Shown here one piece after another: positions 1 through 57,606 of a DNA stretch of 57,606 bases (its first letter is position 1; every line of letters begins with the position of its first letter). The position numbers were made by a program, and so were the translations under genes. The stretch is from an uncultured Clostridia bacterium (GTDB taxonomy: Bacteria; Bacillota; Clostridia; Oscillospirales; CAG-272). A model generated the notes under the pieces. It saw only the letters and a list, made by a program, of their open reading frames with translations, made no database searches and was not told where the DNA came from. The DNA lies in contig CALXUV010000009.1 of NCBI GenBank assembly GCA_944391815.1, positions 1 to 57,606 of the forward strand, written 5' to 3'.

Positions 1-32
1 TTTCTTTTCGGCAATTCTTTTTCATTATCCAT
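1..32 (-). CDS. 5' end of an unidentified protein (partial)
   Basis: Only the first ten codons are in the window. On the minus strand an ATG at 32 is preceded by a GGTGATG-like ribosome binding site and, 17 bases further up, by a -10 box at 54-49. The visible residues are MDNEKELPKRK, charged and uninformative. The gene continues off the left edge, so no function can be given. The leader between the inferred transcription start and the ATG is only about ten bases. Confidence 0.6.
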   Translation of the reverse strand, partial: MDNEKELPKR

Positions 33-48
33 TTGCATCACCTACACC

Positions 49-77
49 ATTATAACACAAATCGGCAGAGAAAACAA
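49..77 (-). promoter_or_regulatory. Sigma-A-type promoter inside a repeated hairpin element
   Basis: Reading the minus strand, TTGTTT (77-72) and TATAAT (54-49) are separated by 17 bases and point at the partial gene starting at 32. The -35 box overlaps the loop and one arm of the hairpin at 60-91. A near-identical copy of hairpin plus promoter occurs on the plus strand at 22490-22534. Confidence 0.7.
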
Positions 78-95
78 GTTCTCTGCCGATTTTTT
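60..95 (+). terminator. Perfect hairpin with T-run (terminator-like)
   Basis: Thirteen-base arms at 60-72 and 79-91 are perfectly complementary around a 6-base loop and are followed on the plus strand by a short T-run. Both flanking genes are on the minus strand, so a role in stopping nagA transcription would depend on the weaker T-rich stretch on the other side. The same hairpin carries the promoter of the next gene. Confidence 0.55.
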
Positions 96-281
96 GTGCC
101 TGCCTATTTCTCCGCTAAAAATGCAGAGAGAAATAACCGCGGTTTTTGATATATAAGGTTTTTACACTTTTCCGATAAAAAATATATATTTGAGCGTAAG
201 GATAAAAGTTTTCCTTTTTACAAAAAAGAAGAGACCTCATATTTTTTCCGGAATCTATTAAATCTTATTACACAAACTTAT

Positions 282-1439
282 TTACTCCTTGAACGCAAGC
301 TCTCCGTTTTTATAGACCTCTTTTACGTTAAGAGCACTGTCGCAGACAACTATATCGGCACATAGTCCTTCCTTTAACTGACCTCTTTCACCGTCAACTC
401 CGAGAGTATCGGCATTGTAAAGCGATGCGCAGTTTACCGCCTCATGAAGCGGAACGCCGCTCTCATAAAGATTTCTTACACCTTCGTTAAGTTTAAGAAC
501 GCTTCCGGCTATGGTACCGTCCGGAAGACGGCACTCGTTGCCTTTCAGAGTGAATTTCAGCCCGCCGCTCTCGTAGCTTCCGTCTTTAAGTCCGCATGCA
601 CGCAGACAGTCGGTGATAAGATTCAGCTTGTTTTTCTTTATACGGTATACCGGCTCAAACCATCCTTTGTGCACATGTATCCCGTCGCAAATGAGCTCAC
701 AGCTTACCTTATCCGAGAAAAGCAGTGCCGTGGTTCCGCCGGGTTCTCTGTGAGATATTGAGGGCATGGCGTTGAAAAGATGGGTTGCGTGGGTAACACC
801 GGCATCAATTGCTTTTTGCATTGTTTCGTAGTCGGCAGTAGTGTGTCCCGCAGAAACAATTACCCCGGTTTCAGATGTTATTTCACGTATGGCCTTACAG
901 TTATCGTCGGTTTCGGGTGCGATGGTTATCATTTTTATGATGTCAGAATGCTTTTTCACAAACTCAGCATCAGGCGGATTAATTATGTATTTCGGGTTCT
1001 GTGCTCCCTTCTTTGCCATTGCGATAAAGGGACCTTCGGCGTGCACTCCTATTACCGTTGCGGTGCTGTTTCCGAATTTTGCTTCGCTGTTCTGCCTGTT
1101 CTTTACTTTCCGTGCCGCTTCAAACGCCGCTTCAAGCTCCGCTACCGAAACCGTCATTGTTGTAGGCAGGAACGCCGTCACACCGTTTGCTACTATACCT
1201 TTCGCAACAGATTCGATCGCTTCTTCGGTTCCGTCCGAGCAGTCATAACCGTTATATCCGTGAATGTGCATGTCAATAAGTCCCGGGAGCAGGATTTTTC
1301 CGCTTCCGTCCAAGGTTTCAAGTCCATCTTCAGGCTTATCTGTTATCGCCTCGATTTTATCATCGAAGATGATGGTTTTTCCTTTAAGTACACCTTTTGC
1401 CGTTACGATATCGGCGTTTACAATCTGTTTTCTTGCCAT
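282..1439 (-). CDS. nagA: N-acetylglucosamine-6-phosphate deacetylase
   Basis: 385 aa cytosolic amidohydrolase that removes acetate from GlcNAc-6-P, feeding amino-sugar catabolism and cell-wall recycling. The metal-site motifs of the family are visible: DMHIHG near residue 55, HAEGPF near 130, GHTTADY near 195 and THLFNAMPS near 215. The start at 1439 is chosen because a GGAGGGAT ribosome binding site sits just before it; the open frame runs 21 codons further up without support. No glucosamine-6-P deaminase (nagB) is next to it. argF lies 46 bases upstream on the same strand, so co-transcription is possible although the pathways differ. Confidence 0.95.
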   Translation of the reverse strand: MARKQIVNADIVTAKGVLKGKTIIFDDKIEAITDKPEDGLETLDGSGKILLPGLIDMHIHGYNGYDCSDGTEEAIESVAKGIVANGVTAFLPTTMTVSVAELEAAFEAARKVKNRQNSEAKFGNSTATVIGVHAEGPFIAMAKKGAQNPKYIINPPDAEFVKKHSDIIKMITIAPETDDNCKAIREITSETGVIVSAGHTTADYETMQKAIDAGVTHATHLFNAMPSISHREPGGTTALLFSDKVSCELICDGIHVHKGWFEPVYRIKKNKLNLITDCLRACGLKDGSYESGGLKFTLKGNECRLPDGTIAGSVLKLNEGVRNLYESGVPLHEAVNCASLYNADTLGVDGERGQLKEGLCADIVVCDSALNVKEVYKNGELAFKE

Positions 1440-1485
1440 ACTGATCCCTCCGTTCGTTCTGTTTTGCTGATCCTGAAAATGTAAT

Positions 1486-2475
1486 TCAAAGCGTTGCCGC
1501 AATGACCGCTTTTATAGTATGCATGCGGTTTTCCGCCTCGTCAAAAACTATCGAAGCTTTACTTTCAAACACGCTGTCTGTTACTTCCATTTCCGTTCTT
1601 CCGAACTTCTCACAGACCTTGGCACCCGTTTCGGTTTTGGTATCGTGGAACGCCGGCAGGCAGTGCATAAACACACAGTCAGGGTTACCGGTTGCCGCCA
1701 TCAGCCTGTCGTTTACCTGATACTTTCCGAGTGCTTCTATTCTTTCCTGCCAAACCTCAGCAGGCTCGCCCATTGAAACCCATACATCGGTGTAAATGAC
1801 GTCCGCTCCCTTTACCGCCTCTGTCGGATCCTCAATAAAGTGCAGGCTTGCCCCCGACTCCTTTGCGTAGCTGAGGCTGAGATCTATAAGCTTTTTGTCC
1901 GGAAAATATGCGGACGGCGCACATGCAGTGAAATTCACTCCCATTTTTGCGCAGCCGATCATAAGCGAGTTGCCCATATTGTATCTTGCGTCGCCCATAT
2001 AGACAAAATTAATGCCTTTCAGACGTCCGAAATGCTCCCTTATCGTCAGAAAATCAGCAAGTATCTGCGTCGGGTGAAATTCGTTCGTAAGTCCGTTCCA
2101 TACCGGCACTCCGCTGTATTTAGCTATCTCCTCGACTATCTCCTGCCCGAATCCCCTGTATTCGATTCCGTCAAACATCCTGCCGAGAACGCGCGCGGTA
2201 TCCGCTATGCTTTCCTTTTTTCCTATCTGTGAGCATGACGGATCAAGGTAAGTCGCGGAAATTCCGAGGTCGTGCGCCGCCACCTCAAAGGCACAGCGTG
2301 TACGGGTACTGGTTTTTTCAAATATCAGAACTATGTTCTTTCCCCTGTGCATATCGGTATGGTCGACTCCGTTTTTCTTATCCCTTTTAAGCTCTGCGGC
2401 ATAGTCGATAAGTCCGCCTATCTCTTCGCTTGTGAAATCGATAAGTTTCAGAAAATTTCTGCCTTTAAGGTTCAT
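1486..2475 (-). CDS. argF: Ornithine carbamoyltransferase
   Basis: 329 aa enzyme of arginine biosynthesis (or, run in reverse, the arginine deiminase pathway) that makes citrulline from ornithine and carbamoyl phosphate. Diagnostic motifs are present: STRTR for carbamoyl phosphate, FHPTQ, and HCLPAFHD with the catalytic Cys. The start at 2475 follows an AAAGAGGA ribosome binding site; the upstream in-frame ATG at 2493 has none. No other arg gene is adjacent, so whether it is anabolic or catabolic cannot be told from context. I saw no clear ARG box in the 290 bases upstream. Confidence 0.95.
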
Positions 2476-2767
2476 ATTGTCCTCTTTCCGCACCTTTGGT
2501 GCCTGTAAATTATTTGTATCCTGTTTTGTTGCTGTTTGTTCGCAACCGTTTAACTGTTTTGCAACCGTTTTTTATGTTCTTTATTACTTATCTGCACTTT
2601 TCGCATCGGCTTGAACTTTCGCTGCCGATGCTTTGCCGGTTATATAAAAGGTTAAGTTTTCAGTCCGTTTGATGTAATTCAAAGGCTCATTACATTTTCT
2701 TTACCGGCAAAACCAAAGGGAAAACAGAAATATGCTGTTTTTTCAAAAAAACCGCAAAGTCAGTTTA

Positions 2768-3508
2768 TCAGTTAACGAAAAACTTAAAATATCCGCTTTT
2801 CGGATAATCTGCGGTAAAAATCATTTTTTCTTTGGTTACCGGATGAATAAAGGCGATTTTAACCGAATACAGCGATATGTTTTCGCATTTCAGGCGGCTT
2901 CCGTACTTTCCGTCACCCGCGACCGGCATCCCCCGGGAAGCGAACTGCACCCTTATCTGATGTGTTCTTCCGGTAAACAGTTTTACCCGGACAAGCGAAA
3001 GCGTTTTGCCCTCAGATTCCGCTTTTGACGTTACCCGGAAACTGAGTTTTGCAAATTTTGCGCCTTTTCTCTGCGTTTTTATCGCATACACCTTTCCGTC
3101 CTTCTTCAAAAGGTAATCCGTCATTTCGCCATCGTCTGGACAGTCGCCGGAAACCACCGCCGCATATTCCTTTTCAAACAAAGCTTTTACCGGATTTTCC
3201 ACGTCCTTGGGAGATCCGTCCTTGTTTTTAGCTGTCGGCAAACCGTTTTTTCTGCCCTGAGAAAGCTCTCCCGAAAGAAAAGCCGCCGCTTTCTTATTAA
3301 GTGCGAAAACCATCAGTCCTCCGACAGGTCTGTCAAGTCTGTGAACGGGGTATACGGGTTTGCCGTATTGTTCCGACAAAATTTCGGTAAGTCCCTTTTC
3401 GTTGCTTAAATCCGACTGCGAAAGCACGCCTGCGGGTTTTATGCAGACGGTAACATCGCTGTCTTTATAGACGGTCACAATATCTGAGGTGTGATCTTCC
3501 TTTATCAT
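2768..3508 (-). CDS. RluA-family RNA pseudouridine synthase
   Basis: 246 aa enzyme converting uridine to pseudouridine in rRNA or tRNA. The catalytic motif HRLDRPVGG is present about residue 56, with Asp as nucleophile, and GRTHQIRVQ near 180 is the conserved C-terminal family motif. There is no N-terminal S4 domain, which fits the short RluA/RluC-like single-domain type. The start is supported by a GGAGAG site. The RNA position modified cannot be assigned from sequence. A neighbour relation with proA (107 bases upstream) has no obvious functional meaning. Confidence 0.88.
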   Translation of the reverse strand: MIKEDHTSDIVTVYKDSDVTVCIKPAGVLSQSDLSNEKGLTEILSEQYGKPVYPVHRLDRPVGGLMVFALNKKAAAFLSGELSQGRKNGLPTAKNKDGSPKDVENPVKALFEKEYAAVVSGDCPDDGEMTDYLLKKDGKVYAIKTQRKGAKFAKLSFRVTSKAESEGKTLSLVRVKLFTGRTHQIRVQFASRGMPVAGDGKYGSRLKCENISLYSVKIAFIHPVTKEKMIFTADYPKSGYFKFFVN

Positions 3509-3615
3509 ATAACTCTCCGCTTAAAAACGCTTTCCGGGGATAATCGGGTTTCAGTCAAAAATGTTTTTGCCTTGACGATTCTTTATTTGCCGATTTTTCG
3601 GTTTACGGGTGCCGT

Positions 3616-4866
3616 TTATCTTATCTGCCCGTCACCCTCGACCACATATTTCACAGTCGTCAGCTGTTTAAGACCCATAGGTCCTCTTGCGTGCAATTTC
3701 TGCGTTGATATACCTATTTCAGCACCCATTCCGAACTCGCCGCCGTCGGTAAATCTCGTTGAGGCATTGACATAAACAGCCGCCGCATCTGTTTCACGGC
3801 AGAATCTCCTTGCGTTCTGAAGATTTTCCGTCATTATCGCCTCGCTGTGTCCGGTTGTGTATTTCTTGATATGCGCTATCGCCTCGCCTACATCCTTTAC
3901 GACTTTTACGGCAATTATATAATCGTTGAACTCGGTTTCGTAATCGTTTTCACTTGCCGGTACGGCTTTGGAAAGAATACGGCAGGTTTTGTCACATCCT
4001 CTTATCTCGACATTCCATTTGCTTACAGCTTCTGCGTACATCGGCAAAAACTTGTCGGCGACTTTTTCGTTTACCAGCATAGTTTCAACGGCATTGCAAA
4101 CCGAAGGTCTGGACACCTTGGCATTGACCGCCACACGCAGAGACTTTTCAAGGTCTGCGCTCTCGTCTATGTAAATGTGGCAGTTGCCGGCGCCGGTTTC
4201 AATTACCGGAACCTTAGCTTCCTTTACCACCGCGTTTATAAGTCCTTTTCCGCCCCTCGGGATGAGGACGTCGATTTTGCCGACTGCGTTCATAAGTGCT
4301 TTTGTCGCTTCCCTGTCGGTGCTGTCTATCAGCTGAATAACCTCGCTGCCAAAGGAAAATTCCCCGATTGCGTCCTTCATTATTTTCATTATGGCACGGT
4401 TGGTATTTATTGCTTCCTTGCCGCCTTTCAGCACTGCTGCGTTTCCGCTTTTGAGGCACAGTGCCGCCGCATCAGCCGTTACATTCGGTCTTGCCTCGTA
4501 AATTATACCTATTACGCCGATCGGCACATTTATTACGCTTATTTTGAGTCCGTTAGGTCTTGTGCTGACGCTTCCCTCTCCGCAGGGATCCGGAAGCATC
4601 ACCAGCTTTTCCGTCGCCTTGGCAATTCCTTCGATACGCTCTTCGTTGAGCATCAGTCTGTCTCTCATAGTTTTCGGAACGCCGTTTGTCTCAGCCAGCT
4701 CAAGGTCTTTGCGGTTTTCTTCCAGAATATATCCGGATTTCTCCCGAAGAGCAGAAGCTATCTTCATAAGAGCCCGGTTTTTTTCGTCCGTTTGTGCGTA
4801 AGCCAGCACAGCACCGGCTTCTTTTGCTTTATCGCAAAGCCCGAAAACATATTCCGTGATTTCCAT
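3616..4866 (-). CDS. proA: Gamma-glutamyl phosphate reductase
   Basis: 416 aa NADPH-dependent enzyme, second step of proline synthesis: glutamyl-5-phosphate to glutamate semialdehyde. It belongs to the aldehyde-dehydrogenase superfamily; the catalytic Cys is in RPSVCNAVETML (about residue 257), and the cofactor-binding stretch around IIYEARPNVTADAAAL and KGGKEA is typical. Length is normal for ProA. proB (glutamate 5-kinase) is not adjacent, although proBA pairs are common. The ATG follows an AGGAGA site. The next gene upstream (the permease) ends 30 bases before it. Confidence 0.95.
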   Translation of the reverse strand: MEITEYVFGLCDKAKEAGAVLAYAQTDEKNRALMKIASALREKSGYILEENRKDLELAETNGVPKTMRDRLMLNEERIEGIAKATEKLVMLPDPCGEGSVSTRPNGLKISVINVPIGVIGIIYEARPNVTADAAALCLKSGNAAVLKGGKEAINTNRAIMKIMKDAIGEFSFGSEVIQLIDSTDREATKALMNAVGKIDVLIPRGGKGLINAVVKEAKVPVIETGAGNCHIYIDESADLEKSLRVAVNAKVSRPSVCNAVETMLVNEKVADKFLPMYAEAVSKWNVEIRGCDKTCRILSKAVPASENDYETEFNDYIIAVKVVKDVGEAIAHIKKYTTGHSEAIMTENLQNARRFCRETDAAAVYVNASTRFTDGGEFGMGAEIGISTQKLHARGPMGLKQLTTVKYVVEGDGQIR

Positions 4867-4896
4867 AATCTGTTTTTCTCCTCTTTTATTTTACAT

Positions 4897-6597
4897 TCAC
4901 AGCTCGTCACCGAATGTCATCTGCCAGGGCTCGTCTTCCGGATCTGCCGGGAGACGTCGCCGGTCGGTTTCCTCTGTCTGTACCGTTTTCTTATATTCTG
5001 TCTCAGCTGTACCTGGTGCATTTTCCCGATTTGTCTTTCCGTCAGATTCTGTACCGTTCTTTAAACCGTTACTGTCGGCTGTTTCAGCCTGTTCCGCTGA
5101 ACTGTTTTTTACTTCATGGGAATTTGCGTTTGCTCCCGCATCCGTTGCGGTCTTGACTGCTTCTTCTCGTTCTTTACCGAATGATCTGGAATTTACTCCT
5201 GACCTTTTTCTGCTGTTTTGGGATTTATTTGCCTTTGCCGTTTTGTTTCTTTTGTTCTGTTTCTGCTTTTTTACAGGTTCAGAGCCGCCTAAAGCATCAA
5301 AGCTCTCTTCATCTGACTGAACGGGATAACCGTTTTCATCTGTAACCGGTTCTTCTTCAGTCTGCCGCACGCTTTTTGTTATTTTTTTCAGATTTTCCGT
5401 TACCGTTTTTGTAAAACTCTTATCCGACTTCTGCTGTTCCTCCAAATACTCCTTTTCATATTTTGCTATCTCTTCGTGCTGTCCTCTCTTTTGCAGGCAG
5501 AATCTCATAAGCTTTCCGAACACGTCGTAAATCACGGCAAAAATCGGAACTCCTATTATCATTCCGACAAATCCGAAAAGTCCTCCGAACAGCAGTATTG
5601 CAAACAGCACCCAGAAGCTCGGCAGTCCTGTATTGCTTCCGATTATTTTCGGGGCGAGTATATTTCCGTCAACCTGCTGGATCAGAACCATCATCACTAT
5701 AAACAATACTGCCTTTATCGGTGAAGCTGTACAGATTATCAGTGCCGACGGGAACATTCCGATGTACGGTCCGAAAAACGGTATGATATTGGTTACGCCC
5801 ACAATAAACGAAACCAGCATGCCGTACGGCATTTTCAAAAATGTGCACCCGATGAAGCATACAACTCCGACAATTGTGCTGTCGATTATGCTTCCGACAA
5901 AATATTTTGAGAACATCCTGTCCGCAAACGCAGCTTCTCCGATTATCAGATCGGCGGTCTTGCGGTCGAAAACACTTTTTACCATCAGCTTTGCCTGGGC
6001 TCCGAGCTTTTTACGGCTGCTCAGGACATATATCGACACTATAAATCCAACTATTATATTGAATATGAAAGTCAGCGTATTTATAATGCCGCTTATCATT
6101 CCTCCGGCAAGGGACGTCACCCATTCCAGCACCTTTTGTTTGTTCTGATTCCAGTACTCGCTGAGTTCTTTTGAGAAAATATTATAGTATTTTAGCAACG
6201 TTTCGTTGCCTTCGAGAATTTCGTTTACATAGTCGTTAAGCGTTGAAAGTATTCCCGGAATATTGTTGACAATATTAATCATACTGAAAATAAGTGAAGG
6301 AAGCACCGCCGCAAGGAAAATATAGATTATTATCGCCCATGTTATGTATGTGGCGACAATTCCCGAATAATGCGCTATTTTCTTACTTTTCGGTATGCTT
6401 AATTTTTTGACTGCCAAACGGTAGAAAAGCCGGGTATAGACATTGCACATCGGTTTGAATATGTAGGCAATGCATGCTCCGTATATTATAGGTCTTATGG
6501 AGTTATATGCAAAGGAAAGGGCGACAACCGCAGCTGCGGCTATCACGAAAAAAACAATTATTATTATGTTGTATAGTTTTTTGTGATTAGTAGTCAT
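4897..6597 (-). CDS. AI-2E family transporter / PerM-like permease with long charged tail
   Basis: 566 aa polytopic membrane protein of the AI-2 exporter/PerM/YrrI family. About eight hydrophobic segments span residues 10-360, with the conserved late block around FFGPYIGMFPSALI and GLFGFVGMIIGVP. The last 190 or so residues are a Lys/Glu/Asp-rich, probably disordered cytoplasmic tail, much longer than in typical members. The start at 6597 is preceded by GAAAGGAAAAG. The substrate is not known from sequence. Members of this family often lie near mltG/U32 genes in Firmicutes, as here. Confidence 0.85.
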   Translation of the reverse strand: MTTNHKKLYNIIIIVFFVIAAAAVVALSFAYNSIRPIIYGACIAYIFKPMCNVYTRLFYRLAVKKLSIPKSKKIAHYSGIVATYITWAIIIYIFLAAVLPSLIFSMINIVNNIPGILSTLNDYVNEILEGNETLLKYYNIFSKELSEYWNQNKQKVLEWVTSLAGGMISGIINTLTFIFNIIVGFIVSIYVLSSRKKLGAQAKLMVKSVFDRKTADLIIGEAAFADRMFSKYFVGSIIDSTIVGVVCFIGCTFLKMPYGMLVSFIVGVTNIIPFFGPYIGMFPSALIICTASPIKAVLFIVMMVLIQQVDGNILAPKIIGSNTGLPSFWVLFAILLFGGLFGFVGMIIGVPIFAVIYDVFGKLMRFCLQKRGQHEEIAKYEKEYLEEQQKSDKSFTKTVTENLKKITKSVRQTEEEPVTDENGYPVQSDEESFDALGGSEPVKKQKQNKRNKTAKANKSQNSRKRSGVNSRSFGKEREEAVKTATDAGANANSHEVKNSSAEQAETADSNGLKNGTESDGKTNRENAPGTAETEYKKTVQTEETDRRRLPADPEDEPWQMTFGDEL

Positions 6598-6727
6598 TGC
6601 TTTTCCTTTCGTAATGCCTTGCCGGCAGTGCATTTTCGTTTTCTTTAAGTGTTTCCGTACCGCCGGTTTGGTTTACTCTTTATTTTATGCCGCCGTAAAA
6701 AACGGTTTCAGTTCAGATAGATGGCAC

Positions 6728-7975
6728 TTAAAATTCCCGTTCTGACGCCGCCCGCAGTATCGAGTACGGTTTTGCTTCTGACGGCACCTTTATATCAAAT
6801 ATCATTTTCGGGTGAGGTACTGACTCTGTTTTTTCTCCGTTTTCCGTGTATATTTCACTAACGGTAAATCTTTCTGTCCTCATATCAGGGGTAACAAGCT
6901 CGACGGTGTCTCCGGCGCAAAACTTGTTTTTCTGCATAAACCTTGCCATCTGCTTTTCTTTATCGTATCCGATGCAAAGTCCCAGCGCCGACTGCTCCTT
7001 GATGTAACCCGGAGTACGGCAAATGTTGAATTTATCGGTATAACCGCCGAAAAAGAATCCGGTGCAGTATTCCCTGTGGCAAACGCTTTCAAGCTGACTT
7101 GCAAGCGTTTTGTCAAACTTGTAGCTAACCGGATCATTAAACCATGCGTCGATTGCCTTACGGTATACGCCTGTTACAATTCCGGCATAGCAGCTGCTTT
7201 TCATTCTGCCCTCTATTTTGAAACTGGCAGCCCCGCTTTCAATCAGCTCGGGAATATGCTCGATCATGCAGAGATCCCTTGAACTGAACGTCATCGTCTC
7301 GCCGCCGCTTTCTTCTATAACCAGCCTTTCTCCGGGTCTTTTTACCTCTTCGATCTCCGCCACTCTGTACTCCCATCTGCAAGGCTGAGCACATGCTCCG
7401 TGGTTTGCGTCACGTCCTGTCAGGTAGTTTGATAACAGGCATCTTCCGCTGTACGCCACGCACATTGAACCGTGTATGAAAATCTCGGTTTCACCTTTTC
7501 CGTCAAGCTCGCTGTTTATCCTTTTGATTTCGTTCAGACTCAGCTCCCTTGCCAGCACAATTCTTTCGGCTCCGAGTTTTTGCCACTCACGGCAGGTTCT
7601 TGTACTTACCGTGCTTGCCTGTGTGGAAATATGAAGCGGGATTTTCGGAACGGTTTCTTTTGCCGTCATAAACACGCCGAGATCCGATACTATAAGCGCA
7701 TCAACTCCGGCTTTTTCCAGTTCTTTTAAGTACACTGTCAGTTTTTCGTACTCGTCGGTCCTGGGCATAACGTTGACGGTTACATAAACCTTTACGCCGC
7801 GCTGATGACAGTAGCTGACAGCCTCCTCTATTTCCGATGTTTCAAAGTTATCCGCCATTGAACGCATTCCGAAAAATCTGCCGGCAAGGTATACGGCGTC
7901 AGCGCCAAACGTAGCAGCAACTTTCAGTTTTTCCATATTTCCCGCCGGGGCGAGCAGTTCCGGTTTTTTTCGCAT
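6728..7975 (-). CDS. Peptidase U32-family protein (YrrO/TrhP-like)
   Basis: 415 aa. Opens with ELLAPAGNMEKLKVA, the hallmark of U32 proteins, and has the central Cys cluster (SMCVAYSGRC and GACAQPCRW, residues about 165-195) that in TrhP/RlhA relatives is tied to an Fe-S cluster and RNA hydroxylation. Family knowledge suggests a role in tRNA 5-hydroxyuridine formation, using prephenate, rather than proteolysis; this is inference. A U32 gene close to mltG matches the yrrL-yrrN-yrrO arrangement of Bacillus. The ribosome binding site is GGGAGAA. Confidence 0.88.
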   Translation of the reverse strand: MRKKPELLAPAGNMEKLKVAATFGADAVYLAGRFFGMRSMADNFETSEIEEAVSYCHQRGVKVYVTVNVMPRTDEYEKLTVYLKELEKAGVDALIVSDLGVFMTAKETVPKIPLHISTQASTVSTRTCREWQKLGAERIVLARELSLNEIKRINSELDGKGETEIFIHGSMCVAYSGRCLLSNYLTGRDANHGACAQPCRWEYRVAEIEEVKRPGERLVIEESGGETMTFSSRDLCMIEHIPELIESGAASFKIEGRMKSSCYAGIVTGVYRKAIDAWFNDPVSYKFDKTLASQLESVCHREYCTGFFFGGYTDKFNICRTPGYIKEQSALGLCIGYDKEKQMARFMQKNKFCAGDTVELVTPDMRTERFTVSEIYTENGEKTESVPHPKMIFDIKVPSEAKPYSILRAASEREF

Positions 7976-8109
7976 ATCTTCTCCCTTTTATGTAGCCTTG
8001 GTGCTTTTTATTTTTTCAGCTCCGAGGCAATATATTTAAGTATGTAACCCCTTAAGGGGGGTGTTTTCGCAACATCTTTTAGAGCAGTCCCGTTATTTAG
8101 TCGCCTGCA

Positions 8110-9144
8110 TTACTGATTTTTTATTCTGGCAAGATTTTTCATGTGCGTTGCATAATCACTTGCGTAAAGAACCGAGCCGTCCTTACAAGTAACAAAATAG
8201 CAGTAGGACGTTTTTTCCGGATAGATGGCATACGATATCGCATTGAGGTCCGGACTGGATATCGGGGACGGCGGAAGACCTTTATACTTGTAAGTGTTGT
8301 ATTTGCTGTCAAGGTTCTTGTCCTCCGGTTTCATTTCTCTGCCGAGCTCATAGACAAGCGTCGCGTCACTTTGGAGCAGACCGGAAAAAATCGGACTCTT
8401 CATTCTGTTGTGAAAAACAGAGGAAATTTTCGGATAGTCCTTTACGAATTTTCCCTCTTTTATTATCATAGATGCAAGAGTTACCGCCTCATCATAGCTA
8501 AGTCCTACTTTTTTGCACGCCGCACGGTAACGTGAGTCGAATTTGTCATCGAAATTGCTGAGCATTTTATTTACAACCGAGTGAGCTGAGGAGTCTGAGT
8601 AGAAAAAGTAGGTATCGGGATAGAGGTAACCTTCAAGACGGTATTTCCTGCCGTCAGGCAATGCGCTTACAAAGTCGTACTCAGAAAAATCGCCGTTCTG
8701 TATTTCTTCGGTCAGTTCCTCCTCCGAACAAATTCCGTAATCCTCGCAAATTATCTTGATTATGTCCTTTACCGTACTTCCTTCCGGTATTGTTACCTTT
8801 ACCTGAATCCTTTTTACTTTATCCCCGACACTCAGTATCCTGTGTATGCCGTCAAAACCGCTTCCGAGCGGTATATCGTAACTTCCGGGCTCGGTACTTT
8901 CAAAATCTTTATTCCTTAGTTTCAGGTATGTCTTGAACCAGAGTTTGCTGGTAATAAGTCCGTTTTCTTTGAGTTTATCTGCAAGCGAGTCGGTATCCGG
9001 TTTATCAGTCAGTTCAATTGTTACTGTTCCTTCCGGTTTTGTTAGCGCAAAAGCATCACAAGCAAGAAACATCAGCACAAGCGACAGCAAAAGTCCCGAA
9101 CCTGCGCATATCAAAAAATATTTGAACGTGAATATCTTCTTCAT
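8110..9144 (-). CDS. mltG: Endolytic murein transglycosylase MltG
   Basis: 344 aa inner-membrane enzyme that cleaves nascent peptidoglycan strands and so sets glycan length. One N-terminal transmembrane segment (about residues 8-28) is followed by a LysM-like region and the YceG catalytic domain; the catalytic Glu is in ASMIIKEG (about residue 227) and the QSDATLVYELG and YKGLPPSPISSP motifs are conserved. The ribosome binding site is weak (AAAAG). Upstream lies repeat cluster 1, so its promoter must be inside or at the edge of that cluster. The U32 gene follows 134 bases downstream. Confidence 0.93.
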   Translation of the reverse strand: MKKIFTFKYFLICAGSGLLLSLVLMFLACDAFALTKPEGTVTIELTDKPDTDSLADKLKENGLITSKLWFKTYLKLRNKDFESTEPGSYDIPLGSGFDGIHRILSVGDKVKRIQVKVTIPEGSTVKDIIKIICEDYGICSEEELTEEIQNGDFSEYDFVSALPDGRKYRLEGYLYPDTYFFYSDSSAHSVVNKMLSNFDDKFDSRYRAACKKVGLSYDEAVTLASMIIKEGKFVKDYPKISSVFHNRMKSPIFSGLLQSDATLVYELGREMKPEDKNLDSKYNTYKYKGLPPSPISSPDLNAISYAIYPEKTSYCYFVTCKDGSVLYASDYATHMKNLARIKNQ

Positions 9145-9170
9145 TTCTTTTACAACTCAATTAATGAACA

Positions 9171-10108
9171 CACTTACTTTTTTGAAAAAAAGTAAGCAAA
9201 AACTTCCCGCTTTTTGAAAAAAAGCTTAGCAAAAACTTCCCGCTTTTTGAAAAAAAGCTTGGCAAAAACTTCTCTACATTGGTTTTGTTGAAATACTTTT
9301 AATTTGCGTAAAATTGTTCTTCAATCTCGCCCACAAATAGCAAAATCCACCTTAAACCTGACCGCGGAAAAACTTCTCTACATTGGATTTATTGAATTAC
9401 TTTTTATTTGCGTAAAATCACTGTTCAATCTCTCCCCCGCTTTTGAAAAAAGCTTAGCAAAAACTTCCCTACATTGGTTTTGTTGAAATACTTTTCATTT
9501 ACGTAAAATTAATGTTCAATCTCTCCCCCCGCTTTTTGAAAAAAGCTTGGCAAAAACTTCTCTACATTGGATTTATTGAATTACTTTTTATTTGCGTGAA
9601 ATTGTAGTTCAGTCTCTTTCAAAAACAACAAAGCTTGCCTCGATCCTGTTTGTGGGAAACTATTGTTAATATGATCCTTAAACAACAAAACTTATATCAA
9701 ATTCGTTTTACAAAAAACTTCTCTACATTGGTTTTGTGGGAAGACTTTTCATTTACGTAAAATTGTTCTTCAATCTCGCCCACAAATAGCAAAAACCACA
9801 TCAAACCTGACCGTGGGAAAACTTCTCTACATTGGTTTTGTGGAAATACTTTTCATTTACGTAAAATTAATGTTCAATCTCTCCCCTAAACAGCAAAAAC
9901 CACATCAAACCCGATCGCGAGAAAAGTTTTTTGCCTACTTTTTTTCAAAAAAGTAGGAGCTTGGCAAAAACTTCTCTACATTGGATTTGTGGAAAGGCTT
10001 ATTATTTACGTAAAATTGTTGTTAAGTCTAACCCACAAACGATGAAACCTACTTCAAACCTGATCGCAAGAAAAGTTTTTGAAAAAAAAAAAAAAAAAAG
10101 CGGGGGGG
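9171..10108 (+). repeat. Repeat cluster 1 (about 7 units, forward)
   Basis: The whole gap between the cyclo-ligase gene and mltG is filled by repeat units. Each unit starts with an ACTTCTCTACATTGG-like block, continues through TTTGCGTAAAAT and GTTCAATCT blocks and ends in GACCGCGAGAAAAG. Short hairpins of the AGCTTTTTTC/GAAAAAAGC and CCTAC/GTAGG types separate the units. A variant stretch at 9591-9725 is almost identical to the reverse complement of 33763-33899. The cluster ends in an 18-A run followed by eight Gs (10082-10107). No coding region is credible inside. Confidence 0.9.
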
Positions 10109-10119
10109 GAGAAGTAATA

Positions 10120-10746
10120 TTATTTTCTCACGTTATTGACAGTTAATACCGACTTTTCAGTGACAATTATATCCACCGCAACATCGTATCTTCCGCGCGG
10201 AAGCCGTGTACTGCTCATCATTTCTGTATAGACGACACCTACACGCACAGTATTTGTGCCCGACAGGAATCTGTCGTAATATCCTTTGCCGTAACCTAAA
10301 CGGTAGCCCTCTGAATCGAACGACACTGCCGGAATTATGCAGACAGATTGCCCTTGCTCATGAAAAACCGGGGCGTTTTTGGACGGCTCCATTATGGAAA
10401 ATTTTCCTTTTTCGAGCGCTTCGCCTTTGCGCACCAAACGGAACTCCATCTGACCGTTTCCCGCAAGACACGCCGGTAAATAAAGGTTTTTGCCTTGTTC
10501 AAGCAGATATTTGTTAAAATCCGTCACTCCTACTTCATATTTCAGCGGAGAAAAGCTGAGTACGTCATCAGCGTATCTTACACACATAAGCGTCATAAGC
10601 CTTTTGCAAATTGCGCTGTCCATTTCAGCTTTCCGCTCCTGCGGTATGCCTCGCCTTTTAACCAGCAACTCTTCCCTCAGCACATTTTTTTCCTGACGTA
10701 TGTTTCTTTTTGAGCCGCTTTCGCTATTATTTTGCCATGATCTCAT
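10120..10746 (-). CDS. 5-formyltetrahydrofolate cyclo-ligase
   Basis: ATP-dependent enzyme that returns 5-formyl-THF to the active folate pool (5,10-methenyl-THF). The family signature GYRLGYGKGYYDRFL is clear at about residue 150-164 and the N-terminal LREELLVKRRGI helix at 23-34 is typical. The longest frame gives 208 aa, but its first 21 residues lack a good ribosome binding site; a GTG at 10683 with AGGA upstream would give a more usual length of about 187 aa. The long form overlaps the DJ-1 gene by 20 bases. The two genes probably share a transcript. Confidence 0.9.
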   Translation of the reverse strand: MRSWQNNSESGSKRNIRQEKNVLREELLVKRRGIPQERKAEMDSAICKRLMTLMCVRYADDVLSFSPLKYEVGVTDFNKYLLEQGKNLYLPACLAGNGQMEFRLVRKGEALEKGKFSIMEPSKNAPVFHEQGQSVCIIPAVSFDSEGYRLGYGKGYYDRFLSGTNTVRVGVVYTEMMSSTRLPRGRYDVAVDIIVTEKSVLTVNNVRK

Positions 10747-11275
10747 TTTTTATTTTTTCTGCCCTTTCTTTTCCGCAAAGCTCCCCGATTATTGCATAAG
10801 CAAAATCAAGCGCTGCACCCGCTCCCTTTGCGGTTATTACTTTCCCGTCAACAACACATTTTTCGCCGGTCGCCTGCGCTCCTTCAAGATAATCTTCAAA
10901 TCCCGGGTAACATGTTGCCTTCTTGCCTTTCAGATAACCGCATTTACCGAGCACTGACGGAGCAGCGCATATTGCCGACAGGTACTTTCCGTTTTCAAAT
11001 GCCGTTTTCAGTGCCGTAAGAACCTCTTTGCTTTTTTCAAGATTCTTTGTTCCCGGCATTCCGCCCGGAAGTATTATCATCTCCGCTTTTTCCGGTTTGT
11101 ATTCGCTGTCAGTAACTCTGAGGTCTGCTTTTATTGTTATTCCATGAGAACCGCTGACGCTCATTTCGTCGTTTACTGAAACCGTTTTTACTTCAAGTCC
11201 TGCTCTGCGGCACATGTCGAGCGGTACTATCATCTCGGTTTCCTCGAATCCTGTTGCTAAAAAAATATATATCAT
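10727..11275 (-). CDS. DJ-1/ThiJ/PfpI-family protein
   Basis: 182 aa cytosolic protein of the DJ-1 superfamily. The nucleophile-elbow Cys is in SAICAAPSVLGK (about residue 101) and the conserved Glu is near residue 15 in FEETEM. Members include glyoxalase/deglycase-like and chaperone-like proteins; activity cannot be assigned here. The conserved position directly before a folate cyclo-ligase is seen in other Clostridia by memory, without known functional reason. Repeat cluster 2 lies immediately upstream, so the promoter is either in the cluster or beyond ftsK. Confidence 0.9.
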   Translation of the reverse strand: MIYIFLATGFEETEMIVPLDMCRRAGLEVKTVSVNDEMSVSGSHGITIKADLRVTDSEYKPEKAEMIILPGGMPGTKNLEKSKEVLTALKTAFENGKYLSAICAAPSVLGKCGYLKGKKATCYPGFEDYLEGAQATGEKCVVDGKVITAKGAGAALDFAYAIIGELCGKERAEKIKNEIMAK

Positions 11276-11285
11276 TTCTTTCTCC

Positions 11286-11645
11286 TCCCCCCGCTTTTTG
11301 TAAAAAAGTGGGGCAAAAACTTCCCGCTTTTTGAAAAAAGCTTGGCAAAAACTTCTCTACATTGGATTTGTAGAAACACCTTTAATTTGAGTGAAATCGT
11401 TGTTCAATCTCTTCCCCCACTTTTTGTAAAAAGTGGGACAAAAACTTTTCTACACTGGGTTTGTGGGAATATTTTTAATCTGCATGAAATCGTTGTTTAT
11501 TCTTTCGACAAAACAGCAAAAACCTACTTCAAACCCGATCGCGTGAAAAGTTTTTTGCCTACTTTTTTTCAAAAAAGTAGGAGCTTTTTTCAAAAAGCGG
11601 AGAAAAGTTTTTTGCCTACTTTTTTTCAAAAAAGTAGGAGAAAAT
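11286..11645 (+). repeat. Repeat cluster 2 (about 2 units, forward)
   Basis: Between the DJ-1 gene and ftsK. Contains two bodies (starting near 11345 and 11435) and several linking hairpins of three head types: CCCAC/GTGGG, CCTAC/GTAGG and the AGC/GCGG type. The stretch from 11545 to 11645 is almost only hairpins. No gene is supported inside. Confidence 0.88.
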
Positions 11646-11650
11646 TTGCA

Positions 11651-14600
11651 CTATTTTGACTGATTATTTTTCCATTCAAGATAGCCTTGCATATCTATAA
11701 GAACGTCACGGGGCTTACTTCCGTTGCTTTTTGATATAAATCCGAGATCTTCAAGCTTTTCCGTAATGTTGGAAGCACGGTTGAAACCTATTTTCAAATG
11801 TCGCTGTATTATATTTGTAGTGGCTTTTCCCATGTTGATCACCAGCTCCGCCGCCTTGCAAAGGTACTCAAAATCAACATCCGCACAGTCGATAGCCACC
11901 TCGTCGTCAGTTGCCGCTTTCTTTCCGGCTTTGTTCATCTTGTCTACTTCGCTTTCAAGACTGTACATAACCTCGGGATCGAACTGCGCATTACCGTTAT
12001 AATCAATGATGAACTTCGTCACACGCTTAATTTCGCTTCCGCTGACGAACGCTCCCTGTAAACGCTGCTGTGTTCCGCCGGTCGGATGATACAGCATATC
12101 ACCTTTTCCCAGCAGTTTTTCTGCTCCCGTGTTACCCAGTATTATCCTTGAGTCCTGCGGAGACGATACCTTGAACGAAATTCTCGCCGGAATATTAGCT
12201 TTGATAAGACCTGTAATTATATCAACCGAAGGTCTTTGCGTTCCGATAAGCAGGTACATTCCGCAAGCTCTTGCCTTCGCCGCAAGGCGGTTGATTTTTT
12301 CCTCTACGTGCTCCCTTACCTGAAGCATCAGATCCGCAAGCTCATCTATGACGATTATAATTCTCGGCATATATTCGAAATCCGGGTTTTCGTCTTTCAT
12401 TGCGTAATACTCATCGGTATTTCTCGCCATAACTTTATCGAAAAGCTCGTACCTGCGCTCCATTTCCGCTACCGCCCAGCTGAGCGCCGCCGCTGCCCTC
12501 TGCGGATCATCTATAACCGGCATTATAAGGTGCGGCAGGTTAGAGTAAATATTAAGTTCAACTCTTTTCGGGTCGATCAGTATCAGCTGAACCTCGTCAG
12601 GCGTCGCCCGGAACAAAAGGCTGAGAAGCATGCAGTTAATGGCAACCGATTTACCCGATTTTGTCTGACCGGCTATCAGCACGTGCGGCATCTCGTCTAT
12701 ATCCATAAACACCGGCTTTCCCGTTACCGTAAGTCCGACGCAAACAGTTGTTTTGTTTTTCGCCTCGATAAACTCACGGTTCTCAACAAGCGAACGGAGC
12801 GAAACGGTTGTGACCTTTTTATTCGGTACCTCAACACCGACAACCGCTTTTCCGGGAACCGGAGCTATTCTCACTCCCTCAGACTGCATTGCAAGCGAAA
12901 TATCGTCTGTAAGGGCTGTAAGCGCCTTTATTTTTACACCCGGACCGGGCACTATATCATGTCTTGTAATGGTCGGACCTATGCTGTATCCCGCAAGAGT
13001 TGCGTCGACGTGGAAGCTCGAAATTTTATCCATAAGCTTCCTCTGCACCTCTGCAATTTCCTCTTCGGTGGTAATATTCGCCATTGGCTGTCTTTCAAGA
13101 AGATCGCTTCTCGGATACACGTAGTCCGGGTATCTGAGCCGCCTGTGTCCGTAATACACCTGTCCGGATTCATCGTAGTCGTCGTCCGTTTCTTCTTCGT
13201 CCTCATCGGCTACGTCTTCAACTGCTGCTGCGGTTTTCTGCTGATTGTAGTTTCCGGCATCTGCCGCAGAAGAAAAGGGAGTACCGGCCGACTGCGGCTG
13301 TGTTATTTTACTTTCAGTCTTCATTTTTACAGCGTTTTTCAAAACGTTTTCCGCTGTACTTTGGGAGGGCGGTGCCGAAACTTCTGCGCTTTCATAGGAA
13401 TTTGCTCCTGTTGCTACTCCTCCGGAAAAAGGAACCGATCTTTGCGTGTCAGCCCCGCCTGCCTGCACTGCCGGGCGACTCACTTGGCGGGAGTCAGTTT
13501 CTCCACTTCCCGTGTACTGAAAAAAACCGTTGCCTGCTCCCGTGTTACCCGAAAGGAAATCTGCCGCGCTTTCTTTTACCGGAACAAATCCCTGCGGACA
13601 CTGCACCGGATTTTTATCCGGCACGGCGTACATCTCTGCTTCAGCTTGCGTCTTATTGGTAACCGTATCCGGTGGCACTGACGACCCTGACACATGTCTT
13701 ATAAAGACGTCGTCTTCGTCGTCTTCAGCCGCTTTACCGGGAGCTGACTTGGACTCAGGCTCTCTTCTGGCTACATCGCACGCGATATAACTCTGAGGAA
13801 TTTCCTTACCTTCCCTGCGCTCATGGGAGTTCATACTCGTGAAGGGATCCGCAAAAGGCGAATACGCTCTTGGAGGCTCGGAACTTTTCGTCTGATTTTT
13901 TGAAACAGTTTTTTCTGTTTTTTTGCCTGCACTGCCTTTTTTGAAATCCTCAAAAGATATAAAAGGGTTGGCAAACGGAGAATACGCTCTCGGCATTTCC
14001 GTTTCTTCATTTCGTTTTTTTCCGTAGCTTGGAGCAGGCTTTTGACTACGCACTTCCTGCGGCGCCGTTTTTACGGGAGGATTTACGGGCGGCTCATAAT
14101 AAATATCGTTTGTTACCTTTCTGCCGACCGAAAAATCGACTCCGAAAGGATCACGTTCCGAGTCATCAAAAGCTGATAACGGCGACTCTGCGGGACTTTC
14201 TTCGTCATCTTCGTCTGCGTCGAAATCCTTGGTTACAAAAACACCGGGCTTCTCAAAATCAAAAAAGCCTACGTCGCTCGGTCTCAGATCTTTTTTGCGT
14301 TTCTGCGACACTGTTTCCGGCATATCGTTCTGACTCTCCGGCACACGGAGAGCAAGAGACGTATCTACTTTCATAGGTCTGTACTGTTCCTGAACCTGAG
14401 TCTGACGCACTTTCGGTTCCTCCTGCACCGGAGTATTTTTTACAGTTGAATTTGCCTCCTCTGCCGCCGCACGCTTACCCGAAAGCTTGTCAAAAATCAG
14501 TTTGTAAAGTCCCGATTTTCCCAGTCCCGGCAAAAAACAGAATATAACGACAACTGCAAGAGAGCTCAGAACAGCCGCCATAATCTGACCGAAAAGCAGA

Positions 14601-15076
14601 GTAAAAAGTTTAGCAAAAACGCTGCCAATAACTCCGCCACCCTCTCCGGCAATGCCGTCGGAATAAAATTCCGGTATGGAAAAAGAGACTTCTTTCATTG
14701 TTCCGTAGGCAAAGAGCGAGTAAAGTGACGACACAAGGACGCAAAAAACGCCGAGCATTATCCATTTGAAAACAAGAGTATTTTTTCTTGACAAATCACG
14801 GTAGAAAAAGGAAACGGCAAGCATGCCGAGAGGCAGCAAAAAACAAAAAGGGCCTAAAATTCCACGAAAAAATCCGCATACAAAACTTCCGAAAGCGCCC
14901 GTCCTTTCGCCGAGAACAAGACAAGTGAGAATCAGAAGCGAAACGGCAAGCAAAGCTACGGCTATAATTATGTCGGCGGCGCCGCTGTCGGTACTGCGGC
15001 GTTTTTTTACCATTGCTGCGGGCTTACCCGCATGAGACTGAATATTTTTCTTCGGTAGTGTTTTCTTTCTGTTCAT
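11651..15076 (-). CDS. ftsK: FtsK/SpoIIIE-family DNA translocase, long linker
   Basis: 1141 aa. Moves chromosomal DNA through the closing division or sporulation septum. N-terminal residues 35-185 hold four hydrophobic segments. Residues 185-650 are a low-complexity acidic/Pro/Ser linker containing the duplicated motif PRAYSPFANPF/PRAYSPFADPF near 362 and 400. The RecA-like motor follows, with Walker A AGQTKSGKSVA near 805 and IDELADLM. A winged-helix gamma domain (about 1070-1135) would recognise polarity sequences. The start at 15076 has an AAAGGAT site. The protein is longer than typical SpoIIIE (about 790 aa), all of the excess being linker. FtsK and SpoIIIE cannot be separated by sequence alone. 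Confidence 0.95.
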   Translation of the reverse strand: MNRKKTLPKKNIQSHAGKPAAMVKKRRSTDSGAADIIIAVALLAVSLLILTCLVLGERTGAFGSFVCGFFRGILGPFCFLLPLGMLAVSFFYRDLSRKNTLVFKWIMLGVFCVLVSSLYSLFAYGTMKEVSFSIPEFYSDGIAGEGGGVIGSVFAKLFTLLFGQIMAAVLSSLAVVVIFCFLPGLGKSGLYKLIFDKLSGKRAAAEEANSTVKNTPVQEEPKVRQTQVQEQYRPMKVDTSLALRVPESQNDMPETVSQKRKKDLRPSDVGFFDFEKPGVFVTKDFDADEDDEESPAESPLSAFDDSERDPFGVDFSVGRKVTNDIYYEPPVNPPVKTAPQEVRSQKPAPSYGKKRNEETEMPRAYSPFANPFISFEDFKKGSAGKKTEKTVSKNQTKSSEPPRAYSPFADPFTSMNSHERREGKEIPQSYIACDVARREPESKSAPGKAAEDDEDDVFIRHVSGSSVPPDTVTNKTQAEAEMYAVPDKNPVQCPQGFVPVKESAADFLSGNTGAGNGFFQYTGSGETDSRQVSRPAVQAGGADTQRSVPFSGGVATGANSYESAEVSAPPSQSTAENVLKNAVKMKTESKITQPQSAGTPFSSAADAGNYNQQKTAAAVEDVADEDEEETDDDYDESGQVYYGHRRLRYPDYVYPRSDLLERQPMANITTEEEIAEVQRKLMDKISSFHVDATLAGYSIGPTITRHDIVPGPGVKIKALTALTDDISLAMQSEGVRIAPVPGKAVVGVEVPNKKVTTVSLRSLVENREFIEAKNKTTVCVGLTVTGKPVFMDIDEMPHVLIAGQTKSGKSVAINCMLLSLLFRATPDEVQLILIDPKRVELNIYSNLPHLIMPVIDDPQRAAAALSWAVAEMERRYELFDKVMARNTDEYYAMKDENPDFEYMPRIIIVIDELADLMLQVREHVEEKINRLAAKARACGMYLLIGTQRPSVDIITGLIKANIPARISFKVSSPQDSRIILGNTGAEKLLGKGDMLYHPTGGTQQRLQGAFVSGSEIKRVTKFIIDYNGNAQFDPEVMYSLESEVDKMNKAGKKAATDDEVAIDCADVDFEYLCKAAELVINMGKATTNIIQRHLKIGFNRASNITEKLEDLGFISKSNGSKPRDVLIDMQGYLEWKNNQSK

Positions 15077-15307
15077 CGGTATAATCCTTTCGCAAAATTT
15101 ACTTATCACCCGAGCCGACACAGGTAATAAGCAATATACCTGTTTAACCTGCTTTCGGAAAACAAAGTTTCTTTATGAAGCCGACTGATATAATCTGCTG
15201 CGGTGCAGAGAGTTTACCCTACTATTTTATAGGTAATCCTGAACTCTTACGGCAAAAACAGAACAAATATCAGCTTTTCCGGTGTTTCGGACAGCAATAC
15301 AATATAT

Positions 15308-15336
15308 AATATACCACTTATAATATATAATTACAA
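15308..15336 (-). promoter_or_regulatory. Probable promoter for ftsK
   Basis: On the minus strand TTGTAA (15336-15331) and TATATT (15313-15308) are 17 bases apart, about 230 bases before the ftsK start. The surrounding 60 bases are very A+T rich, which lowers specificity. The rest of the 15077-15442 gap shows no gene. Confidence 0.4.
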
Positions 15337-15442
15337 GGGAATTTTGAAAATTTTTCCTTAAAAAAATCGGCGTTAAATTTCCCGATCGTGAATAAGCCGA
15401 TTTTCGGGTGACATACTATTACCGAGGAAAGGAGTTACTCAA

Positions 15443-15760
15443 ATGAACACAAAAAACAACCAGAATCAAAATAATACAAAAGAAATGAAAAATTCCGGCG
15501 ATATGAAAAATACAAAAGAAATGAAGAACACAAAGGCTTGCAATTCTCAGAATCAGAACCAGAACAAAAACGAAAGCCGCAGTGCAAAATCTGCATCTGA
15601 CAGCAAAAACGCAAAAAACGCTGAAAATGCAAAGAACGCCAGAAGCGCAAAAAATGAAAGCACATCGGAGACCGGAAAGGCTCAGAACACCAGAGTTGTC
15701 AACGAAAAGTCCGAAAGCCGTTCAAAGATGAGCAAAACCTCTTCTCAGAACAAGAAATAA
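15443..15760 (+). CDS. Small Asn/Lys/Ser-rich low-complexity protein
   Basis: 105 aa, almost entirely Asn, Lys, Ser, Gln, Glu and Ala, with one Cys at residue 33. A strong GAGGAAAGGAG site precedes the ATG and a rho-independent terminator follows 90 bases after the stop, so it reads as a real single-gene unit. The first third repeats N-T-K-E-M-K blocks; the middle has a short-period KNAKNAENAKNA pattern. It is basic and probably disordered. It superficially resembles Gln/Asn-rich gamma-type spore proteins but lacks a recognisable signature, so no function is assigned. Confidence 0.7.
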   Translation: MNTKNNQNQNNTKEMKNSGDMKNTKEMKNTKACNSQNQNQNKNESRSAKSASDSKNAKNAENAKNARSAKNESTSETGKAQNTRVVNEKSESRSKMSKTSSQNKK

Positions 15761-15850
15761 TCAGATATAAAGCCTGAGCCAGAGCTTCCGGATCACTTTG
15801 AAACCGCACAAATCACAAAGGTTTCTTTTCCGGAAAAACTGAATTAAAAT

Positions 15851-15887
15851 AAAAGAGTCACCCGCCGTCAGGCAGATGACTCTTTTT
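15851..15887 (+). terminator. Rho-independent terminator after the Asn/Lys-rich gene
   Basis: Ten-base arms (AAAAGAGTCA at 15851-15860 and TGACTCTTTT at 15877-15886) around a 16-base loop, followed by further T residues. It works in either direction and could also serve the PAP2-like gene from the other side. Confidence 0.85.
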
Positions 15888-16110
15888 GCTGTCGTATTTA
15901 TTTTTTTAGTCAAAAATCAAAAGCTTTGAAATTAAATGTTTCTGTTTACTGCTCCGTTTTTGTTTACTGCTCTGTTTTTGTTTTCAGCTTACAGGACAAA
16001 AACTGCCCTGCTAAAAAAAGCTGTCCGGAGCTCTGTAAATTCTGAATGCTTTATATTTTCTTACCGATTTTTCTCAGCATAAATCCCGGCTTTCCGGGAA
16101 TTTGGCAAAA
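15888..16110. other. Non-coding gap with a short tandem repeat
   Basis: No gene seen. Positions 15941-15984 hold two copies of a TGTTTACTGCTC-CGTTTTT unit of about 20 bases. Near 16083-16101 a small CCCGG/CCGGG hairpin lies just past the stop of the PAP2-like gene and could be its terminator, but the T-run is poor. Confidence 0.4.
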
Positions 16111-16689
16111 TCAGATCATGCATACAAAGAAAGCGCAGAGCGCACACAGTCCGCCGAGCACAAGCTCCTTGGGCGTGTGGCGGGTGAGCTGAAGCGACGA
16201 CCAGACTACCGCCGCACCCGCAAGCATACAAGGAATCAGCCAGACCGGTCCCATGAAGTAAACGGCAAAGAGTAACGGACCGAGTACGCCGCATGCGTGG
16301 CCGCTTGCTTTCAGCTTGAAAATCTGATTGAAAATCAGCAGTAAAAATACCGACAGAAGGTAGGAAGCATAAATAAATTTCAGTCCTTCCGACGCACCCG
16401 TAACCGCGGAAAACACATAACCGCCGATATATCCGAGCGTACTTGTCACAAATGCAAGCTTCCTCTGTCCGTCTCTTCCCTTGCCTTTGAAACCCGGCAT
16501 TATGGGTTGAAGCGGATATGCAAGAGTCGGAATCACCGCAAGAAACACGATCGACATAAGCAGGTCAAGCGGTCTGAACATCTCGTTTCTGAAAAAATAA
16601 AGTATTACCAGCAGAGCGCTTACCAGCACCGGAGGTATCGTTATAATCCTTATTGTTTTCGCAAGTTTTCTTTTGTTTTTTATGCTCAT
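16111..16689 (-). CDS. PAP2-like integral membrane protein
   Basis: 192 aa with five or six hydrophobic segments. Two motifs recall the PAP2/undecaprenyl-diphosphatase superfamily: KASGHACGV (about residue 126, like PSGH) and a later LTRHTPKELVLGG with the catalytic-type His. The first PAP2 motif (Lys-x6-Arg-Pro) is not clear, so this is a divergent member or a relative without activity. The start codon overlaps the stop codon of the DegV gene as ATGA, so the two are translationally coupled. A lipid-phosphatase role beside a fatty-acid-binding DegV protein would be coherent but is inference. Confidence 0.65.
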   Translation of the reverse strand: MSIKNKRKLAKTIRIITIPPVLVSALLVILYFFRNEMFRPLDLLMSIVFLAVIPTLAYPLQPIMPGFKGKGRDGQRKLAFVTSTLGYIGGYVFSAVTGASEGLKFIYASYLLSVFLLLIFNQIFKLKASGHACGVLGPLLFAVYFMGPVWLIPCMLAGAAVVWSSLQLTRHTPKELVLGGLCALCAFFVCMI

Positions 16690-17570
16690 ACTCTTTCCTT
16701 TCCGAAGAAAAACAGCGCCACGGTTCCGGGACCTGTATGACTTCCTATCGTTGTTCCTATGCTCATGATTTTAACCTTGCCGTCAAGCTTATCGAAATAT
16801 CCTTCTATAAGCGCAGCAAGCTCTTTTGCGTCTTCCTCGCACGCAGAGCAGGATATATAGCATTTTCCGCTGTAATCCTTTCCGTCTCTGGCGTTTTCCA
16901 CCATCTTGTTAAACGCTGCTTTTATCGCGTTCTTTTTGGTTCTGTGTTTTTCTCTGGGTATCAGTTTTCCTTCTCTGCTTACGTTCATAAGAGGACAGAT
17001 TTTCAGAAGTCCGCCGAAAAATCCGGCTGTTTTGGAAATACGTCCGCCCTTTACGAAAAATGTAAGGTCAGTTGAAAAAAACCAATGCTGAACTGTCTGC
17101 CGGTTTTCATAAATCCAACCTTCAAGCTCGTCTAAACTTTTACCTTCGTCACGCAGATCGGCAAGTTTATCAAGCATCAGACCGTATCCCGAAGATGCCG
17201 AAAGCGAATCCACCACCGTAATTTTTCTTTCGGGAAATTCTTCCCTTACTATTTCGGCAGCAGCCGTTGCCGAATTATAAACTCCGGATATTCCGGAAGA
17301 AAGACTGACGTGCAATATATCTTTGCCTTCCTGAAGAAAAGGTCTCCAGAAAACCACAAATTCGTCGGCGTTGATCTGGGATGTTCTTGTATCCGCTCCT
17401 TTTTTCAGTTCATCGTAAAATTTATCGAAAGGCATAGTCTGTCCGAGATCGTCCGGATATTCCTTTCCGTTGAGATAATAGTGAAAATATGCGTACTTTA
17501 TGTTACGCGAGTCGAGATGCTCTTTGGTAAGATCGCACGTCGAGCAGCAGCTGATGACGTAGTTATCCAT
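16686..17570 (-). CDS. DegV-family fatty-acid-binding protein
   Basis: 294 aa. DegV/FakB proteins bind a fatty acid and present it to the kinase FakA for phospholipid synthesis. Family motifs visible are LSSGISGVYNSA (about residue 94) and FVKGGRISKTAG (about 180), with SIGTTIGSHTGPGT near the end. The start at 17570 is preceded by CAGGAACAAG; the frame extends 52 codons further up through the promoter and is not coding there. A consensus promoter lies 56 bases before the ATG. fakA is not in the window. Confidence 0.92.
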   Translation of the reverse strand: MDNYVISCCSTCDLTKEHLDSRNIKYAYFHYYLNGKEYPDDLGQTMPFDKFYDELKKGADTRTSQINADEFVVFWRPFLQEGKDILHVSLSSGISGVYNSATAAAEIVREEFPERKITVVDSLSASSGYGLMLDKLADLRDEGKSLDELEGWIYENRQTVQHWFFSTDLTFFVKGGRISKTAGFFGGLLKICPLMNVSREGKLIPREKHRTKKNAIKAAFNKMVENARDGKDYSGKCYISCSACEEDAKELAALIEGYFDKLDGKVKIMSIGTTIGSHTGPGTVALFFFGKERV

Positions 17571-17625
17571 TTCTTGTTCCTGCCTTTCATCGGTTGTCCG
17601 GGATTTCCGGTGTTTTTCTGACCTC

Positions 17626-17654
17626 ATTATACCCAATTCCCGACGTGTTATCAA
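17626..17654 (-). promoter_or_regulatory. Promoter of the DegV/PAP2-like pair
   Basis: TTGATA (17654-17649) and TATAAT (17631-17626) on the minus strand, spacer 17 bases, directly in front of the DegV gene. Confidence 0.8.
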
Positions 17655-17697
17655 CCTACCGCATTCTGTCTTTTCTCTACACCTTTCAAACGAACCC

Positions 17698-17765
17698 GTA
17701 GAGTGACATTTTTCGCACTCTACCAATACAAAAACGCGACTCTACTCGTAGTAGAGTCGCGTTTT
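17698..17765. terminator. Two hairpins sharing a GTAGAGT/ACTCTAC core
   Basis: Hairpin 1 (17698-17723) pairs GTAGAGTG with CACTCTAC. Hairpin 2 (17731-17765) has perfect 15-base arms, AAAACGCGACTCTAC and its complement, around a 5-base loop, giving T-runs on both strands. Either can end transcription of the XRE gene (minus strand). The shared 7-base core also allows cross-pairing between the two hairpins. Confidence 0.75.
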
Positions 17766-17861
17766 GGGGTTAGATTGAAAGTAAATAATGGCTTGTCTTC
17801 CGAATGTTTTACAAATCGGAGAAATGCCCGCTTCGTGTGCGCTCGGGGATTTGTTTTTCCG

Positions 17862-17985
17862 GGTTTATTTTCCAAAGTATATTCTTTAAGTTTATTTTTC
17901 CGGATTAATTTTTCAAGCTTGTTTTTCAAATTTATTTTTCAAAGTTTGTTTACCGGAATTCAGTTTTTAAGTTTATTTTCCAATA
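17862..17985. repeat. Degenerate 14-17-base A/T repeat
   Basis: Between the XRE gene and the hairpin pair, about seven copies of a motif like GTTTATTTTTCCAA or TTTTTCAAG follow each other with imperfect spacing. A short minus-strand frame runs through it but has only a TTG start and no ribosome binding site. No gene is supported in 17766-18083. Confidence 0.5.
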
Positions 17986-18083
17986 TCTGTCTCAGGGATC
18001 TACTTCAAAAATATCTTTTTCAACAACGTTTTTTTGAAATTAACTTTCAGATATTTAATCCCTCGGTTAAGATAACCCCTGAC

Positions 18084-18701
18084 TTACTTTTCGGCATCAT
18101 TTTTGTTTTTTGCTTTTTTGCGGTCTCCGGTAAAAAAATACGAAACTTTAACCTTAAAGCAAAGCACAACGATAAGCTCGGCAGGAATTGCAAGCAGAAG
18201 CAGCTGCCAGAAGTTGAAACCAACGGATAAAAAGATGAGGTAAAGCGTAACAATAATGCTGATGACAAGAGCAGAAATTATCGGGAGGTTATACCGCCGC
18301 TTTGCCCAGACAGTGCTGAAAACCGTAAGCAGAATGAGCGATATAACAACCGCGTAGCAGAATATCAGCGGATAAGTAAATCCTGCGAGATACATTATTA
18401 TGAATGCTGCCGCAAAAAGCGTGAAAACAGCAATTACAGTAATCAGTACGATTGAAGTATGGTTAACTTTTGTTACTGCCGGCGGCGGTTTGACATGCTC
18501 TTTAAGGAGATAATCAACACTGACTCCGAAAATCTCGCTTAGCTGAAGCAGTACGTAAGCATCGGGGATGGCTTCTCCCCTCTCCCACTTGGAAACCGCC
18601 TTGTCGGAGTAATTAAGCACATTTCCGAGTTCCAGCTGAGTCATTTTGCTGCGCAGGCGCAAAGCCGTCAGGTTTTTGGCAAATATTTCTTTTAATTCCA
18701 A
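18084..18701 (-). CDS. XRE-family regulator with membrane-anchored C-terminus
   Basis: 205 aa. Residues 8-62 are a Cro/C1-type helix-turn-helix (MTQLELGNVLNYSDKAVSKWERG). Residues 80-195 contain four hydrophobic segments, so the DNA-binding part is tethered to the membrane. The start is TTG at 18701, fixed by an ideal AAGGAGG site 7 bases before it. Family knowledge: such XRE-TM proteins are common in Clostridia and often sense envelope conditions, but targets are unknown. It is not linked to an obvious operon partner. Confidence 0.85.
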   Translation of the reverse strand: MELKEIFAKNLTALRLRSKMTQLELGNVLNYSDKAVSKWERGEAIPDAYVLLQLSEIFGVSVDYLLKEHVKPPPAVTKVNHTSIVLITVIAVFTLFAAAFIIMYLAGFTYPLIFCYAVVISLILLTVFSTVWAKRRYNLPIISALVISIIVTLYLIFLSVGFNFWQLLLLAIPAELIVVLCFKVKVSYFFTGDRKKAKNKNDAEK

Positions 18702-19300
18702 TTCTGCGCCTCCTTAACAGTTATTGTTTAAAGTTTGTAAAATCTGATTTTGTAAACCTCTCGGCGGTATGTACGGTTTTGGAGATAAATAACGGGATAA
18801 AAATTTGCATAATTTGTTCTGTAAACATCCTATGCCAAATTATAAATTGAACGAGTGTTACAAAGCCCTCTGTCAGTTTTTCAAGACAATACCGGCCTGC
18901 CGGAGAAAAGGTACGCATGCGGTCGATAATTTTTTCATGCGGTGCATTCCGCGGAAAATGCCTGCGCCTTTCCGGATTTAACGTATAAAACCTACGTAAA
19001 ACCGTGTCTCTTTTAATAATTATAGCTTTAAACATATACGTTTTCAATAAAACGCCGTCACAATTCAAAAAAAATTTACCGTTTCGGCAGTTTCCGACTC
19101 AAGCAACATTTTCATAATGCGGATTCGCCACAAAACAGTTTTTGTCATCCGCTTGATTTTCAGCACAGTGCATGAGGGAAAGGCTATCCCGCTTTCACCC
19201 TGATTTTTCAGCACAAAAGACAAGTTGTATCGTGCATCTCATGGAACAGTACAGTTAAAGGCACTGAAATGTAAAATAAATATGAATACCAAAAAAAGCC
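18702..19300. other. Intergenic stretch without recognisable gene
   Basis: About 600 bases upstream of the XRE gene and of the rpsO promoter. A 115-codon minus-strand frame (18721-19068) starts with TTG, lacks a ribosome binding site, overlaps the XRE leader and resembles nothing I know, so it is not called. No clear hairpins with T-runs were seen. Confidence 0.5.
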
Positions 19301-19329
19301 TTGTTTTTTTTACCGTTATATGATATACT
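19301..19329 (+). promoter_or_regulatory. Promoter of rpsO
   Basis: TTGTTT (19301-19306), 17-base spacer, TATACT (19324-19329). The transcript would have a leader of about 100 bases with several G+C-rich paired segments, where S15 autoregulatory leaders usually lie; I could not fit a known S15 leader class by eye. Confidence 0.65.
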
Positions 19330-19439
19330 CAACCATAAGCGCCGTTGTACGCGGTGCTATACCCGTTGCCCCGCCCGCGGATCTCATCACCGACCGCTCG
19401 CTTGGTTCCGGGAAGAAAAAAAGAAAGGTGAAAAAAGAA

Positions 19440-19703
19440 ATGCTTAAGGAAGAAAAACTTTCAATCATCGAGTCCAACAGGGTTCACGAGACAGATACAG
19501 GTTCTCCGGAGGTTCAGATAGCTCTTCTCACTTCCAGAATTCAGAATCTTACCGAACACCTGAAGAAAAACGATAAGGACCACCACAGCCGTCGCGGACT
19601 GCTTAAAATGGTCGGTCACCGTCGTAAACTCCTTGCTTATCTTCAGAAGAAAGATATTGAGCGTTACCGTGCAATCGTAGAAAAACTCGGCCTGAGAAAA
19701 TAA
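19440..19703 (+). CDS. rpsO: 30S ribosomal protein S15
   Basis: 87 aa, normal length. S15 binds 16S rRNA early in 30S assembly. The family core is unmistakable: [34 protein letters not shown] and the [10 protein letters not shown] segment. The ATG at 19440 follows a GAAAGGTG site; the open frame extends 40 codons further up into the promoter and leader and is not coding there. pnp follows 528 bases downstream with a terminator in between, the common rpsO-pnp order. Confidence 0.97.
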
Positions 19704-19743
19704 TTTCCGCCGGGAAAGGTTGCGGAGGGTAACCCCTCACCAG

Positions 19744-19780
19744 GGCTGCTTCCGTCTCTGTCGGGAGCAGCCGTTTTTTT
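19744..19780 (+). terminator. Rho-independent terminator after rpsO
   Basis: Arms GGCTGCTTCC and GGGAGCAGCC around a 10-base loop, then eight T. It separates rpsO from pnp; with a readthrough fraction it could act as an attenuator. Confidence 0.9.
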
Positions 19781-20231
19781 TAAGTAAAATACCGAACAGC
19801 GCAAATGGAAATCTACCGCCCATGCGGCAGGAAGCGGTCTTTTGTGTTTTGCCTGACCGAAACACCGATTTGATTTTTCAGATCTTTTCGGTCACAAAAA
19901 TCAAGAACATCAAAACCTGTCCCAAAAACGCCATGCGCAAGTTAAAACAAAAGCAAGCAACTATGCGAATTTTGAAAAACCGGAGCGAGATCCCGTTTAT
20001 GAAAAGTCTTGCACGTTTTTGATAAGCTACATCGCAGTTAAGCAGGTGCAACTCGCAAAAGCCAGAAAGCTATGTCAAAACCGTGAGCGGATCGTTTGCA
20101 GGCTAAGTTAAAGCCGACGCTTAGTGTGTTTAAGCCAAAGCCGAGCGCAATCCATGAAAAATCTGCGCAAAACCCAAAAGACCGTTTCTTGTTTGCTGCT
20201 GTCCGGAAAAAATATATTACGGAGGAATGTT
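19781..20231. other. rpsO-pnp gap, no gene seen
   Basis: 450 bases of mixed composition with no credible reading frame, no strong hairpin and no clear promoter found by eye. PNPase leaders in other bacteria are targets of autoregulation, so an untranslated leader is plausible but unsupported. Confidence 0.4.
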
Positions 20232-22388
20232 ATGTTCGAAAAATTCAGAAGCTTCGAGTATAATCTCGCAGGCAAACCACTCGTTATCGAAACAGGAAAA
20301 ATGGCAGGCCTCGCCAACGGCTCCTGTCTCGTTAAGCTGGGCGATACCACGGTACTCGCTACCGCTACCGCCAGCGCAAAACCCCGTGAAGGTATAGATT
20401 TCCTTCCGCTTTCAGTCGATTTTGAAGCCCGTCTCTATGCCGCCGGAAAAATTCCGGGAAGCTACAACAAAAGAGAAGGCAGACCGACAGACAAGTCTAT
20501 TCTCTCGTCAAGAGTTATTGACAGACCTATACGTCCGCTTTTCCCCAAGGATCTGCGTAACGACGTCGCCATCAACCTTCTTATACTTTCCGTGGATCCC
20601 GACTGCGAGCCTGAAGTAGCCGCTATGCTCGGCGCTTCCATCGCACTTTCAATTTCTGATATTCCTTGGAACGGACCTATCGCCGGAGTTCACGTCGGTC
20701 TTATCGGCGACGAGATCATCATAAACCCGGACTTTAAGCAGCGTAAGGAAAGCACCCTTGAGCTTACCGTTGCCGGATCGCACAAGAAGGTGGTTATGAT
20801 TGAAGCGGGCGCAAAAGAAGTTCCGGACGACACAATGTTTAACGCTATTATGACAGCTCACGAGGAAATCAAAAAGCTCTGCGCATTTATCGACACCATC
20901 GTTAAAGAAGTCGGTAAACCGAAGTTTGAATATCCCTCCTGCGAGCTTGACCACGATATGTTTGATAAGGTTTTTGCTTTCTGCGAAAAAGACCTTATGT
21001 TTGCGCTTGACACCGACGACAAAAACGTACGTGACGAACGTGTCGAACCCATTAAAGACGCTATAACTAAGAAATTTTCCGAGGAATATCCGGAAATTGC
21101 CGACATCATGGAAGAGCTTATGTACAAGCTACAGAAGAAAATCGTACGCCGCTGGCTGCTTGTCGACAAAAAGCGTGTTGACGGCAGAAGAATGGATCAG
21201 ATCCGTCCCCTTGACGCTCAGGTTCATGTTATTCCGAGAGTACACGGAAGCGGTATGTTCACCAGAGGTCAGACTCAGGTTCTTACCGTCTGCACTCTTG
21301 GCGCTTTGAGCGAAGTCCAGCTCCTCGACGACATCGATTCCGAAACCGAAAAGCGTTATATTCATCATTACAATATGCCCGGATTTTCTACCGGTGAAGC
21401 CAAACCCTCACGTACTCCCGGCAGACGTGAAATAGGACACGGCGCACTTGCCGAACGTTCGCTCGTTCCGGTTCTTCCCTCAAAAGAAGAGTTCCCCTAC
21501 ACCATCCGCTGTGTTTCCGAGGTTATCTCTTCAAACGGTTCGACTTCCCAGGCTTCAGTTTGCGGTTCAACACTTGCACTTATGGACGCCGGTGTGCCGA
21601 TCACCGCACCCGTAGCCGGTATTTCCTGCGGACTTATCACCGAAGAGGACGGCAGCTGGTCAACAATGATCGATATACAGGGACTTGAAGACTTCTACGG
21701 AGATATGGATTTCAAGGTCGCCGGAACTCACAAGGGTATAACTTCAATCCAGATGGACCTCAAAATAGACGGACTTACCCCCGAAATAATCAAAGAGGCT
21801 TTCGCCGTAACCCATAAGGGAAGAGATTATATCATTGACGAATATATTCTTAAAGCTATTCCCGGACCGAGAGACGAAGTTTCAGAGTTCGCTCCCAAGA
21901 TGATTTCAATGAAGATCAACCCCGATAAGATACGTGAAGTTATCGGTACCGGCGGAAAGGTCATCCAGAAGATCGTTGCCGACACGGGCGCAAAAATCGA
22001 TATTGAGGACGACGGAAGCGTGTTTATTTCCGCGGTTAACAGAGATAGCGCTCTCGAAGCTCAGAAAATTATCGAAGGCATTGTCTTTGAACCGGAAGTG
22101 GGAGAGATTTACACCGGTAAGGTTACAAGAATAATCCCGATTGGTGCGTTTGTAGAGTTTGCGCCCGGAAAAGAGGGTATGGTTCATATCTCAAAGCTGG
22201 AAAATTTCAGAGTTGAAAAAGTTGAAGATGTCGTTAAAGAAGGCGACGTAATCAACGTCAAATTCCTCGGAACTGACGAAAAGGGAAGAATGAATCTTTC
22301 AAAGAAGGATGCTCCCCAGCCTGACGCTCCTGCAAGTGCCGTTTCGGAGGACAAGCATTACAGCCGCCCGCTCCGCAAACCAGAATAA
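20232..22388 (+). CDS. pnp: Polyribonucleotide nucleotidyltransferase (PNPase)
   Basis: 718 aa phosphorolytic 3'-5' exoribonuclease of mRNA decay, trimeric in the family. Two RNase PH domains (about 1-230 and 320-555) flank a helical region; FSTGEAKPSRTPGRREIGHG lies in the catalytic second half. A KH domain (IREVIGTGGKVIQKI, near 570) and an S1 domain (from GEIYTGKVTRI, near 630) bind RNA. The ATG at 20232 is chosen for its ACGGAGGA site; the frame reads 36 codons further upstream without support. The product is complete and of usual length. Confidence 0.96.
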   Translation: MFEKFRSFEYNLAGKPLVIETGKMAGLANGSCLVKLGDTTVLATATASAKPREGIDFLPLSVDFEARLYAAGKIPGSYNKREGRPTDKSILSSRVIDRPIRPLFPKDLRNDVAINLLILSVDPDCEPEVAAMLGASIALSISDIPWNGPIAGVHVGLIGDEIIINPDFKQRKESTLELTVAGSHKKVVMIEAGAKEVPDDTMFNAIMTAHEEIKKLCAFIDTIVKEVGKPKFEYPSCELDHDMFDKVFAFCEKDLMFALDTDDKNVRDERVEPIKDAITKKFSEEYPEIADIMEELMYKLQKKIVRRWLLVDKKRVDGRRMDQIRPLDAQVHVIPRVHGSGMFTRGQTQVLTVCTLGALSEVQLLDDIDSETEKRYIHHYNMPGFSTGEAKPSRTPGRREIGHGALAERSLVPVLPSKEEFPYTIRCVSEVISSNGSTSQASVCGSTLALMDAGVPITAPVAGISCGLITEEDGSWSTMIDIQGLEDFYGDMDFKVAGTHKGITSIQMDLKIDGLTPEIIKEAFAVTHKGRDYIIDEYILKAIPGPRDEVSEFAPKMISMKINPDKIREVIGTGGKVIQKIVADTGAKIDIEDDGSVFISAVNRDSALEAQKIIEGIVFEPEVGEIYTGKVTRIIPIGAFVEFAPGKEGMVHISKLENFRVEKVEDVVKEGDVINVKFLGTDEKGRMNLSKKDAPQPDAPASAVSEDKHYSRPLRKPE

Positions 22389-22489
22389 AATATCTATAAA
22401 ATAAATCCCGACCGTTAGGAGCGTTCTCATAAGGATGTTTACAAAATTGTAGGGACCGGCGTCCTCGACGGTCCTTAATACACACATAA

Positions 22490-22534
22490 AATCGGCGGAG
22501 AACTTGTTTTCTCTGCTGCTTTGTGTTATAATGG
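22490..22534 (+). promoter_or_regulatory. Repeat-borne hairpin plus promoter
   Basis: TTGTTT (22504-22509), 17-base spacer, TATAAT (22527-22532), preceded and overlapped by an imperfect hairpin (GGCGGAGAA with TTCTCTGCT). About 40 bases match the minus strand of 48-95 almost exactly, hairpin and promoter together. Here it points at the unknown gene at 22762. Confidence 0.7.
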
Positions 22535-22542
22535 AACTATCG

Positions 22543-22671
22543 AAAAGCCTCCCTTGTGTAAAGGGAGGTGCCGAGCGAATGCGAGGCGGAGGGATTGTAA
22601 ATGCAGAAAGATAGCGAAAAACAATCCCTCAGTCGCTACCGCGACAGCTCCCTTTACACAAGGGAGCCTTT
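22543..22671. repeat. Structured inverted-repeat element (MITE-like)
   Basis: The outer 25 bases (AAGCCTCCCTTGTGTAAAGG and beyond) are repeated inverted at the right end; each arm is itself a small palindrome. Inside lie GGAGGGATTGT and its complement ACAATCCCTC plus two small hairpins (near 22569-22586 and 22631-22647), giving a cruciform RNA fold. From memory, elements of this sequence type are very common between genes in gut Clostridia; no protein is encoded. Confidence 0.8.
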
Positions 22672-22761
22672 GGACACGCTCGTGCAACTTTAGGGGTATG
22701 GGCTTTGCCCGAAGCCTTTTGTAATACAAAGGCGAAACTGGCAATAAAAGGAGAACGCATT

Positions 22762-23121
22762 ATGGAAATAATCATATATGACCATCAAATTTTTGCGGTG
22801 AATAGAAATAAGGCCGAAAACTTTTCTGATTCTCTTGTATACAAAGCTAAAGACGGCTTACATCAAATTGATTTTGAAGAGTGTGCAAAAAACTTTGAAG
22901 ATACCTATTCAACAAATAATAACAGGTGCATTGGCGAAAGAAATATCGAAAAAGGATATATTCTTCTATATACTAACGGTTTACAAACTAAAATCGTTTT
23001 TCGGAAAGCTTTCGTCTTTCCTTTCCAAAACTATCTTTTGCACGGAACAAAACGAGAACGTTTTTTGAAACTTCAAAAACTGCTTTCACAGACAAAATAT
23101 ACTACATACGACCTGACGTAA
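22762..23121 (+). CDS. Hypothetical protein inside the inverted-repeat cassette
   Basis: 119 aa, not recognised. Start at 22762 chosen for AAAAGGAG eight bases before the ATG; the frame opens 19 codons earlier over a hairpin-rich region. The protein is soluble, mixed alpha/beta in look, with a Lys/Arg/Phe-rich second half and no motif I know. Codon use is richer in A+T (AAA, ATA, TAT) than in pnp, which suggests separate ancestry. Its promoter would be the repeat-borne one at 22504-22532. Two small hairpins, one just before its ribosome binding site (22720-22735), could affect translation. Confidence 0.7.
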   Translation: MEIIIYDHQIFAVNRNKAENFSDSLVYKAKDGLHQIDFEECAKNFEDTYSTNNNRCIGERNIEKGYILLYTNGLQTKIVFRKAFVFPFQNYLLHGTKRERFLKLQKLLSQTKYTTYDLT

Positions 23122-23255
23122 TAAAACCCCGACAGACATTCAAAATCTGTCAGGTTAATCTTTGTCTTCCGCATGGTAATTATATCTTATCGGACTACAA
23201 GAATATCAAACTTCCTTATGAGAACCAGCCTTTTGGTCGGGATTTTTTCCGCTTA

Positions 23256-24262
23256 CTTTTTTTAAAAAAGCAATCAAAAACTTCCCGCTTTTTGAAAAAA
23301 GCTTGGCAAAAACTTCTCTACATTGGGTTTGCGGAAATGCTTATTATTTGCGTAAATTTGCTGTTAGAGCTTTCCTTCAAAACAACAAAACCTACTTCAA
23401 ACCTGACCGCGAGAAAAGTTTTTTGACTACTTTTTTTCAAAAAAGTAGGAGCTTGGCAAAAACTTCTCTACATTGGGTTTGTTGTAATGCTTATTATTTA
23501 CGTAAAAATGCTGTTCGACCTTTCCTTCAAAACAACAAAACCTACTTCAAACCTGACCGCGAGAAAAGTTTTTTGCCTACTTTTTTTCAAAAAAGTAGGA
23601 GCTTGGCAAAAACTTCTCTACATTGGCTTTGTTGTAATGCTTATTATTTGCGTAAAAATGCTGTTCGATCTCTTTCCAAAACAACAAACCTTACCTCGAA
23701 CCTTCTCTACAATTATTCAACTCAATTATTCAATATTTGTGTAAAATCATTGTCTGCCATCTCTCAAAAACAAAAGTTATTTATGCCAATACCTAATAAG
23801 ACCCCCGCTTTTTTAAAAGCGAGGGTCTTGTTTTTTATCAGAAAAAACTTCTCTCCCTACTTTTTTGTAAAAAAGTAGGCAAAAAACTTCTCTACACTTA
23901 GTTAGATGGAATAATTTAAATTTGTGTAAAACTGTCAGTCAATATCACCCAAAACGGCAAAACCACTTCGAACCTGACTCTGAGAAAAACTTTCTACATG
24001 GATTTGTTGAAAGGCTTATTATTTGCGTAAAATTGTTGTTAAGTCTAACCCACAAACAACAAAACACACTCAAACCTGACCGCGAGAAAAGCTTTTGCCA
24101 CCTACTTTTTTGAAAAAAAAGTAGGCAAAAAACTTCTCTACTTTGGATTTGTAGAAATGCTTATCATTTGCGCAAAAATGCTGTTCAATCTAACCCACAA
24201 ACAACAAAACACACTCAAACCTGACCGCGAGAAAAGTTTTTGCTAAGCTTTTTTCAAAAAGC
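23256..24262 (+). repeat. Repeat cluster 3 (about 6 units, forward)
   Basis: Three leading units repeat with an almost exact 151-base period (body starts near 23308, 23459 and 23610); three further, more diverged bodies start near 23885, 23988 and 24130. Linkers are CCTAC/GTAGG and AGC-type hairpins. Several reading frames run through the units only because the same sequence repeats in frame; they have no ribosome binding site and are not genes. The last linker abuts the stop codon of the heparinase-like gene. Confidence 0.9.
23800..23836 (+). terminator. Strong terminator within repeat cluster 3
   Basis: GACCCCCGCTTTT pairs with AAAAGCGAGGGTC (one mismatch) and is followed by TTGTTTTTT. It is unlike the linker hairpins in that it has a proper T-run outside the stem, so it may be the real terminator for plus-strand transcription from the cassette gene. 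Confidence 0.75.
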
Positions 24263-24267
24263 GTCGG

Positions 24268-26244
24268 TCATTCAGCAAAATTTATTTCTTTACCGTCAGA
24301 TGTAATCAAAGTAAAGGATTTATCTGAAACATCGGTTGAAGCCTTAACTGCAACGATATCTTTTCTGCCGTCCTTGTAAGGATAAAGCACCGTAACAGTG
24401 CGGTAAGTTCCGCTGAATTTTCCGACGTTTACCGGAGTCGGTATCGGTCTGTGCTCGTGAGGTCCGGCGGGACGGATCGGCATAAATCCCTGATAGTAAG
24501 GCTCGTGCTGTCCCTGCATATTTACCGTTTCCGCCTTATCATCGGAGAATGCCATAATAAGTCCCACTCCGTCGCCGTAGTCTCCGCAGGCATATCCGTT
24601 TTTGTATTCAAAGTCACAGTTCTCGTAATGCCACATAGCTTCGTACTTGCGCTCCTTGTCATCCGGTGCGCTGAATCTGTCGATCACCGCAAAGAAAGGC
24701 AGAAGTCCGTACTTTTCTGCGTCTTTAACGAAAACAAGCTTTCTTGTGTGTACTGTTAAATCAAAATCAGCACCGTAACCGTCTGTAAATGAAGACACAG
24801 CCGTTTCCCTTTCAGGCGTTATCTCAAAAGTCATATCCGCTTTTTTGTTGATATCCTCATCTGCCCACTTATATTTCGGACGGCAGTTCTGCTCCTTGCC
24901 GTCAATCATTACGGTGTTGTGCGCCCTTGTGGAAAGCACGTACTTTCTCATTTCAGAGCTGTCGTAATCATAGCAGCCGCCCTCAGTCAGAAGTTTTTTA
25001 CCGTAAGCGTTGAGGAGCACATTCAGCTTATCCTCATGCTGATGACCTCTTCCGAACGGTGAAGCGTCCATATATGCCCAGATTGCGTCCTTTGACCAGT
25101 CGCTGCGCATTACCACGCTCCCGGCATACGGGAAAGCGTATGACAGGTAATCCGGTTCCTTTCCCTCCGCTCCGTCAGTGGCAAACCAGCGGAAGTCATC
25201 CCTGTCCGGATAAAGACCGACCGCCGCCTGCATTTTGCCTCTGATCGTCATTTCGCTACCGTCGTTAAGATCGGGGAGTCTTCTGTCAGGTCTTGTAAGG
25301 TGCGGATAGACTTCAAACGCTTTTTCCAGGCGCTGGGTTATCTCTACCGGGGGTTTAACGCCGAGAATTTCGAATATCGAAAGCACCCCGAGATAGTTTC
25401 CGTCAACTACGCTGTGATAATTTGTCGAAAGCTCATACTGGAATCCGTCCGGGTAGATCTGAATATCGAGTTCCTTGCAAAGCCTGTCAAGCGCAAAATC
25501 GTACCACTCTTTCGAGTCGTTAAGGAACTTGTCAAGCATGGCAACTCTTATCAGTCCGTGCATTTCCATTATAAGCCAGTTTCCGTGCATGCAGAAATTG
25601 CGGAGTCTCCATCCGTGCTCGTAAACCGATATGAAAAATTCGGTTATAACACTGTCGCTGAGCATCGGCGAATTAATCATTGAGTACATCTGATTATGCC
25701 AGGTCATCAGACGTATTCCCGCCTCAATGGTTCTCCAGCAAACCGTAGCGCCTCCGCCGACATTTTCCGGAACTACCGCCTGTCTTATCCAGCTTGTAAG
25801 CATATCCGAATAGGTTTTTGCCGCATTTTCATCGCCTGTGAGCAGATAGTATTTGGCAAGGTGTGAAAATTCCGGGTGCCGTGAAAGCTGCCAGGGCCAT
25901 TCCTTGTAACCGTTATATGTAGGGTTAAATTCCCAGTCAACCTTATGATCGGCAAAATGGTAAGGTATTCCGCAGCTTATGAACTTGTAGTCCATAATGT
26001 CCTGCGCCCTTTTTATGAAATTTTCTTTTCTTTCACCGGTCAGCGACTGCATTTCACGTTTCCAGCCGGCTGTAAGCTTTTCGATATCAGGATTTTTCCT
26101 CATGCAGTCGGCAAAAATTTTGTCTGCCGCCGCAATATCATCCTTTGCCAACGCATCCTTTATCGGCGCAAGCTCCGGAATTTCAAGGTTGACATGTTTT
26201 TCAAAAAATTCTCTGTGACTTGTTCTGGGTCCGATCTCTGCCAT
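24268..26244 (-). CDS. Heparinase II/III-family polysaccharide lyase
   Basis: 658 aa, no signal peptide visible, so probably acting on imported oligosaccharide. Residues 1-360 look like the alpha/alpha toroid of heparinase II/III-type lyases (conserved HGNWLIMEMHG near 230 and NYHSVVDGNYLG near 275); residues 380-658 form the beta-sandwich domain with GRGHQHEDKLNVL and STRAHNTVMIDG. Related lyases act on uronate-containing glycans such as heparin or alginate; the substrate here is not determinable. The ribosome binding site is AAGGAGG. No transporter or other PUL gene is adjacent; repeat cluster 3 follows the stop codon directly. Confidence 0.85.
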   Translation of the reverse strand: MAEIGPRTSHREFFEKHVNLEIPELAPIKDALAKDDIAAADKIFADCMRKNPDIEKLTAGWKREMQSLTGERKENFIKRAQDIMDYKFISCGIPYHFADHKVDWEFNPTYNGYKEWPWQLSRHPEFSHLAKYYLLTGDENAAKTYSDMLTSWIRQAVVPENVGGGATVCWRTIEAGIRLMTWHNQMYSMINSPMLSDSVITEFFISVYEHGWRLRNFCMHGNWLIMEMHGLIRVAMLDKFLNDSKEWYDFALDRLCKELDIQIYPDGFQYELSTNYHSVVDGNYLGVLSIFEILGVKPPVEITQRLEKAFEVYPHLTRPDRRLPDLNDGSEMTIRGKMQAAVGLYPDRDDFRWFATDGAEGKEPDYLSYAFPYAGSVVMRSDWSKDAIWAYMDASPFGRGHQHEDKLNVLLNAYGKKLLTEGGCYDYDSSEMRKYVLSTRAHNTVMIDGKEQNCRPKYKWADEDINKKADMTFEITPERETAVSSFTDGYGADFDLTVHTRKLVFVKDAEKYGLLPFFAVIDRFSAPDDKERKYEAMWHYENCDFEYKNGYACGDYGDGVGLIMAFSDDKAETVNMQGQHEPYYQGFMPIRPAGPHEHRPIPTPVNVGKFSGTYRTVTVLYPYKDGRKDIVAVKASTDVSDKSFTLITSDGKEINFAE

Positions 26245-26271
26245 ATCATTTTCCTCCTTAACGGATCATTT

Positions 26272-26295
26272 TTCCGCCGTAAACGGCGGTTTTTA
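26272..26295 (+). terminator. Hairpin between the lyase and the PDT-like gene
   Basis: CCGCCGT and ACGGCGG arms with a T-run on the plus strand. Both neighbours are transcribed leftwards, where the run reads as A, so it is more likely a structural element in the lyase leader than a terminator for them. Confidence 0.4.
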
Positions 26296-26461
26296 TAATC
26301 ATTTGAGCAGAAAACTCAAATTAATTCTGAAAACTAAAAGGTTGGTCGGTGCAAAATACAGGTATTTGCTTTGAAATGCGGAACGTTGATGTAGGTCAAT
26401 GTCAGACAAACTGAATTTTACGCTCAGCAATAAAATGAGCAAAAAGTATAAAATATCGGTT

Positions 26462-27409
26462 TCAGACCTGAAAATAGACAGTGTTTTCCGTACCGTCGGG
26501 GAATTCAAGTTCAAGATAATCAAGAAACGCCCGTATCTTTTCGCGGTTCAGCCTGAACGTTATGCAGAAATTATACCTGCCGTCATCCCGGGTAAGCGGC
26601 ATACTTTCCGACTTCACATAAGTAGCTCCGAGTACGCTTGCAGCACTTAGTAACGAAAGAAGGCTTTCGGTGTCCGGGCTGTCAAAAGAAACCCGCACAT
26701 AACAGCTTTCTATCGAACCCGCAACCGGTATTTTAACTTCCGGAGACCTTCCGAGCAGAGCGTATTTTGTAACCTGACCGTCACCCTGCACGGCACAAAC
26801 GCATTCGGTTATCAGTTCATATTTGTCGATAAGCTTACGGAAAGCGGTAAGAGTTCCCTCTTCGGAAGTCTCGACCGGCAGGATACAGAAATCGGCTCTG
26901 CCGTTGTAAACTTCTTCGCACACCGACTGAAAATCTGTTGCAAACGACGCCGCAGGATTGCTGACCAGTCGGCAAAATGCTTCGAAAGCTTCGTCTGCAT
27001 GGATATTCTTCATATATGCTATTTTGCATACCGGATTCTTTGGAAAAGCTTCCGGATTTGACTCTGACTGTCTTTGCTCTTCCTGTTTTTTATCCGGACT
27101 AACCGGGCGTTTATCCGCATATGCAGAGTTCAGGTCACAAAGGAATGCTTTCATTCCGGCAAACTCTGCCGTTCTTACCTGTTTTCTGAATGCTTCTGCC
27201 GCACGGTTTTCCGTCTGTCGGTCAACCGGACCGGAAAGATTTTCCTCCCGTTCAAAAAAGGTGCTTAATTCTTCAGGATCGCACCCGTAGCCGACATTAC
27301 GGGCAGCCTCTGACATATTCAGCAGCTGCATGTCAAGCTCGCCGGAAATTTCCGAATCGGATTTTTTTATATTCCCGACGATTATTTCAAAAGCTTTCTT
27401 TTTTTCCAT
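26462..27409 (-). CDS. Degenerate prephenate-dehydratase/ACT-like protein
   Basis: 315 aa. Residues 125-235 resemble the first lobe of prephenate dehydratase (KIAYMKNIHADEAFEAF, then FCILPVETSEEGTL in place of the PIENS-type motif) and run directly into TKYALLGR, which corresponds to the TRF motif. About 80 residues of the second lobe are missing. Residues 240-315 resemble the ACT domain, including ESMP for the Phe-binding ESRP. The helical N-terminus could be a worn chorismate-mutase domain. Catalysis seems unlikely; a ligand-binding or regulatory role is inference. htpG ends 24 bases upstream, so the two may be co-transcribed. Confidence 0.6.
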   Translation of the reverse strand: MEKKKAFEIIVGNIKKSDSEISGELDMQLLNMSEAARNVGYGCDPEELSTFFEREENLSGPVDRQTENRAAEAFRKQVRTAEFAGMKAFLCDLNSAYADKRPVSPDKKQEEQRQSESNPEAFPKNPVCKIAYMKNIHADEAFEAFCRLVSNPAASFATDFQSVCEEVYNGRADFCILPVETSEEGTLTAFRKLIDKYELITECVCAVQGDGQVTKYALLGRSPEVKIPVAGSIESCYVRVSFDSPDTESLLSLLSAASVLGATYVKSESMPLTRDDGRYNFCITFRLNREKIRAFLDYLELEFPDGTENTVYFQV

Positions 27410-27433
27410 ACCCTATCGCAGGATTTCCTTATT

Positions 27434-29389
27434 TTAACCGAGCAGATCGGAGAGAATTTCGGTCTCTGCCTTCATGAATTCTCTCATTTCGTCCGCCGTC
27501 AGACGCCTGTTATTCATCTGTGCAAGCAGATAAAGGTGCTTTGCTATACGCTCATTTCCGTTTTTCTCAAGACCGTTTATCAGGCGGCTGTTTGTGTTCA
27601 GAACGAGAGTTTCATCCTGTCCCGACATTCCGGCGTCTTTATCCATTCCGTACATTCTCATCATCTCACCGAATCTGCGGCTCTGCTCCGACACGGTTAT
27701 AACTGCCGCAACGCTTTCGTCCTTTAACGCCGCAAACTCGACTTTAAGTCCGTCTTTACCGCTTACCTTACGGAAAAGTGAAACCAGATCCTCGCTCTTT
27801 TTCTCTTCTCCGCCGTGCTTTATCGCACCCGCAACCTCGGAATCAACGCAGGCAAACCGAACCGGACGTTTTTGTTCAAGCATACTGATAAACTGTGTGT
27901 CTATCACTTTGTCAAGCACGACAACGTCAATACCTTCTGCCGTAAACATGGAAATATACTGCGCCTGGAGCACTTTGTCGTTTGTATAGTATACAGTCTT
28001 TATCTCTTCCTTTCCGGATTCTTTTTCTCCATCCTTTTCAGCACTGCCGGTAGAGTCTTTTTCTGCGCCGGTGTTTTCGCTTTCCTGTTTTTCTTCCGCC
28101 TTGTCGGCAGGTTTACAGTTCTTTTCGAGATACTCGTCAAGTGTGAGTTTGTCACCGGAAGCTGTCTCAAACATAAGAGCATCTTTTACTCGGTCATAGA
28201 ACTTGCCGTCACGCATACATGCATACTCAACGAAAATCTTTATGTCGTTCCAGATCTTTTCGTACTGCTCTCTGTCGGAATTTTTCATGCCGGTTATCTT
28301 ATCGGCAACCTTCTTTGCTATATGCGCAGTCAGTCTTGTGACATAGCCGTTGTTCTGCAGATAGCTTCTCGAAACGTTAAGCGGAAGATCCGGACAGTCA
28401 AGCACGCCTTTGAGCATCAGCATGTAGTCAGGGATAACTTCCTTTATGTTGTCAGCAACGAATACCTGATTATAGTAAAGTTTTACTTGACCTTCAAGGC
28501 TGTCAGTTTCGTAGTTGAGCTTCGGAAAATACAGTATTCCTTTGAAGTTGAGCGGATAATCGGCGTTTATATGGATCTGGAACAGCGGATCACGGTAGTC
28601 GGAGAACACCTTTCTGTAAAACTCTTTGTATTCTTCTTCCGTGCAATCAGAGGGGTTTTTCAGCCACAGAGGCTGGGTGTCGTTTATCGGCTTTTCCTTG
28701 TTTTCAGACTCTTCGCTTTCGCCGTCTTTTGCCTCTGACTTGTCTTTCGGCTTACCCGCAACCTCGAAATATATCTCAACCGGCATAAAGCGGCAGTACT
28801 TTTCAAGCACAGAACGTATTTTATATTCTTCAAGGTATTCGCTGTTTTCCTCGTTTACATGCAGGATAACATCGGTACCTCTGCCCGATTTTTCAAAGGG
28901 CATGAACTCAAAATCACCCGCCTCTCTGCAAATCCATTTAACCGACGGTTCGTCTCTGTAAGATTTACTTATAACCTCGACGGTGTCTGCCACCATGAAC
29001 GCCGAGTAAAATCCGAGTCCGAAATGACCGATAATTCCGCCTCCGCCGCTCTTGCCTTCGTACTTCTCGATGAAGTCGAGCGCACCCGAAAGTGCGATCT
29101 GACATATATATTTCTTTATTTCATCGGCACTCATACCTATTCCGTTATCGGAAACGGTAAGCGTTTTCAGCTCTTTATCAAGCGTTACCGTTATGCGGTA
29201 CGGCTCATCGCTCTCCTTTGCTTCCGACAAAGAGACAAGCCTTTTGTGTTTGGTTACCGCATCGCACGCATTCGATACGAGTTCCCTCAGGAATATCTCT
29301 TTTTCCGAGTAAAGCCACTGCTTTATAACCGGAAATATATTTTCGGTACTGACCGAAACTCCGCCTTTTTCGTTTTTCACTTCGTCCAT
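27434..29389 (-). CDS. htpG: Hsp90-family chaperone HtpG
   Basis: 651 aa ATP-dependent chaperone. The GHKL ATPase motifs are all in the N-terminal 190 residues: ELVSNACDA, DNGIGM, GHFGLGFYSAF. The middle domain (about 235-430) and C-terminal dimerisation domain follow; the linker between residues 205 and 230 is a run of acidic and Lys residues. A second charged insertion lies near 430-465. Ribosome binding site GAGGTG. The promoter is at 29431-29459. I saw no CIRCE inverted repeat, so HrcA control is not supported. Confidence 0.96.
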   Translation of the reverse strand: MDEVKNEKGGVSVSTENIFPVIKQWLYSEKEIFLRELVSNACDAVTKHKRLVSLSEAKESDEPYRITVTLDKELKTLTVSDNGIGMSADEIKKYICQIALSGALDFIEKYEGKSGGGGIIGHFGLGFYSAFMVADTVEVISKSYRDEPSVKWICREAGDFEFMPFEKSGRGTDVILHVNEENSEYLEEYKIRSVLEKYCRFMPVEIYFEVAGKPKDKSEAKDGESEESENKEKPINDTQPLWLKNPSDCTEEEYKEFYRKVFSDYRDPLFQIHINADYPLNFKGILYFPKLNYETDSLEGQVKLYYNQVFVADNIKEVIPDYMLMLKGVLDCPDLPLNVSRSYLQNNGYVTRLTAHIAKKVADKITGMKNSDREQYEKIWNDIKIFVEYACMRDGKFYDRVKDALMFETASGDKLTLDEYLEKNCKPADKAEEKQESENTGAEKDSTGSAEKDGEKESGKEEIKTVYYTNDKVLQAQYISMFTAEGIDVVVLDKVIDTQFISMLEQKRPVRFACVDSEVAGAIKHGGEEKKSEDLVSLFRKVSGKDGLKVEFAALKDESVAAVITVSEQSRRFGEMMRMYGMDKDAGMSGQDETLVLNTNSRLINGLEKNGNERIAKHLYLLAQMNNRRLTADEMREFMKAETEILSDLLG

Positions 29390-29430
29390 TTATTACACCT
29401 CTTTTATAACTCTTTTATTACATTAAGGCA

Positions 29431-29459
29431 AGTATACCAAAACCGACTGTTTTTTTCAA
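29431..29459 (-). promoter_or_regulatory. Promoter of htpG
   Basis: TTGAAA (29459-29454) and TATACT (29436-29431) on the minus strand with a 17-base spacer, about 40 bases before the htpG start. The following 29460-29880 stretch up to the galK promoter holds no gene that I can support. Confidence 0.75.
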
Positions 29460-29880
29460 TAGTTTTCATATATGTTTTTAATTGTTTTAATATGACGTTA
29501 ACAAAATATAAATAAATTTTGTTTTTCAACACCGCCTTGTAACTGTTTTTTTGTAGCATGAGATCAGACCCGAAAACCGTTTTTTCAGTTTCGTCATCGC
29601 TTTATGTCAGGTATTTGCGGCTGTTTCTGTCGGTTCGAAAATGCATTTGCACATGCTGAAAAAATATTTAAATAAACAGCCACACAATACAAGGATAAAG
29701 CCTGAAATCAGGTCACAGAAGCAGCTGTCAGCATAAGAATCAAGTCGCAATAACTGTTTTCATAGGCTATCCGCAACAAAATGATCAAACAATTGAATTA
29801 CGTTTTTTACAGCTGATTGTCAGTGTACAAATCAAGTCCGGACAGCAAGTATTTACCGGCGAAAAAGCGGTTATGCATGA

Positions 29881-29909
29881 TTGACAAAAAGGCAGATGTG
29901 TGGTATAAT
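29881..29909 (+). promoter_or_regulatory. Consensus sigma-A promoter of galK
   Basis: TTGACA (29881-29886), 17-base spacer, TATAAT (29904-29909): both hexamers are perfect. The leader to the ATG is about 55 bases. No operator palindrome was recognised. Confidence 0.88.
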
Positions 29910-29969
29910 GAATGGAAAACAAGTAATATTATAGCGTATACCGAAAATAAAACGGAAGGTGGATTTTAT

Positions 29970-31244
29970 ATGAACGCAACCGAAATGATAAAACAGATCA
30001 AAGGCGGTAACTATGATGACCGTTTTGCAAAGCTTTACGGCACCCACAAAGCCGCTGCACAGAAAACAAGATATATTGAGGCGATAAATGAATTCACAGC
30101 TCTGTACGGCGACCGTGAAATAACGCTTTTCTCGGTTCCGGGACGTTCCGAAATTTCCGGAAACCATACCGACCACAACTGCGGGTGCGTTCTTGCGGCA
30201 GCGCTTGACCTCGATATCATCGCCGTGGCCTCTGAAACCGATGACGGTAAAATTTCCGTAAAAAGCAAGGGATTCCCGATGGACGAAATCGACATATCGG
30301 TTCTCTCTCCCGACAGCTACGATGATTACAGTGCCGCTGCAATCATCGCCGGTATCTGCGACGGTTTTGCAAAAAGAAACTTCAGATACGGAAGTTTTGT
30401 CGCCTACACAACTTCAGATGTTCTGAAAGGCTCCGGAATTTCATCTTCGGCGGCTTTTGAAGTACAGATCTGCAACATTCTTAATCACTTCTATAACGAC
30501 GGAGTTATCCCCGCACCTGAGCTTGCAAAAATATCACAGTACGCCGAAAACGTCTTCTTCGGTAAACCGAGCGGTCTTATGGATCAGACGGCTTGCGCGG
30601 TCGGAGGATTTGTTGCCATAGATTTCGAAAACCCCGAAACCCCCATTATAGAAAAAGTGGATTTCAGCCTTGAAAAAGCCGGATACAAGCTCTGCATTAT
30701 CAACACCGGCGGAAATCATGCCGACCTTAACGAGGATTATGCTTCCATTCCGCAGGAGATGCGTCTTGTCGCTTCCTTTTTCGGAAAAACACACCTGCGT
30801 GGCGTAACTTACGACCGGATAATTGAAAATCTTGCAGAACTGCGCCGCATTGCAGGAGACAGAGCCATACTGCGTGCCATGCATTTTATCGAAGAAAATA
30901 TAAGAGTAACAAACCAGAAAAAAGCGCTCCAGTCGGGTGATGTCAGAACATTCCTTGACGGCGTTCTTGCTTCCGGAGACTCCTCTTTCAAACAGCTTCA
31001 GAACGTTTTCACAGTCAAAAACGTAAAAGAGCAGGGACTTTCTCTGGCACTTGCGCTTTGCAAGCACTATCTCGACGGCAAGGGCGGGGCTTACCGTGTC
31101 CACGGCGGAGGATTTGCCGGAACTGTTCAGGCGTTCGTACCTGCGGATATCTGCGATGATTTCAAAAAATTCATGGATAATTGTTTCGGCGAAAACGCCT
31201 GCGCTGTTCTTAACATCAGAAGCGAAGGCGCATGCAAATTCTGA
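29970..31244 (+). CDS. galK: Galactokinase
   Basis: 424 aa GHMP-family sugar kinase making galactose-1-phosphate for the Leloir pathway. Motif 1 is PGRSEISGNHTDHNCG (near residue 55), the ATP motif is KGSGISSSAAFE (near 150), and motif 3 is YRVHGGGFAGTV (near 375). The Asn in GNHTDH replaces the Glu of GEHTDY found in E. coli, a variant I recall as usual in clostridial members. The start at 29970 follows CGGAAGGTGG; a longer frame runs upstream through the promoter. galT and galE are not nearby. Confidence 0.92.
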   Translation: MNATEMIKQIKGGNYDDRFAKLYGTHKAAAQKTRYIEAINEFTALYGDREITLFSVPGRSEISGNHTDHNCGCVLAAALDLDIIAVASETDDGKISVKSKGFPMDEIDISVLSPDSYDDYSAAAIIAGICDGFAKRNFRYGSFVAYTTSDVLKGSGISSSAAFEVQICNILNHFYNDGVIPAPELAKISQYAENVFFGKPSGLMDQTACAVGGFVAIDFENPETPIIEKVDFSLEKAGYKLCIINTGGNHADLNEDYASIPQEMRLVASFFGKTHLRGVTYDRIIENLAELRRIAGDRAILRAMHFIEENIRVTNQKKALQSGDVRTFLDGVLASGDSSFKQLQNVFTVKNVKEQGLSLALALCKHYLDGKGGAYRVHGGGFAGTVQAFVPADICDDFKKFMDNCFGENACAVLNIRSEGACKF

Positions 31245-31593
31245 TTTTATAAGAATTTTTCAGAAAAAAATTGCGCTTCATCGCACCCGTAATTGGGTTT
31301 TGTTAAAATGATGCACTATGTCTTAAACTTCTGTGGCGTTATTTAAATCAGTGTCGGGCTGAAATTCCCCGAGGTCAAAACACACGATCTCTGCTCATTG
31401 ATTTAACCGGCACGTCAGTTAAAAACATTTATTACCGTTACCGTAAACTCAGCCAACAACACTGATTTTAAAACAGAATCCGAGGGTTAAGCTGAACGTA
31501 AACCGGATTTTAATAAAAACACACACGGGTAAACTAACTTACGCTGCGTTTAAAAACTCACAATAACATCATAGCTTCACGAAAGGAAAGAAA
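31245..31593. other. galK-walJ gap, no gene seen
   Basis: 350 bases. An AATCAGTGT block near 31346 is repeated inverted (ACACTGATT near 31459), about 100 bases apart. Nothing resembling a strong terminator or a reading frame was found. Confidence 0.35.
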
Positions 31594-32466
31594 ATGACCG
31601 GCACCGATTTTTTCGCTTCTCTTGCTTCCGGCTCGAAAGCCAATTGCTACGTAATAAAAACCGCCGACACGGTTCTGTTAATTGACGCCGGTCTCTCTTT
31701 CAGGAAAACAAGCACAAGGCTTATGAGTCTCGGACTGACTCCGGATATGATCGACGCCGTTGTCATTACCCACGAGCACTGCGATCACACTGCAGGACTT
31801 CCCATGCTCGCCAAAAATATAAATGCACCTGTTTACATGACAGAAGCGTGCTATCTTTCTTACATACGCAGCAAGGGTTTCGACCTGCGCAACCGCATTA
31901 CGCAAATCGGTACTCAAAAGGAAATAAGGGTAAAAAGCAGTGTCATTGAAACATTTTCGGTGCCTCATGACAGCGCCGACTGCATAGCTCTGAAAATCAG
32001 CTCCGGAAGTCAGTGTTACGGAATTTGCACGGACACTCCGGTTCCTCCTCCTCCGGACTTTTTTCACGGTTGCTCAGCTGTGGCTGTTGAGTCAAATTAC
32101 GATCCGGAAATGCTTAAATGCGGAAGTTATCCGGAAAACCTCAAATACAGAATAATGTCTCGCTGCGGTCACATGTCAAACGACGGGGCGGCAATGTATG
32201 CCGCCGAGCTTGGAAACCGGGGCTGCTTACGCATAATGCTTTGCCACCTCAGTCTTGAAAACAACACTCCCGAAATTGCACGCCGGACTGTCGGAAGCCG
32301 TTACCGAGGTGAGTTGCTTTGCGCCGCTCCGGACAGCGTAACACTTTGCGCAGGCAACTTGTCAGATACGCATTTTTCAAAATCACAGGAAAAAGAAACA
32401 CAGACAAAAGAAATCACGCCGACGAAATTAACGGCAGAAGCCAGAGAGAGACTACTGCCATGCTGA
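31594..32466 (+). CDS. walJ: Metallo-beta-lactamase-fold hydrolase (WalJ/YycJ-like)
   Basis: 290 aa. SLASGSKANCYVI at the start and THEHCDHTAGLP (near residue 61) are hallmarks of the WalJ/YycJ group; DTPVPPPPDFF and later His residues complete the metal site. WalJ is a proposed 5'-3' nuclease linked to wall homeostasis or repair. The last 35-40 residues are a Lys/Thr-rich extension whose codons overlap the start of rlmH. The walRK two-component genes that often precede it are absent. Ribosome binding site GAAAGGAAAG. Confidence 0.88.
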   Translation: MTGTDFFASLASGSKANCYVIKTADTVLLIDAGLSFRKTSTRLMSLGLTPDMIDAVVITHEHCDHTAGLPMLAKNINAPVYMTEACYLSYIRSKGFDLRNRITQIGTQKEIRVKSSVIETFSVPHDSADCIALKISSGSQCYGICTDTPVPPPPDFFHGCSAVAVESNYDPEMLKCGSYPENLKYRIMSRCGHMSNDGAAMYAAELGNRGCLRIMLCHLSLENNTPEIARRTVGSRYRGELLCAAPDSVTLCAGNLSDTHFSKSQEKETQTKEITPTKLTAEARERLLPC

Positions 32467-32885
32467 ATGTAAAAATAGTTACAATAGGCGGACTCCGTGA
32501 AAGCTATTTGAGAGAAGCGGCGGCTGAGTACGAGAAGCGATGCAGACCTTATTGCAAGCTTTCGGTAATCGAACTCAAAAGCGAAACTGCACTTGCGGGT
32601 GCGCTCGAAGATAAAAATTACAAAATTGCACTCTGCGTTGAGGGCAAAGAACTATCTTCGCCCGAGCTTTCAGCTCTGATCGAAAAGGCTGCCGTACAGG
32701 GTGCCGGAGGTGTAACTTTCGTTATCGGCGGAGCAGACGGTCTTGACGAAAAAAGCAAACAGCTTTGCGATTTCCGTCTTTCTTTTTCAAAGATGACTTT
32801 TCCTCACCAGCTCATGCGTGTTATTCTGACCGAACAGCTTTACCGTGCTCTTAATATTTCTGCCGGCGGTCATTATCACCACTAA
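32460..32885 (+). CDS. rlmH: 23S rRNA pseudouridine-1915 N3-methyltransferase, short form
   Basis: 141 aa SPOUT-family methyltransferase acting on assembled 70S ribosomes. TIGGLRESYLREAAAEY at the start, FVIGGADGL, LSFSKMTFPHQLMRVIL and the terminal GGHYHH match the family. It is about 18 residues shorter than usual; the gap falls in the variable loop after IELKSE, not in the knotted SAM site. The ATG at 32460 overlaps the walJ stop codon (ATGCTGA), so translation is coupled; walJ-rlmH adjacency is seen in other Firmicutes. Repeat cluster 4 starts immediately after the stop. Confidence 0.93.
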   Translation: MLNVKIVTIGGLRESYLREAAAEYEKRCRPYCKLSVIELKSETALAGALEDKNYKIALCVEGKELSSPELSALIEKAAVQGAGGVTFVIGGADGLDEKSKQLCDFRLSFSKMTFPHQLMRVILTEQLYRALNISAGGHYHH

Positions 32886-32886
32886 C

Positions 32887-34118
32887 CCCCCCGCTTTTTG
32901 AAAAAAGCTTGGCAAAAACTTTTCTCGCAAATTAGTTTGAGAGAGATTTGCTGTTTTGGGAAGAGATTTAACAACGTTTTTTCTCAAATAAAAAGTATTT
33001 CAACAAATCCAATGTAGAGAAGTTTTTTGCCCCCCACTTTTTGTAAAAAGTGGGTCAAAAACATTTCTAGCAAACGAGTTAGAGATAAGTTTGATGTTTT
33101 GGGAAGAGATTTAACAACGTTTTTTCTCAAATAAAAAGTATTTCAACAAATCCAAAGTAGAGAAGTTTTTTGCTTACTTTTTTACAAAAAAGTAGGTGGC
33201 AAAAGCTTTTCTCGCGGTCAGGTTTGAGTGTGTTTTGTTGTTTGTGGGTTAGATTGAACAGCATTTTTGCGCAAATGATAAGCCTTTCCACAAATTCAAA
33301 GTAGAGAAGTTTTTTGCCTACTTTTTTTCAAAAAAGTAGGTGGCAAAAGCTTTTCTCGCGGTCAGGTTTGAAGTGTGTTTTTCTGTTTGTGGGTTAGATT
33401 GAACAGCATTTTTTCGCAAATAATAAGCCTTTCCACAAATCCAAAGCAGAGAAGTTTTTTGCTTACTTTTTTACAAAAAAGTAAGCCGCTTTTTGAAAAA
33501 AGCTTGGCAAAAACTTTTCTAGCAAACGAGTTAGAGATAAGTTTGATGTTTTGGGAAGAGATTTAACAACGTTTTTTCTCAAATAAAAAGTATTTCCACA
33601 AATCCAAAGTAGAGAAGTTTTTTGCCTACTTTTTTTCAAAAAAGTAGGTGGCAAAAACTTTTCTCGCGGTCAGGTTTGAGTGTGTTATGTTGTTTGTGGG
33701 TTAGATTGAACAGCATTTTTGCGCAAATGATAAGCATTTCTACAAATCCAAAGTAGAGAAGTTTTTTGTAAAACGAAATTGATATAAGTTTGTTGTTTAA
33801 GGATCATATTAACAATAGTTTCTCACAAACAGGATCGAGGCAAGCTTTGTTGTTTTTGAAAGAGACTGAACTACAATTTCACGCAAATTAAAAGTATATC
33901 CACAAATCCAATGTAGAGGAGTTTTTTGCCTACTTTTTTACAAAAAAGTAGGTGGCAAAAGCTTTTCTCGCAAATGAGTTTGAGAGAGATTTGCTGTTTT
34001 GGGAAGAGATTTAACAACGATTTTACACAAATAATAAATATTTCCACAAATCCAAAGCAGAGGAGTTTTTTGCCTACTTTTTTTCAAAAAAGTAGGAGCT
34101 TTTTTCAAAAAGCGGGAA
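32887..34118 (-). repeat. Repeat cluster 4 (about 8 units, reverse)
   Basis: Largest cluster, filling rlmH-mnmG. Bodies run on the minus strand and end at a GTAGAGAAG block near 33015, 33155, 33298, 33445, 33605, 33750, 33910 and 34060. All linker head types occur (AGC, CCCAC, CCTAC, CTTAC). The stretch 33763-33899 is the inverted partner of 9591-9725, with only about three differences by eye. The right end is within 15 bases of the mnmG start, so cluster sequence forms the mnmG leader. Confidence 0.92.
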
Positions 34119-34133
34119 AAAAAGGAGAAAAGA

Positions 34134-36014
34134 ATGACTTTTTCAGCTGATACCGCCGACGTTGCGGTAATCGGCGCCGGACATGCCGGTGTCGAAGCGG
34201 CGCTCGCCTGCGCCAGAATGGGTATGAACACCATATTATTTACGCTGAGCCTCGACCAGATTGCAAATATGCCGTGCAATCCGTCGATCGGCGGAACCGG
34301 CAAAGGTCACCTCGTGTATGAAATAGACGCACTTGGTGGCGAAATGGGTTACGCTGCCGACAAAGTGACAATGCAAAGCCGCACGCTCAACCTCGGAAAA
34401 GGACCTGCCGTTCACTCAAAAAGGATTCAGGCGGACCGCATGCTTTACCATTCAATTATGAAAAAAACATTGGAGGACTGCCCCGGACTCAAAATAATAC
34501 AGTCGGAGATAGTTTCAGTCGGAACGGAAAACGGCAGACTCTGTTCGGTTACAAGCCGCCTTGGCGCCGTTTACAGCGTCAAAGCCGCAATTATCTGCTC
34601 GGGCACCTACCTTTCCGGAAGAGTCATCACAGGTCAGACAGCTTACGCTTCAGGTCCGGACGGCTCGCTTCCATCTGTCGGACTGAGCGATTGTCTAAGG
34701 GAACTCGGAACGGAAATTCTGCGTTTCAAAACAGGCACTCCGCCGAGAATTCACAGACGTTCAATTGACTTTTCGGTTCTTGAACGTCAGGACGGTGAGA
34801 ATTATTTTGCACCATATTCATTCAGGAGCTATCCCGAACTGACCGCAAAACGTGCAACTGTCCCCTGTTACATCGCCTACACAAATGAAACTACGCACCA
34901 AATTATCCGAGACAACCTTCATCTTTCGCCGCTCTATTCGGGCGTAATAAAAGGTACCGGACCGAGATACTGCCCGAGTATCGAAGACAAGGTCGTCAGA
35001 TTCGCCGACAAGACCCGTCACCAGCTTTTCGCCGAACCTATGGGATTCGATACCGAGGAGATTTATCTGCAAGGCTTCAGCTCGTCGCTTCCGGCAAATG
35101 TCCAGCTCCGCATGCTGCATTCACTGAAAGGCTTTGAAAACGCTGAAGTTATGCGTTTCGCCTACGCCATTGAATATGACTGCATAAACCCTCAGCAACT
35201 CAGCCCAACGCTTGAGTTCAAACACATCCCGGGACTTTACGGAGCCGGTCAGTTCAACGGCACATCCGGTTACGAGGAAGCGGCGGCTCAGGGACTTGTC
35301 GCCGGCATCAATGCCGCCCTTAAAATTCTCGGAAAACCGCCAATGATTTTATCACGCGACAGCAGTTATATAGGTACACTCATCGACGACATCGTCACCA
35401 AAGGCACAAATGAACCCTACCGGATTATGACGTCACGTTCCGAATACCGACTGCTTCTGAGACAAAGCAACGCCTGTTTCCGACTGATGGAGGAAGGAAG
35501 ACGAAGCGGACTGGTTTCAGAGGAGAGATACAGTCAACTTTGCGGGGAGCTCAGCGAAATCAAAAAAGAAATCGCTCGGGTAAGTTCAAAAACAATTGCA
35601 CCCGGAAAAGAAATAAACGACATTCTTACCGAAAACGGCACCTCGCCGATTTCAACAGGCGTGAAACTCGCTGAGCTGATTAAACGTCCGCAGCTGAGTT
35701 ATGAAAAGCTCGAAAAGGTCGATGATGAGTATAAAAAATTACCGCCAACAGTAAGAATTGAAGCCGAAATCCGAATAAAATACGAAGGTTACATTTCACG
35801 GCAGATAGAAGACGCTGAAAGAATGAAAAACCTCGAAGTAAAAAAGCTGCCAAGCGATATTGATTACGCGGAGATCAAAGGTTTAAGACTTGAAGCGAGA
35901 CAAAAACTGAATAAAGTAAGACCTGAAAACATAGGACAGGCGAGCCGCATAAGCGGAGTTTCACCGGCTGATATTTCGGTACTTCTCATCTGGCTCAAAC
36001 TGAATAAGTTATAA
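34134..36014 (+). CDS. mnmG: tRNA uridine-34 5-carboxymethylaminomethyl synthesis enzyme MnmG
   Basis: 626 aa FAD protein that with MnmE installs the cmnm5 group on wobble uridine of certain tRNAs. The N-terminal dinucleotide motif VIGAGHAGVEAA, the PCNPSIGGTGKGHLV block near residue 46 and the KTGTPPRI block near 200 are diagnostic. The helical C-terminus ends normally. The ribosome binding site AAGGAG lies just outside repeat cluster 4. Its usual partner mnmE is 14 kb away and in the opposite direction; rsmG follows 199 bases downstream as in most Firmicutes. Confidence 0.97.
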   Translation: MTFSADTADVAVIGAGHAGVEAALACARMGMNTILFTLSLDQIANMPCNPSIGGTGKGHLVYEIDALGGEMGYAADKVTMQSRTLNLGKGPAVHSKRIQADRMLYHSIMKKTLEDCPGLKIIQSEIVSVGTENGRLCSVTSRLGAVYSVKAAIICSGTYLSGRVITGQTAYASGPDGSLPSVGLSDCLRELGTEILRFKTGTPPRIHRRSIDFSVLERQDGENYFAPYSFRSYPELTAKRATVPCYIAYTNETTHQIIRDNLHLSPLYSGVIKGTGPRYCPSIEDKVVRFADKTRHQLFAEPMGFDTEEIYLQGFSSSLPANVQLRMLHSLKGFENAEVMRFAYAIEYDCINPQQLSPTLEFKHIPGLYGAGQFNGTSGYEEAAAQGLVAGINAALKILGKPPMILSRDSSYIGTLIDDIVTKGTNEPYRIMTSRSEYRLLLRQSNACFRLMEEGRRSGLVSEERYSQLCGELSEIKKEIARVSSKTIAPGKEINDILTENGTSPISTGVKLAELIKRPQLSYEKLEKVDDEYKKLPPTVRIEAEIRIKYEGYISRQIEDAERMKNLEVKKLPSDIDYAEIKGLRLEARQKLNKVRPENIGQASRISGVSPADISVLLIWLKLNKL

Positions 36015-36213
36015 ACCAAATAATATTGAGAATAAATCCTATTAATATAAAATTAAAGTCAGAAATGCCATTTATTCTATCATCTAAGAGTAATACAAGT
36101 ATAAAAAAGACTTTAATTGCTATATACAGCTAATCATTGCGAACGTGTATAAAAACGTACAAACGAAACACATCTGAAATAATTCAACATTATTTAACAC
36201 AAAGGAGCAACTA

Positions 36214-36933
36214 ATGACTTCTTTTGCTCATATTTTTCAACAAAGCCTGATAAATAATAATTTATCTGAATATTCTGATAAAACCGAGCTTTTTGAAAAA
36301 CTGTACACGGAACTTACTGAAACAAATAAACATATCAATCTCACAGCTGTCACAGAACCGGAAGAAGTATGCGGTTTGCATTTTTGCGACAGTCTGACTG
36401 TATGCAAATATCTTGGAGATTCAAAAAAACTGCTTGATATCGGTTGCGGGGCAGGATTCCCTTCACTCCCCATAGCAATTGCTTTGCCTCAGCTAAGTGT
36501 AACCGGAATGGACAGTACCGGCAAAAAAACCGAGTTTGCCGCAAGATTCGCAGAAAAATACGATATTAGTAATTTCAAAGCTGTAAATGCAAGAGCAGAA
36601 GAGTCGGCAAAGACCGATTTTCGTGAAAGTTTTGACGCAGTAACCGCACGAGCTGTCGCAAAGCTCAGTGTACTTGCCGAGATAGCGCTTCCTTTTGTCA
36701 GAACAGGCGGCATTTTTCTGTCAATGAAAGGCCCGTTGGGAGCCAAAGAAGCCGAAGAAGCCGAACCCGCTGTAACATTATGCGGCGGAAAAACAGAGTC
36801 AATTGTCACTTTAAAACTTCATATAGGAAACGAAGAACAGACACGAACACTTGTTTTAATCAGAAAAATAAGTCCGACACCGCAAAAATATCCGAGAATG
36901 TATTCTAAAATAGTAAAATCACCGCTTAAATAA
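36214..36933 (+). CDS. rsmG: 16S rRNA guanine-527 N7-methyltransferase RsmG
   Basis: 239 aa SAM-dependent methyltransferase. HINLTAVTEPEEV near residue 35 and the SAM motif LDIGCGAGFPSLPIAI (near 73) are typical, followed by MKG near 170. Loss of this enzyme is known to give low-level streptomycin resistance. Start supported by AAAGGAG. noc follows downstream after a terminator, as in Bacillus. Codon use is richer in A+T than in mnmG, and this composition continues to about 43.7 kb. Confidence 0.95.
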   Translation: MTSFAHIFQQSLINNNLSEYSDKTELFEKLYTELTETNKHINLTAVTEPEEVCGLHFCDSLTVCKYLGDSKKLLDIGCGAGFPSLPIAIALPQLSVTGMDSTGKKTEFAARFAEKYDISNFKAVNARAEESAKTDFRESFDAVTARAVAKLSVLAEIALPFVRTGGIFLSMKGPLGAKEAEEAEPAVTLCGGKTESIVTLKLHIGNEEQTRTLVLIRKISPTPQKYPRMYSKIVKSPLK

Positions 36934-36992
36934 AAGAGGAAACTAAATTTCCAATAACTTAATATTGATTTTTTCATCAGCATTTAATCAAA

Positions 36993-37019
36993 CAGCCGGC
37001 AAGACCGGCTTGTTTTTTT
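36993..37019 (+). terminator. Terminator after rsmG
   Basis: AGCCGG/CCGGCT stem with a 5-base loop followed by TTGTTTTTTT. The rest of the 36934-37392 gap is A+T rich and has no gene. Confidence 0.85.
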
Positions 37020-37392
37020 CTTATATTTCAAAGCTGATGAAAAATAAAATCAAATAAAAAAACATTTTATGTAAGTTAAATAGCCGTAAATATTTGTAAT
37101 TATGTTATCCAAAGCAAAAATCGGAATTAATAACCTTGTTTTCATAAAAACCAAAAATGAATCATAATAAAAACAAATTATAACAATATGTATCGGTGTA
37201 AATAATATTCCGGATCACATTGATTTTCCGTCGCATAATATTACAAATTAGCAATCGTTATTACACTTTGGTGACTTTTACGCAGATTTTCTACAAAACA
37301 AATGCTATTTCAACGGCGTTTTTCGCTTGAAAATCCGCAAATATAATGATAAAATGCAATCAAAAGAATTTAATATATTTTCGGAGGTTAAA

Positions 37393-38244
37393 ATGACAGG
37401 TACAGTTACAAAAAGCGATATAAGCAAGTCTGAATCTTACAACATAAGAATGATTGATATAGAAAGAATCATGCCTAACCGTGCACAGCCTCGGACAATT
37501 TTCGATAACGAAAGTTTATCGGCTTTGTCTGAAAGTATAAAAACACACGGAATTATCCAGCCACTGACTGTCAGACCGTATCCTGATAAATCAAATTTAT
37601 CGAACTTTCAGTACGAACTGATCGCAGGAGAAAGAAGATTGCGGGCTTCAAAACTTGCCGGACTGAAAAAAGTTCCTTGCATTGTGACAGAAAGCGATAC
37701 AAGAACATCAGCCGCTCTTGCTATTATAGAAAACCTGCACAGAAGTGATCTTAACGTTTTCGAGGAAGCAACTGCGATAGCCGCTCTTATAGAAATTTAC
37801 AAATTAACCCAGGAAGAAGCAGCCCAAAAGCTTTCAATGACACAAGCTGCTGTCGCCAATAAACTGAGACTTCTGAAACTTACCGCCAAAGAAAAAGAGG
37901 AAATATCGAACAACAATTTAAGCGAACGTCACGCAAGAGCTCTACTGAAAATAAAAGACATTGCAACCAGAGAAAAAGCACTTGAACACATAATAAAATA
38001 TAGTCTTAACGTCAAGCAAACAGAAGAGTACATAGAAAAACTGACGAGTGAACCTGACAGCAACAAAAACGGACGGGAAAAACCGAAAACAAAAGATTTC
38101 AAGGATTTGATTTTCAGTATAAGAAGGGCAGTAGAGCAGACAAGAAACAGCGGGCTTGCCATACGAACCAAACAAACCGAAACAGACAGTGATATAGTTG
38201 TCACTATATCTATACCGAAAAATCCGACAGTCGCAACTGCTTAA
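37393..38244 (+). CDS. noc: ParB-family nucleoid occlusion protein Noc
   Basis: 283 aa. N-terminal ParB/sulfiredoxin-like CTP-binding domain with GERRLRASK (near residue 83) and IENLHRSDLNVFEEA, then a helix-turn-helix around TQEEAAQKLSMTQAAVANKL (near 140). Assigned Noc rather than ParB because it sits between rsmG and parA, the standard Noc position, and a second ParB is encoded at 39920. Noc blocks septum formation over DNA in relatives. It should bind sites distinct from parS; I found no Noc box (ATTTCCCGGGAAAT) in the window. Start at 37393 follows CGGAGG. Confidence 0.85.
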   Translation: MTGTVTKSDISKSESYNIRMIDIERIMPNRAQPRTIFDNESLSALSESIKTHGIIQPLTVRPYPDKSNLSNFQYELIAGERRLRASKLAGLKKVPCIVTESDTRTSAALAIIENLHRSDLNVFEEATAIAALIEIYKLTQEEAAQKLSMTQAAVANKLRLLKLTAKEKEEISNNNLSERHARALLKIKDIATREKALEHIIKYSLNVKQTEEYIEKLTSEPDSNKNGREKPKTKDFKDLIFSIRRAVEQTRNSGLAIRTKQTETDSDIVVTISIPKNPTVATA

Positions 38245-38602
38245 ACAGAAATACATACACATGATTTTGTATATATTTATTTGCCGGAAAATCAGCAGTC
38301 AAATATAAAAATCAATCCGAAAATGCTAAAAAATCCACACGGAATATTTTTGACATATTAAAAATGTATGCGTATTCTATATTATCAAAATTCGACACTG
38401 ATTCCTGATAAAGATAATATCGGTAAGCAATTTATATTTAAACCAAAACCGTTCTTACCCCGATATTACTGCTAACAACGATAATAAGTCGGAAATTTTC
38501 TTCGTAAAAGACTATTATCTTATAAGCCTGATTATATTGCACCATCAACTCTGAATTAAAAGCATTACTAACTCTGAAACCCACTATCAAACTTCACATT
38601 TG

Positions 38603-38630
38603 CGCCGATGTTTCACGTGAAACATCGGCG
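38603..38630. other. parS: parS site 1 within a 28-base palindrome
   Basis: TGTTTCACGTGAAACA at 38609-38624 is a perfect ParB-binding parS. It is embedded in a longer perfect palindrome (38603-38630) that extends each arm by CGCCGA and is followed by TTTT, so it may also be a terminator for noc. It lies about 100 bases before the parA promoter. Confidence 0.95.
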
Positions 38631-38725
38631 TTTTCAAAATTGCATAAAAGATGATTCATAAACGCAATTAAACCACTTATTTTCGGTAAAATATACATTT
38701 TATTGTAAAAAAACAAGTGAAAGTG

Positions 38726-38754
38726 TTGACAACAAGGATATAAGTTGTTATAAT
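38726..38754 (+). promoter_or_regulatory. Consensus promoter of parA
   Basis: TTGACA (38726-38731), 17-base spacer, TATAAT (38749-38754); both hexamers perfect, 30 bases before the parA ATG. No other gene lies in 38245-38784. Confidence 0.9.
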
Positions 38755-38784
38755 TAAGTAAAGCAACGGAAAGGATAAAAGCAA

Positions 38785-39543
38785 ATGATTATTTCATTCA
38801 CTAATCAAAAAGGCGGAGTGGGAAAAACAACTTCCGCGGTTAACATAGCTGCAACAGTGGCAGCAATGGACAAAAAAGTGTTGCTGCTTGATCTCGATCC
38901 GCAAGGAAACGCTTCGACCGGCGTTGGTTTAATGGACAGAAGCTCCCTGAACTCAAGCTATAATGTTTTATGCGACGGTATGCCTATTTCCGACGCAATT
39001 TATCATACAGAATTCAAAAATCTCGACGTTATACCGTCTTCAATAGATTTAGCAGGCGCTGAACTCGAAATAGCAGACACAGAATCGAGAGAGCGCATCC
39101 TCAAAGGCGCACTCTCAATTATTAATGACCGCTATGATTACATATTTATCGACTGCCCGCCGGCTCTCGGTTTGCTGACCGTCAACGCTTTGGTGGCAAG
39201 CGACGGCGTAATAATCCCGTGTCCGTGCGAATTTTACGCACTTGAAGGACTTGTTCAACTAACAAACACCATCGACAGCATCAAAGAATATCAGAATCCG
39301 GATTTAAAAATCGTCGGGCTTCTCATCACAATGTATAACAGCAGGCTTAACCTGACTCAAAACATATTAAACGACTTACATTCTCACTACGGAAATCTCG
39401 TGTTCAAAACAAGAATCGCAAGAAACGTAAGATTAACCGAGGCTCCGGCTTACGGAACACCTGTTATTTACCTGGACAAGTTTTCAAAAGGAGCCCAGAA
39501 TTACATCGAAGTCGCAAAAGAACTGATTGACAGAACTGAATGA
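38785..39543 (+). CDS. parA: Chromosome-partitioning ATPase ParA/Soj
   Basis: 252 aa Walker-type ATPase. The deviant Walker A KGGVGKTTSAVN is at residues 9-20, with the signature Lys, followed by DLDPQGNASTGVG and a Walker B-like YIFIDCPPALG. It has no N-terminal helix-turn-helix extension, which fits Soj-type chromosomal ParA. In relatives it works with ParB on origin segregation and regulates DnaA. Its own consensus promoter and parS site 1 lie upstream; parB follows 376 bases downstream with parS site 2 in between. Ribosome binding site GGAAAGGAT. Confidence 0.95.
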   Translation: MIISFTNQKGGVGKTTSAVNIAATVAAMDKKVLLLDLDPQGNASTGVGLMDRSSLNSSYNVLCDGMPISDAIYHTEFKNLDVIPSSIDLAGAELEIADTESRERILKGALSIINDRYDYIFIDCPPALGLLTVNALVASDGVIIPCPCEFYALEGLVQLTNTIDSIKEYQNPDLKIVGLLITMYNSRLNLTQNILNDLHSHYGNLVFKTRIARNVRLTEAPAYGTPVIYLDKFSKGAQNYIEVAKELIDRTE

Positions 39544-39876
39544 TAGCAAAACCAACGACATTCAGATCAACTAACACACTGAGACACAAAACTTTATTAT
39601 TCAGAAAAAAATAAACTCACAAATCACAAATCAAGGCTTGAAATTCTTCAAAAAACATCCAATTAATTGATTAACACGTTGTACAACACCAAAAAACATT
39701 AACTTAGTCAATAACAAACAGATCTTGTCATTGACTATTCAGTATATAATCCGCACGAAAACTGTAAAACATTCAATTACAGATTCAAGCTTTTTAACCA
39801 TCGTAAAATACTGCAATCGATATTTTTCTATAAGTACATTTCAAATTAACCGGAATCCCCACCAACACACATACAA

Positions 39877-39892
39877 TGTTTCACGTGAAACA
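39877..39892. other. parS: parS site 2 in the parB leader
   Basis: Perfect TGTTTCACGTGAAACA, 27 bases before the parB ATG and just ahead of its ribosome binding site. ParB bound here could repress its own gene. The rest of the 39544-39919 gap is A+T rich with no gene; a frame upstream of the true parB start is not coding. Confidence 0.95.
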
Positions 39893-39919
39893 AATAAACC
39901 AGAGAGAAAGGAAAGGCAA

Positions 39920-40801
39920 ATGATCAATAAAGGAACCGCAAAAGGCCTCGATGCGCTTTTCAAAAGTCAGGGCACAAAAAAGCAAGAACATGACTCTCCC
40001 AAAACATTAAAACTGACCGAACTTGAACCCAGAAAAGATCAACCGAGAAGAAATTTCGATATTGACGCATTGAATCAACTTGCTGATTCGATAAAATCAA
40101 ACGGTGTTCTTCAACCAATACTTTGCACAAAGCAAAGCAACGGAATGTACAGCATAGTTGCCGGCGAACGCAGATGGCGAGCCGCAAAAATTGCAGGTTT
40201 AAGCGAAGTACCGGTGTTAATTATAGAAGCCGACGACAAAAAAGTTGCCGAAATTGCATTGATCGAAAACCTTCAGCGTGAAGACTTAAACGCAATCGAA
40301 GAGGCCGCCGCATACAAATCACTCATAACCGATTACAGCATGACACAGGATGAAATGTCGAAAAGAGTCGGAAAAAGCAGAAGCGCTATTGCTAACAGTC
40401 TCAGACTTTTGGATCTTCCGGACGAGGTTTCCAAAATGGTCGCTGAGGGCACCTTGAGCGCCGGTCACGCAAGAACTTTGCTCGGACTGACGAACAAAGA
40501 GGATATCCCCAAAGCAGCCCAGGCAATAGCAGCAAGGGAACTTTCTGTAAGAGCTACCGAAGCATTGGTCAAAACCATGAACAACGCCAACGCAAAACAA
40601 GCCAAGACAGTCGAACCCAAACCTTTAAAAATAGATTACTGTGCCGAACTCGAAAAAAGAGTTGAGGATGTTATCGGCAGAAAAGTCAAAATCACATCAA
40701 AAGGCAACGCAAAACGGATAGAAATATCATTTGCATCCAACGAAGATCTCGAAGAGCTACTCAAAATGCTGTGCGGAGACGAATTTTTCGAGGATTTTTG
40801 A
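39920..40801 (+). CDS. parB: Chromosome-partitioning protein ParB/Spo0J
   Basis: 293 aa CTP-dependent DNA clamp that loads at parS and spreads. The N-terminus KGTAKGLDALF is the ParA-stimulating peptide type. GERRWRAAK (near residue 80) is the CTP box, IENLQREDLNAIEEA follows, and the helix-turn-helix TQDEMSKRVGKSRSAIANSLR is near 150. The C-terminal dimerisation domain is complete. Start at 39920 follows GAAAGGAAAGG. Three perfect parS sites lie within 4 kb. The gene reads toward dnaA, opposite to the usual Firmicutes layout. Confidence 0.96.
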   Translation: MINKGTAKGLDALFKSQGTKKQEHDSPKTLKLTELEPRKDQPRRNFDIDALNQLADSIKSNGVLQPILCTKQSNGMYSIVAGERRWRAAKIAGLSEVPVLIIEADDKKVAEIALIENLQREDLNAIEEAAAYKSLITDYSMTQDEMSKRVGKSRSAIANSLRLLDLPDEVSKMVAEGTLSAGHARTLLGLTNKEDIPKAAQAIAARELSVRATEALVKTMNNANAKQAKTVEPKPLKIDYCAELEKRVEDVIGRKVKITSKGNAKRIEISFASNEDLEELLKMLCGDEFFEDF

Positions 40802-41289
40802 GCAATTTAAACAAGTGTCAAACACTTGAACTGTAGCTTCAAAAAGCCGATCAGCAAATATCAAAAAACGTATTTTAAAAGTTAAATTAACCCCTGATTT
40901 CCTTTAATTTATAACAAAAGTACAAGCATAAGCAAAAGTAAATTGCTGCAATCATTCAACCCGAAATCCCAATCGACAGCAAATCAACAATATTTTCATT
41001 TATTAATGAAATAATCTTGAATTCAAAACATATAGGAATTACAGAACCCTATTCAAACCCAAGCATATCACATTCAGAAAACATAGAAATTCCCAAAACA
41101 ACATACCCGCAAAACACATCAACAAAACTAACTATCAGAAAATATCTTTTACAACATAAGAATACAACAGCTCATTAATAAAGATATAACAAGGCAACAC
41201 GACCCCTCGAAAACCAACACTTTATCCAAAACAAAGCGATCAAACAAATATAACAGATTAACTTTAAGCAAAATAAGGAAGGCAAAAAG
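40802..41289. other. parB-serS gap, no gene seen
   Basis: About 490 bases of A+T-rich sequence. I looked for a T-box leader in front of serS (AGGGTGGNACCGCG-type antiterminator block, terminator hairpin) and found none. No strong promoter stood out. Confidence 0.5.
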
Positions 41290-42561
41290 ATGTTAGACAT
41301 AAAAGTTATCAGAGACAACCCAGACGAGGTCATAAGCAGACTCGCAACAAGGAACAAAGATTACAGTGCAGAAATCAACAAAATTATAACCCTTGACAAA
41401 GACAGAAGAAACCTGATAAGCGCAACAGAGGCAGTTAAAGCACACAAAAACGAGATTTCCAAAAAAATACCCGAAATGAAAAAGCAGAACCTGGATGTAA
41501 CTGCAATTTTCGAAGAAATGAAGAAACTTTCGGACGAAATGAAAGAAGACGAGGACAAACTCGCCGCAATTGACAAAGAGCTTGAATTTTTGTTGTTATC
41601 GGTGCCGAATCTTCCCAGCAAAACCACCCCAATCGGAAAAGACGATAGCGAAAACGTCGAAATAAGACGTTACGGCGAACCCCGTAAATTTGATTTTGAA
41701 CCGAAACCTCACTGGGAACTCGGTCAGAGACTCGGAATACTTGATCCTGAGACAGCCGCAAAAGTAACAGGCGCCCGCTTCCATTTTTATAAAGGACTCG
41801 GAGCAAAGCTCGAGCGTTCACTGGTTTCATTTTATCTCGATACTCATACCGCTGCCGGATACACCGAGATTTTTCCGCCTTATATGGTGAACAGAAACTC
41901 AATGCAGGGCACAGGTCAGCTTCCAAAATTCGAAGAAGACGCTTTCAAGGTCGAGGGAACCGATTATTTCCTCATACCGACTGCTGAAGTTCCGGTAACA
42001 AACATGCACAAAAACGAAATCCTGTCCGCCGAAGATCTTCCGATCAAATATTGTGCTTACTCAGCTTGCTTCAGAGCTGAAGCCGGAAGTGCAGGACGCG
42101 ACACAAGGGGACTTATACGCCAGCACCAATTCAATAAGGTAGAGCTGGTAAAATTCGCTCATCCTGATCATTCTTACGAAGAACTCGAATCTCTGACACT
42201 TGATGCGCAGAACGTTCTTAAACTTCTCGGACTTCCTCACCGCGTAGTAGCGCTTTCCACGGGTGATATCGGATTCAGTTCGGCAAAAACCTATGATATT
42301 GAAGTATGGATGCCGTCTTACGGTAGATATGTAGAGATTAGCTCCTGCTCTAACTTTGAAGATTATCAGGCAAGACGCGCAAACATAAGGTTTAAAGAAG
42401 ACGCCAAGTCAAAAGCAAGATATGTACACACGCTGAACGGTTCCGGTGTCGCTGTCGGAAGAACAGTCGCCGCTATAATCGAAAACTTCCAAAGAGACGA
42501 CGGAGGAATCGACGTCCCTGAAGTTTTGAGAAAATACATGGGAACCGATATAATAAGATAA
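41290..42561 (+). CDS. serS: Seryl-tRNA synthetase
   Basis: 423 aa class II synthetase. Residues 1-105 form the coiled-coil arm that contacts the long variable arm of tRNA-Ser. Motif 2 is in [19 protein letters not shown] and motif 3 in the IAAIIENF-type region near the end (here [16 protein letters not shown]). The [14 protein letters not shown] block is typical of bacterial SerRS. Length is normal. Ribosome binding site AAGGAAGG. parS site 3 starts 4 bases after the stop codon. Confidence 0.96.
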
Positions 42562-42565
42562 TCAA

Positions 42566-42581
42566 TGTTTCACGTGAAACA
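42566..42581. other. parS: parS site 3 between serS and a membrane-protein gene
   Basis: Perfect TGTTTCACGTGAAACA immediately after the serS stop and 12 bases before the next ATG, abutting its ribosome binding site. Confidence 0.95.
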
Positions 42582-42593
42582 AAAGGAAAGGTT

Positions 42594-43250
42594 ATGAAAT
42601 TATCTGATTTACTAATTTACACCGGCGAAGTGCCGTTAAAAATAATTATCTGGTCTATCTATATAGGCGTTGTCATCGCAGTAATAGCTTCATTTGTAAC
42701 TAAATCAAATTTCGGAAAGTTTGTTTCAGCTCTGATTGAAAAGAACGCTTCAACTCCTGAAAACGCTTTAAAACCCAATGAAACCGGCGTAAAAATGAAC
42801 ATTTTCATCAAAGCAGCATTAAAGAACCATATGCATTACAACAATTTCCTCGTAGCAATAACTCCGGACGGAAAATTTTACGCAAACTATACTTACTGCG
42901 AAAGCGAGCCGGTTTTAAAGGAATATAAGGCGATAATCAGAAAAAGCAAAATCAAAAAATCAACCAAAGACGAAGCAGAAGATAATCCGATAACAGAAGA
43001 AACTATATCTGAAACCAAATCGGAACCGGTAACCTTTACTGATAAAAAGGAAAGGATAAAATTCGATCCCTCCCAAGCCAGATATTATCTGCCTAAGGAA
43101 GTACAATCAAAAGCGGAATCGGTTTACGGATACAAGAAAACAAATATCGCTTACGTAATTCTGGGACTTGTAGCATTCGCTGTTGTAGCATATTTTTCCG
43201 AGTTCATAATCGAAGGCTTACAGGACATGTTCGGAAACATCGGTAAATAG
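42594..43250 (+). CDS. Uncharacterised protein with two membrane segments
   Basis: 218 aa, not recognised. Hydrophobic segments at about residues 13-38 and 183-208 flank a charged, probably cytoplasmic or extracellular middle with a Lys/Glu-rich stretch (about 118-150). The middle around NHMHYNNFLVAITPDGKFYANYTY could be a small folded domain. The ATG follows AAAGGAAAGG. It is probably co-transcribed with serS. A parS site touches its ribosome binding site, so ParB spreading would cover its promoter-proximal region. A terminator follows. Function unknown. Confidence 0.75.
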   Translation: MKLSDLLIYTGEVPLKIIIWSIYIGVVIAVIASFVTKSNFGKFVSALIEKNASTPENALKPNETGVKMNIFIKAALKNHMHYNNFLVAITPDGKFYANYTYCESEPVLKEYKAIIRKSKIKKSTKDEAEDNPITEETISETKSEPVTFTDKKERIKFDPSQARYYLPKEVQSKAESVYGYKKTNIAYVILGLVAFAVVAYFSEFIIEGLQDMFGNIGK

Positions 43251-43322
43251 TTTTTAACAGTTTCATTTGGTTTTCCACAGACTTTTCAACAGATTTAATC
43301 AAAAATGTCATATTTTTCAATC

Positions 43323-43348
43323 AAAAAGGGCTGAACACAGCCCTTTTT
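43323..43348 (+). terminator. Bidirectional terminator after the serS pair
   Basis: Perfect 11-base arms AAAAAGGGCTG and CAGCCCTTTTT with a 4-base loop. Confidence 0.92.
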
Positions 43349-43454
43349 ATTATAGTTTATTAATTTAATTGATAATATGGAAATTGATTTTAAAATTGTT
43401 ATTGTTATTGTAAATGTAAGTGCAATTGTATTTGTAATAAAAAATAAATACAAT

Positions 43455-43487
43455 AAAATCCGGACTTGCGACGCAAGTCCGGATTTT
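43455..43487. terminator. Second perfect palindrome downstream
   Basis: Sixteen-base arms AAAATCCGGACTTGCG and complement, one base apart. T-runs lie at both ends, so it could end transcription from either side; pduL ends 230 bases to the right. The rest of 43251-43720 holds only A+T-rich sequence and a weak TTTCGG/CCGAAA hairpin near 43603-43626. A plus-strand 87-codon frame spanning the palindrome is not credible. Confidence 0.7.
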
Positions 43488-43720
43488 GGTTTGAAAATGA
43501 AATTAAAAAATCGATTTTTAATTATTGTTTGTAATATAAGTTACGGAAATCAGGTGAATTTTAATAGAAAGCAATTCAAATCAAAACTACTGTTTTCGAC
43601 ATTTTTCGGTTATATATTACACCGAAATAGTATGCTATAATTTATAATTGCTATTTTATGCACTGCCAATATTTACCAATATATTTATTTCAACCTCTGA
43701 ATTCCGAATAAACTCAGCAA

Positions 43721-44290
43721 TTATTTAATAAGCTCTCCGAAACACTTTCCGAAAGCACATGCGGCATTTGACTCATCGGTATCTATGTGCATTGCGAGTT
43801 TGAACTTTTCGCTTACTCTGATGACTACATCTCCAAGAACGGAAGTTCTCGGGCTTTCGATCTTAACGCTGACAATCTGACCGTTCTCAACACCGTAAGC
43901 CTCGGCATCGGCAGGAGTCATGTGTATGTGGCGTTTTGCAACTATAACACCGCTGTCAACGGTTATTTCACCTTCAGGTCCGACAATTTTAATTCCGGGT
44001 GTTCCTTCAAGATCTCCGCTTTCACGCAGAGGAGCGTCAACGCCAAGTGTACGGGCATCGGTATACGAAAGCTCTACCTGAGTATGCGGACGTACAGGAC
44101 CGAGAATTATTACGTTTGCTATTTCTTTTTTGGGTCCGACCAACTTTACTCTTTCCTCGCAGGCGAACTGTCCGGGCTGACTGAGATCCTTTTTGAATGT
44201 CAGGGTTGCGCCTTTTCCGAAAAGTTTTTCAAGATCTTCAGTAGAGAGATGTACATGTCTTGCCGAAGTTTCGACTAATATTTTTTCCAT
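43721..44290 (-). CDS. pduL: Phosphate propanoyltransferase (PduL-type)
   Basis: 189 aa. PduL enzymes interconvert acyl-CoA and acyl-phosphate and do not resemble classical Pta. The two duplicated metal-binding blocks are clear: ETSARHVHLS (residue 7) and AKRHIHMTP (near 118), and the HIDTDESNAA block near 167. No other pdu or microcompartment gene is in view and I see no N-terminal encapsulation helix, so a cytosolic acetate-forming phosphotransacetylase role is more likely (inference). A promoter at 44327-44354 precedes it. Confidence 0.92.
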   Translation of the reverse strand: MEKILVETSARHVHLSTEDLEKLFGKGATLTFKKDLSQPGQFACEERVKLVGPKKEIANVIILGPVRPHTQVELSYTDARTLGVDAPLRESGDLEGTPGIKIVGPEGEITVDSGVIVAKRHIHMTPADAEAYGVENGQIVSVKIESPRTSVLGDVVIRVSEKFKLAMHIDTDESNAACAFGKCFGELIK

Positions 44291-44326
44291 TTTATTTTTC
44301 CTTTCGTATAATAATCGTTTTTTCTC

Positions 44327-44355
44327 ATTATACTATATTTAAATGTAAAAGTAAA
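44327..44355 (-). promoter_or_regulatory. Probable promoter of pduL
   Basis: On the minus strand TATAAT at 44332-44327 with a TTTACT-like -35 about 17 bases upstream. Divergent from the protease gene that starts at 44416. Confidence 0.6.
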
Positions 44356-44415
44356 GGGAATAAGCAAAATATTTCAAATTTTGTTGCAAAAACTATACCG
44401 AAAGAGGAATAAGAA

Positions 44416-46596
44416 ATGCGGAAATCAAGCTCTTCAAATCTTAATATTGAAAATATCAGTGTAGCAAAAAATACAAAACGAAAAGAAGTCCGGCTATCAG
44501 AACCTTCTGCCGCTCCGCAAAACAGAAGAAAAACGGCGGCTTCGTCTGTTGTCAGCAATACAAAAAACAATTCCGTAGAAAAAAGAACCGGAAAAGAAAG
44601 CTCTCGGGCTGCAAAAAAAACAGAAAAAAATGCAGCCACGGAAAAACCAATGAAAAACGCAGCACAAAAAAACTCAGTGCGTAGCCAAAATACCGTAACT
44701 TCAGCTTCCGTGAAAAAAACGACAGCTTCATCAGGAAAAGCTCCATCCGCAAAAGACAAAGCAGACGACTACGAGGTAGCCGTAAGAAAAGTCGGCAGAC
44801 CGAGATCTTCTGAAAAACGCGTCAATAATATTTCCGGAAAATCCGGTAAACTTATGGGATCATCCGAAAAATCAGATGCAGTTACGGCAGAAAATCCGGT
44901 TAAAAAAAGAGGAAGACCACTTAGCGACAGCTCCGGAAAAACGGAGTCTGTCAAAAACGGCGCAGGAAAAACTGCCAAAACAAGAAACAAAACACTTATC
45001 AGCGACTCCACAAAACTTATGTCTGCCGAAAACGGCACAGGAAAAACTGCCAAAACAAGAAACAAAACACTTATCAACGACTCTGCAAAAACCATATCAC
45101 CTAAAAATGCTGTAGGAAAAACCGCCAAAATAAGAAACAAAACGCTTATCAGTGATTCCGCAAAAAATATGTCAGCTGAAAACGCCGTAGGAAAAACGGT
45201 AAAAAGAAGAATGCCGTCAGGAGGAAAACCGGGTAAAAAATGCACGATTTCCGATAGGTTCTGCTACCGTGATCCCGATCTCCCGATTGACTGCGAAGAC
45301 GCCGTAAAATCTTCTGCGGAAAACAAAACCGCCGTATCCGGCAAGCGTTCGGCGCATAAAAAGACCGAAGTGCAAAGCAAAAAACCCTCAGAACAAAGAG
45401 TAGCATCAAAACGAAATAAAATATCAGTTTCAGAAGCGTTTAACGTTACCGAAAACACCGACGATCTCACCCGCAAACGCGGAAGAAAGAAAAAAACCGA
45501 CTCCGAAAGTACGGAAATCGGTTTTATGGCGGCAGGCAAAAACATCGGAAATGACGGCGAATATGTTTCCGTTACGCCGAGAAACAACGACCCGACTATT
45601 CCGTCAAAACCAGGGATTGTCAAAAGTCCGAATCGCGCCTATCGGTTTTCCGAAATACTTCCGGACGGATATAATCCCGAGGATCCTGTAACCCCGAAAC
45701 GCGGAAGAAAGAAAAAAGTTTCAGCAAACTCGCTTACCGACTCGGTTGACTCAGCCGTAAATTTCGTTAACACGGAGTACAGCGGCTATATGGGGGTGTC
45801 ACCTCAAAACAGAGAGCAGGCAGGAACACAAGAAACAAGCTCAGTCGCCAAAAACGCCGCACCCGTATTTTATGCAGTAAGCGGAAAGGGTAAAAGCGAA
45901 GAGCAACAGAGCGAAAAAGATCCGTCCGAACCTCCGATCCCGGACAAATCGGTTTTGACCGAAAAGGACGGCGTAGTTATAAAAACAATAGTAATTGCAG
46001 GTCAGATTGAAGGGCATTCGCTTCTCCCGCAAGGGCAGAAAGCCACCCGTTACGAAGAACTGATTCCTCAGCTTGTGGAAATAGAGGAGAGTGAAAAAAT
46101 TACAGGTCTGCTGATGATACTGAACACCGTCGGAGGCGACGTTGAAGCAGGATTGGCGCTTTCCGAGATGATAGCCGGAATGAAAAAGCCGACTGCCTCG
46201 CTTGTTCTGGGAGGCGGACACTCGATAGGAATACCTCTGGCAGTATCGACGAAACGTTCGTTTATCGTACCGAGTGCTACGATGACTTTGCACCCTGTGA
46301 GAATTACCGGAATGGTGTTAAGCGCTCCGCAGACTTACGTTTATATGAACAGTATGCAGCAGCGCATAATTGACTTCACCTGCTCGCACTGTTCAATGAC
46401 TCCCGAACGTTTCAACACCCTGATGCTGGGCAGAGAAGAACTTTCCACCGATCTCGGCACTGTCCTTGACGGAAAAAGGGCTGTAAAGGAAGGGCTGATT
46501 GACACTCTCGGCGGCTTGTCCGATGCTATTTCCTTCCTCAAATCCCCCACTTTTTGTAAAAAGTGGGTCAAAAACTTTTCTCGCTGTCAGGTTTGA
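44416..46596 (+). CDS. ClpP/TepA-like serine protease with AT-hook-rich N-terminal region
   Basis: 726 aa. Residues 515-710 are a ClpP-class fold of the TepA (YmfB) group: GGGHSIGIPLA supplies Ser603, MTLHP supplies His626, and NTVGGDVEAGLALSEMI is conserved. Residues 1-480 are basic and disordered with four AT-hook-like cores, VGRPR (126), KRGRP (164), KRGRKKK (354) and KRGRKKK (428), plus three and a half 25-26-residue repeats beginning GKTAKTRNKTLI (182-263). TepA itself has no such extension. The last 17 residues (PTFCKKWVKNFSRCQV region) are encoded by repeat cluster 5. DNA association is inference. Confidence 0.85.
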   Translation: MRKSSSSNLNIENISVAKNTKRKEVRLSEPSAAPQNRRKTAASSVVSNTKNNSVEKRTGKESSRAAKKTEKNAATEKPMKNAAQKNSVRSQNTVTSASVKKTTASSGKAPSAKDKADDYEVAVRKVGRPRSSEKRVNNISGKSGKLMGSSEKSDAVTAENPVKKRGRPLSDSSGKTESVKNGAGKTAKTRNKTLISDSTKLMSAENGTGKTAKTRNKTLINDSAKTISPKNAVGKTAKIRNKTLISDSAKNMSAENAVGKTVKRRMPSGGKPGKKCTISDRFCYRDPDLPIDCEDAVKSSAENKTAVSGKRSAHKKTEVQSKKPSEQRVASKRNKISVSEAFNVTENTDDLTRKRGRKKKTDSESTEIGFMAAGKNIGNDGEYVSVTPRNNDPTIPSKPGIVKSPNRAYRFSEILPDGYNPEDPVTPKRGRKKKVSANSLTDSVDSAVNFVNTEYSGYMGVSPQNREQAGTQETSSVAKNAAPVFYAVSGKGKSEEQQSEKDPSEPPIPDKSVLTEKDGVVIKTIVIAGQIEGHSLLPQGQKATRYEELIPQLVEIEESEKITGLLMILNTVGGDVEAGLALSEMIAGMKKPTASLVLGGGHSIGIPLAVSTKRSFIVPSATMTLHPVRITGMVLSAPQTYVYMNSMQQRIIDFTCSHCSMTPERFNTLMLGREELSTDLGTVLDGKRAVKEGLIDTLGGLSDAISFLKSPTFCKKWVKNFSRCQV
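44945..45205 (+). repeat. 75-78-base tandem repeat inside the protease gene
   Basis: Three full copies and one partial copy encoding GKTAKTRNKTLISDS followed by a variable stretch. The reading frame is preserved in every copy, and the differences are mostly silent or conservative, so the repeat is translated. Confidence 0.85.
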
Positions 46597-47066
46597 GGTG
46601 GGTTTTGGTATTCGTGGGTCAAATCGAACAACAATTTTACACAAATAACAATCATTTCCACAAATCTATGTAGAGAAGTTTTTGCCCCCCACTTTTTGTA
46701 AAAAGTGGGTCAAAAACTTTTCTGGCTGTCAGGTTTGAGGTGGGTTTTGGTATTCGTGGGTCAAATCGAATAACAATTTTACGCAAATAACAATCATTTC
46801 CACAAATCTATGTAGAGAAGTTTTTGCCAAGCTCCTACTTTTTTGAAAAAAAGTAGGCAAAAAACTTTTCTTACAAAGGAGTTTTGGGGAGCTTTGTTGT
46901 TTCAGGGGAAAATTTGACAACGATTTTACTCAAATAATAAGCATTTCAACAAATCCAATGTAGAGAAGTTTTTGCCAAGCTTTTTTCAAAAAGCGGGAAG
47001 TTTTTGCCAAGCTTTTTTTCAAAAAGCGGGAAGTTTTTGCCGAGCTTTTTTCAAAAAGCGGGGGAG
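46546..47066 (-). repeat. Repeat cluster 5 (about 3 units, reverse)
   Basis: Lies between two convergent genes and overlaps both: its left hairpin (CCCACTTTTTGTAAAAAGTGGG) codes for the last residues of the protease, and its right AGC-type hairpin supplies the stop codon of the RNHCP gene. Bodies end near 46675, 46815 and 46960. The first two units are nearly identical to each other over about 130 bases. Three AGC-type linkers in a row (46976-47066) close the cluster. Confidence 0.9.
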
Positions 47067-47392
47067 ACGGTAAGTTTGATAAGAAGTGAAATGTCATCAG
47101 GCTGAACTTTAGCCATGTGTGCTGCCTTGTTACGCCGGACAGCTCCGCACTTTTCGCACTTACTGATAATTATATACCCCTTTTTGGGATCTGTCTCGAC
47201 TTTAACAGGGCGCAGAATTCCGCCGCAGTCAGAAGCCCGGTCGCCGGGATTGATATCAAGATGAAGGGAGCAAAGACAAAACGGGCAATGATTTCTTGAC
47301 GTATATCCGAGCGGCTCAACTTTTTTACCGCAGTTGACGCAGGTAAAACCGCTGTCGTTTTTTCTGAACCTTTTTTCATTTAAATTTTCCAT
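47051..47392 (-). CDS. RNHCP-domain zinc-ribbon protein
   Basis: 113 aa. Named for the RNHCP motif, visible as SRNHCPFC near residue 33. Four Cys pairs (FTCVNCG, HCPFCLC, one CGG and SKCEKCG) would hold two zinc ions. Function of the family is unknown; in some genomes the domain occurs next to translation genes. The last residues SPAF and the TGA stop come from a hairpin of repeat cluster 5, so the original C-terminus may have been replaced or extended. The start has an AGGAG site. Confidence 0.88.
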   Translation of the reverse strand: MENLNEKRFRKNDSGFTCVNCGKKVEPLGYTSRNHCPFCLCSLHLDINPGDRASDCGGILRPVKVETDPKKGYIIISKCEKCGAVRRNKAAHMAKVQPDDISLLIKLTVSPAF

Positions 47393-47584
47393 AAAATCTC
47401 CTCAATTTGTTTTTCAAAACAAAGTTTTATTTCAAGGCATGGCTGATTTACACCCAAAGTCAATTCATTTTGATCAACAAAACGCATTCCCGGCAAAGCA
47501 CGCTTTCTTTCATTACAATACGCACCAAAGCGGCTAATATTAACAGATTAGTAAAAAAATAATCATCCTGTCGCTACATTTTTT

Positions 47585-47612
47585 TGCTAATCTATTAGAG
47601 CGTCAATTAGCA
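47585..47612. promoter_or_regulatory. Inverted repeat upstream of the small membrane-protein gene
   Basis: TGCTAAT and ATTAGCA arms separated by 14 bases, about 35 bases before the ATG at 47649 and just before a TACTATA -10-like sequence. Possible operator or transcript hairpin; no regulator is recognised. Confidence 0.35.
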
Positions 47613-47648
47613 TTATTTACTATATAAAAGTTTTGAAAGGATAAGGCT

Positions 47649-47933
47649 ATGCTTAATAGAAAAGTCACTAAATGGTCGAGACTTGTTGTTTGCGTTCTGC
47701 TTGCTGTGTTAATGGTTTGCACACTCGGTCTGGCTGTTTTTGCCGAAGAAACCACAACAGAAGAAAAGTCGGCATTGGCAAAATGGTGGGAATCCTACAA
47801 TCAGTATATAGGCTACGGTGTTGCCGCTGTGCTCGCCGTTGTGATAGTTATCGTAATTTACTGGTGGATCCCCAAAAACCCCAAGAAAAAAGACGTTTCA
47901 AAGAAGAAAAAAGAACTTCCGAAAAAAAGCTGA
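47649..47933 (+). CDS. Small exported or membrane protein, basic tail
   Basis: 94 aa. A Lys/Arg N-terminus and hydrophobic segment (residues 12-32, ending in VFAEE) look like a signal peptide with an Ala-x-Ala-type site. A second hydrophobic segment (53-74) ends in WWIPKNPKKK, followed by a Lys-rich tail: a stop-transfer pattern giving a type I topology with about 20 external residues. GAAAGGAT ribosome binding site; a strong terminator follows directly. No homologue recognised. Its position between RNHCP and mnmE has no known meaning. Confidence 0.8.
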   Translation: MLNRKVTKWSRLVVCVLLAVLMVCTLGLAVFAEETTTEEKSALAKWWESYNQYIGYGVAAVLAVVIVIVIYWWIPKNPKKKDVSKKKKELPKKS

Positions 47934-47943
47934 ATGACTTTTT

Positions 47944-47967
47944 GCCCGGCATACGCCGGGCTTTTTT
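47944..47967 (+). terminator. Terminator after the small membrane-protein gene
   Basis: GCCCGGC/GCCGGGC with a 4-base loop and six T. Confidence 0.95.
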
Positions 47968-48135
47968 CTTTGTATTTTATTTTTGCAAATAAATTTCCGT
48001 AAAAATCCGGAAGTCAGGCGTAAATTCATTTAATTTTTTATCGGAAATTTCTGATTTGTTATATTTATGTTCAGAAGTAAAATCAGTTTTTTTCAGGCGC
48101 ATTTTTAACCGAAACTGTAAATTCGTTATAACGGT

Positions 48136-49527
48136 TTATTTTCCTACACAGAAGTTTCTGAAAATTTCCGCTGTCACGTCCTCGGAAACGGCACGTCCGT
48201 CCACCTCTCCGAGAGCCATTAACGCCTGTTCAAGGTCAAGTCCGCAGATATCGGCGCTCAGCCCCGACAGCAATGCTTCTTTTGCACGTTCCACCGACTC
48301 AAAAGCCCTGCAAAACGCCGAAAACTGCCTTGCATTCGCAACAACAGCCTCTCCGCTGTAATCTATCTCTCTTTCTACAAACTGCCTTTCTGCGACCATT
48401 TTAAGCTCTTCGATGCCTTCACCGTCAGCGCAGCTTATTTCAGCCGTTACCACACCGTCGCCAAGCAAACTTTTGAGCTTATCCACCGTTTCAGGCACCG
48501 CAATATCCTCTTTGTTGAAAACCGCAATTACAGGGATCCGTCTTTCTCTTGCCTCTGAAATAAGGCCTATTATCTCCTCGTCTTCGCTTCCGATCTCACC
48601 CGAAACGTCGAAAACCGCCAGCAAAAGCTCCGCTTCTCTTGCTTTCGCTCTTGCCCGTTCTATACCGATCATCTCAATTTCGTCACCGCTTTCACGTATT
48701 CCGGCAGTGTCCCAAAGTCTGAGAACCACCCTGCCCGCCTGAACTTTTTCCTCGATTACGTCTCTTGTCGTACCGGCTTTTGAAGTAACTATCGCCCGGT
48801 CCTCGCCGCAAAGCCTGTTCATAAGCGACGATTTGCCGGCGTTCGGCTTACCTATAATTGCGGTTTTCACTCCGTCGCTTACCGCCTTGCCGTGACGGTA
48901 TGTTTTAATGGTTTCCGAAAGCTTACTCTTTACCGTTTCAAGTTTGTCTGCTATCTCATCCGAAGTAAGTTCAGAAAGGTCCTCTTCCGGGTAGTCGATT
49001 TTTACATAAACAGCACTGAGCAGTCCCGATATTTCACGGTAAATTTCTTCTGACCGGCGTTTAAGCACGCCCTGTGTATGCGATACGCAAAGGCGCAGTT
49101 TTTCCTCGCTGTCCGCATCTATAAGCCCGATGACCGCTTCCGCCTCCGTAAGATCAATTTTTCCGTTTATAAAAGCCCGCTTGGTAAATTCTCCACGCTC
49201 AGCCGGCACTGCTCCGCAGTCGAAAGCAGTTTCAAGTACTCTTTGCGTAATCAAAATACCGCCGTGACAGCTTATCTCGACGGTATCTTCGCCCGTGTAG
49301 GAATGCGGATTCCGATAAATCACCGCTATACCGTCGTCTATTACATTACCCTGCGACACAATTCTGCCATAAACCGCACTGCCGGACTTTACCGATGAAA
49401 GAGCGCACCCTGAAACCGGAAAAAACATCTTTTCCGCTACCGTTATAGCTTTGTCGCCGGACAGTCGTATTACCGCAATGCCGCCCTTGCCGTAAGGCGT
49501 TGAAACCGCCGCTATTGTTCTGCTCAT
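48136..49527 (-). CDS. mnmE: tRNA modification GTPase MnmE
   Basis: 463 aa dimeric GTPase partnering MnmG in wobble-uridine modification. N-terminal folate-binding domain opens with TIAAVSTPYGKGGIAVIRLSG; G1 is GKPNAGKSSLMN (near residue 228), G3 DTAG and G4 NKED follow, and the protein ends in FCVGK with the catalytic Cys. No frameshift seen. The ATG at 49527 lacks a clear promoter: repeat cluster 6 starts about 17 bases upstream. The usual downstream partner mnmG is absent here (it lies at 34134 on the other strand). Confidence 0.97.
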   Translation of the reverse strand: MSRTIAAVSTPYGKGGIAVIRLSGDKAITVAEKMFFPVSGCALSSVKSGSAVYGRIVSQGNVIDDGIAVIYRNPHSYTGEDTVEISCHGGILITQRVLETAFDCGAVPAERGEFTKRAFINGKIDLTEAEAVIGLIDADSEEKLRLCVSHTQGVLKRRSEEIYREISGLLSAVYVKIDYPEEDLSELTSDEIADKLETVKSKLSETIKTYRHGKAVSDGVKTAIIGKPNAGKSSLMNRLCGEDRAIVTSKAGTTRDVIEEKVQAGRVVLRLWDTAGIRESGDEIEMIGIERARAKAREAELLLAVFDVSGEIGSEDEEIIGLISEARERRIPVIAVFNKEDIAVPETVDKLKSLLGDGVVTAEISCADGEGIEELKMVAERQFVEREIDYSGEAVVANARQFSAFCRAFESVERAKEALLSGLSADICGLDLEQALMALGEVDGRAVSEDVTAEIFRNFCVGK

Positions 49528-49543
49528 GTTTGACCTCTCTCCC

Positions 49544-50222
49544 CTACTTTTTTGAAAAAAAAAAAAAAAAAAACTTCTCTACATCGGATTTGTGGGGATA
49601 ATGATTATTTGAGTAAAAATATTGTTTGATTTGACCCACGAATACCAAAACCCACCTCAAACCTGACAGCCAGAAAAGTTTTTGACCCCCTTACTTTTTT
49701 GTAAAAAAATAAAAAAAAAACTTCTCAACATTGGATTTGTTGAAACACTTTTTATTTACGTAAAATCGCTGTTCAATTTCTCCCCAAAATGACAAAAACT
49801 CTACAAACCTGACCGCGAGAAAAATTCTCTACATTGAATTTGTTCAAATACCTTTTATTTGCGTAAAATTGCCGTTCAAATTCTCCACAAAACGACAAAA
49901 ACCTCTACAAACCTGACAGCAAAAAAGTTTTTGACCCCTTACTTTTTTGTAAAAAAGTAAGCAAAAAACTTCTCTACAAGGATTTCTGGGAATGGCTTTT
50001 ATTTGCGTAAAATGATTGTTCAATTTGACCCGCAAATACCAAAACCCACCTCAAACCTGACCGCGAGAAAACTTCTCAACATCGGATTTGTGGGAATATT
50101 CATTATCTGTGTAAAATCGTTATTCAATCTCTCCCCAAAACATCAAATCTCTCTCGAACTCGTTTGCGAGAAAAGTTTTTGCCAAGCTTTTTTCAAAAAG
50201 CGGGAAAAAGCGGGGGAAAAAG
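49544..50222 (+). repeat. Repeat cluster 6 (about 5 units, forward)
   Basis: Fills the jag-mnmE gap. Bodies start near 49573, 49720, 49830, 49970 and 50075. The leftmost linker has collapsed into an A run of about 19 (49558-49576). Further linkers are CTTAC/GTAAG and AGC types. The right end runs on as GGGAAAAAGCGGGGGAAAAAGCGG. Transcription of the jag operon into mnmE must pass through this cluster. Confidence 0.88.
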
Positions 50223-50323
50223 CGGCTGTAACGGGTGAAAAACAAACACAGAAAATTATGAGCGCAGACCGCCCGCAACATTTTTTGCGTTTACTTTTCC
50301 AATTACCCGTAACAGCCGCTTTT

Positions 50324-50986
50324 TTAACCCTGCTGACCGTTCTTTCCGACGTAGTGAACAACAACTCTCCGGTTGTCGTCACTTCCGATAGAAGCGGTTC
50401 TGACCATACTGTCACCCTGAAGCGCCGAATGAATTATTCTTCTCTCGTAAGGCGTCATGGGATCAAGCGATATGTTTTTTCTGTACTTTTTGACTTTTTC
50501 AGCCGTCCTGCGGGCAAGATTTTTAAGGGTTTCCTCTCTGCGTGCTCTGTAACCTTCAATATCAACGGTTATCTTCGGACTTTCTTCCTCTCCCTCGCTG
50601 CGGCTGCCGTTCAGCACGATATTTGAAAGGTACTGAAGTGCATCAAGAGTTTCTCCGTGTCTGCCGATGAGCGAACCCGCCCCTGCACCTTCGATCTTTA
50701 TTATCTTGCCGCCCTCGCTGTTAAGCTCACCCGAAAGAGATGCCGCCGCATCGTTTATCCCCATAGCGTTAAGCACGCCGTTGATGTAATCGATTGCAGT
50801 CTGCTCAGCTCCCGTTTCGATATAAACCCTTACCTTAGCCGGGGCTTCGCCGAAACCCAGAAATCCCTTTTTCGGTGCTTCAATTATTTCATACTGTACT
50901 CTTTTAGCGTTTACTCCGAGCTTTGCAGCCCCGTCGGCTATGGCAGCCTCAACCGTTCTGCCCGTTCCGATTTCCTCTTTAATCAT
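50324..50986 (-). CDS. jag: RNA-binding protein Jag/KhpB
   Basis: 220 aa. Jag-N domain at residues 1-55 (YEIIEAPKKGFLGFG), KH domain with SLIGRHGETLDALQ near 125 and a C-terminal R3H domain (MTPYERRIIHSAL) near 195. KhpB pairs with KhpA and binds many RNAs; it is conserved next to yidC. yidC ends 30 bases upstream on the same strand, so both belong to the rpmH-rnpA-yidD-yidC-jag operon. Ends normally. Confidence 0.95.
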   Translation of the reverse strand: MIKEEIGTGRTVEAAIADGAAKLGVNAKRVQYEIIEAPKKGFLGFGEAPAKVRVYIETGAEQTAIDYINGVLNAMGINDAAASLSGELNSEGGKIIKIEGAGAGSLIGRHGETLDALQYLSNIVLNGSRSEGEEESPKITVDIEGYRARREETLKNLARRTAEKVKKYRKNISLDPMTPYERRIIHSALQGDSMVRTASIGSDDNRRVVVHYVGKNGQQG

Positions 50987-51015
50987 TGCTTTATCCTTTC
51001 ATGCGGTGTTAACCG

Positions 51016-52089
51016 TTATTTCTTTTCGCCTTTATCCCTTGAATAGTCCTTCATCGCAACCGGTGATATCAGGCTGTCCTGAACCTTTCCCTTGTCGTTT
51101 TTAGGCTCGGTATCCACAACCTTGGCATTGTATTCATCGTCATCGATATGGTGAAGCGATCTTACCCTCGGCCTGTCCGGATCCTTGAATCTTTTTTCCG
51201 GTCTTTTTTTCTTTTTGCCGCGGATCCATCTTTCGGCTTCCTTATAATCCTCTTCGGTAAATACCGGGTAGGGTTTTACTTTTACGAATATAAACTGCTG
51301 GAGAACTCCGAGAAGGTTCTGATATATCCAGTATATACCGATAACCGCCGGAACTCCGAAGGTTATGAACATTGAGAACGCCGGAAGCATAAAGTCCATA
51401 ATACCCATTGAAAGTTTGACGTCCTCTCCGCCCATCTGCATCTGGGGAGACTGATAAGAAAACTTTCTTGTCAGCTTTGTGGAAAGGAATACAAAACCGA
51501 ATGTAAATATCGGTATGAGTATCAGAATGTTTACGCCAAGCTGCGGAGTCTGTGCAAGGTCAACGCCGAAAACGGTGAAATCCGGAAGTCTTCCGAGAAG
51601 GTCCTCTCCGATTCCCTCAACACCGGAATATTTTGAGAAATTCGCCTTAATGTCGGTAAGCAATGCGATCTCATCCGTTACACCGCCTACTTCCTTTAAC
51701 TTTGTGACAACACTTTTTTCAAGGTTGCAGAAGTAGGTCAGCGGGTGTCTTATAACGTTGTAAATAAGGAGAATTATCGGCAACTGGATAAGCATCGGCA
51801 GGCAACCTGCGAACTGGTTATAGCCCTCGCTCTTATAAAGCTGCTGTATTTCCATCTGACGTTTTTCACGGCTTGCCCTGTCCGTCTTTCCTTTGTACTT
51901 GTTCATTATAGCGGTTTCTCTCGGGCGCAGGCTTGCCTGTTTAAGAGAATTTTTATGCTGTTTGATTGAAAGCGGAAGCAGAATGATTTTGATGAAGAGC
52001 GCAAACACAAGAAGCGCCAGCGCATAGTTAAAGGTGAACGAATAACAGAAATTCAGCAGCAGCGCTATCAGTTTGTAAATTATATCCAT
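51016..52089 (-). CDS. yidC: Membrane protein insertase YidC/SpoIIIJ
   Basis: 357 aa Oxa1/YidC/Alb3 insertase. Five hydrophobic segments; the conserved positively charged groove region follows the first (IIL-LPLSIKQHKNSLKQ), and CLPMLIQLPIILLIYNVIR and GIYWIYQNLLGVLQQ are family motifs. There is no lipobox, so it is not a lipoprotein like B. subtilis SpoIIIJ. The C-terminal 75 residues are a Lys/Arg/Asp-rich tail that may contact the ribosome. Inserts small membrane proteins and assists Sec. yidD ends 20 bases upstream. Confidence 0.96.
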   Translation of the reverse strand: MDIIYKLIALLLNFCYSFTFNYALALLVFALFIKIILLPLSIKQHKNSLKQASLRPRETAIMNKYKGKTDRASREKRQMEIQQLYKSEGYNQFAGCLPMLIQLPIILLIYNVIRHPLTYFCNLEKSVVTKLKEVGGVTDEIALLTDIKANFSKYSGVEGIGEDLLGRLPDFTVFGVDLAQTPQLGVNILILIPIFTFGFVFLSTKLTRKFSYQSPQMQMGGEDVKLSMGIMDFMLPAFSMFITFGVPAVIGIYWIYQNLLGVLQQFIFVKVKPYPVFTEEDYKEAERWIRGKKKKRPEKRFKDPDRPRVRSLHHIDDDEYNAKVVDTEPKNDKGKVQDSLISPVAMKDYSRDKGEKK

Positions 52090-52109
52090 TAAAAATCCTT
52101 TCGTTTACC

Positions 52110-52436
52110 TCAGAAGAGGTTTTCCTTGGTATAAAATATTCTTCTTTTTTCGGGACTGCGGGTTTTAACTCCGCCGGTTTTCGGTATTTTTTTACGCTTA
52201 CGCCTGGGAACCGGGTCGTCACCGCCCGGAAAAAGCGGATTGCATCGCAAAATCCGTATAAGCGCCGGAAAAATCCCGAAAACTCCCCACTCGCTTATCG
52301 ACCTTTGCGCATATTCAGAGCATGTCGGTCTGAACCGGCAACAGGGCGAGCTTTTCAGTCCGGAAATGTATTTCCTGTATATTTTTATCGGAAAAGTCAG
52401 TATTTTTTCCGTTGCAACGCAAATTTTTTTCAGCAC
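52110..52436 (-). CDS. yidD: Membrane protein insertion efficiency factor YidD
   Basis: 108 aa. The core IKIYRKYISGLKSSPCCRF and CSEYAQRSISEWGVFG with NPLFPGGDDPVP is the typical 70-75-residue YidD; the last 30 residues are an extra basic tail. An amphipathic N-terminal helix would sit on the membrane. Ordered between rnpA and yidC as usual, but here 250 bases separate it from rnpA. That gap (52437-52686) contains a GAAGTG/CACTTC hairpin near 52556-52574 and a CCGGC/GCCGG hairpin near 52574-52588. Confidence 0.93.
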   Translation of the reverse strand: MLKKICVATEKILTFPIKIYRKYISGLKSSPCCRFRPTCSEYAQRSISEWGVFGIFPALIRILRCNPLFPGGDDPVPRRKRKKIPKTGGVKTRSPEKRRIFYTKENLF

Positions 52437-52686
52437 TTTTTCTCTCTTTTGAAATTCTGAAATACCGTTCGACTTATAAAATGTGATTTATTGAGTCCGG
52501 AATAAAAATCCTTACTTTAAAACGTCTTGAGTTTGTCTTACACCGCACGGTTTTCAGAAGTGTTTTTCCACTTCCGGCAAAACGCCGGATTATTTAGCTT
52601 TTTACATCCGGAGCAAACCGGACGATTTTCAAATATTGTACGTCCGGCACAAATCCGAGAAATTTACGGTCTGTTCTGAATGTCCT

Positions 52687-53142
52687 TTATGTGTTTGCAG
52701 AGCCCTGACCGGCGTCATACTGTTGCTGATCGGAAACGTTTTGATCGCACCCGCAACCGCTCATTTTTTCCGTTATCATTCCCAGCTTCTCAAAAAGTCC
52801 GTGCATTTCCGAGGCAAGGTCGGTGGACTTTGCCTGTTTTGCCGCCTCTCTTGCGGCAATCACCACAAGGTAACCCTTACGCAGGCAGTAACTTTTTTCC
52901 GTTTCATGCAGAGCCGCCCGTATTATCCTTTTTACCCGGTTGCGCTCAACCGCCGTTCCGATTTTTTTGGTGACCGTAAGCCCGATGCGGTTTATCGCTT
53001 TTTTCTGCGGGTGCGCCTTTTTCAGCCGGTTTGCTTTTCTGTCCTTCAGCACATACACTACCGTATATCTGCCTATCGCTTTTTCCCCGCCCTTGTACAC
53101 CTTACCGTAAAGATGATTTTCGCTTATGGCTGTATTCTTCAT
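52687..53142 (-). CDS. rnpA: Ribonuclease P protein component
   Basis: 151 aa. Protein subunit that helps RNase P RNA process tRNA 5' ends. The RNR motif RIGLTVTKKIGTAVERNRVKRIIRAALHE core (shown in part) is at residues 52-80 and identifies it. The C-terminal 30 residues, with CGCDQNVSDQQQYDAGQG, are longer than in most members (about 115-125 aa). The ribosome binding site is weak (GTGAG), and a GC-rich hairpin lies between rpmH and rnpA. The RNase P RNA gene itself is not in the window. Confidence 0.93.
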   Translation of the reverse strand: MKNTAISENHLYGKVYKGGEKAIGRYTVVYVLKDRKANRLKKAHPQKKAINRIGLTVTKKIGTAVERNRVKRIIRAALHETEKSYCLRKGYLVVIAAREAAKQAKSTDLASEMHGLFEKLGMITEKMSGCGCDQNVSDQQQYDAGQGSANT

Positions 53143-53161
53143 TTTTTCTCACTAAAAAAAA

Positions 53162-53255
53162 CAGATGTACACACCCTGCGTCCATCTGATGATATTGATT
53201 TTTTGCCCCGAAGATAACACGCAAGTGATAACACGCAGAATGTTTCACTTGCGTG
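53162..53255 (-). promoter_or_regulatory. Two hairpins in the rpmH-rnpA gap
   Basis: CAGATG/CATCTG near 53162-53187 and an 11-base perfect pair CACGCAAGTGA (53218-53228) with TCACTTGCGTG (53245-53255). They could set the rpmH to rnpA expression ratio by partial termination or processing; that is inference. Confidence 0.5.
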
Positions 53256-53274
53256 ACTTTATGGCATTGGAAAA

Positions 53275-53409
53275 TCAGTAGCTGAGTCTTTCTCTTCCTT
53301 TTGCGCGTCTTCTCTTCAGGACTTTTCTTCCGTTCGCCGTACTCATACGCTTACGAAAGCCGTGCTCTTTTTTTCTCTGGCGCTTTTTGGGCTGATATGT
53401 TCTGAGCAT
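53275..53409 (-). CDS. rpmH: 50S ribosomal protein L34
   Basis: 44 aa, complete. [19 protein letters not shown] and the [19 protein letters not shown] stretch are invariant L34 features. The ATG at 53409 is the family start; the frame continues 40 codons further up through the promoter and is not coding. First gene of the leftward operon, divergent from dnaA, the standard Gram-positive origin layout. Confidence 0.97.
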
Positions 53410-53499
53410 TTTACGCACCTCCGTTCCTTTTCTTGTCAATATTGCCGCAAGTCTGTTCTGTCCTCCGGCAAATCGCACTATATCTGCATTGTATCCAAT

Positions 53500-53529
53500 A
53501 TTATATACTACGCACAGGCGTTTTGTCAA
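53500..53529 (-). promoter_or_regulatory. Promoter of the rpmH operon
   Basis: TTGACA (53529-53524) and TATAAT (53505-53500) on the minus strand, spacer 18 bases, about 90 bases before rpmH. Confidence 0.82.
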
Positions 53530-53603
53530 GTATTTTTTTGTTTTTTTATTACTTTCCGACGCACGGAATTTGTAAAAATTGTGTTAATAAATTCCGTCCA
53601 TTA

Positions 53604-53632
53604 TTGTATTATATAATATATTATGTTATAAT
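53604..53632 (+). promoter_or_regulatory. Promoter of dnaA
   Basis: TTGTAT (53604-53609), 17-base spacer, TATAAT (53627-53632), 58 bases before the ATG, in a nearly pure A+T stretch. No TTATCCACA-type DnaA boxes were found around it. Confidence 0.7.
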
Positions 53633-53690
53633 CTTAACAATACTATATTAATGTTATTTCTTTTAGATTAACTTCGGAAAGGAAAATCAG

Positions 53691-55439
53691 ATGCAGGAAT
53701 TCGAAGAAATATGGGAGTACGTCCTATCGGAACTGAAAAACATATACTCCGAAACAGTTATAAAAGTGTGGCTGCGTGACTCGAAAATCGAAGATATCAC
53801 CGATTCGGCAGCGGTTATCTACATTCAGAGCGCATTCAAAAAGGAGATCGTCAGAAAAAATTACTCAAAATCGATAGCCGAAGCGCTGGAAAAAATTTTC
53901 GGTTACAAAATGGATGTGGTTTTCCGCTCCGAGGGTGAAATGCCATTCAGCGGAACTATGCAGAATAATACAGGCTCACAAGGGTATACAAACGGCGGAA
54001 ACGGCGTTCCGGCAGGCTCACAGGGGTACGCAAACGGCGGAAACGGTGCACCGACGGGTTCGCAAGGATACGCTAACGGCGCAAACGGTGCTCCGGCTGG
54101 ATCACAAGGATATGCAAACGGCGGAAACGGCGTTCCGGCAGGCTCACAGGGATACGCAAACGGCGGAAACGGTGTTCCGACAGGCTCACAGGGATACGCA
54201 AACGGCGGAAACGGTGCCCCGGCTGGATCACAGGGATACTCAAACATTTTTTCAAACACTGATGTAAATTCAGGTAATTTTGATTTCAGCAATTCTGATG
54301 TCACCAAAAGCACACCGGTAAACGTAACGGAAAATAATTCCGAAAGACTGTCTGCAATAGGTCTTGACGACGAAAGCGAACCGGACTTCTACTCTGTCGG
54401 AGAAAACCAGAGCAGTTCCCCGGTCATCGACTCAAATGAATATACCTTTGACAACTTCATTGTCGGTTCATCAAACAAATTTGCGCACGCGGCTTGCGTT
54501 TCGGTGGCGCAGAATCCTGCCCATTCGTATAACCCGCTGTTTATATACGGCCCGAGCGGTCTCGGAAAAACCCACCTTCTTTACGCAATAACTCACGAAA
54601 TACATAAAAATAACCCCGACTACAACATAATTTACGTCAAGGGCGAAGAATTCACAAACCAGATGATCGAAAGCATAAGCAAAAACTTAACGTCCGAATT
54701 CCGTGAAAGATACAGAAAAGCCGACGTACTGCTTATAGACGACATACATTTCATAGCCGGAAAGGATTCAACTCAGGAGGAATTTTTCCATACCTTCAAC
54801 GACCTTTACGAGCACAAAAAACAGATAATCCTTACATCCGACCGTCCGGCAAAGGATATACAGAAACTTGAAGAGCGTCTGCGTACACGTTTCGAATGGG
54901 GACTGAGCGCCGACATACAGCCGCCGGACTTTGAACTGCGTGTGGCGATAATGAGAAAGAAAGCGGAAGCACTCGGAAAGCCGTTTTCAAACGAGGTACT
55001 GAGTTTCCTTGCCGAAAAGCTGACAAACAACATAAGGCAGATGGAAGGTGCGATAAAGAAAATCATAGCGTACAGCTGTCTTAATTCCGAAGATGTGACA
55101 ATTTCTCTTGTGACATCCTGTATATCGGATCTGCTTACCGACAACGGAAACCTGAAAATAACTCCTCAGAAGATAATAACGACCGTTGCGGAAAAGTACA
55201 ACGTTTCGGAAAACGATATATACAGCAATAAAAGGACAAGCAATATTGCAAAAGCAAGGCATATATGTATTTACCTGATAAAAAAACTGCTTGATCTTTC
55301 CTATCCGGCTATCGGCAGGATTCTGAAGCGTGACCATACCACAATGCTCCACTCATACGAGACGATAGCAAACGAGATAAAAATAAATTCGGTTTTTGAA
55401 ATCGAGATAAACGAAATGATAAAGGAATTCAGAAGCTGA
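53691..55439 (+). CDS. dnaA: Chromosomal replication initiator DnaA with repetitive linker
   Basis: 582 aa, against about 440-460 in most Firmicutes. Domain I is residues 1-85. Domain II (about 86-250) contains six and a half copies of a 14-residue Gly/Asn-rich repeat, GSQGYANGGNGVPA, plus an acidic Ser-rich stretch. The AAA+ domain has Walker A GPSGLGKTHLL (near 286), Walker B LLIDDIHFI (near 348) and the arginine-finger region. Domain IV has the DNA-contact signature RDHTTMLHSYE near 545. All functional motifs are intact; only the linker is unusual. Ribosome binding site GGAAAGGA. Confidence 0.97.
   Translation: MQEFEEIWEYVLSELKNIYSETVIKVWLRDSKIEDITDSAAVIYIQSAFKKEIVRKNYSKSIAEALEKIFGYKMDVVFRSEGEMPFSGTMQNNTGSQGYTNGGNGVPAGSQGYANGGNGAPTGSQGYANGANGAPAGSQGYANGGNGVPAGSQGYANGGNGVPTGSQGYANGGNGAPAGSQGYSNIFSNTDVNSGNFDFSNSDVTKSTPVNVTENNSERLSAIGLDDESEPDFYSVGENQSSSPVIDSNEYTFDNFIVGSSNKFAHAACVSVAQNPAHSYNPLFIYGPSGLGKTHLLYAITHEIHKNNPDYNIIYVKGEEFTNQMIESISKNLTSEFRERYRKADVLLIDDIHFIAGKDSTQEEFFHTFNDLYEHKKQIILTSDRPAKDIQKLEERLRTRFEWGLSADIQPPDFELRVAIMRKKAEALGKPFSNEVLSFLAEKLTNNIRQMEGAIKKIIAYSCLNSEDVTISLVTSCISDLLTDNGNLKITPQKIITTVAEKYNVSENDIYSNKRTSNIAKARHICIYLIKKLLDLSYPAIGRILKRDHTTMLHSYETIANEIKINSVFEIEINEMIKEFRS
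53970..54244 (+). repeat. 42-base minisatellite in dnaA
   Basis: Six full copies and one partial copy of a 42-base unit, all in frame, encoding GSQGYANGGNG followed by Val/Ala-Pro-Ala/Thr. Copies differ mostly at third codon positions and at the V/A and A/T sites. Copy number could vary by slippage without breaking the frame. Confidence 0.95.
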
Positions 55440-56000
55440 ATTTTCCGGGGCGTGGAAAAGCACTTTTTTTCGGTGAAAATAAACATTTTGCGTTAAAGCA
55501 AGCCGTGCGGTAAAAAGTCGTGCGGTAAAAAAAGCCGTGTGTTAAAACAAGCCATACGTTAAAAAGTTTTGCAGTAAAAAAAGCCGTGTGTTAAAACAAG
55601 CCGTAGGTTAAAAAGCTCTGCAATAAAAAAGCTGCGGAAAACCGGGTTCCTTTAAAATAAAAAAAGAAAAACTGTTTTTCAGGCAGGTAAAAATCTGCAT
55701 TCGCTGAAAATATAACATTTTCATTCGCTAAAACATCTACCGTTGTCATTTGTCAAAACGGGTACCGGTTGCATTCGCTGAAGCACTACCGTTTTCATTT
55801 GTCAAAACGGGTACCGGTTGCATTCGCTGAAGCACTACCTTTTATATTCGCTGAAGCACTGCCTTTTACATTCGTCAGAAAGCGTAACTTTTACATTCGT
55901 TAAAAAAATACCGTTTAAATTTCAAAAAACACATATAATCTGAAATTCGGCTCTGACCGACAGTATTAAAGATAAAGGAGTCAAAGGAGAAAAACAAAGG
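55440..56000. other. oriC: Candidate replication origin with two iteron-like arrays
   Basis: The dnaA-dnaN gap. Array A (55489-55635): about eight copies of a GTTAAAA-AGCCGTG-like unit of 14-18 bases, with a higher-order 49-base duplication. Array B (55699-55911): nine copies of a 23-26-base unit with core CATTCGCTGAA or CATTTGTCAAA and a trailing ACTACCG, including an exact 49-base duplication. An A-rich stretch (55650-55672) between them could unwind easily. No perfect TTATCCACA box was found. Origin identity is inferred from position. Confidence 0.65.
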
Positions 56001-57146
56001 ATGATTATCAAAGTTAACAAGGAAACACTTTCAAACGCGGTTCAGCCTCTGCTCGGAGCCGTTTCAAACAAAAATACCCTCGCGGCAGTCGAAGGTATAC
56101 TCATCACTACAAACGGGGACGACGCCTGTACGCTGACTTCGTTTGACCTTGAAAAAGGTTACAGAATAAAAATTCCGGTAAAGGTTCTGGAAAGCGGAAG
56201 TTTCATAATAGGCGGCCAGCGTTTCAGTCAGATAATAAGAGCAATGCCTGAGGGTGAAATAACCGTCAGCGTCGATTCAAGACTGAGAGCCAAAATTGTC
56301 GGAGGAAGATCCGAGTTTGAACTTTCCGCAATGGACGGAGCCGACTTCCCGACTCTTCCCGAATTCAGAAGCGAAACGGTATTTTCGGTAAATCAGGGAG
56401 TTCTTCGTTCCATGATAATCAGAACGTCTTTTGCCGTTGCCCAGAACGAAAGCCGTGCCGCTCTTAACGGTGCTTTCTTCTCTTTCCGCTCCGATGAAGT
56501 AAGCATTGTCGGATGCGACGGAAACAGACTCGCTGTAAGAACACAGAAATGCAAGGTAAGCAAACAGGGCGAAAAAGAACCGGACATCTCTCTTATACTT
56601 CCGGGCAAAACACTCGGGGAACTGCTGAAAATGCTGAAAAACGAAGACGAAGATATCAGGATAACCGTAACAAGACGTAACGCGGTATTTGAATCGGACG
56701 GACTGCTTTTCTTCTCAAGACTTATCGACGGAGATTATCTCGATTACGGAAAATTCATACCGTCAAGCTCGAAAATAAGCTGCGTTATAGAAACCGAAAC
56801 ATTTATCGAAAGCCTTGAAAGAGCGTTTCTTGTTTCGGAAGACAAGACTGTCGGACAGACAAAGAGCTACGTCAGATGCAAATTCTGTGAGGACAGCCTG
56901 AAACTTTCCTCAGTTTCGGCAAACGGAAGGGTAAGCGACGAAATATACATCGAAAACAAGTCGGGACAGACGCTTGAAATAGGTTTCAACTGCCGTTTTC
57001 TGCTCGAAGCTCTGAAAGCCTGCGGAAGCGAAAAGGTCAGATGCGAAATGAATACCCCACTTTCCTGCATGGTAATCAAACCTGCAAGCGACAGTGAAAG
57101 CGAAGATTTTCTCTACCTTGTTCTCCCGATAAGGATGAAAGACTGA
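56001..57146 (+). CDS. dnaN: DNA polymerase III beta subunit (sliding clamp)
   Basis: 381 aa ring-forming processivity clamp. Opens with MIIKVNKETLSNAVQPLLGAV; three clamp domains of about 125 residues each follow, with the FDLEKGYRIK and GRVSDEIYIE family blocks and the C-terminal MVIKPA...YLVLPIRM end that contributes to the client-binding pocket. Length and ends are normal. AAAGGAG/GGAGAAA sequences precede the ATG. It follows dnaA across the iteron arrays. Confidence 0.97.
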   Translation: MIIKVNKETLSNAVQPLLGAVSNKNTLAAVEGILITTNGDDACTLTSFDLEKGYRIKIPVKVLESGSFIIGGQRFSQIIRAMPEGEITVSVDSRLRAKIVGGRSEFELSAMDGADFPTLPEFRSETVFSVNQGVLRSMIIRTSFAVAQNESRAALNGAFFSFRSDEVSIVGCDGNRLAVRTQKCKVSKQGEKEPDISLILPGKTLGELLKMLKNEDEDIRITVTRRNAVFESDGLLFFSRLIDGDYLDYGKFIPSSSKISCVIETETFIESLERAFLVSEDKTVGQTKSYVRCKFCEDSLKLSSVSANGRVSDEIYIENKSGQTLEIGFNCRFLLEALKACGSEKVRCEMNTPLSCMVIKPASDSESEDFLYLVLPIRMKD

Positions 57147-57280
57147 AATATTCACCTGCTTGAATTTCTTGACAGTCTGTAAAAAACAGTCCGGTGAAAA
57201 CGTCCCGGTTTCCGTAAACCTGAGTTGCATATAAACATGCCGGTTTAGTTTTTACTGTGTACCGTAATTTGCCGAAAAGA

Positions 57281-57343
57281 GTCACATATCCTTTTTTACG
57301 GTTATTAAAATTTGACGTAAATGTCACCCAACCTTTTTACGGT
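57281..57343. repeat. Direct repeat in the dnaN-recF gap
   Basis: GTCACATATCCTTTTTTACGG at 57281-57301 recurs as GTCACCCAACCTTTTTACGG at 57323-57342, 42 bases apart (four turns of the helix). Function unknown. Confidence 0.6.
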
Positions 57344-57432
57344 GCACTCTGAGCTGATGAGAAACGCCACTTGTCTGTTTTTATCTGTTCTGATTTGAAG
57401 AAAAACGGCTCAGACGTCAAAAAAATCGGATG

Positions 57433-57506
57433 AATTAAAACAATAAAGATCAATTAAAGCGATAAAAGTGGATTAAAGAAATTAAAGCGGATTAAAGCAA
57501 TTAAAA
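57433..57506. repeat. ATTAAAGCG tandem array before recF
   Basis: Eight or nine head-to-tail copies of a 9-10-base ATTAAAGCG-like unit ending at the recF ribosome binding site. A third A+T-rich array in the origin region. The yaaA gene often found between dnaN and recF is absent. Confidence 0.75.
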
Positions 57507-57522
57507 TGAAAGGTTTTTTCAC

Positions 57523-57606
57523 ATGGTTTGCCGCGAAATAACTTTAAAAAATTTCAGAAACATCGAAGACGAAAAAATTTCTCTCGGTGAAAATGTAAAC
57601 GTTCTT
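57523..57606 (+). CDS. recF: DNA replication and repair protein RecF (5' part)
   Basis: First 28 residues, cut by the window edge. ITLKNFRNIEDEKISL is the characteristic RecF N-terminus preceding the Walker A loop. The ATG at 57523 has GAAAGG nine bases upstream; an ATG at 57506 is out of frame. Position after dnaN supports the call. Confidence 0.9.
   Translation, partial: MVCREITLKNFRNIEDEKISLGENVNVL

Follow-up and report, generated by a model that had tools for sequence, protein, structure and literature searches.

Six gaps along a 57,606-base stretch of an uncultured Clostridia genome (hereafter the window, i.e., the whole stretch of DNA analyzed) had been predicted to hold about 31 units of an unrecognized repeat, each a body joined to its neighbors by hairpin linkers. 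This raises the question of what kind of element the repeat is, and which of its two parts makes up the family.

Repeat arrays in the window

Iterated nhmmer of the window yielded 34 body matches at E ≤ 0.01, present in all six gaps, and the predicted number of units was thus close. Twenty-seven of these matches are near full length, each covering at least positions 2–107 of the 113-position model, three are half units (model positions 1–71, with a hairpin directly abutting), and four are partial. Together, the six clusters total 4,737 bases or 8.2% of the 57,606 bases, in line with the expected 4.7 kb and 8%. The body measures about 113 nt (hereafter the 110-nt body), with a mean column identity of 82% among the 27 near-full-length units. 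The order of parts within the body was given correctly, the linkers are indeed hairpins, and body ends and linker hairpins join into palindromes of about 44 nt. A chance origin is excluded by tandem-repeat scores of up to 948 and a best body E-value of 2.4e-31. The features are the following:

Cluster 1, 9171..10108, + strand: eight body matches with hairpins; body starts at 9264, 9368 (half), 9459 (half), 9552, 9649 (partial), 9713, 9818, and 9966; neighbors 5-FTHF cyclo-ligase (−) and yceG (−), both opposite in sense to the bodies
Cluster 2, 11286..11645, + strand: half body 11347–11417, body 11440–11553, and hairpins; neighbors ftsK (−, stop at 11651) and pfpI (−)
Cluster 3, 23256..24262, + strand: seven body matches; ends 5 nt past the TGA stop of a minus-strand heparinase-like gene
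Cluster 4, 32887..34118, − strand: nine body matches; directly after the TAA stop of ORF 32319–32885 (+), ending shortly upstream of the mnmG (+) start
Cluster 5, 46546..47066, − strand: three bodies and tandem 32-nt hairpin units; the TGA stop of ORF 44416–46596 falls within the element
Cluster 6, 49544..50222, + strand: five bodies; neighbors jag (−) and mnmE (−); ends about 120 nt past the jag stop
Representative full body, 24128..24240, + strand: inverted ends AAAAACTTCTC / GAGAAAAGTTTT
Body-free tandem hairpin units of 32–33 nt, 46962..47062, − strand
Body-free tandem hairpin units of 32–33 nt, 9173..9275, + strand

The placement is intergenic in general, as predicted, except for cluster 5, which overlaps the 3' end of its ORF; copies of the family can end or extend reading frames. 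A G+C-rich hairpin of terminator-like appearance, distinct from those of the repeat, lies in cluster 3 at about 23800–23829.

A profile was built and copies were counted genome-wide and in relatives. Similar arrays were found on other contigs of the same 2.35-Mb genome, and a strict exact-pattern scan of genome contigs detected the repeat in another MAG, uncultured Clostridia BRZ_AN__bin107; the repeat is not limited to the contig of the window. As several arrays lie at contig ends, genome-wide counts are lower limits.

Several known kinds of repeat could be rejected. Repeat periods range from 93 to 150 and are not all multiples of three, so that protein-coding repeats are excluded and the claim that no protein is carried holds. 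A CRISPR array, likewise dismissed in the original prediction, does not apply because the bodies are alike (82%) rather than unique spacers, while the hairpins vary. Phage or plasmid origin was rejected, as a 331-base piece of cluster 4 had no match in phage and plasmid collections. Rfam gave no match at the gathering threshold in the window, and weak matches in cluster 4 scored well below it and were attributed to chance. Using the terms searched, the open PMC literature yielded no description of this repeat family. BOX and RUP repeats have a modular build. By description, these pneumococcal repeats (PMC3049150) are, like the family, small and interspersed in a Gram-positive chromosome. The claim of an unrecognized family stands as regards Rfam and, for the piece searched, phages and plasmids, but is qualified by a REP-like position and a published class II triplex layout.

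Body and hairpin across genomes

The original prediction had equated the family with the body and treated the hairpins as its linkers; in the genomes searched, these roles are reversed. The body was found only in the species itself and its sister (G002). Its first 44 nt left a weak trace in G005, and a likeness to units of G004 and G006 was rejected as not significant, with 136 and 808 of 1,000 shuffles equally good. The hairpin with its downstream tract occurs in dozens of genomes with different sequence behind it, and the hairpins seen in relatives other than G002 stand without the 110-nt body. The window provides three examples of the hairpin:

HP1, 23563..23599, − strand: CCTAC-T6-GA-A6-GTAGG, then C-A6-CTT; class II triplex layout
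HP2, 9528..9563, + strand: GC-T5-GA-A5-GC TTGG C-A5-CTT
HP3, 46546..46581, + strand: CCCAC-T5-GT-A5-GTGGG T C-A5-CTT

A hairpin model (R1), trained on hairpins that obey the arm-tract rule set out below, matched at least 62 of 146 genomes of the bacterial family, own genome included, in at least 41 of 71 genera (up to 46 candidates scored per genome; palindromes may count once per strand). Within the class, it matched at least four of 291 genomes, the own genome and three from three further families (up to 23 candidates per genome, with the same possible double count). The own genome alone holds at least 92 R1 matches over both strands, 40 of them within the window (up to 150 candidates scored; palindromes again possibly counted once per strand). 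Another search of the bacterial family gave matches in 27 of 146 genomes; among those listed, the matches in G464, G470, G496, G502, G515, and G528 are chance, without this hairpin. A separate search matched four of 391 genomes, own included; two of the others, G370 and G247, do not show the downstream tract. Judging from these sequence comparisons, the "linker" hairpins, rather than the body, are the conserved core of the family, which is an abundant repeat of gut Clostridia MAGs, located at contig ends. Similar AAAGAAAGTA palindromes may also occur in other phyla.

Arm-tract rule and triplex layout

The hairpins are tied together by a rule: a purine tract 6–7 nt past the purine run of the stem is the parallel complement of the 5' pyrimidine arm, e.g., CTTTTCTTG with CAAAAGAAC. 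It is obeyed at 173 of 207 distinct sites from 29 genomes and fails at 34, the sites being hairpins with a purine tract behind, after removal of double reads from overlapping loci (185 of 219 before removal). Fits outnumber failures in 26 of the 29 genomes, and failures equal or exceed fits in G490, G506, and G513. Where the loop starts with G, 166 of 174 sites obey the rule; in the own genome, this applies to 61 of 62 hairpins on the G-loop strand, compared to 3 of 18 with another loop base (a further 10 were not parsed). Twelve of 30 distinct types obey the rule, against a shuffle mean of 1.58 and a maximum of 8, with none of 20,000 shuffles reaching 12. Seventeen types can tell mirror and direct repeats apart; of these, seven fit the mirror and none the direct form. 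In an alignment of 21 hairpin sequences, 84.5% of the stem cells are paired; covariation was 0.166 vs. 0.114 in shuffles (1 of 500 as high), and no higher than with partners slid by −3 columns (0.168). HP2, which recurs more often than any other single sequence listed, has a short stem and folds no better than shuffles.

Class II motifs consist of a 5' pyrimidine stem, a purine stem, and, on the 3' side, a purine tract that runs antiparallel to the purine stem in A.A-T and G.G-C triplets; the ITxF definition asks for stems of 6–15 nt and loops of 1–6 nt, and tolerates one mismatch in stems of ≥ 7 nt (PMC4666352). By its sequence, the hairpin with its tract has the layout of this class, the purine-motif type of intrastrand DNA triplex, in A/T-rich form, the order of stem and tract and the triplets being exact at the 173 of 207 sites and inexact at the others. 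HP2 and HP3 have five exact triplets each, under the published minimum of six. Our own implementation of an ITxF-like scan placed 31 of the 34 class II motifs of the window inside the clusters, many of the 31 with one mismatch or a T in the third tract; resampled cluster DNA gave 1.9 motifs on average and seven at most (100 runs). We infer that these hairpins may form triplexes. According to the data in PMC4666352, the best-studied motif is a stable triplex in vitro; stable triplexes in vivo are unsupported there, even for the G/C-rich motif, and its statements on function find only a link to instability and cite no terminator activity.

Published relatives of this layout are the PIT elements BoxC and TM_ECO (Holder et al. 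2015, PMC4666352), which share the pyrimidine stem, purine stem, and antiparallel 3' purine tract, and likewise are intergenic, in many copies, and sometimes in inverted pairs, there linked to unstable loci. As described in the same paper, however, they are G/C-rich, whereas the family is A/T-rich; TM_ECO lacks a strand bias and lies oftener upstream of ORFs, whereas the family is enriched behind stops in gene sense; and the family's hairpin pairs, unlike theirs, may flank a 110-nt body and build up into arrays. That account also reports a higher proportion of A/T-rich motifs in scrambled genomes, and favors a role for G/C-rich ones. On a reading that we rate as less likely than not, selection would have kept a matched third strand beside gene-end hairpins rich in A/T, through a dozen sequence variants and across at least four families of the class. 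If true, this would be comparative evidence for a function of intrastrand DNA triplexes at bacterial gene ends. In the family, arm and tract change together in many variants, as expected of a third strand, and the hairpins have a preferred place relative to genes, which makes triplex formation and its role in vivo accessible to designed mutants.

Position at gene ends and origin of the family

Hairpins are enriched directly behind stop codons in gene sense, as an enrichment rather than a property of every copy. Among 40 loci from 14 genomes, hand-chosen from the listed top matches and with plain ORFs as genes, 12 have a same-strand stop at −25 to 20 nt relative to the hairpin (12/33 vs. a 10% null, p = 4e-5), one has an opposite-strand stop at the hairpin's other end, and seven lack any same-strand stop in the 400 nt upstream. 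Within arrays of the own genome, bodies oppose both neighbors in nine of nine clusters between co-directional ORFs; in G002, orientation is mixed (two antisense, three sense, and one convergent among six clusters). The gap before mnmE holds an array in the own genome and no hairpin in G002.

With roughly even confidence, we regard the family as a composite gene-end repeat of an uncultured Clostridia genus, non-coding and non-autonomous, that resembles REP/BIME elements and has an A/T-rich triplex-type hairpin at its core; its mobility and function we infer. Single hairpin copies often stand directly behind stops in the direction of the gene; in the own genome and its sister, inverted hairpin pairs enclose the 110-nt body, and tandem arrays would have grown from such units by local duplication and loss. 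The hairpin might act as a folded barrier at gene ends, placed on DNA that transcription or replication leaves exposed (RNA does not allow triplexes of the purine motif; PMC4666352), and arrays might additionally make the gene-sense transcript fold into successive stem-loops. Such a barrier would limit run-on transcription and 3' decay and make the locus prone to rearrangement. In the genomes compared, no transposition event and no target duplication was seen.

A miniature transposon (MITE), made of the body and its inverted ends and forming arrays by repeated insertion beside existing copies, appears unlikely. The terminal inverted repeats (the outer helix of the 30-unit body alignment A4 pairs in 97.4% of cells), the mnmE gap, and the overlap of cluster 5 with an ORF 3' end are in its favor; however, many units lack one inverted end, hairpins seen in relatives other than G002 do without the body, a search of Y1 transposases gave no parent transposon with these ends, and target duplications are unreadable since the copies abut each other. 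No clean empty site was found in the genomes compared. We consider it rather improbable that the element is a selected regulatory RNA whose long gene-end stem-loops control processing or termination, with spread as a secondary matter. Folding agrees with it, as it does with the composite repeat: all 30 hand-chosen units (alignment A4) fold better in gene sense than their Markov controls, compared to 24 of 30 on the other strand. The reverse complement (gene sense) of the representative body forms a single long stem-loop (z = −2.6). The body alignment folds to −21.8 with RIBOSUM scoring (best of 50 column shuffles −14.0), with 92.5% of cells paired vs. 40–62% when slid. RNAalifold default scoring gave no structure for the bodies in either strand or for the hairpin alignment A2, and this second result makes the body negatives uninformative. 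The uniform array orientation in the own genome fits a regulatory RNA as well; against it, compensatory changes in the body fold do not exceed chance (one pair; shuffles 1.2), which weighs on the composite repeat as well, the genes flanking arrays are unrelated, and both presence and orientation of arrays differ in the sister species. Neutral minisatellite-like DNA, i.e., functionless palindromes duplicated or converted by replication slippage and tolerated in gaps, is very unlikely: runs of 32-nt hairpin units and 8–9 tandem truncated units of 78–82 nt would suit it, but not the exact mirror in 7 of 17 informative types with none direct, nor the gene-sense enrichment directly behind stops. 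Mirror-matched tracts are not a known product of slippage.

The composite gene-end repeat also has to be set against a REP/BIME family mobilized by a RAYT (Y1) transposase, with hairpins as GTAG-tagged REPs (the foot of HP1 is GTAGG), which we hold to be improbable. As described in PMC3733652, REPs are short extragenic palindromes close behind ORF 3' ends that sometimes supply the stop codon; the family matches this in location and stop codon supply, and a position within about 20 bp of an ORF 3' end was found as an enrichment (12/40 vs. a 10% null). RAYT-like genes are present in the own genome, and 9 of 16 hairpin-rich relatives have Y1 transposase matches. Of seven genus genomes, none matched the PF01797 profile, and three had RAYT by a profile built from relatives, the own genome among them with fragments at contig ends. 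Against membership, the GTAG of HP1 is paired inside the stem and HP2 has none, leaving no unpaired GTAG tetranucleotide tag. Moreover, no hairpin was found at E ≤ 0.01 at the 13 Y1 loci of relatives (nine RAYT-like and four IS200-like, sorted by eye; best E 0.17), and among nine genus RAYT loci a single one has a hairpin, which is separated from the gene by 889 nt and another open frame. It is not evident that the own-genome RAYT transposase moves the copies. Compared to GTAG REPs/BIMEs as presented by Di Nocera et al. 2013 (PMC3733652), in whose main text the word stem "Clostrid" is absent, the family has short palindromes behind ORFs, dimers, and clusters in common, but is A/T-rich, carries a mirror-matched third tract, lacks the unpaired GTAG, and does not lie beside the RAYT genes seen. 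Simple REP/RAYT membership was rejected, as the Y1 and RAYT loci examined lack an adjoining hairpin. At several genus RAYT loci, GTAGGGGCGAAC-GTTCGCCC-like repeats stand in or near the gene instead; palindromic and from the same genomes as the family, they are different in sequence, G/C-rich, and bear GTAG at one end.

Gene-end hairpins and their bodies

What defines the family of these intergenic repeats is a hairpin at gene ends together with its matching third tract, i.e., a purine stretch beyond the stem. The ~110-nt unit between the hairpins, here called the body, looks like a recent addition. The original prediction had taken the body itself as the family; that reading gave way to the hairpin, whereas its observation of six repeat-filled gaps held, as an iterated nhmmer search seeded with one unit recovered exactly those six, with all 34 bodies of the window inside them:

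Cluster 1: 9171-10108
Cluster 2: 11286-11645
Cluster 3: 23256-24262
Cluster 4: 32887-34118
Cluster 5: 46546-47066
Cluster 6: 49544-50222

The clusters total 4,737 bases and adjoin ordinary chromosomal genes, including yceG, 5-formyltetrahydrofolate cyclo-ligase, pfpI, ftsK, a heparinase-like gene, mnmG, mnmE, and jag. Near full length was reached by 27 of the 34 bodies (mean per-column identity 82%). Across the whole genome (2.35 Mb, 81 contigs), a single body as query matched 66 places, and hairpin matches numbered 92 with both strands counted; the window holds 40 of these.

The body termini AAAAACTTCTCTACATTGG and GACCGCGAGAAAAGTTTT are inverted repeats of each other, and bodies are separated by three main hairpin types:

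HP1: CCTAC-T6-G..-GTAGG, then C-An-CTT
HP2: GC-T5-G..-GC, then TTGG, then C-An-CTT
HP3: CCCAC-T5-G..-GTGGG, then C-An-CTT

In each type, the following C-An-CTT is the end of a body. Half bodies break off at position 71, where the hairpin begins directly; some bodies are joined without a hairpin via a short GAGAAAACTTCTC-like joint, and some hairpins stand in tandem without any body. Another contig of this genome begins with an ~80-nt satellite made of eight or nine truncated bodies (L014, 1-692 of contig C2). From all this, the arrays seem to owe their shape to local duplication and loss. Other tandem repeats in the window are a 42-nt repeat (14 codons; 53971-54245) within ORF 53691-55439, 3.5 copies of a 75-nt repeat (44952-45211) inside ORF 44416-46596, and short repeats with periods of 49 nt and 24-25 nt between ORFs (55489-55874).

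The arm-tract rule

In aligned hairpin variants, the 5' pyrimidine arm has a parallel complement in the downstream purine tract:

Arm and tract pairs of hairpin variants
TTTTTTG + AAAAAAC
TTTTCTG + AAAAGAC
TTTTCTTG + AAAAGAAC
TTTCTTTG + AAAGAAAC
TTTTCTTCG + AAAAGAAGC
TTTTTTCG + AAAAAAGC
TTTTTCTTG + AAAAAGAAC

Arm and tract were scored independently, with roughly fixed spacing, in both the hairpin pattern search and the hairpin sequence model R1. With a separate hairpin finder applied to selected loci, 173 of 207 distinct sites from 29 genomes fitted the rule exactly, the spacer measuring 6 nt at 136 of the fitting sites and 7 nt at 34; among sites whose loop begins with G, the fit was 166/174. 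Fitting sites outnumbered non-fitting ones in 26 of the 29 genomes (exceptions G490, G506, and G513). Counted as distinct arm-tract types, 12 of 30 fitted, compared to a mean of 1.58 and a maximum of 8 when tracts were shuffled among arms (20,000 shuffles). Seventeen types discriminated between mirror and direct repeats, of which seven were mirror and none direct.

According to PMC4666352, class II (purine-motif) intrastrand triplexes need such a matched arm and tract. Our own version of that paper's search rule found 34 class II motifs in the window. The clusters hold 31 of these, versus a mean of 1.9 when cluster DNA was resampled. By layout, hairpin and tract belong with the class II motifs described there, in an A/T-rich form; they would be predicted to form a triplex. 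The elements may act as barriers and may have spread.

Position, direction and folding

Hairpins were enriched behind stop codons. In a survey of 40 chosen loci from 14 genomes, with stops sought within 400 nt, a same-strand stop lay upstream of 33 hairpins, 12 of them at -25 to 20 nt, including four with a spacing of exactly 0. At the other end, 27 hairpins had an opposite-strand stop, one of them at -25 to 20 nt (12/33 versus a 10% null, p = 4e-5; sense versus opposite side, p = 0.003). Within the genus, 0-nt spacing occurred in the genome containing the window, G002 (the sister species), G004, and G005. The hairpin sometimes provides the stop codon, e.g., in cluster 5, where at 46546-46596 the element enters ORF 44416-46596 and supplies its final codons and TGA stop. 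At L077 (G004, contig C24; 1532, 3086, and 4488), three similar consecutive genes all stop with TAA, and the same hairpin, along with additional repeats, follows each of them at 0 nt; this hairpin may have been copied together with its gene.

Bodies were oriented against both neighbours in 9/9 clusters between co-directional ORFs of the genome containing the window, and orientation was mixed in six clusters of G002 (two antisense, three sense, one convergent). The gene-sense strand beat its folding controls in 30/30 units (mean -26.5 versus -18.5), the other strand in 24/30. In the body consensus fold, 92.5% of cells pair and no compensatory changes were found, so this fold is compatible with the data but not proven. 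In the hairpin stem, 84.5% of cells pair, and covariation exceeded 499/500 shuffles but not a control slid by -3 columns.

Distribution, turnover and mobility

An exact-pattern scan of genome contigs detected the body pattern in one other species, uncultured Clostridia BRZ_AN__bin107. A query of body plus hairpin matched 11/39 genomes, own included, and outside G002, among the matches listed, the aligned part was mainly hairpin. One match in G005 extended 44 nt into the body, where the body profile alone reached just E = 0.025; body likeness in G004 and G006 was not significant. R1, trained on hairpins that follow the arm-tract rule, matched 62/146 genomes and 41/71 genera of the family (E ≤ 0.001) and, at class level, 4/291 genomes (E ≤ 1e-5), i.e., our own and three from three other families.

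Within at most 1.5 kb either side of mnmG, hairpins lie immediately before the gene in G002, as an inverted pair before it in G006, and singly ~400 nt before it in G005; G004 has merely a weak partial match, and G001 and G003 have no hairpin in this region. Before mnmE, cluster 6 in the window's genome corresponds to one hairpin in G005 and none in G002. Sites have thus been gained, lost, or replaced between species. An unlike tandem repeat of ~36 nt (CTTCCGGATTGGCAAAGCCGTTATCCGCCGTGTAAG) adjoins mnmE in G002 (L040, contig C35).

The likeness to REP/BIME repeats lies in position. RAYT transposases are thought to move REPs (PMC3733652). A PF01797 search of the genus missed the RAYT genes; a profile built from eight relatives' proteins found them in 3/7 genomes. 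In the window's genome, RAYT pieces lie at six contig ends (starts of C46, C37, C16, C25, C20, and C22; L167-L172), the pattern expected of a multi-copy gene, which it probably is. A hairpin of the present family occurred at 1/9 RAYT loci of the genus, 889 nt off, and at none of 13 Y1 loci of relatives (E ≤ 0.01). Membership of the hairpin family in a REP/RAYT system was not supported. Several RAYT loci carry GTAG-tagged, G/C-rich repeats resembling GTAGGGGCGAAC-GTTCGCCC, either inside the gene or close to it; RAYT genes with such repeats at some copies make up a REP/RAYT system in this uncultured Clostridia genus.
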